Assembly: GCA_017506865.1 (NCBI GenBank)
Contig: JAFCMP010000511.1
Coordinates: forward strand, 496,001 to 560,000
Source: Tribonema minus
Taxonomy: Eukaryota > Sar > Xanthophyceae > Tribonematales > Tribonemataceae
DNA length: 64,000 nt
Reading direction: 5' to 3'
Made by a program: the position numbers and the translations under genes. Below are positions 1 to 64,000 of this stretch, piece after piece. Position 1 is the stretch's first letter. Every line of letters starts with the position of its first letter. Below the pieces are notes generated by a model, which was not told the DNA's origin, did not search any database, and saw nothing but the letters and a program-made list of their open reading frames with translations.

Positions 1-3000
1 GAAGGGCCCCTGCGGCATGATGATGGAGTCGTAGACCTTCATGTTGACGTACGTGCCCCAGCTCGCCGTCGCGGGGTGCAGTTGGAGCGTCACCGCATCG
101 CGCACGGTGCCCACGCCCGGCGTGTTGGCGCCGCGCGCCTTGAAGAAGTCCAGCTGCGGCGGCGCGCGGACGTGGCGGCGGTTTTGAAGATCAAGAGAGT
201 TTGTGGATGCGTTGTAAACAAGTGTGCAAAGCGTTTATATGCACGGTGCAGTTGGAGCGTCGCCGCGTCGCGCACGGTGGCCACGCCCGGCGTGTTGGCG
301 CCGCGCGCCTTGAAGAAGTCGAGCTGCGGCGGCGCGGACGGGCGGCGGTTTGCAGTTACAGTAGTGAGCTCACAACTACGTTTATGACGTGCAACAATTG
401 CAAGAAGTGCTTTCAAATATGGTGCAGTTGGAGCGTCACCGCATCGCGCACGGTGGCCACGCCGGGCATGTTGGCGCCGCGCGCCTTAAAGAAGTCCAGC
501 TGCGACGGCGCGCAGACGGCGGCGGTTTACGCATACAGTGAGGTCATGGATGTGTTTATCAACAATAGTACAAAGTGCTTTCATGCGCGGTGCAGTGTGA
601 CATCTGCGTTTTTTGCAATTTTGGTACAGAATTAGGGCCCAAAAACAGGAACCAGCAAGGGGCCAGAAATTGGGGAGGCGAGCGTGTGGTAGCCATTCGA
701 GATCAACTAGACCACACGATGCTAATCATTGAGCCATTGTTAGTTTTGCCATCGTCCCTTTGCGCACGGCGTTCATGCTTGGCGCCATGATGCCACGCAC
801 GCGCCTTGGAGGAATCCAGTTGCAGGTGCTCTGGCGGCATGTATGAGGATTGGTCATGCACGTGCGGTAAGTAAGCTGGTTGCGCATGATGCTGCTAATG
901 TAGGCTCTCACGATTCAGCACTGCTCAGGTGGTTGTATCCACGGAGTTAACTTCACACAAAGGGGCCGGTGTCCTGCGTGGTCTAAGATTTTGAAGCCTG
1001 TGCAGCAATCTAGTCTGCAGATGGTCTCTTTTTATCTACTTTCGCTCAAGAGGCAGAAACCCTAGACGACTGGTCTGCGGATGGTATCAACTCACGAAAC
1101 TGTCAATACTTGGCAGTTGCGCCCCGAGAGCCTCATCTTCAATTGTTGACGCACCTTGAGGGTGCCGCCGCCAAACGCGGGGTCGCCCGCGGCCTCCAGG
1201 CTGATCTTGTACGTGCCAGCGGCAAAGGTAGCGTCCACGGTGTACTGCGTCCACTCTCCCACCTCCAAGTACCCCACAGAGTTGTACACCGCATCCACGC
1301 CCTGCGGTAGAATTGGGATGTTGAACTTGAAGTTAGGTTCACTAATGAGGGGAAACTACCGGAGAGCAGTTGTTGAAGTGTCTTTGCAGGTGATTTTGGG
1401 GCTGCGTCTGCGCACCTGACTGAGGTTTGGGGCATGGTATCAGTGACATGTAGGGATGGTGGTGGTGGTGTGGTGCAGCAAATGGCGTGACAGCATAATT
1501 CAGGCCTGGGGTGGCAATACTGGCAATCTGCATACACTACGTCGTAATACCTTGCTTCTCTTCAATTGGTTTTTCCGGCAATTTTGGCACAAAATGGAGC
1601 AATTTTGGCACAAAATGGAGCCAAAAACCAGGAACCAGCGGGGGGCGCAGAGGAGGGGGGAGGCGATGGTTCGGGCGTAAAGGTCACACGCAGCACAGTG
1701 TCAGCTGGAGGCAGACATGCAGCAATCAGCAGACCAACGTGGCCCCAAGGTGGCACGTGGGGCTTGCAGCTGCTAACCAGGCAGAAATCGATTTGCAAAT
1801 CCCCCCACCCACCCGGGCGTGTTGTGCTGCAACCCATTGCGCGGTTGCGGCCATGCGTTCCCCGTGAGGATGGTTTTCCCCCCACCACATCTGTCAGTTT
1901 CTCAGCTGTCTGTTGCACTTGTGTGCTGATGCTCCACAGTGCTCATGCAACATCGATTATGTGTGCCTTGCATCGCATTCTGTCGACCAGCCCACGGCTA
2001 GTTGCCTGGGACTGCAATTGCCGCCTGTCGTGAAGTCGTTGTTCGCAGTAAGCTACCAACCCCAGCCTTCCCCACTTGACTCTACATACAATCCTGATGC
2101 TTTGAAGTAGCATCAATATGAGAAGTGATAAACTGCGCCAGCAGAACCTAAGGACCGCATTTCTTGGCAGAGGAGGGTCAGTATGAAACATGAGCACTCA
2201 TAGCGGCACAGAAACAGTATGAACCACATGCTGTACTGATCACTAACTCTTGGATTCAAGTGAGCCCAGATGGTACATGTCTAGCTTGTTATCCGAGTCT
2301 ACATGTGCCTTGAGGAAATCGAAGTATAAAAGTATCTCAATACGCAGCAACGATCACTTCTAATAGACATCATCGCCACATGCTGTACATTTGACATCAC
2401 GCTGCCAAGTGTGTGGCGAAGCTTCTCAAAAAATATGATGCAGCCAATCGTAGAATGCGAGAGGTGTGTGCATGGTACATGAACATGGTAAAGCCAACAC
2501 ACATACATATACATACCTCGGTGCCGCGGTACGCCGCTCCATTCATATTGGCGGCATCGGTGTCGTGGTAGTTCTTGTTCTCGTTGACCGCCTGAGTTGT
2601 GCACATGCAATGCAGAGCGTTAGCTTGTTCAAGTTGAGGGCATCAACTTCAAGTGGCTGTGCTGAGTGCACCTGTACCGCTGACAGCATATGCGCACAAT
2701 ACGTGTTCGGAGTGCAGTCTGCAAGTGCCCTGAAGCCTTCTTGAATCCAGCTTTTGTTGACTTGCACATGTTTGATGTTGGCACCAATGACAACCGGAGC
2801 AGCAGCCATGTCGAGCATGCACACACCTAGACACTGATGGCATGCATGCTTGCAAGTGTGCATGGTCAAAAACCTCGTGGGCTACATATGATCATGCATA
2901 TGATGAGTGTACCACTCAAGATGGTACCCAGCTCGTTGTTACAAATCACGAGTTTCTCGTCCCAGGTTCAAGTACACACACCAGCAGTCCACAAGTAAAA

Positions 3001-3158
3001 GAGTAGTACACGACCTGCAAGGAACTGCACTGTGCTGCAAGAAAATGAGCAGCGCCTTAGTCTAAGCCCTTGTGAGAGCGCATTTTGCACTTCAACATTG
3101 AAGTACGCACCTGCCCCCCCGCGTCCATGTCGTAGGCGGCGAGGTTGAACTGGTACAG
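1..3158 (-). CDS. Gene A exons 23-26: CBM6-like module VI (cut by the window edge)
   Basis: Exon 23 ends LYQFNLAAYDMDAGG. Exon 24 (2591-2517) gives AVNENKNYHDTDAANM, exon 25 (1301-1155, 147 bp) gives GVDAVYNSVGYLEVGEWTQY and ends GGGTLK, and exon 26 (from 153 to the left edge) opens LDFFKARGANTPGVG and reaches MPQGPF, just before the expected T-(V/L)-R-I closing strand. The module is therefore truncated only by the window. The gene must continue to the left. Exon 26 has two further decayed copies of its first 75-100 bp upstream of its acceptor. Confidence 0.82.
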
Positions 3159-6100
3159 CTTGCCGATCGGCTCGAATATCAGGGAGCGAAGGTTGAGACC
3201 CGTCTGTAGCACGGTGATGCGCAGAGTCCAGGGGCCCGCCGGGAGAACTTCCGACGGGTCGCCAACTTCAAGTACGTAGTCGTTCCAGCCAGTGGTCTTG
3301 GCGTGGGCGATTGTGAGGGGGGGGCGTATTTTGGGGGCGTTGGGGTTTGCCCTCGCCGACAGGAAGTCCAGCTGCACGGCTCAGCAATTAGGGTTAGGGT
3401 TAGTACAGTTGAAGTTAGCATTGTTTTATATAAAGGGCATGGCAGTGAGCCGGAGGTCATGCCATCTTCATGGTAGGCCTGGGACGCAGGCAGCATTGCT
3501 GCACAGTGACGCATCCGCCAAGGGGCACTCTACCATGTCACAGGTGCTTTTTTTGTTTTATGAAGCAGCGCAACAGCAGTGCCGCTACTTGTGTTGTGTG
3601 TGCGATGTGCGTCAAGAAGTGGCTGAATATTGCGAACGCCACACCTAGCCCCTCGTCATGATACGCTGAGGACCACTTGTGCTGAAACCCTGAGCACAAG
3701 ACCTGACCCAGTTTAGAAATGTCTCTTCGCATGACCATCATATAGACCCGTGAACCTTATGAAAGTTTGAGGTTTGCTGACGCTGTGCCAACACTACTGA
3801 TGATTTTCTTCTGCGCCATTGCAACACGAGAAGCACCATCGCTCTGCTGTATACCGCATGTGACTTTATGTTCTGCTCATGCAGCGTGAGCACACCGTGG
3901 GAACCTCGCATGAATATGGGAATTTCCTCCATGTGCTCTTGGTCACTTCTCGTGGAGGGCTTAGAAAACACAGATGACTATTGTCAAAAAAGCCATCAGA
4001 GTCTACTAGAGGCCGCAGCGAAGGGTTTCTCGACACAGCGCTCGCGTTGGACACCGCCTACCCGCAATCGTAGCAACAGCTGTGCGCCAACCAGTTGGTG
4101 CACATCCTCAAACGCAAGGGTTCAAGGTGATTGGTGACCAGCTGTAACCCGTATTTGATGGCAACCGGCGCAACACGCATGCTATATGCCTAGTTCCAAT
4201 TCTTAAACTGCCTCTGACCCTACGGCGCAAGTACTGGTTGCGTTCGTTGCCATCAAATAGTCTCCTATGCACTATTGAATCCCTGACTTGTGCCTTGCGC
4301 AACTCACCACTAATCCGTCAACCATTGAAGTCACGACTACATAGCATATAGCATGCGTGTTGCGCCGGTTGCCATCAAATATCTGCTACTGCCCGCCTTT
4401 GGGGGGGCCTGTTGACAGCAGCGATACCTTATGCTGAGGTTGAGTGTAGGCTTAGAGTTACAACTGCAGTTGCCGTTAATAGCAAGGTTGGGGATAGAGT
4501 CAGTGCAGCGCAGACCGCACTGTATCAACTTCCACTTAAGGGCGGAAACCCTATGGCCATAGGAATAGGCAAGGATGTTTTACAGCTCTCATGCTTGGGC
4601 AATGTGTGTGCTCACAGCATATCTGTACTACCTACTATACTAGTGGTAGGCTCAGCTGGTAGCAGATCGTTGCGCTCAGCCAGGCCAGCTACTATACCCG
4701 GTACTGCCACCCGTGCCAGCGCGCGTCACGAGCAGCAATATCTTATCTTTGAGGTTGGGATGAGTTGCAGGTTAGTTGTACTTTTTGAAGTATGCATTGT
4801 AGGGCTGGGTCAGCGCAGACCGCACCTGCTACTGCCACCCGTGCCAGCGCCGAGCTGCAGTTCGGTTATACTTCTTGAAGTGCGCATCTGAGGGTCACAG
4901 ACATGTACTTCAACTTGAAGTAGTACGTTGAGGGTTATCGCACAACATACCTGGCACTGCCCGCCCGTGTCGGGCCCGGTTGCGAGCAGCGGTATCTTGC
5001 CTTGAGGTTATACTTCTTGAAGTATGCATTGAGGAGGTATATCTTTCATGTTGAGGGTTATGCATACCTGGTACTGCCCGCCCGTGTCGGGGCCCGTCGC
5101 GAGCAGCGATATCTTGTACGTTCCCGCGCCGAACGACGGCACCGTGTACTGTACCCACTCCCCTACGGCAGCCCACCCGATGCTGTCGATGGTGGCGTCA
5201 ACCCACTGATCATGATGCAAAAGGGGCAGCAGGTGCAGCAGGCCAGTGAGCGCGCATAACGATGGTTCTACTCGCGTTTGACAACGCGGTGGGCGAGGAT
5301 TGGGAGTGCGTACGTCATGATGTCATTGCCCGTAGCAATTGTGCCAGCTGTCGATGGTGGCGTCGACCCACTGGTCATCATGCAAAGGGGCAGCAGGCAC
5401 AGCAGGCGAGTGAGCATGGGGCAGGGTGTTTGAGGTTGGATCTGACAAGAGTGGGTGCAGTAATGGGGATTTGCATAACATGTCATGGTGGCAACCGTGC
5501 CAGCGGATGAGATGCTTGTGCGGAGGCCTGCGATATCTGGGGGTGGCACAGGCATGGCATGACATTATGTTCGCCCCCTGCATGTGTGTGTCAAATAGCG
5601 TGAATGCTGTAGCTGCCACAGCTTGTGCATCTGACGATCATGACGGCAGTAATTCTGTGTTGCAACAAATACATCATTTGGTACCCTCAGGATAGCCGTT
5701 TCAGACCCCAACCCTAACCCTACCCCTACGCTTTAACCCTGGTCTTACAGTCAGCCATGACAAAGGCAACTGTGCAGATAGTTGCGCTGACTGCCCGGTT
5801 GCTGCCCTTTCGAGGCAGCAACTGAGCTACACCTGTAGGGCAATACCGAGGAATGTGCATGCAGGGGCTTTTGCAACAGTATCGCAAGGGCTTTTGCGAC
5901 AGTATGCCACCGGAGCACCGGCCCTATGTGAGCCGGTTGAATTATGGTCTCAGCTATCGCTGCATATGCCAAGCAGCGTTGCCAATATAGTGATTGTTGC
6001 ATATGAAAAGCGGTAGTACCCATTTCCAGACTTGTAACTGAGGGTGAGACACACAACTCGACCAGACAGCAAGCACCTGTGTGGCACTGTGTGACCCCTA

Positions 6101-9100
6101 CTGTGATGCGGCACGTGACGCACGCATGTGCTGAGCAGCTGCACACAAGCTGAGCGATGCTGCATGAATGCATGCGCTGAGTAAGCAAATGACTGTGTTG
6201 CACTTGAGTGCTGATGCTCCACAGTGCTCATACAGCATCAATCCTGTGCGCCTTGCATCGCATTCTGTTGACCAGCCCACGGCTAGTTGCATCACTTCAG
6301 CATCTCAATCTGGGTATACGAGCCTGCCATACACACAACCTCAAGAATGAAGTCAAGGGGTAAGTAGGAATGCAATTATGTATGGGTATGGGTATGAAGT
6401 TGTGCAGATGTTGCACTTTACCTCTCCCACACGGTAGTCAGTGCTCGCCCAGTTCTTCTCGTCGATGTCGTGGTAGTTCTTGCCCTCGTTGACGCCCTGA
6501 AAGCAAACGCCCGGGCAGACAATCGTGAGAACCGGCTATGTCTGAACAGCAATGACCTCTCTGTGGTGTTGACAATTTGGCGCCAATTTTCCTTTTGTGG
6601 TAGTAAATTGTAATGCTGATCATATCATTCCGGCTGATGCATGTGCCATTGCAACTGTTGAGGTCTAGTATGCGACTATGCGTTGACACCTACATTCCCG
6701 CCACAAGCAACCACGCAGATGTATGGCACCTGTACAGTACCAAACAATCACAAGACGCCAATAGCAGCAGCCTCCGCAATCATCACCGCTTGACACACTT
6801 TGACATGGGCACAGCGGATCTCACCCCTACTTACTTCATAGTCTGACATGCACAGGCGCACACACACTGCCTCTTGACAGTCCCCAGCAAAGCGTAATAT
6901 CACAGTCTGAGGCGCACGGGCACACTCTGCCTCTTGAGAGCGCACGCGCAGCATACCATCATACCCGTAGCGCGACTCACCCCCACGTCATAGTCGTACG
7001 CGGCCAGATTCAGCGTCAGCATTGATGGCGGCACAGGCGCCGCCGTGGGCGCCGCCGTAGGCACCGCAGTCGTCGGTGCTGCGGTCGGCATCATAATCGT
7101 TGGTGCCTGAGTCGGTGCCACGGTGGTCGGTGCTGCGGTCGGCGCAGCAGTCGTGGGCGCCTGGGTGGGAGCAGCAGTCGTCGGTGCCTGGGTGGGAGCA
7201 GCAGTAGTTGGCGCTGGTGTCGGTGAAGCAGTGCTCGGCGCTTGCGTAGGCGCCGCTGTCGTCGGCGCCTGGGTGGGTGCGGCAGTGGAGGGAGCTAATG
7301 TGGGTGAAGCAGTGCTCGCCGCTTGGGTAGGCGCCGCTGTTGCGGGCGCAGTCGTCGGCGCCTGCGTGGGTGAAGCAGTGCTCGCCGCTTGAGTCGGCGC
7401 CGCTGTCGTAGGCGCTGCCGTTGGTGCTTGCGTGGGTGAAGCAGTGCTCGTCACTGCCGGCTCCGCCGCCGCAACCGCCTGCACCGTCGTCGTTGCCGCG
7501 GTGGCGGCAGCGGTCGGCGCGGCGGTGGCTACGGCTGTGGGCACCGACGTCGCGGCAGCAACCGGCGCTTGCGTGGGTGAAGCAGTGCTCGGCGCCTGGG
7601 TAGGCGCCGCAGTTGTGGGAGCCGCAGTGGGGAGCGCGGTGGGGGCGGGCGTGGGGGCGGCAGTGGGCGCCGCCGTGGCAATAACGACGGGCTCGAAGAC
7701 GAGGAAGCGCACGTTGAGCCCCCCCTGGAGCACCGTGATGCGCAGCGTCCACGGGCCCGCGGGCAGGTCCACGGCGGCGTTGACGACCTCCGTCCTGTAG
7801 TCGATCCAGCTGCTCGTCTTGGCGTGCGAGATGACAATGCCGGGGCGCAGTCTGGCGGCGGCGGGGTTGCCCCTCTGCGTCAGGAAGTCCAGCTGCAGTG
7901 CGTGCGGGGTAGAGGTCAAGCATGTATGTAAGCTTAGCGCGTGGTATGGGCAAGGATTTGTGATGAGGGTTAGGCTGCCACAGTGGCGCCCGTCATTCAC
8001 AGCGCTGGCACTGCACTCAGTACCAAAGCAAGACAGAAAAGCATCAGACCTGAACAGCATCATAAGTTGACAGCACCAGACTCTACAAAGTCAAGCATCA
8101 ACAGAGGCATGCACTAACTTCAGCTTCCTATCACTGCATCAATTGTTGAGTCACTGCCCCCCCCCAACATTGCATCCCTAGCTGGACAGACATTGTGCAG
8201 CTACATGTTGCCAATAGCATCACCCTGATGCCACAACACATGCGGACTCTGTACCACCTATGTTGGCTTTTGCCCATGTAGTGAGCTCAATGCAGATGCT
8301 GCCTGATAAAGTCAGGGTAAGGGTAAGGGTAGGGTGATGACCAAAGCAAGACAGAAAAGCATCAGACCTGAACAGCATCATAAGTTGACAGCACCAGACT
8401 CTACAAAGTCAAGCATCAACAGAGGCATGCACTAACTTCAGCTTCCTATCACCGCATCAATTGTTGAGTCACTGCCTCCCCCCAACATTGCATCCCTAGC
8501 TGGACAGACATTGTGCAGCTACATGTTGCCAATAGCATCACCCTGATGCCACAACACCTGCGGACTCTGTACCACCTATGTTGGCTTTTGCCCATGTAGT
8601 GAGCTCAATGCAGATGCTGCCTGATAAAGTCAGGGTAAGGGTAAGGGTAGGGTGATGATGTCAGCTGCCTTTGCACAGCGACGGCGCAGCAGTTTATCGC
8701 GCACGTTTTCCCGGCGCACGCCGCCGTTGTTTGGTGTGTGTAGTGTTTTGGCAGCTCAGAGCAATGGCCGTGAGGGAAGAGTTTGCTGAAGTCGGGAAAA
8801 TGGGGCTGGGATGGCATTGAGAGGACAAGCTACCGCTGCGCCGCCACTTCAAGGCCATGGTCAAGCAGTGCATTTGCCTGAGATCTGCTCCGCGTAAAGA
8901 GCATTTGACGGCTACAAGTGCTTTACCAACAATTGGACCAGTCGCTCCCGCTCACAGGTTGAACATACCAGCTGCATGTATTGTTCTTCATTTTGCTCAT
9001 GTATTTATATATTCAGCTGCACTGGGTACACTAATCTGAAAACAGCATGTCCTCACAAATTCGTATTCACCAAGACCCCAAGGCACTCGGATGCCGTTTT

Positions 9101-12100
9101 TTTAGCGTGTCCCTAGAATCATACACGAATATTTCTTGCAGCAGCCTGATGTGAGGGTTAGGGGTAGGGTTAGAGCTAGTCTGCACTGCGCCCTTAAGAG
9201 CTTGAACACCGGGGCTGATGCACACTGTTCCGTGTACCTGGAACTGGCCGTTCTCTACTTCAATGTATCTGTATATTTACCTGCACTAAGCACGTATGGA
9301 CTTGTATTTATAAAGGCCCAAGGGAGGCCGGGTTGCCTATGCAATCGAAAAGCTTGCGTCAACGCAGCAGCCTAGTCTGCGCTGTGCCCTAGGAGCTTGG
9401 ATACCGGCGCCGCAACACAGCCCAGCATTCGCGCTCCACGTGTGTACGCCATGACGCGCTCCGCCAACTCCCGCGCCAGCGATATGCTCAGCTCAATGAG
9501 GATCTGACGCTTAGCTAACCCGGCCTTGCGTAACACATCTGCCTTCCCCCCCCCTGAGCACAGTGCTGAGTGCATTGCCAACTCCTTAACAAAAAGGCTT
9601 GTCTGCTTGCCCAGCCGTCCGTACGACTCCTGCACGAATGGCACAAAAGCCCAAGATGACGTCAAGGTGCCGGTGTGGTGCTTGACCTTCGCGTCCTCCC
9701 CCACCCCAGCAGCATAGCCGTCCGTGTTCGAGGCATTTGTTTTGCCTGTCAGGTACGAGCTCGCTGTGGGCGCGCGCACACTTGTGTCTAGCACTATTCC
9801 CTTGTTACGGTATGCACTGCTAAAGTGCAGACACCCTGGGTCAATGACTGTGTCCGCCCGATACCCCGGTACCTTGAAGACGCTAGCGTCCTCATTGCGG
9901 ACAATAGAGACATGGTGCTGTCTCAAGATGCGCTGCAGGCACCGCTTTTGGGCAGTGTGTGTCGCGTTGTGCCCCCGTATGTGCTGGCTGGGGCAGCTGA
10001 TCGCATGCGTAGAGGTGGGGCTCACATCACTGCACCGCCATGGGCACACCTCGCCCTGTATGCCCCACCCGTCTATGAAGATTGCAATCAAAATCATCGT
10101 GGCTGCTGCCATACTGGACATGGGCGCCGCACCCGGGCGGTCATTGGCAGTGGGTGGCACGCTCATCCACGCCATTGCCCCGGACGCACGCTGGCTGCGC
10201 AGCTGCGCCAGGACCCGTGCGCTAGCCTGTTGGCGGCGGCGGCTGGTGTCGCGCGAGTCACCAATAGGTGCAGCCTGCGTCGGCTTGCCCACGGCACCAG
10301 CCGAGGCAGCCTCTAGGTCCTCCACCAGGCAATCCTCGTATTGACGTCGAAGAACATTTGAAAGGCCGGCTTGTAGTCCGTGCGTGAAGTGACCGCGCCG
10401 GCGGCGGGGCACTACCTTCCTGCAGATCTCGTCAGCATAGGCCTCCCAGTCGTCGTCGTCGTCCTCCTGCCCGCCGCTGCAGCTGCTTTCTTCCGCGCTA
10501 GTTTGTGTTTTAGCGGGCGTGGAAGGGGCAGCCGCGGCAGCGGCTTGAGGGCCAGGTACGGTCGCCGCCGCAGCGGCCGCCTCGGCGCCAGGCACAATGC
10601 CGTGGGTGTGTGGGGCTGGCTCAGTGGTCACTGTCTCCGTGACGGCAGTTGCGGCGTAGATCGCTTGCACCGCAGTGGGGAGCGTCGACGCTGCGGCCGT
10701 CGTATCTGCTGCCCACCGTAGCAACGATGCTGGGAGCTGCTCGGCCACAGCTGTGCGTGATTTTTCGCCGCCATCAGCTGTCAGCGCTCGCGTAGAGCGT
10801 CGCACGGCCTCGATGATTGGCGGCAGTCCCTGGTCCTCGCGTATTGCGCATGAGTGCTGCGCGAACCAGGTGACTGCGCCGTGTTCGTCAGTGCCGAGCC
10901 TCAGGGCCCCTGCTGCCACAGTGGCATGAATTATTGCCGGCCTCAGTGTTGTGCATGCCTGGGCCGTGTATGCGGCTGGTGCCAGTAGCCCCAAAAGCGG
11001 CATGCCCAGACCGCCTCGTCGCTCCGGCAACCGTGACGCCCGCAGTGGCACTGCGATGTCCGTGAGTTCTGGCGGGCCCAAGCGCGGCAATACCAGCACG
11101 CTGCCACTGCTGGCTTCCTCATTGTCACCAGCAGTGCAGGCGGCCAGCAGGTGTGACTTCATGGCTGCCGCGGTAGAGCAGCCGTGCAGATGCAGCATGC
11201 GTTCGAGCGTCCATGCACAGAATCCGTCAAACGCGTGCAACCATGTCTCACTCAAAGCCGTGTCAACGACCCGAGCTAAGAAGCCCATGCGCTTCGTCAG
11301 TGACCTGCGTAGAATGAACTGTGCTGCCTGTAGGTGATGCCGCGCCATTCCAGCTAGCTGCCACGACAATCGCCATGTCCCTGCGTCGACAAGATGCTTG
11401 CTCATGGCAGCGTGCACATAGGCTGGGTGCCCTACCGGTACCCCGACCGACGTAAAGCCCTGACTGGATTCTGGCATGGTGGTGTCCACAAACGGTATGT
11501 CAAGGGCGCGCAGGCGTGCTCTGGCCGCTTCATCAAACACTGTGCCGCGCATGGCGATGGCCAGCGACTTGTCTGGTCGAACGCGTAGGCCCCCTGCCGC
11601 CAGCCGGCGGATCACCTCTGCCACCCCAGCGGCCGCTGCATCGTCGAAGTAGGCAGCTTGCAGCACGTTGAGGTCATCCAGGAAAGCGCAGTGCGGGGCT
11701 GGCGGTTCCGCTGTGCTGTGGCCGTAGGCCGGCATACTGCCGGGCGTCGCATTCACTCCATCAGGGTAGAAGAGTAGGAAGGCCGCTGCCACTGCAAAGT
11801 ACAGCGGCCCTAGAGGGTCCCCTTGCTGGCACCCTAGGTGGGAGCAAATAATGCGAGCTTCACCGTTCACCTCCACCCGCATCTCTGGGGCAGTGTCACC
11901 ACAGTATACGGACTCAAAGTGCGGGAGCAGCTCCGGACAGAAGAGCATAAGCCCCCGCACAATGGCGGCGCGATCCACACTGTTAAATGCGTTCTCACAG
12001 TCCAGTTGGATAGTGGTGCCATACAGTTCGTGCCACACGCGCGCGCGCGCTGCCACATGCTCGACGCCAGACCGGTATCCTACGCCAAACTGCGACATGG

Positions 12101-15100
12101 AGGCCAGCAGCCCCGATATCTTGCCCTTGACACTCCGTGCCGCTGTGGACCCGAGGAGTCTGCGCCAGACACTGGAGCAGGCGATCGGACGCCGCTTCTG
12201 TCCTATGCCTGAGAGGGCCGCGGCGCGGAGAAGCCGTTGCGATTGCTCCGGCAGCAGTTCGGGCTCAACAAGCAGCGTCGTGAACACCTTGGCCAGGTGA
12301 TGGGCGAATGCCGGTTCCATCACATCTGATTCTGAATCACCAGCTAGTCCTGGCGAGGCACTGCTCACGGGGCGGGTGGCTGCTTTCACTGGTGCACCAG
12401 GCCCAGCGGCCATCAAGAGGTGTTCATAGCGTAGGCCGTCCAGCCCTCCTGCCTTCCCCGCCCCTGCTGCGGACAAGGTCGACAGTATGTCTGCCGCCTC
12501 CACCTCGAGGCGCCGTCCGGCTGCGCTGGCAGCATCCTCAGGCCTATCGCTGTGATCATGTGCCTGACCCGATTCGAAGACAGGACTGCCGCTGCCAGCT
12601 GGCCCGGTGGTCGTTGCCACCCCTGCGCTGTGTAAGCAGTGCCGCCGGGCGTCGCGTACCAGGCCGCGCACTTGCTCCATTGGCGTATCGATTACCCCCG
12701 GCCGGGTGCCAGTTTCAGGGTGCTTTGCTGCCAGCACCTGTGCCGTGACCTCGTCTGCTGGGGCGCATGCTTCACGCGCCTCTAGCACAGTAGTTTGGAA
12801 GGCAGCATGTACTCGTGAACTCATTATCATCAAGACCCCATGGGAGGCTGAGTTTTCTAGCGTGTCCCTAGGGTTTGCAAACTTATGCAGCAGCGTAGGG
12901 TTAGGGTCAGGGCAAGGGCTAGGGGTTAGGGCAGGGGCTAGTCCTAAGTGGTTTCAACGCCAGCGCTGACTCACACTGTTCTGCGTACCTGGAACTGGCC
13001 GCCACTGTCGGGTCCCGTGGCTGATAGCGAGATCTTGTACATCCCGGCGCCAAACGTGGGGATTGTGTATTGCACCCACTCGCCTACGGCAAACCACCCA
13101 ATGTTGTCGGACACCGCATCGGGGCCCTGTGCGCGGAAGTGGTGCAGAAGAGGTGAAATTCATTGCATGCATTTGCTCATTCATGTATTCATTGGCATTT
13201 ATTCACTCAGTTACAAGCGCAGTGGCCCACTTCCCCACGGCAAATCATCCGATGTTGTCGGACACCGCATCGGGGCCCTGCGCACGGAAGAGTCGCGGAA
13301 GTGGTGAAATGATTTATTCATTCGTTCATTCATTCATTCATTCATTCATTCATTCATCCATTGGCAATGAATCAATTGGTCACAAGCGCAGTGGCCCACT
13401 CGCCCACGGCAAATCACCCGATGTTGTCGGACACCGCATCGGGGCCCTGTGCGCGGAAGTGGTGCAGAAGAGGTGAAACCGATGCATTCATTTATTCGTT
13501 CATGCATTCATTTGCATTCATTCGAGCAGCTACAGGCGAAGTGCTCAGAAGCAAGGCAAAAGCAGCAGCTGGGCTTGCACAGTGGCGCCAATATTCACAA
13601 GTCAGTCTCTCGCTAACACGGGCAGTAGTGATGGATGACGAATGACACATGGGCATTGCGAGTGTGCTGCCACATGAAAAATGAAAAATACTAGGTGTGC
13701 TGTTCAGACAAGCAGCTCGGGCATGCATACCTTCCGCCTGCAACTGATACTGATGAAAGATACAACAGACAGGCTTACCTCCTTCGGCCTGTATGTGGTG
13801 CTGGCGAGGTTTGTGTTGTCGGTGTCGTGGTAGTGCTTGCCTTCATTAACGGCCTGCAATACGGCGGACAAGTAGGCAACATATTGCAGCGCGGAGGCAG
13901 ATTCATCATGTCAGGAAAAAAACTGCCAGCCCTGCATCGTGACAGCACTGTGATTGGTGACACAATAGTGCCATTTGGCATGTGAAAATGTGTCCGAGGA
14001 AAGTAGTACTTCAGAAGTATTTATTGTTGCACATGGACGCAAGCTTGCGCTGGTACATGCTGAGTCATAATATTACGCAACTATGTACACAAAAATTGGG
14101 AAATTTGTGTCGTGCGCTGTTGCATGAAATGCTGAGACGTTGTGTCACGGCATTGTGCTGGGTGAGTTTTATTTTTGCTGACAAGAGTATGGTTTGCGCG
14201 CAAGCCTGGGGGAAATGAACAGGCCAGTCTAGCTAAAATTATTGTTTGAGGTACAGAACCTGCTCAAATGGTCAGCAGCGCAAGCGGCACCGTCGTCATT
14301 GATGAATTGTTGATTTCTTTTCCTCTCGACAGGCTTCTAAGCAAGTTCCAATTTTATCAGTTCATTGCCTATTTGCACCATGTAGGAGTATACCAAGAAA
14401 ATATCACCAAACTTTGACGCCGTCATCGTAGTTGATTGCCCAGGCTGACAGTCAGTAGCGCGGGCACCACGGCCACGGCCGCTGCGTCATTTGACCTTGA
14501 ACTCAAATTTCTGTCACGAATTCATGTATATTTCCGGTTATCTCACGCCACTCGTTATTCGTAATCACAAGTTCACCAGATACAACATACTTTGAAATAG
14601 AATCTCAGAGTTTTTGATATTTTCTAGTCACAAGTAATTTAACAAATGAATTAAAGTATTGAAAAAGGTGAATATACTTCTTTGAAGTATTTTAAAACTG
14701 TGTTCAAGAGCATATTCCTGTCCATTCTCATCTCACCCCGTCGTCGTAGTCGTAGTAGCCCAGGTTGATGGTCAGCAGCGCTGGCGCCACCGTCAGGGCC
14801 GTCATGCCATATATATTTGTGCATGCATGTCATGAACTTAACCATGTAATAATGTTTTTCTCATAGATTAACTCAAATAGTCCAGTAAATTCCCACGCCA
14901 TCGTCGTGGTCGTAGTAGTTGCCCAGGTTGATGGTCAGCAGCGCTGGTGTCACCGTCAGGGCCGTCATGCCATTGATTTTTGTGCATGCATGTCACCAGC
15001 TACAGCACGCAACACTAACTTTCGTCCATGCATGAAGGCTAATATTCCACTTCATTCGCACAGTCATTCTCACCCCAACATCGTAGGCATAATTGCCCAG

Positions 15101-18100
15101 GTTGATGGTCAGCAGCGCAAGTGCCACCGTCACGGCCGTCATGCCATTCATTATTGTGAATGAAAATTCACCAGATGTAACATTTTCCATTTCCCTTCAA
15201 AAAGCATCTTCAAATATGACATTCATAATGTACTGATTCACTTCTGAAAACAAAACTTAATTATTAAATGCATACTTTGTAGCTTCCTTTTCAGTCTCAC
15301 CCCATCATCGTAATCATAGTTGCCCAGGTTGATGGTCAGCAGTGCGGGCGCCACCGTCACGGCCGTCACGCCCCCCGTCGCTGTCACCGGCTCCAGCAGC
15401 AGCGAGCGCACGTTGAGACCCGTCTCGATGGTGGTCAGGCGGAGCGTCCACGGGCCTGCTGGCACGTCAACCGCAGCACTGCCAACTTCAAGTTTATAGT
15501 CGTTCCAGCCGCTGGTCTTGGCGTGCGTGAAGGTGATGGAGGCGCGCAGTTTTGCGGCGTTCGGGTCGCCCCTGGCGGACAGGAAGTCCAGCTGCATGTT
15601 GATGAAAAACGAATCAAAAAGATCGTTGAGCTCTAGGTACAAGGGATGGTTAGCCGCAAGTGCCTTCCGCCAATAACCGTGGTCGCCGCTGCTGCAGTCA
15701 TCGGCCACGAGTCAAACAGTGCCACCTTGATGGCAGGGTGGCGGTCACAGAGGGGGGGGTGGGGGGGCGGGGGGGTGGGGTGGGGGGGAGGTGTCAAAAC
15801 AGTTTATAGAGGAGCGCAATGGGCTCGGTGAGGGATAGCGACTGCTGAACGCTGACATCTTGGCGCATGGGACGCTCAGCCTCATCAAGGGGTGAAAGCA
15901 CTACGCAAACATCGTACTTCAATTGCATATACTTCAGAAGTACATGATACACACACAAGTAGTGAACTTCATCCCTTGCGCTGGCTGAATACAAGCAGTA
16001 CCTGGTACTTCCCGCCCGTGTTGAGACCGGTGGCGAGCAGCGATATCTTGTACACTCCGGCTACGAATGACGTCACCGTGTACTGCGTCCATTCTCCAGC
16101 CGCCACCCACCCGACGTTGTCGCTGACAGCATCGACACCCTGCTCACACGTCACGCAGTGGCAGGCAAGCAGTGAGACACAACTTTACGTATATTTGAAA
16201 ACAAGCACTGCCAGCAAGGAACAATTCAGAATGGCATTTCTCGGCAGGACTAGCGTGCGGCCTTCTCTGCTCAAGCTGACGGTGAGTAACGCTGTCACAA
16301 CAGTAGTCGTGCTTCAACAACTTCAACAACGCATCACGGTGGCTCCGTGTTTTCAGCGCTCACAGCAGACAGTGAATGTGCTTACTTGGATGGGGCCCGT
16401 GCCTGGCTTTGCACACCCAGCGGCATGTTGCATGTGATACGTACTGTATGACTCTGCTTGCGTTGTTTGTGTTGCAAACATGAGTCTACTACTCATGTTG
16501 TATATAATCATTGCGTGACCAAAACGGCCCTGCGGTCTAGAGGCGAAGCATGACTCTACTCTCAGCATGAGGTATATCATAATTGCGTGACCAAAACGGC
16601 CCTGCGGCCTGGAGGGGCGACAGCAGCGCTCCACCTGGTAACCTTCGCGTGTGATGACACACGTAATAGAGACCAAAGACGTTGGACAAATGGTCGAGGA
16701 AGAAAAATAATCATCAAAGGGAGATAGGGAGGGGCAGATGCCAATCGGCAATGTTGTTCTGAAGTGACTGTCGATGCGCAGTGAGTGGCATCTGTCATGC
16801 AATATCGGACTTTGTGGAGATGACTGCCGATGTGTTGCTGGGTCCCACCTTAATGCTGTCCCTAACACCTGATTCGTGGAAGGCAGGCGTGTTGCTGTGA
16901 CTGCAGCGTCTGCATACATACTCCTGAGCCTTCCCACATGTATCTCTGTCACAAGAGCAGGGACCGCAGAAAACGTGCTGGCACAGGCCATGTCGGCCTT
17001 GTGCCACAAGCATGACCGCAGTCTCGAGTTCCAATAACACGCACATCGAAGCCCGTCAGGCCTTATGTGCGTTGTATATAAAGCGGACCACCCATCACCA
17101 GTGCTTTGAGGAAATGAGTTGTACTTTTTATCAATTCTCGCTCAGGGCGCGAAAAAGCCCAGATGAATGGCATCTCACTTGAAGCTTGCTATACGGAATC
17201 TACATGTCGTGTGACTCGACGACAACCACTCAAAAAATGAGTTGTACCTGCGTGTAGGCTTGGTGCGTGTACGCGAGGCTTGTGGTGCTGTTGCAGGGAC
17301 TGTGCCATGTCGGGGTGAATTTTGGGCTTCTTTTGATAGAGAATAGTGCTGATGTATGAAGTGGTGCAACATCATCAAGTCCAACACAACACCATGCACA
17401 ACCCTCACCGCCCGTGGCTCTAGCGTTTGAGCAATGGCCTTGAGTTTCATGCATCACACGCGAAGAATGGCGGCGACGCTACCACATAAAGCTGACCTCT
17501 CCCATGCGGTACCCGCCATTGGCCTGGTTGGCGGGATCCACGTCATGGTAGTGCTTGCCCTCGTTTACAGCCTGCGGCAGCAAACGAGGGGCAAAGGGTG
17601 CGTTGCATTGTCAGGGCGAGCACACTCACAAATGTTGGGCGATGTGTTGAGAGTGGCATTAAAACAAGGCTAGGAGGCACGAGGCAACCACACAGGCGCA
17701 TTGGCCGTGAGATCTGTGTTCAACAATGGCACGTTGGCCTGGGGGGGTCTCCATGCGTAGCAATCTTGAGCAGTGATGCCTGCGTGGCTCGCCTGCGTGC
17801 GCATTCGTATGGTCAGACACGCCTGCTCGAACACTCTCGGTCCGGCTTGCCCTGACGTGCATCGTGCACTTCTATGCGCGCCAACAATTGTGGCCAGCGG
17901 CACATGCACCGCACAGTGCAGAGCTGGCGCAGTTTGTCAAGGAAGTCATGCGCACCATCATGAACTGCCAGCTACAAACCTCGTCATGGCCCACATGTGC
18001 CATGCCGCTCCCGCAATCACCCCGTGTGCGTGTCATGGTCGTGGCTGATGAGGTTTGTCACCAGCTGCGTGTGCCGTCGTGTTTTTACTGTGAAACCTGT

Positions 18101-21100
18101 ACTACAACAAACAGCCAGCTATACAGCTCTCTAAATTCTCCGTATGCGATGCCCCAGCTCGCTAACGACCACACAAGTGTTATAGCCGTGGCTGGCGAGA
18201 TTGATCATCAGCGGCATGCGCGCCACCGTGGGCGCCGCCGTTGCCGCCGTCGCCGTCGCCTGCTGCATGTTGCTCACTAAAACCATCAAGATTTACGAGT
18301 TTTACGCCTCTCTCTTACCATCAAACTTCAACCCCCAGACTCAGCCCCGTATACGTGTCATAGTCCTAGCTGGCGAGGCTGATCGTCAGCGGCATGCGCG
18401 CCACCGTGGGCGCCGCCGTCGCCGCCGCCTGCTGCATGTTGTGCGTGCTAAATTCATCATGAGTCACCAGCTTCACACCTCCCACTACCCCAGAACTTCA
18501 ACACCTCAGACTCACCCCTGTATACGTGTCGTAATCATAGCTGGCGAGGTTGATCGTCAGCGGCGTGCGCGCCGCCGTGGGCGCCGCCGTCGCCGCCGCC
18601 ACCTGCGTCGGCGCGGGCGTCGGCGCGTTGGGATCCGCCGCCGCTACCGGCGCCATTCCCGTCTGCACAAACGTCAGCGACCGGACGTTTACGCCAGACT
18701 TCGTGACGGTGATCCGCACGGTGAAGGGGCCCGCGGGGAGTGCTATGGACTCCAGCGCCGTGGTGGACTGGTAGTCGTTGTAGTCGACCGTGGAGCCGTG
18801 CTGCAGGATGCCGGTGGCGAGCGGCGTGCCGCCCTGGCCGGGGTTGGCGAAGACGTCCATCTGCAGAGGCGGCAATGAGCGATGGGTATCAGGCGTGAGC
18901 AGCGGCAGATGCGTGCGGAAGCGAGGCGCCGCTTTCGCATGTGTTCAGTGTGTCAGCGGCAAGCAGGCTGGCGTAGTACCAGCAGCGGAATGTTTTTGAT
19001 GTTGTGGCAGCGATCAACGATGTGTGCAGGCATGCATACCTGAGTCTGAGGCTCGTGAACAAAAGTGGATGCGGGCGTGAAAAGTAGGGTGAAAAGTGCT
19101 GCAGCGCATATGCTCAGTGCAGTAGCGAGACAGGGAGCGCCAAGCAAGCTGGGGTACATACAGCCAAAAGGCGTATGTGATGAATGCGCCTTACAGAGGA
19201 ATTGGCCGGGGCAGCTACTGCGTATACGGTTCCATTGCAACCATCAGCAAAGCATGGCCGCACAGGCCTGGATCGAGCCATGTAAGGTGTCACCAAAGTC
19301 TGGATCATGCGTGCTGCTGGCATTTCTGTAGTGTCAGCAACTGTTGGTCACTGTTGTACAGCTGAGGCAGCGCCGCCAGCAGTGAGCGTGGAGAAGGCCA
19401 GCCGAGCAGTGCTGCACGGTGCCAGTTCTCAACACCACTGTTGAAGTCGGCGATGTGCACCGCACACGTAGAACTGCACCCCGACCTCAACAGGTTGCCA
19501 ATTTCCTCCGAGTCAGGGTCCAGGATCACCATCACACTTCAAAATTCAACTTCAACAGGCTACCGAATTCCTCAGGGTCTCTGATCACAATCAGACTTGA
19601 ATTGTGAACCATAGAGACGGCTTCCACTGCAGCGGCAGTGCTCTGCTCACCCTGAACGTGCCCCCGTTGCGGATGGCGTCGCCGGCAGCCTCCAAGAGGA
19701 CTTTGTAGATGCCAGCCTTGAAGTAGGTGATGGTGTACTCCATGTACTCCCCCAGGGCGACCCAGCCCACGGCATTGGGGGACGCATCAGGGCCCTGCTC
19801 AGCAGGGAGGCGACGTATTCATTCATTCATTCATGCATTCATCCATTCATTTGATCACTGATCATTCATTGCGCAGCAGGCAGTAGGGGAGCTTGTGGCT
19901 AGTGAATGTTCTGTGTTAAATTTCGGAGGCCAAGTTGCCATTTACTGTATTTGGATTGAGCATCGGCTTTTTTTCTTCTCTTGTATATGTAGGGCTCAGG
20001 TCACGAGAGCTATGTATGCAGCATGGTTGGTGACAAAAACACACGTGTTAGTGGGCTCATCAACACACAGCCGAGCAATGCTGCCGGAACTCGTGCTCAT
20101 GCATGCAGGCACCCAGGGCGCGCATTCATCCGCTCGTCGTGACGACAGAGGGGTTCAGAGGCTGGCGCCGCTTTACTATGTACGTGTATATCATAAAGTA
20201 TAGAAGTATATGATGTGTACTTGGTATTGTTGCTTGTACAGATACGCGAGCACGCGAGAAGACAGGTAGAAATTTACTGACTCGCGCGGAGACATGCAGA
20301 CGCGTTAATTAACAAACTCAGGCTGCGACTTTTGAACACCTGCATGCTGCGAGTTTTTTCACCATGTATGCAGCGCATCACCTCTGCAGGGGGCGCAAGC
20401 CCTATTCATTCACATTCAAGTGCATTGCATACATGGAAACAAATCAAAAGGTCGTAGAGCTGTAGGTGGCAAGGGATGGTTAGCCGCAAGTGCCTTCCAC
20501 CAATGACCGTGGTCGCCGCTGCTGCAGTCACTGGCCACGAGTCAAACAGTGTCATCATGTCCACAGTAGTCAAAAGGCTTCTGTGTGCAAGCTTTTTAGC
20601 GTTTGAGGCATGGGTGTTCAGTATGGAAAGGTCTCACTTGTTCGGTAGGCATACATACCTCTGCAGGGCGGAAGCCCGAGTTGGACTGGTTGACAGTGTC
20701 CACATCATGGTAGTGCACCCCCTCGTTTTGCCCCTGTGGCGGTAGTTCCAGCGGTTGCAGCAAGGTATGACATTACATGGACAGTCAAAACACACTGACA
20801 GATCCAGAACAGGGGTTTTGCAGGAGCGCAATATCTTTGCCTTGGGCACGACTGACACTTTGCCCCTGTTGCGCTAGTTTAGGCGGTCCACAGCAGTACC
20901 CAGCTAAAAGCACAGATCAGTATGACAAGCAAGCAGGCACATTGCAGTTTGATAGTGCTCCACGCACCGATGACTGTAGAAATGGGCATATGTTGCGTTC
21001 ATGTAGAAGCTGGACCGGCTAGCAGCGTGCCAAAACATACACTGCAATTGAGCCACACACTTCGGCCATGCAGCGGCGCTGGCAGCAGCTACTCAAGACT

Positions 21101-24100
21101 GACTTGCTATCACACAGATGAAGTAGCAAGAAACACAACTGCCGCCAACTTCCAATGAGCTGGAAACAACCAGCCTTTTGAGTTCTTTAGCAACCATACA
21201 TACCCAGCCTGGTAAAGCCAAGAAGGCGCTGACGTTCTGGCCGCACAGCTCAGCACCACAGCCAGCTGGCCGGGTGTGTGGCGCCTCAAAGGTCGCGCTC
21301 ACAAAGTGTAATATTCAAGCCTGCACACACACGTCGCGCCGACATACTTCAAGTTCAAGCGTACTTCAATGTTGACGTTCAAGCGTGCTCACCCCCGGCA
21401 CGTAATCATACGTGGCCAAATCCACGCGCACGGTGGCCATGCCGAGGCCGTCCGTTCGCGTAATTGGAGTGCCACTGACGAGGCCAATCAGTGTAGCCGG
21501 CAGCAGCGGCGGCGTTGGCGGTATCGGCCCCACCGCAGCCGCCACGGGAGTCGCGCGCACCCCGCCTGGCAGGCCGCCGGTGCCGTCCCTGGGGTCCCAG
21601 TTCACCTGCACGCGCGCAGCAGGTTAGGGTTTGGGGTTGAGTGTTGGAGTTGACGTTGGGGTCATGTGTGCTTGAGGTCAGGCGTGCTGTTGGCGGCATT
21701 GGGGGGGGTGGGGGTGGGTCTTGGCAGTGGCATCAGTGCAGGCGTTTGTGACTGAACTACTGTGAATTCAAGTTGACTGGTGAGTGCTGAGGAACCTGAT
21801 GGTGGAGGCTGGAGCTTCGGGCAGAACACCCGAGGCATGCTGCAGTCGCTCGAGAGCACGTGCCTGCATGAACGCGCACAATCATAACGATGATTATGAT
21901 TCATCATGAAACAATACACAGGCTCTAGCGCTGCACTCATTGATGGTATGACCGCAGCATGAAAATGCGAGGCCTGTATATTGGCTTCTGCATACGCTTC
22001 TCCACAATCATGCGTGTTGAACGAGGGAACAGCCCAGTACTGCGTATTGCGCATGGCCGGCCCTAGTCAACAGCGCAAATCGGTCTTTTGCGCAGTCTAC
22101 CAAACACGAGTGATCTTCAATTGACCATTCTGTTGTTAACCTAAACGAGCTTCAAGCGGAAGTCCTTGGGAATTTCAAATTTAGGCCGCGGAATTTTGAA
22201 GCGATGCGATCTAGGTGCACGAAATGCAGAGCGTCACCGCTTGAAGGTCTTGTAGCACCCCCAGCAGAGACCCCCCCACTCACGTTCAGCCGCGTGAAGC
22301 TGTTGCCGTTCGTCTTGGAGCACACCACGAGCCTGTGCGTGCCGGCGCCGAGCTCCAGCGGGCTCCACCAGTTCACATTCTTGAAGTCCATCCTGCTCGT
22401 CGCCTCAACTTCAAACCCCACGAGCTTGTTGACGTTGCCGCTGCAGTCGTTCGTGTCCACGACGATGAGGAACTGGCCCTTGCCGCCGCCGTCGCGCGCG
22501 ACGACGGCGACGCCGTTGAGCACTGCCTTCTTCGCCAGGTAGACGGTGTAGGAGAGCCACTCGCCGTTGTCGAAGTCCTGGACGTAGGCGCCGCGCGACT
22601 CGGTCCACACGTTTGTGTACCACGGCGGGAATGTGTCGGCTGCGGGGTCACACGCATACAGAGGGGGCAATGTCATGTTTGTTTTGGGGTTGGTGAATGG
22701 CAGGTAGGGTCTGAGGATAGGGTTAGGATTAGGGTTGGAGAGCCGATCGTCGCTGTCGAAGTCTTGCATGTCGGCGCCGCGCAGCTCGGTCCTCACGTTC
22801 GTGTACCACGGTGAGAACGTGTCGGCTGTGCACGGCGTGCATACAGAGGGGGCGATGGCGTTGTTGTTTTTGGGTTAGTCAATGTCCAGTAGGTTTGAGG
22901 TTAGGGTTAGGCGAGGGTCATGCTTATCAGTAGGGGCAAGCAAATCGTGTCTAGACCCGGTGTGACGAGATCACTCAAGACGCGGTGCAACATGGCCTCG
23001 TACTGGCAATGCTGCAATGAGCGTGACATGATGTGCATGGTGACCAGAGCATCTGCCACAGGTGCTCCATTCCCTCTAACGTCCATGACTATTGCAATAT
23101 ATCAATGGCACCCCAACCCCTTTTTTCGCTCTGATGAAAAACTTGCCCCACGGGCTTAATTAATTGTAGATAATTTGGTACGTATACTTACCAGGTTTGA
23201 ATGCCCGGTAAACAAAGAGATGCAACGCTGCTCAAAGGCATGAGCATTCGGCAATTATTACCCACCTCCATCTGAAAGGTCCACTCCATCGTACGGGCGG
23301 TACTGGCTGTTGCCCGAGTTGAAGTTGGGGGTGTTGTCAAAGTAGGCAATGCCCTGTCCTCCAACGTCAAAGCTCTCGGCATCGATCCTGTTGCGGCAGA
23401 ACCGCGAAGCACAGCAGCAATGCGGCACGCCGTCAGTATCTGGTACCATACTACCGTATTATCTATAATCAAGCCCATGGGGCGAGTTTTTTATGAGTTT
23501 CCGAGCCGTTATAAAATGGCGCCCCACCCTTGATTTTCGCCCATATAAAAGTGCCCCCCCCCCCTTTATTCTCACGTGCATACGCAGCATGTACCCTCTG
23601 CGTACGTGTACTATGCACACTCAGTGACTCATGCTACATTACCACATTATGTGTGCGCCTGCATGCGCTGTCAGCAACGTGCAGAGCAGACAGAATGGCA
23701 GCAGCAGCTAACAATGTAGCCAAACCCACAAAAAGGCTCGGAGAGGCAGCAGCTGGCTTTGCAAAAGTTGAACTGGTTTCAGGAGCGGCGTAGAAGCATG
23801 CTAGCACCTCATGATGGTGTGAGATGAGCTAACATGGCTCAAACATTAATGCACCCCACCCTTTTTTTCTCCAAATATCAATGGCGCCCCACCCACCTTT
23901 TTTCGCTCTCATAAAAAACTCGCCCCATGGGCTTAATTATAGATAATACGGTACTGCATTGCCACATGGTGGTAGAGGCTAGCAACCTCAACGCCAAGCG
24001 AATGGCAAACATTGGGCTACTGCAGCACCTGAATGGCTACCAATGACCATTCAACAGCCATACTTGAATGAGACGACAGCAGCGTCAGCATCAACACACC

Positions 24101-27100
24101 GGATGCTCCGGAAAGGACATTTCATTCAGTTTCTCTCAGCTCGCACATATAGCACAGCAGGCAGTGATCCAGCACCAGATCCAGATGCATTCTTGGCTTT
24201 GTGATCAGTCCACTACGCTCAATTTCTGGCAGATTGGTGTTGTGCTCGCAGTGACTCTGGTAATTGCAGGGCCAGCATTATGTCAGGTATCACACCGTAC
24301 TGCTGGCCATCCACATCAGAAGCGAAAGATTGCGCATGATGAAGCACCCTAGCCCTGCGCTCCGGCGGGCAGTTCTCGCCGCTATCAGCCCAAGGTTCTG
24401 TCTCGCGGGGATCCTGCCACGGCACAATGTTTCTGCCGAGGTGCTCACCCGGGCAGGTTCTGCCACGGCATAAGCTCACAAAAGTATTACAGAAGCATCA
24501 ATTTTTTAGAAAGGTGCTCACCCCAGGAAGATCTGCCGCAGCACAAGTTTGTGCCAAGTTTACAAAGAAGCATTCAATTCACAATGTGCTTTCTTCCCTT
24601 GCGCTAGAGTAGCAGAAACCCTATTCCGCACCACGCCATGTACAACACGTAGTCACAACATACGTACCCCAGGGGGATCTGCCAGGGCAGGAGCTGCCCC
24701 GACGCGTTCTCCACATTGTACGCGACGGGGATCTCGCTCACGAGCTCCGGCGGCAGCGGCGCCTTCACCGCCCCTGGGAACCGGAATCTGCTAGTCTCCC
24801 CGACCTGCGGCAGCTGCGTGGCGTCGAGCTCGTACACGCGCACGTAGTCAAAGGCCATGCGCCAGGGGCCGGCACCACTGGGGGGCTGCGGCCAGTTGCC
24901 GCCGATGGCCAGGTTGAACATGAGGGTGAACCTGGGGGGGGGGGGGGGGGGGGGAAGGGGGGGGGGGGGGGATGGGGGTTGTCAGCAGGTCACCACGGGC
25001 AGGTTGAGCGCCAGAACATATTTGTGATGGGGCGGGGGGGGGGGGGGGGGGGGGGGGGGCATGGGCCGGTGTCAGGAGGAGAATCAAAGGGCTATCATTG
25101 CCGGTTGTTGTGCGAGCCAAATTGACCCACGTTGAAGTTTGAACAGCGTGTGGGGCCTGCGCTCCGAGTACACATCAAGGGCGTGCACGGGTGCAACCCT
25201 AGCCCGAAGGCTACTGTAGCATGCCTCTGATGCTGGCGCCACTGGCGCCGCCCAATGCTGGCACCGTCTGATGCTGGCGCCAGTGTCGCCACCCAATGCT
25301 GGCACAGCACGACTCGGCAGGGTCTGTATGTTGCCGTTTGGCAATCAAGCAGTGCTCAGCATCATAGTTTTGGTGACACTGCTCAATGGGCCATGGCACA
25401 TCTGACGTTGCAGGGGGCGGCGGCGTTGCTGTCAAGCAGCAGCGCTCATCAGGCAACAGCCCACATCTGATGCCTTGGGCAGCGGCAACGTTGCTTTCAA
25501 GCAGCAGTGCTCAGCACGCAGTGGCACCCACCTGACGCCGTAGGGAGCAGCGGCGTTGCTCTCAAGCAGCAGCGCTCACCAGGTAACAGCACCCACCTGA
25601 TGTTGCAAGGGGCGGTGGCGTTGCTCTCAAGCAGCAGCGCTCATCACACCTGATGTTATGAGGGCGGCGGCATTGCTCCCAAGCAGCAGCGCTCAAAATG
25701 CAATGGCCGCCACCTGATGCCGTAGGGAGCAGCGGCGTTGCTCTCAAGCAGCAGCGCTCACCAGGCAACAGCACCCACCTGATGTTGCAAGGGGCGGTGG
25801 CGTTGCTCTCAAGCAGCAGCGCTCATCACACCTGATGTTGTGAGGGGCGGCGGCATTGCTCTCAGGCAGCAGTGTGCAAAACGCAATGGCCCCCACACGA
25901 TGTGTTGACTCTCAGGCAGCAGCACTCAACATGCAACAGCACCCCACCTGACGTCGTAGGGAGCGCCGGCGTTGTTCTCCGCCATGAGCGTCTCAGAAAA
26001 CCATGTGGAGCACATGCAGTACGTCCTGCCGTCAATGCCCCAGGCAATGTAGCCCGGCGTCCACGACAGCGTGTACACGTGGTAGTCCAGGCTGTAGTCC
26101 AGGTTGTTGTCCAGTACGCTGCAGTACACGTGAAAGGGGGTGGGTGGCGGGGGGCGGGGTCAGTGCAGCTTTCGTGTCACGACGTTAAAGATGTGCACGG
26201 GGTGCTCCTAACCGTAGCTCTGACTCGAGCCTTTACTGCACCTTGAATTTAACTGTAATGCTGAACCTGACCAGTGGGGGCATCGCTGGGCCATACGACT
26301 GGTGTGCACATGGTGGTGGTTGCTGAAATCATTACTGCACTACTCATGTTGCAGCACTTTCACCGCGCGTCAAATATGCTGCTGCAATGCATGCACGTCG
26401 TGCATTGCACGATGAGCAGCTTGGCACCACAGGGTGAGCTCGATCTCATATTGCAGTGCATCATTGCACAGAGGTTCAGGCAATGTTGAACTTCATGTGC
26501 TTCAAGTGTTACAACTTCAGAGCCGGCAGGCACAATTGGCAGAAGTATTCCACGCAGTTTGCTGTGAATACTGCCCCTGTGTGAGACGACATACATGCAA
26601 ATGCATAGAAGCTCAAAGAACCACAACGTGCCTTACCTATTGTCTCTCACACACACTCCTGTGCATACCGATCGAGCTGTGATCAGGTAACCAGTTATCA
26701 TCCATGTGTAAATGCTACGGAGCCATTGCACTACGTGACATCAAACACACACCTCCGCTGAGCACTGCTTGTGTGTCAAGCACATAATGCATGGACACTG
26801 ACATCCTGATCATTGCATGTTAAGCCAAGCATTACGCACGTGCGAAAGAACATTAGCCATCACTGTCTGCTGTGGCAGCGACTCACCAGCCATTCTGCCC
26901 CTTATTCCCTATTCTGAATGCCCCTCCGTAGTGCAGCGTTGCGTGGGGCTGTGAGAGCACGTACAGACGACGGCGTAGCAGCAGCAGCAGAGAAGTGAGC
27001 ACACTAAATTCCAATCAGCATTACTGGATCATCTGAACCTCTTCTATAAAGTCCCTGTTCCTTCCAATTGCTTTACGTGGTGGAACATTGTGATTGATCA

Positions 27101-30100
27101 GTTCGATAGCGTACGAGGGAGCTCAGCGAGCAGAGCTGCATCCCACTCGTTCTTGCTGTAAAACGCACTCAGCTCCTGCCTGTACGATGCTGAGCTGAGT
27201 AATGCAAGTTGACCTTATCATTACCAAGGTGACATTAGAGCTGTTACTATTCTGGCCGTTTGTATCATTTGTGGGAAACCGGTTACGAATGCATTGACCG
27301 TTGAGCTTCATGTCGGTATCACATTAAGGAAGGATCATTGTAAATGTAAGCAAGCAGCGAGATTGCCAATGAGATCCACTTGAACTTGAAGTTGGAGAGG
27401 GGTGGGCGCCCACCTTTCACAACACAAACACAAACTACCATCTAGGTCCGCACTGATGCTTACCAGAGTGTTCGAAATGCGCCATGCGTGCCGATTTCCC
27501 CTTGTCCACCGCTTCCAGTACTGACACTATACTTTATTTACTTGAGGGGCGGAAATCCTATAAAAAGAAGCAAAATACGCAACTCGTGTACACATGTGCT
27601 GTGTCAAACGTGCAACACATGCGCTCTCTACACTATCAAATGGTCCTGGCCGCCAAGCCAACCACAGATGGGCTTCCAGGAGGGCTTCGTTCGCCTCAGA
27701 GCCCCAAATTGTGCTGTACTGTCATTACAGCAACCAGCTTGCACTGAGCACTGGCCGTCGCAACCACGGCATAGCAGGAAGACGTGAATGCGCAGCAGCG
27801 CGCCTCAACATGACCTGATGCGTTTCATCATGCGTACCGATATGCGAGCATGGGCTGCAGCATGTCACATTGCGACATCATGCGAACCGATTCATCGATC
27901 GCCCCCTTCGGCGGGAAAAGTACTGCAGCACATGATGTACATCATATGCTGACATTACAATGGTATGCGTACCGATTTGCCATTGTCCACCGCCTCAAAG
28001 ATGTCAATCTCGCCCGATGCTGGCCAATTGCCATAGACCCCTGGCATAGGGTCTGGCAGCATATAGATGGATGGCCTGAGAGGGCAAATGATGGAACAGT
28101 TGCGCTCACATTTGTCAGCATTTAGCATTGGCAGAGGGATTTGGGTCTTGAGTGCTGCATGTGGAGCAATGTTCAAGAAGAGGGGCAAGTGCACTGCTAC
28201 TGGTTACTGCAGTTGTTTCTGATCTACTTCTCACTGAGCGCGCGCACGCCCGCTCCTTGTCATCAAGCTCGTCACCGTTATTGTCAAGCTTGTAAGCCTC
28301 AATTGGAGCCTGCATGTATGTGGTAGCAAAGTGTTTCGATGCTCTGTGCCGATCGCACTACGGTCGCACCGCTGTCATACCAAACTTTTGAAATTGAAGA
28401 CAAAATGCTAAAGGAAGAAGTAGTGCAGCGTGTGACACAGCACCATTGACACATGTAAAAACGTGCATATCGCCCACATTATCACGAGCATCCACGACCG
28501 TCTCAAGGGCATATGGCCCAAGCGGGTGCCACCCAAGGCTACAATGCAAACTGCAGCTGCAGCACGGCATTGAAGTAAAGCAGTATGCTGTTGTGATGCG
28601 CAGGTTTTTTTCCCTTCAAGGCAGTCGAAGACATGCGCTGCGTCCAGACACCCCCAAGATCTCTCACTGTGCACATGCATAATGTCGCACGTGGCGAGGT
28701 TCTGCTTTATCAGATGCACTGTTGCTAGCTTTTGCAGAGTGGGCCCGCGTTTGAGCCCGTGCAGCGATTCTGTCTTTGCGCCATTGCTCAGCACATGCAG
28801 CAAATGCCGCTGCGGTACGTCATGGTGCGGCGCACGGTGGGTGGTTCAGCATTCGAGTGCGAATGCGTTCACACATTGATCGCTTGACGTGCGCAGGCGG
28901 TGAGATGCGTCACGACATTACTGCATGCACCATCGCACCAGCATGCAAAGTTGCGACAAACCACATGCTCCAAAGTATATGATGTGAGGGTCGTGTATGC
29001 CGGTATAGAACGTATACACATGTAACTCAAGAATAGCAGCAATTCCAACGTGTGGGCAATTGCATACAACGCACGTTGAAGTAAATTTTACTATCGCTCA
29101 CCAGGTGCCCAGGCCCGCGGCAATCTTCATCCTGATTTCAATGTGGCCGTACGTGATACTGTACGCCTCCTGCGTCCCAATCTGCGAGTGGCATGCACAG
29201 CAATACGGCATGTATGATGCTCTCAGAACGCGAGGGCAGGGCATTTTGTGCGGCAACCCATTGCGCGGTTGCAGCTGTGCGTTCCCCGTGAGGATGGCGT
29301 TTCCCCCACCACCCTCTGTCACTTATCAGCTGCCGGTCGCACTTTGTGTGCTGATGCTCCACAGTGCTCATACAGCATCGATTCTGTGCGCCTCGCATCT
29401 CATTCCATAGACTGGCTTACGGCCAGTCACGGGGTGACTTGGTGACTGAAGACCAATTGCAATGGTAGGTCAAAGCTTCCGCACTTGCGCAGACACCTGC
29501 TGAATGCGCGTAAAGTGATGATGCATCAGTACTGAGTTTGCGTGCGCTCGTCTCACAGTGCAGCACTGGATAAGGCACTCTATCAGGCACACTGCCCATA
29601 GAGCTTATAGAAACGAGCGCACATTTGATAACAGAGTTGTGGGCTCAGCCGCTGAGCTGAGCGCTGCCTGCACAGGGGGACAAGCAGCTGGCGGCCATGC
29701 CTGCTTACCAAAGGTGGTTGATTATGTCACTAAAAAAACATAGGGCCAAATGTGCATGACAGGGCTGCCAGAAAGGACGTATACAATAGGAGTATGCCGA
29801 GCATTGGGTGTGTTATGGGGCAATCATTAATACAATGCTACAATGCCGCAAGCATACGGGCATGCTCTACAGATTGGTCTTGTTGGCCTACTGTTGATGT
29901 GACAGCACTGCACTAGCCCAACTCTGATCTGTTGACCTCTCAATGCTACCCCTTACCCAACCCACTACTCTACTGCTGGCTCTTTGCTGCAAGCATTCTT
30001 CCAGGGCTGCTTCAAGCGTGGCACTGCTCTCTGCTCTCAACATGTTTGATGTACTGGTGACCTCGGTAGCCTAGGCTGCTGCACCGCGATGTGCAGCTGC

Positions 30101-33100
30101 GCTCGCTCTACAAGTGAGCTGACCACCGCTGCTGTTGCTTTTCACTTTCGGCTGACCCCAGGAAAAATGTCATTTTCGGTTGAGTCAAGCTTCAGTTATC
30201 AAATCTGGACCAGGGCTAGAGGTGGGGCTACCAGTAGCGCGTGGGCGTTGTCAGAGGCTTTGGCGTGCAGCATTCTCTTGCTGAGCAAGCATATGCTGAC
30301 TGCGAGGCTGACAATGTCAGCACAATCTGACCTTTCCGGAGCTGTACAATTGCCCTTGGCTGCCGCCGCCTGCTTTCCCCTCTATGATCTGCAGATGTAA
30401 CACCAGCAACATCAGCAATCGTGTTGGCAATTCATCACGGTGCCAAGCTGAACCTTGTATACTTTACGCTGACAATACGTACCAAAGTGTCAACCGCAAT
30501 CAGCAGGTCTAGTGATTGCCTGTTGTTGTGCACAAGAGAGGGAAGTGAGCGCGAAGCTATGGCACACAGCAGTACTGCTACCAATCACTTGGGCAGCCCA
30601 AGACTTGATTCCAATGTACACTTTTTGTCGAACACACATATTTCAAAACGTGCGATGGGCATCATGCAGGTTCAAGTGGAAGTGAAATTGTGTGCAGCAG
30701 GCCAATCTAGTAAAGCAGTGCGCAGGTTGCGCAACATTGCAACAGAAGAAGGCAACATTCATTACAGATGTAGCCTTGCGCTCGTGCCTCTTTGACAACA
30801 TAGGCAACTCCATGGTACACCCACTGCAAGTACAAGGGGGCAGGCATCGGAGCATGCAACCGGGGGGGGAGGGGGAGGCGGGCATCCGGCAAAGTCATCT
30901 AGTGTGCTCATCAGAGTGAGCAGTAAGACCAGGTGTGTGTAAAAAGTGGCAGAGAAGCTCTACATTATTCATCTGCGGGTTTCACGCCCCAAGCGACAAG
31001 CAATGTAGGTACTGTAGCATCAAAAAAAAAGCAGCACCACCAAGGTAATCAACCATAAGCTCACCAAACTGCCATTGTCGATGAACACGTTGTTCCGCTC
31101 GTAGCTCTGCAGCTCCCCATTTGTGAACGGGTTGCCGAGATAGAACTCCCATCTGCACGACAGGGCACGGATTGGAGATTATGAACCCAACGTGATGGGA
31201 AGTGCTCATGTAGTTTGAGCAAGACCGAGGCATTATTTTTGTAGATGTCCCATTCGTTGGCGTGTGCCCGCCACTCATGCTACTTGGCTACTAGTTCTCT
31301 CTCATGAAGTGACACCAGTTTGGTAGACTATTGCCTTTGTTAGTTTAAAAGTACTTCAAAGACTGAGGCCTCACTTTGTTAGAATTCCTACTCTACTGTT
31401 TTCTGACGTGTGCCTGCCACTCATGCTACTTGGTTACTACTTCTCACGAAGCCTGATCAAAGCATTTTTGGGTAACAGTTCTGTAGACTATTGACAGCAA
31501 GCGAGGCATGCGCATTGTAATCACGCAAGCCCGATGCCTCATTTGTTTCCTGTGTCTCACTGGCAGTTTTTGCGTGTGCCCGTCATGGTGGCTACTTCTA
31601 CCCTTAAAGCGGGCTACAAGCGGCTTTTTCTGTGAAGAAGAACAGTATTCTTGTCGACGGCGAACAAGCAGCATAGCGTTTGTCAGGCATGCGTATGATT
31701 GCGCTCGCTGCATGCACAGACCTTCTAGGCATTACCCTACAAGTGTCCACAGAGTTGCTTCAAGAGCATCATACCGCTGTCTTTGGGCTTCATACTTTGC
31801 AGTATAGTCTATAGCTTCAGCGTTGCTGACACGCATAAGATGCAGTGCGTATCTTGAAATTTGCAAAGACCGGTGCCATTTGATGTCTTGGTCAAGATCA
31901 CGCACTTCAAGAAGCTTCAGAACGTCAGCGCCATCAGCATGAAACACTCCAGTGCGTGTTCCGTCGTGCATGTGTATATGCGCGCAAACACGCAAGATTC
32001 CGCAACCTTCCCACCCATACTCACATGCTCTCATTGATGGTGTCACCGTTGAACTCGTCTGCCCACTTCAACTTGCCGCGCGGCAGCGGCGGCAGCGCGG
32101 TAGCCACCGTCGGCAGCTTTCTTTGCGACACCTCCGGTCCGGCATTGTCGCCACCCTCCTCGTCCTGTGAGTATACGCCAGCGATATTGCCATCCGCGCC
32201 CACGTATGCGCCGTCTGGTGTTTTTCCTGCTGCGGTAAGCGAGACGCCGTGCGCGCAGGCGTCAGTTGAAGTTGAAGACCGTGCACTGGCTTATGAGCAC
32301 ACCGTGAAGGTAGGAAGTACATGCAGAACTCGCGGGAGTGAAACTGAACCGCGGGTGTGGTAACGTCGGTGCTAGAGGAACACCTGTCGTGCGCTCTCAC
32401 AGAGAGATGTTTGCTATATATGAGTCCGTGTGCATGTTCTGAGTGCCTTGATGGGCTAGAGCTCATGTGCTTCAGTTACTTCCGTTTGAAAGGCGGAGCC
32501 CCTACAACAACAAGCAGGATGTACAGCCCTAACCCTAACCCTAACCCTAACCCCAACCCTAACCCTAACCCTAACCCAAACCCTAACCCTAACCCTAACC
32601 CTACAACAACAAGCAGGATGTGCAGCTCTGATGCCCATACAATACGCGTGCTCACAGCGCACATGGAGGCTGGCAGCTGAAACCAAGTTCTGCCCACACT
32701 CAGCCAGGCCAGCTACGCTGAGGTTATGTAGGTTAAAATTAGAATGATAGCTAGGCCTTCATGGTCCCTACATAGAATGAAAGCCCCGCTACTATCTCTA
32801 CGGAAAGGGGCGCAGCCAGGTACCTTGAAGTGCTTCCTGATGATCATCGCTGAGAGCACAAAAAAGCCGAGGTGATGCATCAAGGTTGTAGGCAGAGTCC
32901 ACATGTACCTTGCAACAAAGCACCTCGATGCTCTCTGACTATGCACACTTTATGAGATGGCCAAATCAACGTACATGGACACACTCAAGCAGCTTAAAGC
33001 GCATGCGCGCCACATGAACTTGTGTTGGATGCACTCTCTGAGCTCCTGAACGTGACCAAACTATCCTCCAGAATTGATCCCTGCTCCACTATATATATAC

Positions 33101-33837
33101 GTGATTGGACTGCACTAAGCATCCATTTCTGGAAGGCCCCAGTGACATGCAGCGTCAGGAGTCCAAAATACCACATTCCGTTTTTCAATCGTGGCCAGGG
33201 TGCATTCTCACAGGTCAAATGCACCTTCTCAGAGGCAGCGCACCAATGCGTGCTGCCGTATTTAACAAACATTATGAGGACGTGCCAGTCTCGTCCGCAT
33301 AGATGCAGGACGCGCGGTCGTCTAGTCTACTTGATCAGAACCGATGCGCAGAGAGCATGATTGCTCTAAACTATGCAGACCTTTGATCATGCTGCCCTCA
33401 CAGCCGACGGGTGTGTGCAAACTTTAGCAAAACCTTTGTGATGACCACTACACTAACTGTGATTTCTAAGCATTGCAGATTGAGCACTACTAATGTGATG
33501 CAGCTCACAGGCATCGTGCTGACAGGCAATGCCAGTGTTTGTCCCCAAAGCAAGCGGAAAAAGTAGACCTGCATCATCCGTGCCGCTGCTTTGGTGAGGT
33601 CAAGCGCCACTGACATGACTAGAACGTCAGCTGCTGGGTTCAATTTTCATCTCACCTCCGTATCTCGACAGTGAAATGCTTGCTGAGCTTTCCTTCGGAG
33701 CAGGCACATGTTGCCCGGTGCATTGCAATTGATCGCTGAAAAACGCAATGATCACGCAACAGATGCTCACCTCTAAGGGCACAAGATGCCAAGCCCACAA
33801 GGCCACACAGCGTCAGGCCCGCCAGCTGCTGCCGCAT
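1..33837 (-). CDS. Gene A: giant secreted GH16 + CBM6 multi-module protein (26 exons seen, 3' end off the left edge)
   Basis: Exons in transcript order: 33837-33771, 32229-32025, 31152-31065, 29181-29102, 28075-27973, 26948-26887, 26118-25948, 24931-24668, 23387-23266, 22639-22284, 21605-21393, 20733-20659, 19794-19651, 18860-18516, 17571-17497, 16139-16002, 15591-15301, 13853-13779, 13126-12989, 7892-6981, 6496-6422, 5205-5068, 3371-3111, 2591-2517, 1301-1155, 153-1. Every junction has GT and AG and the phases add up to exactly 1,591 codons, which is strong internal support. The product has a signal peptide, GH16, six CBM6-type modules and a Pro/Thr linker, so it should be a secreted or wall-associated glucan-active protein. 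Only about 14% of the span is coding. A split into two genes between exons cannot be excluded without transcripts, but no stop, signal peptide or start interrupts the chain. Confidence 0.82.
76..530 (-). repeat. Three tandem copies of the 5' edge of gene A exon 26
   Basis: Units at about 76-186, 247-352 and 423-530 share GCAGTTGGAGCGTC, GCGCACGGTG and GCCTTGAAGAAGTC, spaced about 170 bp apart. The first contains the true acceptor and first codons of exon 26. The others keep the acceptor-like CTGGACTTCTTCAAGG side but lose the downstream exon. Intervening sequence includes GTTTA(T/C)-rich intron remnants that are also repeated. Confidence 0.85.
1302..2516 (-). other. Gene A intron between exons 24 and 25
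   Basis: Besides the R1 repeat it contains GCAATTTTGGCACAAAATGG twice in tandem (1575-1618) and a downstream AAAACCAGGAACCAGCGGGG word. The same block in diverged form (TTTGCAATTTTGGTACAGAA, AAAAACAGGAACCAGCAAGG) lies at 607-665 in the next intron. No coding exon seen. Confidence 0.5.
1823..2010. repeat. Dispersed repeat family R1 (copy 1 of 3)
   Basis: Contains AACCCATTGCGCGGTTG, GCGTTCCCCGTGAGGATGG, GTGCTGATGCTCCACAGTGC and CCAGCCCACGGCTAGTTG. Related copies lie at 6193-6292 (second half only) and 29248-29427. All three are in introns of gene A in the same orientation. No coding capacity or terminal repeats were recognised, so its class is unknown. Confidence 0.85.
3162..7022 (-). CDS. Gene A exons 20-23: CBM6-like module V
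   Basis: Exon 20 ends MLTLNLAAYDYDVG. Exon 21 (6496-6422) gives GVNEGKNYHDIDEKNW, exon 22 (5205-5068) gives WVDATIDSIGWAAVGEWVQY and ends GGQYQ, and exon 23 (3371-3111) opens LDFLSARANPNAPKI and closes NLRSLIFEPI. The 75 and 138 bp exon lengths and phase 0 introns are the same as in modules III and IV. Exon 22 has decayed copies of its 3' end at about 4947-5015, 4830-4885 and 4690-4760 and copies of its 5' end at about 5340-5410. A 226-bp inverted-repeat element sits in the intron between exons 22 and 23. Confidence 0.85.
4154..4379. mobile_element. MITE-like element, 226 bp, perfect 36-bp terminal inverted repeats, TA target duplication
   Basis: The left end begins TTTGATGGCAACCGGCGCAA and runs 36 bp; the right end (4344-4379) is its exact reverse complement. 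Both sides are flanked by TA. A further copy of the TTGCCATCAAATAG end lies inside at 4246-4259. No transposase is encoded. TA duplication and short length point to a non-autonomous Tc1/mariner-type element; the perfect ends suggest recent movement. It sits in the intron between exons 22 and 23 of gene A. Confidence 0.85.
4690..5520 (-). repeat. Copies of both edges of gene A exon 22 on its two sides
   Basis: Downstream in transcript sense, parts of the exon 22 tail (GGTACTGCCCGCCCGTGTCGG and GAGCAGCGATATCTT in plus sense, each shorter or altered) recur near 4947-5000, 4830-4860 and 4690-4745, followed by a shared TACTTCTTGAAGTATGCATT motif. Upstream, 5190-5240 (GATGGTGGCGTCAACCCACTG) recurs at 5348-5400. 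The copies lack the full exon and are not expected to be spliced in frame. Confidence 0.75.
6193..6292. repeat. Dispersed repeat family R1 (copy 2, partial)
   Basis: Matches the second half of the family: TGTTGCACTTGAGTGCTGATGC onward (TGTTGCACTT then GTGCTGATGCTCC), CATACAGCATC and CCAGCCCACGGCTAGTTG. It lies in the intron between exons 21 and 20 of gene A. Confidence 0.85.
7023..7682 (-). CDS. Gene A exon 20: long Ala/Pro/Thr-rich linker
   Basis: Between modules IV and V, exon 20 encodes about 220 residues made almost only of Ala, Pro, Thr, Ser and some Gln and Val, in repeats of the type APTTAAPTQAPSTASPTQAP. Such segments are usually O-glycosylated, extended spacers in secreted wall proteins. 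The repeat units are imperfect, which suggests length change by slippage or unequal exchange. On the opposite strand the same DNA gives open frames rich in Val, Gly and Ala; these are by-products of the repeat and not genes. The much shorter PTPAPT stretch in exon 14 sits at the same place between modules II and III. Confidence 0.85.
7683..15342 (-). CDS. Gene A exons 17-20: CBM6-like module IV, split by an intron that holds a LINE
   Basis: The end of exon 17 gives LLTINLGNYDYDDG. Exon 18 (13853-13779) gives AVNEGKHYHDTDNTNL, exon 19 (13126-12989) gives GPDAVSDNIGWFAVGEWVQY and ends GGQFQ, and exon 20 (7892-6981) opens LDFLTQRGNPAAARL and closes NVRFLVFEPV. Phase 0 throughout, lengths 75 and 138 bp. 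The intron between exons 19 and 20 is about 5.1 kb because it contains an intact LINE ORF, a decayed copy of the exon 19 donor region, and a 318-bp tandem duplication. The module should still be made if this intron is removed correctly. Confidence 0.85.
8023..8658. repeat. Tandem duplication, two near-identical 318-bp units
   Basis: Units 8023-8340 and 8341-8658 both start CCAAAGCAAGACAGAAAAGC and both end in GGGTAAGGGTAAGGGTAGGGTGATGA or nearly so. I saw only a few differences (for example ACATGCGG against ACCTGCGG). This is by far the least decayed duplication in the window and so the youngest. It lies in the intron between exons 19 and 20 of gene A and contains no coding exon. Confidence 0.93.
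9061..9255 (-). pseudogene. Decayed copy of the exon 19 donor region and LINE-flanking sequence
   Basis: This stretch resembles the right flank of the LINE (12826-12998) segment by segment: a CAAGACCCC start, TAGCGTGTCCCTAG, a TTAGGG-rich patch, and then GTGTACCTGGAACTGGCC, which is the 3' end of exon 19 with its GTAC donor read on the minus strand. In between, 9172-9215 also resembles 9372-9415, the last codons of the LINE ORF. A further weaker copy of the first part lies near 9310-9370. The region therefore holds old partial tandem duplications of the intron and exon edge into which the LINE later went. Confidence 0.6.
9372..12830 (-). mobile_element. LINE-type (non-LTR) retrotransposon ORF, uninterrupted, with RT and C-terminal restriction-like endonuclease
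   Basis: A single ORF of 1,152 residues from the ATG at 12830. Reverse transcriptase motifs lie in order: LDCENAFNSVDR (near residue 278, catalytic Asp), QGDPLGPLYFA (near 337) and FLDD (near 385). The C terminus has a C-x3-C-x8-H-x3-C knuckle (near 930-947) followed by RADTVID, LDTSV and an E-x-x-K (near 992-1049), the layout of the restriction-like endonuclease of R2/NeSL-type elements. No N-terminal APE endonuclease is seen, which agrees with that class. There are no internal stops, so insertion is probably recent. It lies in sense orientation in the intron between exons 19 and 20 of gene A. Plus-strand frames over this span are shadows. Confidence 0.88.
13063..13500 (-). repeat. Three copies of the 5' edge of gene A exon 19, separated by CATT repeats
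   Basis: The segment containing CACGGCAAATCA(T/C)CC, GATGTTGTCGGACACC and GCATCGGGGCCCTG occurs at about 13085-13160 (the true exon start), 13232-13305 and 13396-13478. Each is followed by GCGGAAG(T)GGTG(C)AGAA-like intron sequence and a run of ATTCATTC units (13316-13360 is the longest). The second and third copies keep the acceptor but not the exon tail. Confidence 0.85.
14410..15400 (-). repeat. Five-copy tandem array of the 3' edge of gene A exon 17
   Basis: The end of exon 17, which reads LLTINLGNYDYDDG plus donor, recurs downstream in transcript sense at about 15072-15143, 14893-14965, 14736-14805 and, most decayed, 14410-14490. In plus sense each contains CCCAGG(C)TTGATGGTCAGCAGCG and GCC(G)TCATGCC. 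Copies are spaced 155-330 bp. The copy at 15072 still keeps a usable-looking GTGAGA donor, but none has an acceptor in front of it, so they look like non-coding duplicates. Confidence 0.9.
15385..18565 (-). CDS. Gene A exons 14-17: CBM6-like module III
   Basis: The 3' part of exon 14, after a short PTPAPT linker, gives LTINLASYDYDTYTG. Exon 15 (17571-17497) gives AVNEGKHYHDVDPANQ, exon 16 (16139-16002) gives GVDAVSDNVGWVAAGEWTQY and ends GGKYQ, and exon 17 (15591-15301) opens with LDFLSARGDPNAAKL and runs to LPAGPWTL-type strands (here VPAGPWTLRLTT) and NVRSLLLEPV. Exon lengths of 75 and 138 bp are identical to those of modules IV and V, and all introns are phase 0. Exon 15 uses a GTCAGC donor, which is unusual among the sites here. 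The tail of exon 14 and the tail of exon 17 each have decayed tandem copies in the following intron. Confidence 0.85.
15610..15716. repeat. Dispersed repeat family R2 (copy 1 of 2)
   Basis: AAGGGATGGTTAGCCGCAAG, GTGCCTTCC, CCGTGGTCGCCGCTGCTGCA and CCACGAGTCAAACAGTG are shared with 20441-20551 in the same order and orientation. The two copies sit in different introns of gene A, about 4.8 kb apart, each a little upstream of a CBM6 exon. Confidence 0.85.
16443..16620. repeat. Two-copy tandem duplication in a gene A intron
   Basis: ATAATTGCGTGACCAAAACG type sequence followed by GCCCTGCGG(T/C)CT occurs at about 16506-16545 and 16580-16618, each preceded by a CATGAGTCTACTACTCATG-like or GACTCTACTCTCAGCATGAG stretch. 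The period is near 79 bp. No exon edge is involved here as far as I can see. Confidence 0.75.
17121..17236. repeat. Dispersed repeat family R3 (copy in gene A intron)
   Basis: GTACTTTTTATCAATTCTCG, CTCAGGGCGCGAAAAAGCCC, AGATGAATGGCATCT, GGAATCTACATGTCGTGTGA and GACAACCACTCAAA. Family members recur at 53049-53164, 53250-53372 and 53478-53516. GGGC and GCCC around CGCGAAAAA can form a small hairpin. Class unknown. Confidence 0.85.
18010..18620 (-). repeat. Tandem array of the 3' edge of gene A exon 14
   Basis: The end of exon 14 (LTINLASYDYD, donor and flanking intron) recurs at about 18351-18445, 18175-18280 and, most decayed, 18020-18075. Shared plus-sense words are AGCTGGCGAG, TGATCGTCAGCGGC and GCGCGCC(A/G)CCGTGGGCGCC. 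The period is about 170 bp. Similarity falls with distance from the true exon, as expected if copies are made next to the exon and then drift. Confidence 0.9.
18657..21605 (-). CDS. Gene A exons 11-14: linker and CBM6-like module II
   Basis: Exon 11 (21605-21393) encodes a Pro/Ala-rich linker followed by TVRVDLATYDYVPG, the first strand of the module. Exon 12 (20733-20659, 75 bp) gives GQNEGVHYHDVDTVNQ, exon 13 (19794-19651) gives VGWVALGEYMEYTITYFKAG, and the first 68 codons of exon 14 give MDVFANPGQGG through LPAGPFTVRITV and NVRSLTF. This strand order matches CBM6: entry strand, G-x-x-YHD-x-D loop, GW-x-x-x-GE-x-x-x-Y core, then the aG-x-x-t-(v/l)-R-i closing strands. All introns are phase 0. 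Exon 13 ends in GGTFR rather than the GG-x-YQ seen in modules III-V, so it is among the more divergent copies. Confidence 0.82.
20441..20551. repeat. Dispersed repeat family R2 (copy 2 of 2)
   Basis: About 85-90% identical by eye to 15610-15716. It lies in the intron between exons 12 and 13 of gene A. Its class is unknown; no terminal repeats were seen. Confidence 0.85.
22284..23387 (-). CDS. Gene A exons 9-10: first CBM6 carbohydrate-binding module
   Basis: Exon 9 begins IDAESFDVGGQGIAYFD and continues with an SQYRPYDGVDL stretch, the typical N-terminal strands of family 6 carbohydrate-binding modules. Exon 10 gives DFDNGEWLSYTVYL, then VNWWSPLELGAGTHRLVV and a NSFTRLN ending, which is the core and the last strand of the fold (about residues 348-506). 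The introns here are in phases 2 and 1, unlike the five modules that follow, so this module is of a different origin or age. CBM6 domains often accompany GH16 laminarinases and bind beta-glucan chains; the ligand here is inferred. Exon 9 is flanked by pieces of an inverted-repeat element. Confidence 0.85.
22540..22840 (-). repeat. Duplicate of the 5' edge of gene A exon 10
   Basis: The start of exon 10 (plus-sense GCCGTTGTCGAAGTCCTGGA, then GGCGCCGCGC, then GTGTACCACGG and TGTCGGCTG) is repeated at about 22740-22835, just upstream of the true acceptor in transcript sense. The copy has lost reading frame continuity and its flank carries TTAGGG-type words. Confidence 0.85.
23095..23181. mobile_element. 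Half copy of the 498-bp MITE-like element
   Basis: ATCAATGGCACCCCAACCCC, then TTTTTTCGCTCTGATGAAAA, then CCACGGGCTTAATTA and a GTAGATAATTTGG end followed by TA: this matches the right half of the element at 23880-23951 in the same orientation. It lies on the other side of exon 9 from the full element. Confidence 0.75.
23454..23951. mobile_element. MITE-like element, about 498 bp, long terminal inverted repeats, TA flanks
   Basis: The left end begins CCGTATTATCTATAATCAAG and continues through a GCCCATGGGGCGAGTTTTTT stretch; the right end is its near-exact reverse complement ending ATTATAGATAATACGG. Both sides are flanked by TA. The inverted similarity extends further inward to a GGCGCCCCACCC word. 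No coding capacity is seen. It is in the intron between exons 8 and 9 of gene A. Confidence 0.8.
24668..33837 (-). CDS. Gene A exons 1-8: signal peptide and GH16 (laminarinase-type endo-beta-glucanase) catalytic domain
   Basis: Exon 1 encodes MRQQLAGLTLCGLVGLASCA, a typical signal peptide. Exon 2 ends with the GH16 entry motif LKWADEFNGD (about residues 78-88), followed by WEFYLGNPFTNGELQSY in exon 3. Exon 4 gives YGHIEIRMKI. Exon 5 carries the catalytic signature GEIDIFE, with E169 as predicted nucleophile, D171, and E174 as acid/base; the extra residue in E-x-D-x-x-E is that of laminarinase-like members. Exon 6 gives TLHYGG, exon 7 HVYTLSWTPGYIAWGIDG and WFSE, exon 8 FNLAIGGNW and the closing DYVRVYEL (to about residue 294). 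All family landmarks are present in order, so the enzyme looks intact. GH16 laminarinases cut beta-1,3 or mixed-linkage glucans; the exact substrate here is inferred. Exon 8 has a pure C-run as its acceptor tract. Confidence 0.9.
24935..25062. repeat. Long G-runs (C-runs on the coding strand) at the acceptor of gene A exon 8
   Basis: 24934-24972 is almost pure G with one GAAG break, and 25033-25059 is again G-only. On the minus strand the first is the polypyrimidine tract ending in the AG before exon 8. Another G-rich tract of the same kind is at 15751-15790. Confidence 0.85.
25215..25990 (-). repeat. Minisatellite made of the 3' edge of gene A exon 7
   Basis: At least nine imperfect units of 55-90 bp, each with CACCTGA(C/T)G, a G-rich middle such as GGGAGCAGCGGCGTTGCTCT, and CAAGCAGCAGCGCTCA. 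The word CACCTGACGTCGTAGGGAGC at 25945-25964 is the genuine exon 7 end and donor, so the array grew from this splice junction into the following intron. A different short array, GATGCTGGCGCCA(C/G)TGGCGCC, lies at 25228-25300. Spacing and units are too irregular for a CRISPR array. Confidence 0.85.
27480..27990 (-). repeat. Decayed copies of the 3' edge of gene A exon 5
   Basis: The end of exon 5 in plus sense, GCGTACCGATTTGCCATTGT then CCACCGCCTC, is echoed at 27487-27525 (GCGTGCCGATTTCCCCTTGTCCACCGCTTC), and its GCG(A/T)ACCGAT core again near 27836 and 27885. This is the same behaviour as at the other exon edges, with only one clear copy. Confidence 0.6.
29248..29427. repeat. Dispersed repeat family R1 (copy 3)
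   Basis: Matches the whole family with more changes at the end (GACTGGCTTACGGCCAGTC in place of GACCAGCCCACGGCTAGTTG). It lies in the intron upstream of exon 4 of gene A. Confidence 0.85.
32502..32626. repeat. Interstitial telomere-like array bracketed by a 26-bp direct repeat
   Basis: About twelve CCCTAA units with small variants (32527-32602). The array is flanked by CTACAACAACAAGCAGGATG plus TACAGC on the left (32502-32527) and the same with one base changed on the right (32601-32626). This looks like telomere repeat added into a break or insertion site that was duplicated. It lies in intron 1 of gene A. Confidence 0.85.
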
Positions 33838-35097
33838 GGCCCAGCACTTGCTCCAATGCGCCTCGGTCCTTCGCGAATTTGCTTGTAGGTCCGCACCACC
33901 AGAACATTGAATTGATGGAAACTGTTGCGGCAGTTACGTCTGTTGCGAAACGTTCCGAAGCGGCACAATCTCATCAGTAGAACCTGTACTTCAACTACAT
34001 ACTACTTTCTACAGATACACGTACATGGACGCATCATGTAGAAAACTACTTCTATGTTAGACGTACACTGTTCTACGGTTGTTTGTAAACAACAACAGAG
34101 TATTTCTGTTTTGAGATCGAAGACATGGATGTCGCAGTGGTACTGTATGCGACCGAGGCTGCACTGCATTAGCAAGGCCGGTGCGCCATTGAACACGTGG
34201 GCAACAGAGCCACCGTACAAAGCCCGAGAGATCAAGTGTATTTTGTGTTGCAGTGCTCTATTTATTGTGCAAGGCATGGCGCTGAGTTGCAGAGCTACTC
34301 CTCATGCAGGCGGACCTGCAGGAGACAACTGCAGTGTCGGACCACCCTGCCTGATGGACGCTACGGGCATACAAAGATGACAAACAGAGCATTTCACGCC
34401 ACTGGCTGATGCTACATGCGCCGCCACAGTGGAAGAGGGTAACGCGCACCGACACAATCACTGCTAGTGATAACACGGCCTGACCATCAACCCGGTGCAG
34501 CGCGAACACGCGATCACACAACGAGAACCACCCCCCGTGCCGATGAAGTCGGCCTGCTGCAATCGCATCTGCGACGCCGCTGCAAGCCCGGCGATGCTGC
34601 CTGCCCTGTGACCCCGAGGATGCTCCTCAGGGACATGCTCCTCCGGGACACATACGTGCCTGGCACCTACTGAGCACTGCTGCCGTGGGCTTTTCCGGCG
34701 GCACAGCGCAGTGAGCGAGCTGAGTCGCGGGGACAACTTGAAACCACAATACATAGAGACATACATACCATACACCCTATCACCTGATCGCGTGTCGTCG
34801 TGAGGGCCGCATCCCGAGTCATCAGGGGGCCCCCGTCTAGTCTACCCCTGCTGCAGAGCGATGAGCGCTGTATCGACGATCGCGCCAGCACAGCCAAGTA
34901 GGGCTGTGCGAGATGCACAATACTCTTCCACGCGTTTGAAGCTGCGCCGAGCATCGCTGCCTTGACGCAACGCCCCCCCCGACTCGACGGCAGGAGTGTC
35001 GCCCATCGGCGCACGCAGCACTTCAAGTGACATGCCACAGGTACAATCCGTACGAGGGTCAATCGGGGGCGGCCCCAAACGTTGTGATGGGCCTCAC
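33838..35097. other. Between the metallopeptidase-like exons and gene A: no gene assigned
   Basis: The 5' flank of gene A and probably the 3' end of the metallopeptidase-like gene. On the minus strand 34842-35078 is open and rich in ordinary residues (SLEVLRAPMGDTPAVESGG and onward), so it may be a last exon, but its phase does not join the last exon I trust. No repeat, RNA gene or plus-strand gene was recognised. Confidence 0.4.
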
Positions 35098-37516
35098 AAG
35101 TTGAGGCGCAGATTTTGTAGCCAAGTGAGCAGGGCTGCACCATTGTGGAGGCAGTCTATGGACGCCACCGCCAGAGATTGGTGGACGGTGTTGGCGGCAA
35201 CGTTGTCTGCAGCAAACAACGCGCCGCTGCGGGACGAGCGCGAGGCAGCAGCAAAGAGTGCACGTCAGCGATGAGGAAGTTCAAGTTGAAGAACAGAGGG
35301 CGCTCATGGCGAGAGTGATGACTTGAAGACAGCATAAAGGAGCAGGCAACGGTGCAACAGTGGCGATGTTGGATAGTTGTTGTTGACTCTGGAGAAGGCC
35401 AGCAGGGCATGCTAACCCTAGCCGTGGCTCAAAAACGCACTTATTTGGGCCTGATATTTGATGAGGCTGGTCTACTGCTGCTGACAGCATCACAATTCAG
35501 CTCCACAAAAAATTCGGTCATCAATATCAGTCTTCTGCTCCCTGATTCACGTCCTGCGGGTTGTCACAAAATCTGATGCATAACTCAAAGCCAGCAAATC
35601 CTAGGTTACCCTCCAGTGGAGGCCTGGCCAAGAGGATTTGTGGACTTGTGATGATCGAAGCTGATTGCAGTTGCTCAAGTATGTTGAACCTCGATGCATC
35701 GGGCCAGTGGACAAAACACAACTTTGAGCACGGCACTGCCAAGTGCCACCCAGTTCTCCAGAAGTTGAAGTTGGCAGTGCGCGTGTCCACGCGAAGCAAC
35801 ACCAGCGCCACACACCCTGCCAGCGCGCAGCAACGACAGTCAACACCAGACCCTCACTCATGCAGCGCTGCACTCACCACGCGTCGCTGTCCGTAGTGAC
35901 AAGCATCACCATCACAGGGCGTCCGCCGCTTGCGCTTTGCAGCCCGCACGGCTGCTCCATTCCGCCATCTGTGACTCTCCCCAGCCAGCCCAGCGAATTT
36001 GCAACTGCACCGTCCTCGTAGTACGCCATCTCAGCCATGCCAGCGAGGTTGAACTTGAAGTTTGAATCCGCCTCGCGCAGCGCGTGATTGGCTCGGGATA
36101 CGCCGATGACGATGGACGTCTCCAGCCGCACTTGTCCGGCGTCGTGGCGAGCTGCAAGGGGGAAGTTCAAGAAGGAATCACATGTGAGCGATTGGTAACT
36201 TCAACATCATTACGTAGGTGTCGTGAGCTGATGGACAGTCGGCACTGGATGGTCTCGCTGATTGCTGAGTGTGGTGTTGGGACTCCGCATGCAGTGGTGA
36301 GGAGTCGGTGATGGCATGTGCGGGTTTGGTTCATCATGTTCTTGTGCTGATAGAGCTTTCCACACCCAGCGCATGCATGTGCATGCACAGTGAGAGCGTC
36401 ATCTAAGTACACCTCACCGGATAATACTTGCCGACACTAACTAAGCTCAATGTACGCGCATCATGCAGCACCTCATCCCTACTGCAATGCGGTGCACCCG
36501 TGGTGTAACGGTGCGCAGCTACTGAGGTGGCTGAACGTGCAGATGGCCTGTCGTGGATCTGCTTCTGCTATCCTTTAAGACAAGTGCATTGAAGAGTTGC
36601 ATGTTGCTGAACTGTAAATCATCGAATGAGTGGTCTATGCTACAGCACTCACGCCAGCTCGACCAGCTTCAAGTTGCGGTGCGCGTTGAGAGGATCAGCA
36701 CATTGCACCCACTTGTCCACATGCGCAATATGCTGCAGTGCACAAGCGGCAGTGCACAAGTGTGGTCAGGATAAGAAAACAGATGCTGCCGCTGCGCTCA
36801 CCTCGTGGAGTGTACAGCACCATCACATCGACCACGACACCGTCGTCCGCGCCGCCCTGCAACGATCGCGCTTGTGCCGCCTCCACTTTTCCTCTGGAGC
36901 GGACCGCCATCGGTAATCCCAGCTCAAGTTCGTGTTCGCTGGACTTTGACGCCATGCCATCCACCATTGGCACTCTCACAATGGCTTCTGAGGCAGTGCT
37001 GGTCTGGCGCTCATACACCACAACACAGCTGCTGGGGACGGGACCGCCGAAGGAGCACGTAGCGCAGGCGTAGGCTCGCCCTTGTGCTGTGATGCTGCAT
37101 CCCAGGTGTCCGCTGGGATGCAAGACTATGGTAGCCAGGCAATCCTGCACTGCTGTATCATCTGTTGCTGCAGATTTTGAGGCACCTGTTGGGCAAATGC
37201 CGGACCATGTCAAGAACTGCTCTCCGTACCCGGCCTCTGCGTAAGAGCGCTGGACGACCATGCCGCCAGCGAGTCCCGGCACAAAGAGCAGCACAGATCG
37301 ATGATGGCGTAGGACATCGTTAAAACGATGCTGCGCGACTATTGCGTTACGATGCGGCAGGCCTTCAGCTGGCAAAGCGTCCAGCTCGCCTGAGATCGCG
37401 GGTCTCGCGTGCTCAAATAGATCTGTGGGCCGCCTGCGGTTGGAGTCCCCTCGAAGATGCCGAGCTCTCGCGGTCACTGTTGCTAGTAGTACACAGACAA
37501 AGAGTAGCCGACCCAT
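35098..37516 (-). CDS. Secreted metallopeptidase-like protein (M72/M12 type), 3' end unresolved
   Basis: Exon 1 (37516-36802) starts MGRLLFVCVLLATVTARARH, a signal peptide, has a long propeptide-like region with several Cys, and ends VVVDVMVLYTPR. Exon 2 (36151-35878) continues in phase with ARHDAGQVRLETSIVIGVSR, ANHALREADSNFKFNLAGMA, DGGMEQ and VMVMLVTTDSDA. Exon 3 (35226-35098) continues with CGALFAADN and LAVASIDC. This order (VDVMVLYTP, N-x-A-L, L-x-x-LVTxDxDACG, AVxSxDC) is that of peptidyl-Asp metalloendopeptidases and relatives. The zinc-binding HExxH that should follow was not found in the 1.2 kb downstream, so the final exon is missing, split by an intron, or lost. Activity is therefore uncertain. 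Confidence 0.65.
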
Positions 37517-37809
37517 GATGGTCTGGTGCCTTGATGTGCAGTGGCTCGGGGATAAAACTTCAAGCGCGAGCGTTTCAATCCGTTACGTGTCGCGATTCCG
37601 CGAATCCGTAACGGTTCGAGAATATCGGATGCTCATTCATTCGCTATTCGCTTTCGCGCTGTGTGTACCTCGTGGCACGCGTGAGACGGGTGTGTGACGA
37701 TGGTGGGACACGCACGAAAGTGGTGTGAGAGGCTACCATCGCCGCGACGACAAATGCGGCCTGTGAAGCAGGTGTGGCAGCACTAGCACATTCATCGATC
37801 GTGAACAGC
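37517..37809. promoter_or_regulatory. Shared promoter region between the metallopeptidase-like and NB-ARC genes
   Basis: The two start codons face away from each other across 293 bp. The segment includes a TCGCGATTCCGCGAATCCG stretch and inverted-looking TTACG/CGTAA words. No TATA box was recognised. Co-regulation is possible but only inferred from spacing. Confidence 0.5.
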
Positions 37810-40800
37810 ATGCGCTGGCAGCAATCAGGACGAACAAGCAGCTGCGGCTCTGAGGTAGATATCTCCGAGGCGTCATCTGAGGACGAATGTGATGACGTCT
37901 CGGGGCCTGAAGGGCAGAAGGAATCGGAGCACGAAGGCGAAGGCGACGCTGTTGGCGATCCCTGGGCCGCCGCTCGTCAAGCACCTGCCTCCGATGTGCT
38001 CAGCAGCGGTAGGCCACTGTCGCCTGTCACCGAGAAAGAGGACGACAGCCTCGACGGCGCTGACGAGGCGTGCGAGGACGCTTGGGCTAGCGCTCGAGAA
38101 GCCGCAGCCGCCACCGTGTGCACGCCTTCCGAGGAAGACGCCGCCTTGGCGTCCAAGAAGGCGGGCATATCGGACACCATGAGGCTGAAGGTAGAACACT
38201 TCGAAGCAGTGCTGCAGCTGCCGTTTGGCTCGCCACGCAGCAGCTCCACGAGCACGACACCCCATCCCAGCCCGCTCGCAGCGCCCGGCGCGGCAGCGTC
38301 GCCGCTGTTCAGCTCCAGCTGCCACGGCACCGCGGGCAGCGCTCACGCGTCGCCGCGGCGCACCGCAGCGCTCAGCCTTCTGGGCAGAAGCCCCAGCGCC
38401 TTCGAAGACAACACCAGCCTGGCGGTAGACCTTCTTGACCAGCAGGCGCTGAGCCTGGCGCTCGATGACCTCGCGCACTCCCTCGACGCCGCCAGCGCCA
38501 CCGCCGCCGCCGCCGCCGCCACCGCGCCGAGCTACGGCAGCAGCCCCGCCGGCTCCCCGCGGCACGCGCGCGCCGTCCCCCTCAGAGCGCTCTGCACGTG
38601 CCTGAACCAGGCGCTCGGCGCGGCGGTGAGCGCCGCGTGCGTCGCGTCCGCCGGCGGCTGCGTGCCGCACGCGCGCCGCCTCGCGCGCGCGCTGCGCGGC
38701 CTGGCGGCCGTCTGGCGCCTCCTCGCCGCGCCGCCGCGGCGGCCCGGCAGCCCCACGCAGCGCGCAAAGCTGGAGGCGCAGGTCGCGCTGAGCGTCGGGG
38801 CGCACGCGCTGCGCGTCCGCGGCGCCGTGAGCGCGCTGCTGTCGCCGGTGCCGCTGCTCGCGCTGCTGGCGCGGCGCGGCGGGCTGCGCGGCGCGGCGGC
38901 GGCGCTCGACGCGGCGCACGCCGCGTGCTGCGACGCCGCGGCGCGGCTGTCGCTCGTCGCTGCGGCTGCGGAGTCAGCGGGCCAAGGCGTTGCGGCGGCG
39001 GCGGCGACAGCGGCAGCTGCTGCTTGTAGGGGTGCACATGGAGCTGCAGCAGTGACTGTGTGTACAGCAGCGGCGGCGCCCTTGCTGCTGCCACCTGGCA
39101 CTGGCGGCGGCGGCAGCGAGGTGGAGCAGGAGCTGTTGCAGGCGGCAGACGCGCAGGCGCACCATCTGCAGCAGCGTTTCAATTCCATCCTGAGCGAGGC
39201 CATGGGGGATGGATCGCTGGTGGAGGCGGCTGGGGAGCAGCGTTTAGTGAAGCGCGTCGCCGCGCTGCTGCGTGCATGCCTGCCGAATGCGGCAGAGAGC
39301 CTCGTGGCCGCTGCGGACGGCGCGCAGCAGCAGCAGCAGCAATTGCACGAGCAGCAGCAGCAGCGGCAGCAGCAGCCGTACGAGGAACTCGCGCACGCCA
39401 TGCGCAAGGTGGCGCGCTGGTTGGACGTGTCGACATGCCCCGCATGCGCCGCCGCCGCCGCTGCTGCTGCGGCCGCTGCGGCGGATGACAACAACGCTGC
39501 CAAGCACTCATTGTCATCACACATCCGCTTGCCCCCTGGGTGCCCCTATATAGAGCCCGCGAGCCACGTGCCGCGACCCGATGTCATTGAGCAGATCACC
39601 TGCAAGCTGCTAGAGAGGGACCCTGACAACCCGTGGCGCAGGCCGCTGGTGCTGCGGGGGCCGCAGGGCGCCGGCAAAACGCTCGCTGCGGCGGAGGTGG
39701 TCGCGCGCAGCGATGTGCAGGCAGCGTTCGCGGGCGGCGTGTATTGGCTCACGTGGGGCAGGTGCGACGCGAGCGAGGCGGCGAGCGGCTGCAGCGGCGG
39801 CGGCGGCGGCAGCAGCAGCGGCGGCGGCGGCAGCAGCAGCGGCGGCGGCGGCAGCAGCGGCGGAAGCGGCGGCGGCAGCGGTAGCAGCAGCGGCAGCGAC
39901 GGCGGCGGCGGCGGCGGCAGCAGTAGCAGCGGCGACGCCGGTGGCGGTGGCGGCGGCGGCGAAGTGCCGCTCGTGGTGCCCGTGCACCTGCCGCCGCCGC
40001 GCCAGCGCGCGCTGCTGCTGGAGCACCTGGCGTGTCAGCTGCTCAGCGCGACGGCGCCGCCCGGCGCGCACGCCTACCTGCCCTGGGGCGCGCGGCTGCC
40101 GCCCGAGGCGGAGCTCGCGCGCTGGCTCGCGCAGCGCTTCGCGCAGCTCTCCTGCGTCGACGGCAGGGCCTGCCTGCTGGTCGTCGACGACGCATGGGAC
40201 AGGGGCGACCTGGAGATGCTCCGCGGGCTGGGCGCGCACCTCCTGGTGACGGCAAACGCACGCGGCGCGCTGCGCGGCGGCAGCGGCAGCGGCAGCGGCG
40301 GCGGCGGCGGCGGCGGCAGCGGCGGGGGGGCGGCGCCGGCCGGCTGCGATGCCGTCGAAGTGGGCAGGCTCGATGCGGAGGAGTCCGGCGAGCTGCTGAG
40401 CCGCGCTGCGAGCCTGCGGGGCGCGGTGCGCGGCGCGCTGCGGGAGGGCGCGGCGTGGCGCGGCCTCGTCGCGCAGTGCCGCGGCCTGCCGCTGGCGCTG
40501 GCGATGGTCGGCGGCACGCTGCACAGGTGCGGCGACGCCGCGGCGTGGGACGCCGCGGGACGGCGCCTGCGGCAGCTCCGCGGCAGTCTCCGCAGCAGCG
40601 GCAGTGGCAGTGGCGTTGACGACGACGACGACGACGACGACGCGGCGCTGCGCTGCGTCACGGAGATGGCGACGGAGGCGCTGGAGCCGCGGCTGCGGCG
40701 CTGGTACGCGCGGCTGGTGATGCTGCCGCGCGGCGTGCCGGCGAGCGCGCGCGTGCTGCGCAACCTCTGGGCCGGCTGCGACGAGGTCGCGTTCGTGATC

Positions 40801-42846
40801 GCTGTGGAGGCCTTGGCGCTGCGCGCACTGCTGCACGCCGTCGCCGGCGGCGGCAGCAGCGGTGGCAGCACAAGGTTGCTGGCGGAGGCGCCGCCCGCGG
40901 CGCTGCTGTACGCCGTCCACGCCGCGCACGCGCGGCACCTGTCCGCCTACACGGCGCGCGGCGACGCGCAGCAGGAGGAGCTCGAGGAGTGCGCGGCGGC
41001 GCACACGCTGCTGCTGGGCAAGCTCAAGGCGCTGCGCGGCGCGCACGCGGCGCCGCCGTGGGGCCCCCCGCCGCCGCCGTCCGCGCCCGCCCCCCTCGTC
41101 CCCATGGGGCGGCTGGGGCTGTGCGCGTACTGGGCAGTGCTCAGCGCCGTCTTTCAGTTCACGCCGCTGGAGGCGTACACGGAGGAGCTCGCGCGCGTGC
41201 GGCGCGGCGGCGGCGGCAGGAGCCTCAGCTGCAACGAGGGCGACTGCGGCGGCGGCGGCGGCGGCTGCGGCGGCGCTGACAGCTGCGCGCCCCGAGGCGT
41301 CACCGCTGCCGTGCTGCTGCAGGTGGCGGATTTCCTGGCGTCATGGCCGGATGCGCCGCAAATAGTGCCGCCGCCGCCGCCGCAGCAGCCAGGCCAGCAG
41401 CAGCAGTCTCTGCCGGAGCAGGCGCCCTGCGTACCTTCCGCCTCGGAGTGCGCTCTGGCGCTGTACAAGGAGTGCATCGCGCTCATGGGGCAGGCCGCCG
41501 CGGACGTCACGCCTGCCGCGCGGCGCAGCGTCAGCAGCAGCGGCAGCGGCTCGCCCCACAGCGGCGGCGGCAACAGCAATGGCAGCCGGTGCTGGTGCTC
41601 CGGCAGCGGCGCCGGCGCGGCGGCGGCGGCGGCGGCGCAGCAGCAGCAGCACATGGTCGCCGCGCTCAAGGGCCTGGGGCGCTGCCTGTGCGCGGCGGGG
41701 CGCGCCGCGGAAGGGCTGCGGCGCTACCGTCGCGCGATGGCGCTCGAGCAGGGCGCGCTCGGCCAGGCGCACGCGCAGACGCTCGCGTCCCTCGCCGAGC
41801 ACGCGGCGCTCTGCGCGGCGCTGCCGCCGCCGGCGGCGCGGCGCGCGTGGGGCGAGGCACTGGCGCTCGCGCGCAGCGCGTGGGGGGCGCGCAGCGCGGA
41901 GGCGGCGGACGCACTGCACGCCCTCGCCGACCTCGCGCTGTCGGCAGCGGCGGCGCTGCCGGCGTCGCCGCGCGCCGGCGAGTGGCTGCACAAGGCGCTC
42001 GCCGCGGACGAGTTCGTGCTCGGCGCGGCGCACCACCCGGCGCTCGCGGCGGCGCAGGCGGCAGCGGCGGCGGCGGCGGCGGAGGCGGAGCCGGCGGCGC
42101 ATGCGCTGCAGGCGGCGCGGGAGCTGGCGGCGCGGTCCGCACGTGGGTGGGAGGCATCGCTCGGCGCGCCGTGCCATGGCCTAGCAGTGGTGCTGTGCAC
42201 GATGGCGAGGTTGGAGGCGCAAGGCGGCGGCGGCGGCGGCGGCGCAGGCGCTGCGGCCGCGGCGGCGCGCGCTGTGGCCATGCTCGAGGAGCTGGGCCTG
42301 GCGGAAACGCTGGCCTACGCCAGGGCGCTGACGCTGGCGGCGACGCTGATGAGCCGCGGCAGCGGCAGCAGCAGCAGCCGCGGCAGCAGCAGCGCGGGCA
42401 GCGGCAACAGCGCCAACCACCAGCGCAGCAGCAGCGACAGCAGCGGCGACGGTGATGACATTCCCCGCAAAGGCTCGCACAGCAGCCGCAATAGCAGCTA
42501 CTTGAGCATCAGCACAGGCGCGTGTCGCGGCGCCGCCCCCGCGCGAAGAGCCAGCACCAGGGCGGCGGACGCGGAGGCGCTGCTGCGGCGCGCGCTGGCG
42601 CTGCGGCGGCGCCTGTGCGGCGCCGCGAGCGCCGACGCCGCGGACGGCGCCTTTGCGCTCGCTGAGCACCTGACGCGGCACGCGCGCACGGAGGCGGCGG
42701 CGGCGGCGGCGGCGGAGCTGCTGGAGCAGGTGGTGGCGGCGCGCACGGCGGCGCTCGGCGCGTCGCACCGCAGCACGCTGGAGGCGCGGGAGGCGCTGTA
42801 TGCGGCGCGGGAGGCGACGTTGTCGCTTTGTGATGACGCGCCATAG
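37810..42846 (+). CDS. Intronless NB-ARC / TPR protein (STAND NTPase, 1,678 aa)
   Basis: I start at the ATG at 37810; the frame stays open 12 codons further upstream but without an ATG. The N terminus is acidic and Ser-rich. The NTPase core has a P-loop GPQGAGKT (617-624), Walker B LLVVDDAWD (789-797), an LLVTANARG sensor-like strand (811-819) and GLPLAL (892-897), the NB-ARC order. Gly/Ser-rich runs are inserted after the P-loop strand and again after the sensor, and an eight-Asp run follows. The C-terminal part has TPR-like helices of the kinesin-light-chain type (about 1282-1450 and 1580-1678), with Ser/Gly spacers. NB-ARC/TPR proteins act as ATP-switched sensors, often in immunity or cell death; brown algae are known for such families. 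Intronless state and homopolymer-rich sequence set it apart from its neighbours; retroposition is one possible cause. Confidence 0.85.
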   Translation: MRWQQSGRTSSCGSEVDISEASSEDECDDVSGPEGQKESEHEGEGDAVGDPWAAARQAPASDVLSSGRPLSPVTEKEDDSLDGADEACEDAWASAREAAAATVCTPSEEDAALASKKAGISDTMRLKVEHFEAVLQLPFGSPRSSSTSTTPHPSPLAAPGAAASPLFSSSCHGTAGSAHASPRRTAALSLLGRSPSAFEDNTSLAVDLLDQQALSLALDDLAHSLDAASATAAAAAATAPSYGSSPAGSPRHARAVPLRALCTCLNQALGAAVSAACVASAGGCVPHARRLARALRGLAAVWRLLAAPPRRPGSPTQRAKLEAQVALSVGAHALRVRGAVSALLSPVPLLALLARRGGLRGAAAALDAAHAACCDAAARLSLVAAAAESAGQGVAAAAATAAAAACRGAHGAAAVTVCTAAAAPLLLPPGTGGGGSEVEQELLQAADAQAHHLQQRFNSILSEAMGDGSLVEAAGEQRLVKRVAALLRACLPNAAESLVAAADGAQQQQQQLHEQQQQRQQQPYEELAHAMRKVARWLDVSTCPACAAAAAAAAAAAADDNNAAKHSLSSHIRLPPGCPYIEPASHVPRPDVIEQITCKLLERDPDNPWRRPLVLRGPQGAGKTLAAAEVVARSDVQAAFAGGVYWLTWGRCDASEAASGCSGGGGGSSSGGGGSSSGGGGSSGGSGGGSGSSSGSDGGGGGGSSSSGDAGGGGGGGEVPLVVPVHLPPPRQRALLLEHLACQLLSATAPPGAHAYLPWGARLPPEAELARWLAQRFAQLSCVDGRACLLVVDDAWDRGDLEMLRGLGAHLLVTANARGALRGGSGSGSGGGGGGGSGGGAAPAGCDAVEVGRLDAEESGELLSRAASLRGAVRGALREGAAWRGLVAQCRGLPLALAMVGGTLHRCGDAAAWDAAGRRLRQLRGSLRSSGSGSGVDDDDDDDDAALRCVTEMATEALEPRLRRWYARLVMLPRGVPASARVLRNLWAGCDEVAFVIAVEALALRALLHAVAGGGSSGGSTRLLAEAPPAALLYAVHAAHARHLSAYTARGDAQQEELEECAAAHTLLLGKLKALRGAHAAPPWGPPPPPSAPAPLVPMGRLGLCAYWAVLSAVFQFTPLEAYTEELARVRRGGGGRSLSCNEGDCGGGGGGCGGADSCAPRGVTAAVLLQVADFLASWPDAPQIVPPPPPQQPGQQQQSLPEQAPCVPSASECALALYKECIALMGQAAADVTPAARRSVSSSGSGSPHSGGGNSNGSRCWCSGSGAGAAAAAAAQQQQHMVAALKGLGRCLCAAGRAAEGLRRYRRAMALEQGALGQAHAQTLASLAEHAALCAALPPPAARRAWGEALALARSAWGARSAEAADALHALADLALSAAAALPASPRAGEWLHKALAADEFVLGAAHHPALAAAQAAAAAAAAEAEPAAHALQAARELAARSARGWEASLGAPCHGLAVVLCTMARLEAQGGGGGGGAGAAAAAARAVAMLEELGLAETLAYARALTLAATLMSRGSGSSSSRGSSSAGSGNSANHQRSSSDSSGDGDDIPRKGSHSSRNSSYLSISTGACRGAAPARRASTRAADAEALLRRALALRRRLCGAASADAADGAFALAEHLTRHARTEAAAAAAAELLEQVVAARTAALGASHRSTLEAREALYAAREATLSLCDDAP

Positions 42847-43629
42847 CGTATCCATGTACAGGGGGGGTGCTGCAGCGCTCGTCGCTGCGATGTGGTAGTT
42901 GGTTCGTGTAAAATCCATGTGGTGGTGTCTGCACGTTTACTGACTCTGCCGCCGTGTCTTCATGTTTTCCTCGTCGTGCGGGCACGCGAGCAATCTGTAC
43001 TGTGATTGTGCGTCCTCACAGCTTGCTTGTGAAACAGCACACCATATCGCGATGCGCCGAGGCACCGTCTGCGCGCGCATGGATGCACACACACACAGTG
43101 TTTGCGACGCGCCACACGTCGACTTTGTAGAGTATACTTCAATACTTGTACACACTTGAAAGTTGGCTAGGCAGGAAGACACAACAAAGAAATGCGGCAT
43201 CGAAACACACATCACCTGGCTTCAGTCACAGAGTCCACTTGGCACCGCAAGCAACCTTCACATGTGGTGGGCGCATGAACAAGTTTCTAACATGCATTAA
43301 CAACCCTAGCTAGAGCCAGGGGTGTGCGCACTGCGCCGAGCACAACGAAGATGTTCAAGGTGATCAGAATGCATGCATATCACTAGCTCATGCACCCAGA
43401 GAAGCAGCATATGATGCGAGTAGCATGTGTCGCAGAGGTAGATGGTGACAACAGGAGCATTGTGAGGCAACATGCACAGGACAAATCTTCAGCAGTCAGA
43501 CAAACACGCAAGCGCACAACAGTCGCCGATGTCAACACAGAGCGCTTTTGTTCGCACACATGCATTAATTCATCACCACACCGACACCACAGAGACACCA
43601 ACACTTACTTACCACTACAGACGCAGTCC
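42847..43629. other. Region between NB-ARC and the SECIS element: untranslated and intergenic
   Basis: It holds the 3' flank of the NB-ARC gene, tail to tail with the selenoprotein K transcript. Open frames here are short and look random. Nothing else recognised. Confidence 0.5.
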
Positions 43630-43705
43630 AAGATGCACCGGTGTCAGCCAATGCCATGGGGAAGTTGTCCCCTTTACGGCACCGGCGTCATTACGCGCTT
43701 CACAC
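43630..43705 (-). promoter_or_regulatory. SECIS element of the selenoprotein K mRNA (type 2)
   Basis: On the minus strand the core is AUGA (43691-43688), then C, a nine-base arm GCCGGUGCC, an apical part GUAAA-GGGG-ACAACUU-CCCC-AU, the complementary arm GGCAUUGGC, and UGAC (43646-43643). The nine-base arms pair fully, with two G-U pairs. The AAA in the 5' apical loop is 13 nt after the AUGA, within the known 10-13 range, and the extra GGGG/CCCC mini-stem makes it a type 2 SECIS. A weaker basal stem (AAGCGC with GUGC..CUU) is possible. It lies about 410 nt after the stop codon of the selenoprotein frame, in its expected 3' UTR. Confidence 0.85.
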
Positions 43706-44100
43706 CCTTCCAGACCCCCCCTTCACACACACACCCCACCTACCCCCGCACTCGGCAGCCAGCGCGCTGATGCTCAGCAGCTTTGCTCTGTGCGAATGTC
43801 GGACGCGGCACGCCCGTCAGTAAGCGCAAGCGCAGGCTGCCCAGGCATGCAAACGAGATGTTGTTTGTGTGTAAGGTGAGAGGGGGGCCTGTACCGGTGT
43901 TTCAGCAGCATAGCGCACCTCCAGAACTGCGGCCCGCGAATCGGCAAAGCCCCCGCCGCCGCAGCAGCAGCAGCGTTCCTGCGCGCACAGGAGCATCGAG
44001 ACCGGAGGCACTAGCACCATCCGACCTCTCCGCGCACTGCGAGCAGCACGCTTCACTGCGCACCGCTGCGGCACAGAGGCTATGACAGCGCCGATTCGCT

Positions 44101-44200
44101 TTACCGGGCTCATCCACCCCCCGGCGCACAGGCAGGCTGTAAGCTCTGCACCCCCCTTATGTTGGGACCGCGCCGCCGCCCCCCCGCCCCTCCGCCGTCT

Positions 44201-44238
<38 letters not shown>

Positions 44239-44689
44239 TCTGTAGTTGTGGTGTCCCCTCTCGCGGTTGCGCTCGCGCTTAGGCGCTGAGCTCGACATGG
44301 AGGATATGAACAGCCCCAGAAAATTCACAACTGCCCAGAAGAAGTCCAGCAGGATGCTGAGCCGGAATGGGCTCCGCTTGGCCACTATCCTGCCTGTGAT
44401 CGCAGAGATTGTGAGGTACGGCACGGATGAGGGTGGACGGCGTGAGCGGAACACGGACACATTAGTGATGCATGCTGGCAGTGAGAGCACTACTATGCTG
44501 CCATGCACAAAATGCAAGCATGTGGCAAAATGTGTGCCAGGGATGATGGTTTAGCTGAGGCAGAATTACAACTTCAACTTCACACAACAGCGTAATTTGG
44601 GTATGTAGATCTGGAGGCATGGAAAGGTGAGACGTGATGCTTGTGTTCGCGCACTCACAAACCTGCGCAGCAAAGATCAGCGGACACAT
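44101..44689 (-). CDS. SELENOK: Selenoprotein K, with in-frame UGA for selenocysteine
   Basis: Exon 2 (44393-44101) encodes RIVAKRSPFRLSILLDFFWA, then VVNFLGLFISS, a Ser/Arg stretch, a long Gly run, and GGRRRGPNIRG, closing with APGGG-UGA-GCC-CGG-TAA. Reading UGA as Sec gives GGGUAR at the C terminus, with Sec (residue 105 of 107) third from the end exactly as in selenoprotein K (GGUGR in animals). The single membrane helix with the RLS-x-(I/L)-x-DFFW entry is the family hallmark. Exon 1 (44689-44659, MCPLIFAAQV) joins in phase through a GTGAGT donor and CACAG acceptor; it is the least certain part. The family is an ER-membrane protein linked to protein palmitoylation and ER-associated degradation. 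An ordinary annotation would stop at the UGA. Confidence 0.88.
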
Positions 44690-45618
44690 CTTGTGGCGTA
44701 CCACGAACAGCATGCACAAGGTTTATGCTATAGCACGTGAAAGGAGATGCTAGGGACTAAGCTGATACATTGGCAACGATGTCGTATCATGCTCGCGCGC
44801 AGGGTGAAATGTCATGTGCAGGGCGAAATGTCACGCGCAGGGTGAGGTAGGGATGAGATCGCGACAGGACGAAGTCAGCTTTGCAGTTGTGTGCACGACT
44901 ACATGCATGTCAGTGGGATGCGCCTGCAGACCTCATCGACAGACAACGGTAGCTTCCAGCCACGCACTCCACTTTCTCCCCTGTCAGCACTTAAAGTACA
45001 TAATTTATGCTGTCAAGTTGATGCCTGCTGCTTCAAGCTGCCAAACCTACGTCTACACTTGTTGTCGTCGACCACGTTGTGAATGCCAAGACACGAAGCA
45101 GAATGTCGACGAACATCGTAATACTACATCAGCAGCAGCTGCGGAATATCAAATTGCAGCTGACGACAACTGCGTTTGGCCCCGGTGGTGCACCGCAGCA
45201 CTGCAGCGTGTCAGCGAGTTGTTGCCAAGCTGGTAACTCGGGTCAATGACTGACAGCAGGGGCTCCCGTACTATGCTGTTGCCGCATCCATTGCACCCTC
45301 AAGCACAAATTAAAACTTACCATCTGAAGTCAGGTACGGCATTGGCTGCCGCGCCGCCGGCACACAGTCGGACCAAATTCGAGAAGCTTCCCAAGACTTG
45401 CTCCAAACGCACAGCACTGATCCAAATGTCCAGCGGCCTCCCCCTTCCGCTGCCCAGCTGAAGCACTAAAGCCGACCTGGCGACTCGCTCGCCGCTCTCG
45501 GCAGCACGGCACACTTTTTTTCTCCTGCGATTTTTCCACAACTTTGCTCAACCTGTAACCGTTTTTTGTGATTGACCGGCGACTCATTTCTAGCGCCGCG
45601 CCATTGGTGACATCGACC
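44690..45618. other. Divergent interval between selenoprotein K and gene B
   Basis: It contains the 5' flanks of both genes. Open frames such as 44814-45236 (plus) show no family resemblance. A repeated GGGTGAAATGTCA / GGGCGAAATGTCA word occurs at 44800-44845. No clear promoter motif was seen. Confidence 0.45.
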
Positions 45619-48597
45619 ATGGCTCTGGATGGCAGGCAACGTTACCAGATGAAGAGTGAGAGCGACGAATTCGAAATAATGGCTGCAAAGCTCGGGGCAG
45701 ATCTCCGGCTGCACGTACGAGCTCTGGTGAGTTGTAGAGTTCGCTGAAAGCGCTGCTGCAACTGAAGGTCGATGTGCAGGCTGCAAGACGAAAGCCACGA
45801 CACCAAAGAACAATATGCGTATAAGTTCGTGCCGTTTTGGTGCTTTCCTGCTGCACGACAGACTACCCTGGAGGTAAAAGGGACCTTCCATCATGTGACC
45901 TGACCCTCCTGCAATTCGATTGCTTGCATTGATGCAAACGGACAGAACAATTGCCCGGTCATGAGCGAAGCATGGATTGCGATGGCGCAGACGCTTGGTC
46001 GCGTAGCGAGCATCACCGAAATGGAATCGAAGCTCCCCCGCGCCAGCAGCCGGCAGACGCTATGGGAAGGAGAGGAGCAAGCCCTCAGGTGTGTCGTATG
46101 AGTAATCAAGTGCATTTGAGGAGCGTGCGTGCAAATAGGGCGCATCTATACATCCACTTAAGCACTCTGTGTGTCCCTTGTTAGAGCAACACAAAGCAAC
46201 CAAGCAATCAAATTGTGCATGATCACTCGTGTCAGCATGAACAGAAGGTGTTTGAGCGAGCTGGTTGGGGAGAATTTCAATCTGAACGTGACCGCACACA
46301 CATTGGTTTTCTTTTTATACACGACCGGGCCATCTGCGCCAGATGCAACTACAGTGTGCGGATGTGTGACCACAGGCAATTTTGTTTCACAGCCCGCGAG
46401 CACTGCTGTCATTCTGATTTTCAGCAGCCAGAAACGTTGAGCTGCCAGCAGGGTGGAAGAGCAGAGAATGCTGCTGCCACTGCGCTGGCTCTCGCGTTCA
46501 GACAGACGTACGCCTGCTGCGTGCCCTTTGCTCATACTTCATAGATGCTGTGGCCAGCTCACTAACTGCTTGCAGATGGACCAATGGCAGCCCATCAAAG
46601 CCACACAATCTTGATTGCATGAGCGTACCATCCTGTGCAGTGCTCACTCGTTCTCTAAGAACGATCTGATCCTGAAACTGAACAAGCATGCGTGATAAAG
46701 CTTGCACCGTCATCGACACCGACACTGCGCAGAGCGCTGCTGTGGCAACACGAGGCCTCACCGCTCAGGTAGACACACGCGCGCTGCTCGCTGCTGCGGT
46801 GCGCGCGTCGCGCAGGTACGTCATAGAGGACGGCAAGCTCAACATCTGCTTGCGGAACCTCGTGGACTTCAAGGCGTATGAGATGAAGCTGCGCAGCGAC
46901 GACGTGGAGCCGGAGCAGAGGCAGAAAGATCTCATGGACAAGGTGATGAAAGCATGAAATTTTGCTCAAGTTTTTTTCAAACACATCGTTTTCTGATTTT
47001 GGCAAACCATGTATACTTCGAGGTACTTCTAAATTATACTTCATAGGGTTTACTATCATCTTGAATTGTGTTCCGCTGCATGCCCACAATACCATAAGCA
47101 CTGCTTGCCTGCAAATGATTGCGACCACAGGCTAGCAGCAGACGTTTCATCAACACAACATGTGCTGCTGCCCGTGTCTGAGCTGCAGTGGTGCTCAAGC
47201 CTAGAGTCAGGTTACCGTAATCATAACCCTCACTCAAAGCTCAGACCGCAAACAATGAGCAAAACTTAATGCCTCTGCACATGTGAGCAGCAGAGAACAC
47301 AAGTCACAGTGCTCGGTTTCCTTTTTTGTAGAGCCAACAAGGAAGTGCATTTCAGGGGGCCGGCAAGGCTGTCTTGCTCCTTGCCACAATTTCTAAACGC
47401 CACGCATTCGCGCATGTTTTGAGCACGTGCGGTGAGGTGCGCCACACACTGACCGCTTGGCCGCAATTCCCATGAGTTGGCGTGTGTGTGTGACCTCAGA
47501 TGTCTGTCCGTACATCATACGCTGCCTCGTTGGCGAACTTCAAACGAGGTGCCGGTTCAACACGAGGCGCTGCTGGTGTACCCTCTCCAGCTTAACAGTC
47601 TCGAGAACCTACAGCACCACAGAATGCTCACTGTAATGACTTGCAGTGCGCACGGCAATTTGGGCCTGACCACATCGCCTCATATACCTACATACGCATG
47701 CTGCTCACTGCCGCACAACCGCCGCTGACAACGCACTGACGCACTGCGCTGCTGCGGTGCAACTTGAAGAAGAAGGGTATCCGCCTCCATCAGTTGCCTC
47801 GAATACATACATGCGCATGCCGACCGCGCCGCGCGTGCCAACGCTGACACCACATCGCTCTATCAAGACAAATCTTGTTGTAGGTTGCTGAAGCTACCTT
47901 GTTTTGCACTGTTCACATTGTGCTTCCCGCAGGAGTTGAACTCGTGTTCGAGGCTTAATCAGCCCCACAAGTAACCAGCTCAAACCACTCAGCTGTCAGA
48001 CTCACCTATTCCGCACCGCCGCGCCGCACCTGCTGCAGTTTGAGATGGGCATGGGGTGCATGCTGCGCAACGCCTGGAACCACGCATGCCACTCGGCACC
48101 GTGCGGTCGCCGCTGACAAAGCATCGACGCGCTGCCGCCATCCTTTGCCTCGTATACCCTCACACACCAACCGCGCCGCGCGTGCCGACGCTGACACCGC
48201 GCCGCCGCGCTGCGCCTGCCGCAGTTCGAGAAGGGCATGGGGTGCATGCTGCGCAACGCGTGGAACCACGTGGAGGCGCTACAGACAACAGACATGCCCG
48301 CGCTCGTGAACCACATCACCACTGTCTTCAGCGACGCGGCCGACAGGTCAGCTTCACCAGCGCTCAGCAACCCTCACATGTTCGACCTGTGACACGTATC
48401 TGCCCGCACTCGTAAACCACATCACAACTGTGTTCGGCGGCGCGGCCGGCAGGTCAGCTTCACCAGCGCTCAGCGTGAAATGTAAGTCTTGACGCGCGTC
48501 AGATGTTGAAGTTTTGACGCGTATCAACCGCGCCGCTGACACGCACATGCTGCTTGCCCTCCTCGTGAGCCATGCATTTGCATGAGGAGTGGCCTAC

Positions 48598-48631
<34 letters not shown>

Positions 48632-50938
48632 CCTGCCTTGTTCTTTTGTTGAAGTTGAAGTTGTACAGATGAGCCAGAGAGGGGGCTGGCGCTTGCATGG
48701 CGACCGTGTTCACCACAGTCCTCCACTTGCATGCCCTGACAGCGCCTGCCACCACTAGCATTGGCAAAACCTCAGCGCAGCAGCCAATGGCAGCAACATA
48801 GACACATGGTCACCTGGTGCTTACAGAGGGGCTTATTGTGACAGCTTTGACAAGGCGGGGCTGTTGAGCGATGCGGCGGTGAAACTTGACCTCAAACTGC
48901 TGAGTGGCACAAGCGCGTTGGCAAGCTGTTTGCGGCGTTAGCCGTTGTTGCGTAGACATTACGAACGCCACCACCTGAATCACCCTTGCTGATCACTGTC
49001 AACTGATCTCGTTGCAGTGCTGCATCATGCGCACCTGCGTCACGCATCTGCGAGGCGACTCTCCAATGGTCCATAACCTGTGCTGCTGCCCTGGCCCTGC
49101 CCTCCTTACGCCCGCAGCCCGGAACGGGTGGCGCAGCTGACCGACATCACCGACCGACAGGAAGTCCTCTGCATGTACTACCTCCACGGCATGGTGGGGC
49201 AGATGGAGGAAATGGTAAGCATCACCACATATATGTTATAGGCCCCACTGTTCCAGCTGATTCTGGCTCATACTGTGCTGCGGACAGAGGTTGCAGCGAC
49301 ACACTTTCTGGCTGATCAGCTCAGCTGTCGCACGTTGAGTCACGCAACGCACTCTCCGGCTTTATCAGCTGTCACACGTTGAATGATGTCACGCGTTCCG
49401 CACAGCAACCTTGCTCGTTCTTTGATGGGCGCCGGTGCCTGCCGTATGCCGGAACGCATTCTTACCCGTGGAATGTCAACAATGAAGGCATACATCCTTA
49501 TTCCCGGAGTACATGGTGACAGTGCATAGCGCCACCACTGTGCCAGAGGTGGACAACCAAGCAGCCAAGCAGACACACGACCCATGAGAGCATGTTATTC
49601 CTAACAGAAAATGTAAAATTGGAACACGATGCTGTTGGAGGTGGCACGTCAGTGCTTAGGCATGTGCTGGGCTCTGCTCTGTCAAGTAGCCGGGAAGACA
49701 TGATTCACGTCACACATCATATTCGGTCACACACAGCACAGCAGCCCAGGTCGCTCGTCAGTGGAGCGCCGGCGCAGGCCTTCTGTCGGCACAGGGCACA
49801 ACGACGCATAAAGACTGTCAACCAGAAAGTCACAAATAAGTTGAACAAGGGCGCAGTCTGTCAATACCGTCAACATATATATATATTCGATAATGCTATG
49901 ACCTCTGCTGTCCAGCTGTATGCCTACATAGAGCCTGCAATGTCACATATCACTGCAGGCAGCAGGCACGGAGGCACTCAGTCTCGTGCAAGCGTGGCAG
50001 CTCTGCAGTATGTACACTTGAACTTGAACATCAGACCCGGTTGGCCTGCCTCGGTCTTCATGTGATACCCTACATACCCGTATCATTGCCGTATTGTGCT
50101 GACAGCAGCGCGAGATGCACAGTTTGCGCAATTCTTGCTTTCACTGCTGCGTTGTGGCCTGCCAACTTCTTGTTGTGTATGCGCATCCAATCAGCGCCTG
50201 ACCCCAAACTTAAGCTCGGGGCGGCGCACCTGCCCTACACACACAGTGCTCAACGCGCACTTCAAGCAACTGCAGCGCGCTGTTCTCGCACCGGCCGTCG
50301 ACGTAGCCATCGTGCCTCCAGTCTCACACCGCCGCTGTGCACGGCACTCTTGGTGGTACCTGGTGCAGTCAACTGCAATCAGGCGCTGCAGAAGCGCTCG
50401 TCACGCGTGTGCTCTGGATGCTGCAATCATCATTTTCGCAATGGCAGCCGACTTGTATCAGCAAAGCCAATGAAGCACATTGCCAAGTTAGGCTCAAGCG
50501 CGCAACACGCGCTGAACTCGGAGGAGCGCGTGACGCCCACGCTGCGACCCGCCGGCACTCTGACCCTAACCACCCTCACTGCGCGGGTGCTGAGCACTGT
50601 CACGCAGCACTGGGCCACGCACGACCAAACCCCAACCCGCAACTGAAAGCAATCCCAACCCCCACCCCTGCTGCTAGCCCTAACCTCAAATGCAACCTCA
50701 ACCTTGAGCCCGGCGCGGCACGCCCCCCCTGCGCACTCGCTTCGTGCGCGTTTCAGCCGTTTGTTCTATAGCTTTCACGACCAGCCTGCAGCTGACACCA
50801 GCCCCAACCCTAGCCCCACTGCTAGCCCTAACCATTGATGCAACCTCAACCTCGACCCTGGCGCCGCACGTCCCCCGTGCGCCCTCCCTCCATGCGCATT
50901 TCAGCTTTTGACTTTGCAGCTCTCACGCCAAACACACT

Positions 50939-50972
<34 letters not shown>

Positions 50973-53105
50973 TGCCACCCACCGCAGTCCGAGGAGCGCG
51001 TGATGCCCATGCTGCGCGCGGCCGGCACCCTCGTCGCGCTGGCGCGCATGCTGAGCAGCTGCCACGCGGCGCTCGGCCGCGACGCGCGCGAGCTCGGCAC
51101 CGTGTGCCTGGGCCTCGCGTGCGGCACGGAGGACTTTGCCACGTATCGCGACAAGCACGTGCCGCCGGCGGACAGGTGGGGGGGCGCCGAATCGTAAGGG
51201 TTAGGGTGGGTTTGGGTTAAGGTCAAGGTTAGCTATAGGATTAGGGTTAGGGTTAGGGTTAGAGTTAGGGTTCGGGTAAGGGTTTGGATAAGCGCTAGGT
51301 GAAGGGCTGGGGTTCGGGTCAAGGTTAGGGTTACAAAGCGATTGGCGCTGAGGGTTAGGTTTAAGGTTAGGGCCAGGGTGAGGATTGGCACTGGGTTGGG
51401 GCTGAGGTTAGGGTCAGGGTTAGGGTTACCGCGTGATCGGCGCTGAGCACTGAGCACACACTGCGCACATCTGGTGCCGGTTCATACACTGAAACATGTG
51501 ATTTGGGGTACGTGGATAAGCTTTTGTGTATCTGAAGCGGGGGGTCAAAACCGAAGCTGCAAGGGCGTCACTGACAGGGTCTTTCGGCGTGCATGACGCC
51601 CGCATGCGGCTGCTCTGTGTTCAACACATTCACCGCAGTAGGCGTGCACCAGCGCATGGGCGAGAACGACCTTTGTGCACGTCCGCAGGCCTCCGATAAA
51701 AAAAAAAAAACTCCAGACTCGGCGCGGGTAGCAGCTCCTCTGCAGCTTGACGTTGTCATGCTCGCGTGGTGCTGGCAGGCTGACAATGATGCAGAGTTTG
51801 ATATCTTGTAGGTCACCGATCGTTTTTTGGTGAGACCGGGCGTCAACTATTTTAGCAGTATCTGCTTGTGGCATCAAGCAGCCCAAGATCATCGGCAGGC
51901 TTGGCAAGCCTCAGCGGAAAGCGGACGGGCACTTGTGGCGGCTGTACTGAACCAAATTCCCTGAGCAGTGGTGGTTGTATAGTGTGTAGCTCATCAGCTG
52001 CGTTCACGCACATATCATACATACCCACGCCTGGTGTGGTTTTGAGAAGCATTTGCGTGAGTCTCAGTCATTTGATGCATGATTGCAGACAGCATACTTG
52101 AAGTCTAGCAAACTCACTGGCAGACGTGAGCAGCAAAGACCACTGACCCCAGCGCCACTCTTATGTCGGGTGTTAAACGCAGTAGAGGTAGGCATGCGAC
52201 TCTGACACGTCTGCATGCACAGCGGCCTCGCGGCGCACACCTGCGTCATCAGTGCTCAGCCCGGCCCCCGCCTCCTCCTCTACAGAAAGAGCTACTGTGA
52301 CTATGCTTGAGGCTCATTTGATCACGGCGCACACCTGTGTCGTGAAGTCCTCTGTCTCCCCCGCTCTACAGAAAGAGCCATGTACTGTGACACCATGTAG
52401 TCAAGACCGTCCATGCGCCGCCAGCAAATGCGACACGAAGACCATGCTGCTGGCACATGATCTCACAGCTTGAGCGCGTTGCTACTGTTTGCAGGGGCGT
52501 ATTTGTGGCGCTCCGGGACGCATACCTACTGGACTTGTGCCAGGACCCAGACGCCAAGCGAAGGGCGCGCCCCCTGCTGGACTTCACCAGCTTCTGCGTC
52601 AGGACCGCACGTAAATGACACAAGGTTTTCTGCCCTGCATCATCTGCAACTTCAACCTGTGCTGCACTGCACTGCGCCTTGTTACTGCCTGTCTGATGGG
52701 TTCCAGAGGTTGTTGGCGTGCTGGTGAAGCTCATGTGCGCACTGCAGGCTGTGGGGGAATCGCGCATCTACTACCGGCGCCATACAACAGCAGTTCAGGA
52801 ACTCATCATTGCATACGGGTATAGGCAGCTAAGCTTCCAGGACATGTGGATGCATGGGTAACTGCCCGCAAGAGTATGCCATGTATGCCTTTGTCAGGCG
52901 CTGCAGGTCAAGGCATTTGTTTTCACGAAGCAAGAGTATGCGCGCTGACACCATGTCGTCAGAGCCAGTGGTCTTGGAACCTGACAACCTACAGCCGGGG
53001 GTGCATGCTGCCTCCACAGCACATGATATCGAGTGGAAGACACTGACTGTACTTTTTATTAATTCTCGCTCAGGGCGCGAAAAAGCCCAGATGATCGGCA
53101 TCTAG
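45619..53105 (+). CDS. Gene B: unrecognised alpha-helical protein, 9 exons, 403 aa
   Basis: Exons: 45619-45726, 45946-46088, 46816-46942, 48225-48346, 49118-49214, 50988-51175, 52495-52610, 52707-52818, 52907-53105. All junctions have GT/AG and phases that add to 404 codons including the stop. The protein starts MALDGRQRYQMKSESDEFEI and is helical throughout, with runs such as SEAWIAMAQTLGRVASITEM, LNICLRNLVDFKAYEMKLRS, FEKGMGCMLRNAWNHVEAL and TSFCVRTAQVVGVLVKLM. I do not recognise it. The length and helix pattern recall CYRI/FAM49 (DUF1394) or BAR-type bundles, and the TSFCVR-x(2)-VVGVLV stretch resembles the C-terminal part of CYRI, but this is weak. The last 19 codons and stop are supplied by an R3 repeat, so the native C terminus may differ. 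Exons 4 and 6 have decayed duplicates nearby. Confidence 0.7.
48025..48475 (+). repeat. Decayed duplicates around gene B exon 4
   Basis: The 5' half of exon 4 with its acceptor (GGGCATGGGGTGCATGCTGC and GCGCAACGC(C/G)TGGAACCACG) recurs at 48030-48095. The 3' half with its donor (CTCGTGAACCACATCACCAC and GACAGGTCAGCTTCACCAGC) recurs at 48393-48472. Only the middle copy, 48225-48346, has both halves and an open frame. Intron words such as GACCGCGCCGCGCGTGCC are repeated at 47819-47850 and 48168-48200. Confidence 0.85.
48598..48632. repeat. (TG)n microsatellite
   Basis: About fourteen TG units in a gene B intron. Confidence 0.95.
50500..50630 (+). repeat. Decayed duplicate of gene B exon 6
   Basis: TCGGAGGAGCGCGTGACGCC, GCCGGCAC(T/C)CT and GTGCTGAGCA match exon 6 (50988-51060), but the acceptor AG and later part are lost. 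It lies 490 bp upstream of the true exon, separated by GGGTTAGG-type and GCC-repeat DNA. Confidence 0.8.
51190..51435. repeat. Degenerate TTAGGG-type array in a gene B intron
   Basis: A run of GGGTTAGGGTTAGGGTTAG with many variants (TTAAGGT, TTCGGGT, TCAGGGT) over about 245 bp, directly after exon 6 of gene B. Smaller patches occur near 3385-3400, 5706-5730, 8320-8335, 12890-12940, 22720-22735, 50640-50840, 57255-57270, 62478-62495 and 62600-62625. They are most likely telomere-derived or slippage-amplified, not true telomeres. Confidence 0.85.
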
Positions 53106-53516
53106 CTGTAAGGAATCTACATGTCGTATGACAGTCTAAAAGTGTCGCAACGACAACCACTCAAACGCCGCCGCCGCCGCTAAATGGCATCTCGGGGTCC
53201 TCCCCTACGTCCTCCTCCATGTGCCCCCCCCCCCTGGATTCTGCCTGTACTTGTGCTTTGTATTCATTCTCGCTTAGGGAGCGAAAAAGTCGAAAAAAAA
53301 GATGGTGGATGTCCTGCAGTGTGCTACCAGAATCTATATGCATCTTGTGAACACCCTGAAAGTGTCTCAATTTGCAGTGATGATCACGTCTAAATGACAT
53401 TGGCATGCTTTTACGTGTTTTGCTGATCCAAACATGCGGCCAGCGGAATGGTGGTGGGAGCGGGCGCACGCCTGCAAGTACTTTTAATTAATTCTCGCTC
53501 AGGGCGCGAAAAAGCC
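53049..53516. repeat. Cluster of three R3 repeats at the end of gene B
   Basis: Copies at 53049-53164 (best match to the one at 17121), 53250-53372 (diverged, TTCTCGCTTAGGGAGCGAAA) and 53478-53516 (only the TTAATTCTCGCTCAGGGCGC core). The first copy overlaps the last 19 codons and the stop of gene B. Confidence 0.8.
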
Positions 53517-54939
53517 CTGCAAGTACTAGTTCAAAGTGTGATTCACCTGATGTAATACACTGTTGTACTGTGCCGACATGCGTGCATGATGCATGCGCGC
53601 ACTGCTTCAAATCGACGTCAGTGCACGCATTCAGTCAAAAAAACTTCTACTTGAGGAGCAGAAACCAGCCATCTCGGCGCCAAAGCAGTGCTCACGCGGG
53701 CTCTGGCCAGCGCGCACGGGGGGCCCGCCGCCGCGGCGCGTATTTAGTCGACCCCTTGAGCAAATCAAGTGATCCTATTGAGCTTCCGCAGGCTTTCCCC
53801 GCAGGGACATCTCCAGCTCGCACAAGGACTCACAAAGCTATCTACTGGGTGAAACTCAGACGGGGTCTCCTCCGCCGCTGCCCCCGAGGCCACCTGGAGA
53901 GCGCCACCACGAGACTGCGGCGCAGCCAAGTAGGACACTGTGCATGAACCCTCCTGTGACAACCTCGCCTGCAGCGCACTAGGAAGCGCATCCCTGATCC
54001 TAGCAACCGCGCTACACTTAAGAACCGCTTCAGCTGGACCGAAGTCAATCTGCCTGCGCGCCGCAGACTCCTCTGCCATGTCCTGGATCAGCGCGCTCGT
54101 TTCGCGCCAACAACACCAAAAGCAAGCATGTACCACAGGCCATGCTTCGACTTCAAAGTGATGGCCTCAAAGCACCGCCACATGGCGTGGCTGCAGGCCG
54201 TCCGCCGCATGATGAACCCGACGAGTCGCGCTTGTCATGATCGTGCGCAGGGCAGACGCCAGCAGTCACGGCAGCGCGACAAGACTGTCAGGCCGCATCC
54301 TACGCCCCAAGTGTGTTGCAAACCAAATCCCAAATTTTAGGCCTGCAAGGGCGAGCAACATCGTCACTTCCTGTGTCTCAGATTCCGTACCTTTGAAAAG
54401 CAAAGCCTGCTCTCTTACGCTTTCACCATGATCATCATGCAAGAGGCAGCAGACTACCCAGCGCGTTCTATGTAGATCTGCTGGAAGTTCCTGCCCAAGG
54501 TGTTTGTGTAGTGCCTCCTTTGATGTCCCTGTTGCACTGCCTGGCAGCTTCTAGACCGTGACGGTTGTTGTTCTCTTGCCGAAGACCTCATGCGCTGTCA
54601 TCAGGCAGGCGATTTGGATCAACGGGCGGCTCGGTGAGCGCGCAACGTTGCCGGCAAGCCGCCACCCGCAACCGCGGTTTCCCGGGGCCCGGGGAACCGC
54701 ATATTAGCTTTTAACCCAATTTCAGCGAGTAGAGCGGGTGTATATGGCGCGCTCACATGCTGCAATTGTATAATTGCGGCGCAAGAGGCGCAACTGAGAG
54801 CGGACATGAAGGACGCCTGGTTGCCGCAGAAAGCCCACGTCGCTGGGCTCATACAGCAGACAAAGTCACTTGACTCAAAGCACAGCGACGTGCAACCTAC
54901 TGTACTACCTTGTGCAGCAAGCTTACTCCGACAAGCACC
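53517..54939. other. Between genes B and C: no gene assigned
   Basis: A minus-strand frame at 54136-53765 (MVHACFWCCWRETSALIQDM and onward, 123 codons) has an ordinary composition and a QARLSQEG-type word faintly like the QLRSQRASG region of the LINE, so it may be a retroelement remnant, but I cannot support it further. A plus-strand frame from 54807 (MKDAWLPQKAHVAGLIQQTK) runs into the gene C start in another frame. Nothing else recognised. Confidence 0.35.
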
Positions 54940-56311
54940 ATGGCGATGACTGACCTGCTGTTAGTGGCCCTTTCCAGCCCCACGACACCCACCCGTCGCC
55001 AGCAACGAGCGCGTTGCATCACTGCGGAGCCAGACGAGGGCGAGGATGCATTAGCACCACCAGCGGAGGCCTCGCACGCCTTGAAGCGCCCTCGTCGCAG
55101 CAGCTGGACTACGCGTGTGCTTTTTCTGCCTGAGGGAGAATCAGAGCAGCAGCAGCAGGGCCTGAGAGAGACGGTGCGGAAGGCCAGAGCGGATGAGCGC
55201 CAAGGCTCTCTCAAGGCAGCTCTAAGGGGGTATCAAAGCGCTCTGCTCATGGTACCTGACGAGAACGAGCTGCTGCTTAAAATAGAGGGTCTAGAAGGGC
55301 AGCTCAATAATAGCAGAACAGGTACCGCAGCCGCCTGCATGGACGTGACCAACACCACTCGACGTGACAGCGGCGATGCACACCTGCGGTTGCAGCGATG
55401 CCCCAGTGACCTGTTGGTGCACAAACTGGCATGCTCTGCGGTCAAGCGCGAGCACATCAATCGGCTCAACAGTGAGGCGAGGGACGGTGTGTCAGCTGCA
55501 GTCCTGGCACTGGTCAATTCGGGCTCGAGGGAGGCATTGACGGAGCGGCTCGGCGCGCACCGTGCGCATGCAGTGATCGAGAAGCGGCCATTCAGGTGAG
55601 CGACACTCTTTACATGTAGGCAGGTGAATGACGTGTATGCTCACTTTTCATATGCTTGCAGGTGATGAATGTATGCTCGCCGCCAAAAGCATACAAGTTG
55701 GCGTCTGTCGCAAGCCTCACAACGAGCTGTATTTTGGCTGCAAGGAGAGTGCGTCATCATGCAGGTTAGGGCAGCAAATCACATCGTGTCAGTACGGCAC
55801 AGCGCTGGCCAGCGCACTCATTTGGAAGGCGCACATCGCGGCCGTGCCTGACAAGTGTTTGCTGCCTGCTGCCTGGCAGTCTTTGTAGTAGCTTGCACCA
55901 TTGTGAGATAGGCTTGATGCGTGGTGCTGGCATTCTGTCAGATGCATGGACCTCTGCCGAAACGGCTAGCTACATGGTATGTATGCACACACGCGCATGG
56001 CACTCTCATGCTCAATTCTGCAATGTGAGTAGCCTGTGCCTCTCAGCCATGACTGTCGCTTTCACTCTTGTTCGCGAAACTCTGCAGCCCGTCAGTGCCT
56101 GAGAGCACAATGCTGCACAGGGTTGCCTGCGGACATCGGCCCTCTGAGATGCTCACGCACCCAGCGCATCAGCACTGGTGACTCACCGCGCGCTCCTTAT
56201 TTGTTCCGCACGTGCAGCAACATCAAGGAACTCAGCCACCTGGGCCTGTACCACGCGAAACTCATCAAGCTCGCCAAGCACAGCGTGCTGGAGAAGGCCG
56301 ACCTCATCTGA
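54940..56311 (+). CDS. Gene C: small protein with a helix-hairpin-helix C terminus resembling the kinesin KIF22 (Kid) tail
   Basis: Exon 1 (54940-55595) starts in a strong context (CACCATGGCG) and encodes a basic Ser/Arg region, then KARADERQGSLKAALRGYQS, a TPR-like helix pair, and LNSEARDGVSAAVLALVNSG leading into RLGAHRAHAVIEKRPF. Exon 2 (56218-56311) joins in phase and gives SNIKELSHLGLYHAKLIKLA and KADLI before the stop. The order (L-x-L-(V/L)-N-x-G, G-x-x-R-A-x-x-I-x-x-R, then L-x-x-(I/L)-G-L) is a helix-hairpin-helix like that at the end of KIF22-type kinesins. No motor domain is present. Total 249 aa. DNA binding is the family role; here it is inferred. Confidence 0.65.
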
Positions 56312-57993
56312 GGCATACATACCCTACCCACCCAGCATACCTACCCATGCTTCGGAGCCGTGACATGACCGGCACGACGTCTCTCTCGCAGTCAGATCCC
56401 CCCAGCGGCGTACGTACAGCAGTGCCGTGACGCCAGGATTCTGCCCGTGTGCACCCAAGCCAGTGCAGGGGCCCCCCGTTGCCCCCTTGCAGGGCATACC
56501 CAGTATTTCGAATGATGTGTGTGAGCAACAGCAAAGATTGTGCGTGAGCCAAGATTGAAGGACGTGTGTGAGCGACAGCAAAGATTGTGTGTGAGCCAAG
56601 ATTGTGCGTGCATCCGAGGAAGGACAACCCCCCTCCCAGTGCATCATCGGTCATGAACATTGTTGTTCATGCAAGGTCACAGGGAGGGGATGTCAAGTTC
56701 ACATTGAGCAGTAGGGTGTCATTTGCGGCATGTGACGGTGTGGTCTGTGCGTCATGTACATATATGCTCGGCTACTTCAATACAGCGTCAAGAAACGTAC
56801 TTGATGGTGAGCGGTGTCCCCCATCTCTACTTGTCTGCGCTGTTGTCAACAAAAGCGCTCTGCACGAGCGTCAGAGGAAGCCCTGCGATCTCAACTGGCA
56901 GACCAGGCTTGCATGACACGGGTGGTGCTTTGTGCCGTTGCGATCTTGTGATGCCTGCTCGCTGCAACGACGCCTGTCGTTGCTGCCATAACTGATGCAT
57001 GGCAGTGACTGCTGAGCATGTGATGTGCGCAAGACCAAGACTGAGCATCACCTCAAACAGGAAAGAAACCTCACAACTTGCCCCTGGGTATGTGCGTACC
57101 ACGGCGGTAGAGCATCAAGCTCGGACACCTTGCAGGCTGCTGATGCCTTGATGCACAAAATGGCAGTCGGTATTCTCACACAGCGTCAGCGGCGTATCAT
57201 GGAAAGTTGCAGTCAGAGTCGCTACATGAAAGCTGCTGGCCAATTCTTAGGCCCTGGTTAGGTTAGGGTTAAGAGCACATTCCACGCAAGGCCACGGTCT
57301 TGTGGCACCAGCATACCTGGTGCTGGGTGGCTCGGTTATGTCAAACCGCCAAGATGGCCAATGTGCACGTGTGTCATCTGCACTGTGTGCATGCTCCTCA
57401 CCATGGTTATGCGGCAATGCCACTGAGAGTGGGGTTCTGTGCTTCCTTCTGTGCCTGGCCAGTGCGTGCTCACACATCCCCTCCAAACATGCACCTTGTA
57501 TGTAGCAACTCACCCAGTATCACAAGTAGCACCCGGGACTTCATGACGTTAGGCACCACTGTACTCGAGAATTGGATGTGAAAGCACCTCAGCTTAGCCT
57601 CATGTAAATATGCGAAACAGCTTGTCACCTCGAACGTCTCGATGTATCAGAACCATGGTCAAACGAGGGCCTACAGCTGGATGTGCGTTTGTTCTGTCAG
57701 CACGTCGCAGAATGGATGAGCGTTGCGTGAACAAGCAGTTTATGGCATGCCCTCCCTCGTGTTCACTGACGCTGGACTGTGTCACCGACAGGAGTACCAG
57801 CAGCTACGCATATGAACAAGCAACACTCAAACATAACCAGACGCAGCAAGGAACACTAGTCCATTTTTCATGCAAATGATCCGCCTGGCTTCATCGCCTA
57901 TACGGAAGCCCTAAACTACACCCCCCCTCTATGTACACCCCCCTGCTCCCCCCCATCCCCCTCGCCGCCGCCATTGCAGCCCCCGAATCCCCT
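56312..57993. other. Convergent interval between gene C and NDUFA6
   Basis: It holds the 3' flanks of both genes. A tandem AGCAACAGCAAAGATTGTG(C/T)GTGAGCC-like word repeats at 56520-56605. Open frames of up to about 110 codons exist on both strands but show no family features. No RNA gene seen. Confidence 0.5.
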
Positions 57994-59631
57994 CTAGTGC
58001 ACCTTGTTAGCGGCGTTCCGGAAGTAAAAGTTGGTGGCCTGCGGGACCCCCTGCGCTGGCCGGTACTTGACCGTGCCCGCGCCGAGAAGCCGCATGAGAT
58101 GCGTCCGTTGCTTGAACTGCAGCACCGTCTCCTCCAGCTCCATGTACCCCTTGCTCACGACGATCTTGATGACCTCAGGGTCCTGCAAGTGCCCGTTCTT
58201 GCGGAACAGCTCGTTGACCTTGCGCCGCGCCTAGCATAACGGTAGGTATGGTATGGCACAGTGAGCATCATCAGCAGGGGGGGTAGGTAGGGTATCGCAC
58301 AATGCGCAGCAGCAGCAGCGGCAGGTAGAGTATACCGCAATGAGCATCGCTCGCGCGCAGGGTGCCAGAGAGAGCAACCAGATCACTGCAGGACGCCTTG
58401 TGATAACACTGTGAACGCCTACAGTGTGTATGCCACCACCGTGTGAGCGAAAGCGGACATCCACAACTGTGCTTCCATCCCCATGCATAAACCAGATGAA
58501 TAATGTATGTGCCTGCCCTCGTACTGCAGGTTGTGCGCCTGATGCTGTAAATGCCTCAGCAGCACTGAGTCCACAATGGCCGTTACAAACGTGAGTTGTC
58601 ATAGGACTGGCGCCCCTTGATGACATGCTCAGGCAACCCCGTAACGCTGCTGTTCAGTTGTTCAAGCAACTACTTCAAATGTCTGCCACTAGAGCTGCAA
58701 TTCCGAGCCGAAGCGGCATCACTTGTTGATGGAGTCGCAGTCAGCGTGATGGCTCAGATGACCAGACCAGACTGACGATAAAGCCACAAATTACTGCCTG
58801 CAATTGATTATTAGGGTGTACCATGAAACGGTTGATCTCAAACCTATACACGTGCCATATGCCTCCACGAACGGGACGTCAGCTGCCTCTGCCCCCTGGC
58901 TTGTGCATGCTTGGGGGCTGTGCACAATCATGCATCAGAAGTTCATACGCGTCCGCCATAAAACGGAACGTCAGCTGCCTCTGCCCACTGGCTCATGCGT
59001 GCTCTGGGCCGTGGGCAATCATGTATGAGAAGTTCAAGTGGTCCTAACCCTGAGCGCGAGCCCCCAGGTCCCTCTGGCAAGGCATCTTTGGCTTTTTGTC
59101 GCTGCCACGCTCGCATTTAAGCGAATGAATGAACAGCAAGAGCAGCTATGTGCTGTTCATCGGGCCCGCGGGCTGAGCAGCACTCAACGCTGCTGAACGT
59201 GGGTCGATCACTGTAGAGGTACAAGCGCGGGCTGAGCAGCACTAAACGCTGCTGAACTTGGGTCGATCGCTGTAGAGGTACAAGGCCACCTGCAGCACAC
59301 AAACTTAACCAGTTACCTGATATATGTCATGGCACCTTTGTGCAAATTGCTGCAAAAATGTGAATTTGTCTGAAATGTACAAATTCACATTTTTGCAGCA
59401 AGTTTTTCGTGTGAGACCGCATTAGTCTAGGCCAGCAGTGCTGCAAGCATACAACGAGCACAAGATGGTGGGGCTCACCACTGCAGGGTCCATGTCGACA
59501 TCGTAGATAGTCAACACCCGTGGAATTTCCCTGCAGATGCTGCGGTAGAGGTCCATGATGGGGGCCGTGCTGCCTCCCAAGAAACCGCCACCACTCTTGA
59601 AAATCGCATTTCGCAAGCCCTGCGCCACCAT
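57994..59631 (-). CDS. NDUFA6: NADH dehydrogenase (complex I) accessory subunit NDUFA6 / B14, LYR family
   Basis: Exon 1 (59631-59479) encodes MVAQGLRNAIFKSGGGFLGG, then STAPIMDLYRSICREIPRVL and IYDVDMDPAV, with the LYR tripeptide at residues 28-30. Exon 2 (58230-57994) gives ARRKVNELFRKNGHLQDPEV, then MELEETVLQFKQRTHLMRLL, and ends NAANKVH. MELEET-x5-KQRTH-x-MR is diagnostic of NDUFA6. The 129 aa length is normal. The subunit sits on the matrix arm of mitochondrial complex I and binds acyl carrier protein. Introns are GT-AG, phase 0. Both introns' edges are clean, and the 1.25-kb intron holds two tandem duplications and a perfect hairpin. Confidence 0.93.
58868..59290. repeat. Two separate tandem duplications in the NDUFA6 intron
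   Basis: First pair: ACGTCAGCTGCCTCTGCCC units at 58873-58945 and 58967-59038. Second pair: GGGCTGAGCAGCACT(C/A)AACG with CTGCTGAAC and GGTCGATC(A/G)CTGTAGAGG at about 59168-59226 and 59229-59284. No exon sequence is included. Confidence 0.85.
59347..59401. repeat. Perfect 23-bp hairpin with 9-nt loop in the NDUFA6 intron
   Basis: TTGCTGCAAAAATGTGAATT plus TGT (59347-59369) is exactly complementary to 59379-59401, with CTGAAATGT between. It could be a small foldback element or an intronic RNA hairpin. No flanking target duplication was recognised. Confidence 0.85.
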
Positions 59632-59790
59632 CCTCTCCTCCCCGCTGTGCAAAAGCAGTGTAGGCCCTGAAGTACACCCTCTGTACACCTGGTACTTGAA
59701 GTGTACTACAAACTTCAAGCACGTTTTCGTCGCGTCAAGGTTGCGCCCACGCGGCGCTCATCAGTCGAAAGGCGGGGTCATCAAGCTGCG
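59632..59790. promoter_or_regulatory. Bidirectional promoter region of NDUFA6 and the PH-START gene
   Basis: Only 159 bp separate the two ATG codons, which point away from each other, so the promoters and 5' UTRs must overlap or be very short. No TATA box was recognised. An upstream 5' UTR intron for either gene cannot be excluded. Confidence 0.65.
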
Positions 59791-60891
59791 ATGCCTAATT
59801 TGCAGCGTTCGTATGCCAGCGAGGACGTGGATCCCGCGGATGACACCAGCATCACTTTCCGCCGCGGCGGCGGCTGGATCTCACCAGCTGTACTCTACAA
59901 GCAGGTGTGTTGTGCGTGCTAGCCTCAGTTAGCCTTCGGCGTTTGATGCTTTGGTCGAATGGATCAGCAGCCAGGCGTTCATGCTGTTCACTGGCAATGA
60001 CTGTGGCCGAAAGCCGCATGCCCCTACGATGCTCGAACACTACATGACTCAGTTTGGCATTATTGGTCGCTGTTGGTGTGTGTGTTTTGTTCCGTAGATC
60101 TGGTTCAAAAGTACCTCAGCCTAATGCAATGAATTGCGAACGGCAACATCTTCAATTCTGCGCACACGTTCAAGCCATCGAGCGCTAACGCTCTTTTTGC
60201 CGGCCTGCAGAGGCTGCACCTGCCAGGCTGGCGCCCGCGGGTCTTCCACCTGCATGGAGCGGAGCTGACATACACCACACCTGAAGACAACTCTGCATCT
60301 GCCTTTTCCGGCATTTCTGCTGGCGACTGCGGCGGCAGCAGCAGCAGCAGCGCCAGCAGCAGCAGCAGCAGGCATCTCGCGGCGCCCTTCGCGGTGCTCT
60401 CCAGCAGCAACCGCGCCTGCCGCATTCACGTCGGCGGCTGCGCAGTCACCCGCGGAGACACCGTTGAAGTTGACGGTAGGACGCTCCACACGCTGCAACT
60501 TCGCGTCCCCGCGCACGCGTACACCGCCGCCGCGGACGGCCGGCCTGCGCAGCAATCGCAAGTGACGTGGCAGCTTGCAGCGGCATCGCCCGCGGCGGCG
60601 CAGGCCTGGGCGGACGCGCTGGCGGCGGCGGGGAGGCGCGGCGCGCCCGCGCAGGCGGCGGCGCCGAAGCGCGAGCGGCTGCAGCACGGCTCCGAGGGCT
60701 CTGAGCGCTGCTGCAATGTGGCAGCGCAGCAGCAGGAGCGCCAGTGCGGCGGCGAGAGCACGCGCAGCAACAGCAGCAGCAGCAGCGGCGCGGACCCGCC
60801 GGCCGGCGATGAGCGGGCCGCCGCTGCTTTGGGCCAGCAGCAGCGGCAGCAGCACCAGCGTCGGCACCAGGAGCAGCAGCACCAGCATCGG

Positions 60892-60932
<41 letters not shown>

Positions 60933-63900
60933 GGAGCAGCAGCAGCAGCAGCGGGAGCAGCAGCAGCAGCAGCAGCAGCGGTCGCCGCAAGCCAGTTCCA
61001 CGCAGTCGGAGTTCCGCGCACACGTGGACGCGCAGGTGTCGCGTGCTATGGCCGTCACCATGGACTGCGTCAAGGACGGGCACGAGGGGTGGGAGAACAT
61101 CACCAGCGGTTTCCTGGCGCGCCACGGCGTGGAGGCTTGGAGGAAGCCCACCAGCGGCACGGAGGTGTGCGTGCGGGGCGAGGGGGTCATTGACCATACC
61201 CCCAGGTGAGCGGTTTTGAAGTTTTTTGTGTAGCGTTGCGGCTTGAACTTGCGGCGTGCTGTACCGGGCTCGACACGGATCATGGCCTTGGGGTGGATCA
61301 CTCACAAGTCATAGACAAAATCATCGATTCTGATTTGGTTCTCGACATCGAACCTCCTGATGATTTGATTCACCAATGATGCAGGCTGCCTGGACGTTGA
61401 GCCCAAAAGCACCTGAAGTCTCAATTGGGTGCTGGACCTTTAGCACCCCTGCAGGGGGGTGTTGCGGCCACGGTGGCGCTCTGGCAGTGGCCTTGAACTA
61501 AAGCCTGCAGCGGGGACACGCAGAGACGTGTGTCAGTGTGCAATAGCATGGCAGGGTGCAGCAGCTGTCGCTTCGCCCCTGCGATCATGGCTATTGCAGT
61601 CCGAGAGCAAGAGAGGAGGTGGCCAAATATTACTGCTCAGAAAGGTCTCCTTTGACTGTCCTGGGTACACCGTGGCTTGTGCTTCGCAGCAAAACCTTGA
61701 CCTTCAAAACCTCAACCGCATCATGCGCAAGATCTCAGCGCGCAAACCCTCATCATCCCAAACCTGAACATCAGCATCGTGATGTTCAACTCAAACATGC
61801 CCCCAACAAACCCCAACAAACCTCATGACACACACCGTGCCCCCCCGCGCGCCCCTCCCCCCCGCAGGGCGATCCTGGAGACCATCCTCTCGCACGCGCA
61901 GGCGCTGCGCTGGAACGAGAACATTCTGCGCGGCGCGCGCCTCGCGGTGCTGGACGCGTGCACCAGCGTCGACCTCGTCACCTGGCGCCGCATCTGGCCG
62001 CTGCAGACGCGCGAGACGCTGCTGGGCGTGCGCTGGGCGCCGTACCGCGGGGCGGACGGGCGGCGCGGCGGCAGCGGCGGCGGCGGCGGCGGCGGTGGCA
62101 GCAACAGCGGCAGCGGTGGCGGCGGCAGCAGCAGCGATGCGGGGGGTGAGAGCGGCGGCACTAGCGGCGGCGGCGGCAGTAGCGGCAGTGGCAGTGGCGC
62201 ACTGATACTCGCAATGGCGAGCGTGGAGGCACCGCACTTGTGGGGCCACGACGAGGCGCGCGCGATTCGCGTCAACCTCATGACTGGCGGGTACGTACAT
62301 ACGGGCACGCCAGATGTGCCTTCTTGCTGTGACTGACGTCTCTCGTCAGCGCATTCAAGTCAGTACGTGAGCGGCCGCCCTCATGCGCCGCAGGATGTGG
62401 ATTGCCTGTCATGCTTCTCGTTATGATGTGCTGCGCGTGGTGGCGTGCGCAGCAGAGCGTGGACAATGCCAAGTAAGGGCTAGGGTTAGGGTTAGGTAAG
62501 GCAGCACCCTCTTAATGCCTGCAACTTGGCAGTAGATGAACTTACTGTTCAGTCCCCTTCACGCAGCGCAGGCGCGCGCCACAGCAGCTTAATGTTGCGG
62601 TCAGGGCTAGGGTCAGTGTTAGGGTTAGCTCAACAAACTGCAAATGTGCAAATGCTGCCATGCTTGTTATGTTGAGAGCGCATGCACACTCAGCAAAACT
62701 TGCTGATACACCATGCCAGGTGGCGCCTGTCAGCACCTGCCACTTGGCAGTAGAAGAGCAGGCTGACTCGCCTCCATCTCAGCCCCCTCCACACAGCACA
62801 TTTGCGCAGGGGCACCGTATCGCTCACCCCTCAAATTACCAAAGCACCAAAAACAATGGCACTTGTCTTCTTCCGTGGAGCGCATGCACATTTCAGAGGA
62901 GTTGCTGGTGTACCGCATGACATCAGAGTGTAGAACAAAAGCCATTGACACAAAGCTCTGCACTTGACCAGTCGAGCCGTGCTGAAGCGCGCCGCTGCCT
63001 CACATACATACATACCCCTTCGTCCCCGCCGCTCGCGCCGCAGGTGGCTGCTGCAGCCGCTGCCCGGCAGCACCGCGCGTGCCCCGCGCACGCACGTCAC
63101 CTACATTGCGCACTTCGACATACGCGGCACCGTCCCCCCGCGCATCGTCAAGATCATGGGCGCCGCGCAGCCCATACTCGTGTCCACCGTGCGTGCCGTG
63201 CTGGACAAAGATGCCAAAAAGGGGACCCCCACTACCGCCGCCGCGCACATACCCATCGTTGACAGCAACTACGATCTGTGGGTGGCGGTGGCAGGCCCCG
63301 GAGACGCCGTCGCCGCGCTGCCGGACGATGATGACGCTGCTGCCGCCGCCGCTGCAAACACGCACAGCAGCAGCGGCAGCAGCAGCAGCAGCGCCCCTCC
63401 GCCGCGGCGCGCGACGGGCTCGCCGCCAGGGCACGCGCCCTCCCATCAGTCCGCCACGCAGCGAGACGACGACGACGACGCCACGACAGACGCGGCGTCG
63501 GTATCGCCGATGTCGGATGCCGGCAGCCGCGGCGACGGCTGGGACGCCGCAGCCGCCGCTGCTGCCGCTGCCGGCGCGGCGCGCAGCGGCAGCGGCGCGC
63601 ATCAGCAGGCCAGCAGCATTTCAGCAGTCACCAGCGCGGCAGCTGCGCTGCTCTGGGCTGTGCTCAGCATTCTTTGGACCGCCGTTCTAGCACTGGCGCC
63701 GCTGGCTGTCTGCTGGGCATCGCATGGCGACGTCGCCGCTGTCGCCGCCACCGCCGCAGCCACGGGAGTCTGCGCGTACGCGACGCTCGGCGGCGGCGGC
63801 GGCGGCAGCGCTGTCGCGGCGGCAGGTGCGGTGAGGCGCGCGCTTGGGGCGCTGCAATCCCGTGCAGCGCCTTCTAGTGCTGCGGGGGCGCCCGCGATGC

Positions 63901-64000
63901 AGAAGGAGGCAGTGGCAGCGGGGGCGGCTGTGGGCAGCAACGGCGATGGCGGCAGCAGCGGCAGCTGTGGCTCTGCAGCGGAGCGCCATGTATTCTGCTT
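59791..64000 (+). CDS. PH-START lipid-transfer-type protein with membrane segments (3' end off the right edge)
   Basis: Exons: 59791-59904, 60211-61205, 61868-62290, 63044-64000 (open). Exon 1 ends GGGWISPAVLYKQ and exon 2 starts RLHLPGWRPRVFHLHGAELT, the first strands of a PH domain, which closes with TWQLAAASPAAAQAWADAL (to about residue 178). A Gln/Arg repeat (about 246-296, CAG-rich) follows. The START domain (about 300-560) shows EAWRKPTSGTEVCVRGEG, ILSHAQALRWNENILRGARL, VDLVTWRRIWPLQTRETLLG and HVTYIAHFDIRGTVPPRIVK, interrupted by a Gly/Ser-rich insert. Two hydrophobic segments lie near 712-735 (AALLWAVLSILWTAVLALAP) and 740-765. PH binds phosphoinositides and START binds a lipid, so a membrane-anchored lipid sensor or transfer protein is likely. 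PH-START pairs occur in plant EDR2-like proteins, but here membrane segments follow. Confidence 0.85.
60836..60982 (+). repeat. Coding CAG repeat (polyglutamine with Arg/Glu)
   Basis: Runs of CAGCAGCAG broken by CGG, GAG and CAC codons encode a Gln-rich segment between the PH and START domains. A similar but shorter CAG run codes for Gln in the NB-ARC gene at 39328-39375. Confidence 0.92.

Follow-up and report, generated by a model that had tools for sequence, protein, structure and literature searches.

Small tandem duplications that straddle splice junctions, and that are commoner near exon borders, appear to lengthen the introns of Tribonema minus from their edges inward; the duplications may themselves originate in the repair of DNA breaks. 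We give this reading a probability of roughly 0.6. The copies in question are of local origin, run in tandem, decay neutrally, occur in many genes, and are found at junctions in excess of simulated uniform placement. The process would be ordinary tandem duplication, acting in an unexpected place and on a scale that shapes introns. The original prediction held that introns lengthen by repeated duplication at exon borders and implied a system without a known name. The lengthening itself is borne out, being general in the sampled genes and above a uniform null, but the direction of the copies is no evidence of a special system.

The window analyzed is a stretch of 64 kb (positions 496,001–560,000 of one contig) from the T. 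minus genome assembly, which comprises 158 Mb in 554 contigs. Intron-bearing genes and 92 matches to the light-harvesting family mark the organism as a photosynthetic eukaryote; a search for the pherophorin family gave no match, a result that does not by itself demonstrate absence. Identical or near-identical kinase matches occur on separate contigs of this assembly (C144, C223, and C278; C90 and C179), which suggests uncollapsed haplotypes or recent duplications. Gene A, with exons placed by reading frame and splice sites, occupies the minus strand of the window; it starts at about 33.8 kb (1–33837), runs past position 1, and comprises some 26 exons by our own count. An exon model, Pfam, and the database gene model P0001 indicate GH16-type glucanase exons followed by CBM6-type modules. 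The 20 exons from 26118 to 1, when joined, form a single stop-free frame of 1389 codons, and Pfam identifies CBM_6 (PF03422), CBM_35_2, and a weak GH16 (PF00722) in the first 731 residues of the gene A model. P0001, on the same contig, matches most of the gene A exons when compared by eye. The CBM6-type modules (1–20733, minus strand) have three exons each and nearly all of their introns are in phase 0, a layout that favors duplication of whole modules. One gene A exon contains Ala/Pro/Thr-rich coding tandem repeats at 7100–7680, where P0001 uses a different frame. The window also includes a dispersed repeat (1599–2000) with at least 46 other matches in the genome at identities of up to 95%, internal telomere-like CCCTAA/AGGGTT repeats (32527–32603 and 51197–51333), and a stop-free frame of 1705 codons on the plus strand (37729–42846) that has an NB-ARC match (PF00931, E = 1e-7) and long stretches of Ala, Gly, and Gln. 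A scan of the 64-kb window with Rfam gave no match at gathering scores.

Copies of exon edges had been described beside exons 5, 7, 10, 14, 17, 19, 22, and 26 of gene A, and self-alignment of the window bears this out for exons 7, 10, 14, 17, 19, 22, and 26. The local direct repeats that it detects were assigned to exon numbers via the splice sites, the 20-exon frame, and a comparison by eye with P0001, the numbering being that of our own exon count; all are on the minus strand. Acceptor-edge copies form upstream arrays at exon 26 (75–596; true acceptor 153) and exon 19 (13075–13543; true acceptor 13126). Donor-edge copies form downstream arrays at exon 17 (14731–15372; last exon base 15301), exon 14 (18177–18606; last exon base 18516, with a farther copy at 18020–18082), and exon 7 (25381–25979; last exon base 25948, with periods of 65 bases and longer). 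Both edges of exon 22 are copied: the donor edge and its nearest copy span 4927–5116 (last exon base 5068), with a farther copy at 4383–4448, and the acceptor edge and an upstream copy of 70 bases at 90% identity span 5182–5415 (first exon base 5205). At exon 10, the acceptor edge and an upstream copy span 22548–22911 (first exon base 22639), and P0001 splices into the copy. The donor edge of exon 19 (12803–13001) has a copy of 67% identity at 9043–9250, and a long reverse-transcriptase open reading frame within an intron of gene A (9375–12953, minus strand; PF00078, E = 2.9e-7) sits between these two copies of one array (9043–13001). At exon 5, the expected copy is present but weak: the donor edge (27965–27996) matches 32 bases at 87.5% identity (27484–27515) about 480 bp downstream, the whole spanning 27484–27996.

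The claim also extended to exons 4 and 6 of a gene B, for which no coordinates were given. Two predicted exons on the plus strand, 48225–48346 and 50988–51175, both outside 1–33837, fit the description and are probably the exons meant. The former has acceptor-edge copies upstream (47783–48270) and a donor edge with a downstream copy of 74 bases at 90.5% identity (48295–48474); the latter has an acceptor edge with an upstream copy of 56 bases at 78.6% identity (50506–51031). As described, copies of donor edges lie downstream and copies of acceptor edges upstream of the true exon, but this direction is uninformative as a sign of a special system because, once a junction has been duplicated in tandem, an intact exon remains continuous with the outer of the two junctions alone. 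The statement that the unit is always the junction proved too strong. On the minus strand of gene A, the tandem duplication at 8022–8658 (two units of 318 bases, 99% identical) lies off the junction and involves intron only, as does that at 16476–16615 (offset of about 70 bases, 83% identity), and of the 33 arrays found in 48 curated introns, 9 are likewise confined to the intron.

The copies look like neutral relics. In the nearest copies at 17 usable curated junctions, the exon part is 88.2% identical and the intron part 76.5%, and the corresponding values for predicted introns (21 usable) are 90.4 and 75.5%. The ratio of exon to intron divergence is therefore about 1:2, the value expected of neutral decay when the exon itself is held fixed and its copy alone can diverge. 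In 78 copies from genes of known frame, the mismatch is 0.118, 0.116, and 0.175 at codon positions 1, 2, and 3, respectively; gaps shift the frame in 39 of these copies, and 6 have an in-frame stop. Similarity falls with distance, as had been noted: among 35 cases with several copies, the nearest copy resembles the edge more closely than the farthest does in 24 and less closely in 9, with 2 ties (P = 0.014). The expectation of many decoy splice sites was also correct: GT is kept in 19 of 29 donor copies and AG in 23 of 26 acceptor copies, and P0001 uses one such site. This retention, together with the splicing of P0001 into a copy, is what might be seen if the copies were functional, serving as alternative or back-up splice sites under selection. 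However, neutral decay would leave about 0.75 of the sites intact, close to what is seen; the first two codon positions diverge as in an unconstrained copy; half of the copies are frameshifted; and exon and intron divergence stand in the ratio of neutral decay. All of this makes selected function very unlikely.

The same divergence bears on the suggestion, raised with the original prediction, that the copies might be artifacts of assembly. The 99% identical array at 8022–8658 could be a wrong expansion, but exon-part identity ranges from 0.68 to 1.00 in multi-copy cases, the intron part is about 0.76 identical, and there are both frameshifts in half of the copies and a retroelement reading frame between the copies of one array. 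We regard an artifactual origin as scarcely credible.

The shape of the duplicated unit was examined in 38 of the 42 junction copies, those with an offset of up to 300 bases. The offset is 85–200 bases in 36 of the 38, and the exonic part is 102 bases or less in all of them, whereas simulated uniform breakpoints give exonic parts of more than 105 bases in 19.5% of cases. The exonic breakpoints thus lie near the junction, unlike the prediction of uniform duplication. Tandem exon duplication is a source of alternative exons, and it resembles the present case in that exon sequence is duplicated beside itself; here, in contrast, the edge alone is copied and the copies degenerate in the manner of non-coding sequence. 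The copies are arranged head to tail on the same strand, adjoining their source, and none was found in the intron across the exon (0 of 131). No other match within 314 kb was found for 79 of 102 arrays, and the matches of the remaining 23, among up to three listed for each, have the look of paralogous exons or of dispersed repeats.

These properties bear on two known sources of intron sequence. In intron gain by tandem genomic duplication (AGGT), as outlined in PMC3443670 and PMC2891723, a duplicated exonic segment becomes a new intron and the protein is unchanged. The likeness is that tandem duplication and splicing together turn a duplicate into intron while leaving the protein as it was; the difference is that such introns arise anew from an exonic segment, whereas the duplications here affect junctions already in place and extend introns that were there before. 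Introners (see PMC9860276) share with border duplication the character of a repeated process that adds intron sequence genome-wide, but they are sequences common to many introns, whereas the units described here are private to each junction within 314 kb. The repeats could be traces of intron birth by exonic AGGT tandem duplication or of introner-like mobile elements, either of which makes introns with repeated ends (an effect outlined in PMC3443670). The resemblance of donor to acceptor surroundings that defines AGGT-type birth is absent, being seen in 14 of 127 introns versus 11 of 127 when the acceptor is that of another intron, and the arrays within the 314 kb examined, most of them without any other match there, seem to form no shared family such as introners would leave. 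Neither candidate is supported, and we consider an origin of this kind highly improbable.

The generality of border duplication was assessed in introns from other genes. Kinesin-family exon matches were collected genome-wide, and 22 10-kb loci holding some of them, together with three others, provided 30 introns from 43 adjacent exon pairs; of the other pairs, 11 showed a gap or overlap relative to the family profile, 1 scored too low, and 1 lacked a site, and some of the accepted scores were low. With 18 introns from gene A, these make up the 48 curated introns. Arrays are present in 26 of the 48, and with offsets of 1000 bases or less, 24 of the 33 arrays touch a junction, a count that includes copies on the exon edge that cross the junction by fewer than 12 bases. 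By our own sum, recognizable redundancy accounts for about 7.9 kb of the 45.6 kb of intron in this set, to which older copies, now beyond recognition, would add. Another 75 introns were predicted by a gene finder trained on the curated genes; of the 48 curated introns, it reproduced 26 exactly. Its grouping of exons into genes put the gene A region on the wrong strand, and its exon predictions alone were used; 38 predicted exons recognized as copies of better ones were discarded before the 75 introns were tested, a step that may favor junction calls. A later sample, taken with slightly different settings (profile gap range and complexity cut-off), consisted of two kinesin loci picked blind to sequence. 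Of their 8 pairs, 7 passed, and the splice scores of two of these were low (3.0 and 4.2). Its 7 introns contain 11 arrays; 1 is interior and 10 touch a junction, of which 6 are at acceptors, 2 at donors, and 2 on an exon edge that they cross by fewer than 12 bases.

Direct controls were run within the same genome. Of 254 junctions, 77 show the exon edge (up to 79 bases) copied into the intron that it borders. The control figures are 0 of 131 for the intron beyond the exon, 4 of 254 for an unrelated intron, and 7 of 158 for pieces of exon interior at least 90 bases from an edge. In a variant of the same test, the reversed exon edge gave 9 of 254 versus 76 of 254 junctions with a copy. Pieces from the middle of introns had copies in 30 of 198 one-sided tests. 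Junction copies are thus about twice as frequent as one-sided copies of intron middle, and exon interiors are seldom copied. Alignment of exon edges to their own introns, which had been proposed as a check, therefore shows junction copies exceeding all of the controls in the 254 sampled junctions. Junction copies are real and general in the sampled genes and are not confined to gene A.

A frequency of this kind could also arise with no preference for junctions if duplications fell uniformly, if exonic ones were removed by selection, and if those at junctions were over-noticed through their conserved exon half, which decays half as fast. A simulated null is needed because the conserved half keeps a junction copy recognizable for longer and because short introns leave little interior. 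Uniform single duplications were therefore simulated in the same introns with their arrays collapsed, followed by neutral decay and the same detection; the conclusions rest on this simulation, compared with which a simple formula gave stronger significance in most comparisons. With all sequence visible, and with arrays that lie wholly in exon or have fewer than three simulated detections omitted, 17 of 25 arrays in the 48 curated introns are at junctions versus 6.0 expected (P = 9e-8), and 21 of 32 in the 75 predicted introns versus 6.9 expected (P = 6e-11). When the exons were hidden during detection, the corresponding numbers were 15 of 25 versus 7.4 (P = 3e-4) and 15 of 28 versus 5.2 (P = 7e-7). 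These P values assume that arrays are independent. Arrays that touch a junction are thus 2–3 times as frequent as in the matched simulation, also with the exons hidden, so that uniform placement with the same filter and the same detection bias still falls short. The clustering of exonic breakpoints about 100 bases or less from the junction and the rarity of copied exon interiors (7 of 158) likewise speak against it.

The coverage of introns by repeats, on the other hand, agrees with uniform placement. Repeats cover 21 of 100 exon edges and 354 of 1638 positions between exons, with edges no higher, and coverage along introns is flat when the exons are hidden. Interior arrays exist as well, the most alike in gene A being that at 8022–8658 described above. 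Flat coverage argues against a strong junction excess. However, the rotation null used for coverage ignores alignments lost where hidden exons cut them at intron ends, so that flat coverage is compatible with an excess at junctions; arrays were counted instead of bases because a single array can take up a large share of its intron. The original prediction had named an equal frequency within introns as evidence against itself; such equality is seen in base coverage but not in the number of arrays. The evidence comes from one genome, and 75 of the introns tested are predictions. On balance, we consider uniform duplication without junction preference unlikely, although it deserves to be taken seriously.

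According to the preferred reading, growth of introns from their borders, small tandem duplications, which are common in this genome and have units of mostly 85–200 bases, would arise when staggered breaks or opposed nicks are repaired, and the neighborhood of exon borders would be hit more often than intron interiors. Where a duplication straddles a junction, the outer junction would stay on the exon and still be used, and the extra copy would become intron; the messenger RNA would be unchanged because the outer junction is still the one used. Later duplications may include the true junction again and push older copies inward, so that introns would lengthen from both borders toward the middle while the copies decay neutrally. 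Repair of staggered breaks or opposed nicks yields small tandem duplications, through Pol alpha-primase/CST end joining or "patch-mediated" repair, as outlined in PMC8355091. The duplications described there are, like these, short, head to tail, and made of local sequence; compared with that outline, the units found here are mostly 85–200 bases and concentrated at splice junctions, and the breakpoints of old copies are unreadable. Tentatively, and at rather less than even odds, we propose further that borders are targeted by a process tied to them, such as breaks or nicks associated with transcription and splicing, which makes junction-centered duplications of about 85–200 bases, and that the resulting conveyor, fed at both ends of the intron and carrying aging copies inward, is the main engine of intron lengthening in the lineage. 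In searches of the literature, no earlier account of introns growing through duplication at their borders was recognized from titles and the openings of abstracts, which is a weak indication of novelty given that the subscription literature was mostly uncovered.

Junction arrays are a practical hazard in that they mislead gene annotation. P0001 splices into the copy of exon 10 (22639–22911) and replaces exon 22 by sequence beside its donor copies (4927–5415), and the gene finder used here also called copies as exons. Junctions ringed by near-identical, apparently unused splice sites would also offer a natural test of how the spliceosome chooses. The long introns of some algae are unexplained; for relatives of Chlamydomonas, the account in PMC8226300 describes their benefit as unknown and the mechanism that drives their length as likely ancient. 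If growth by border duplication is true, intron length in T. minus would have a mutational cause open to counting, to dating from how far the copies have diverged, and to comparison between strains.
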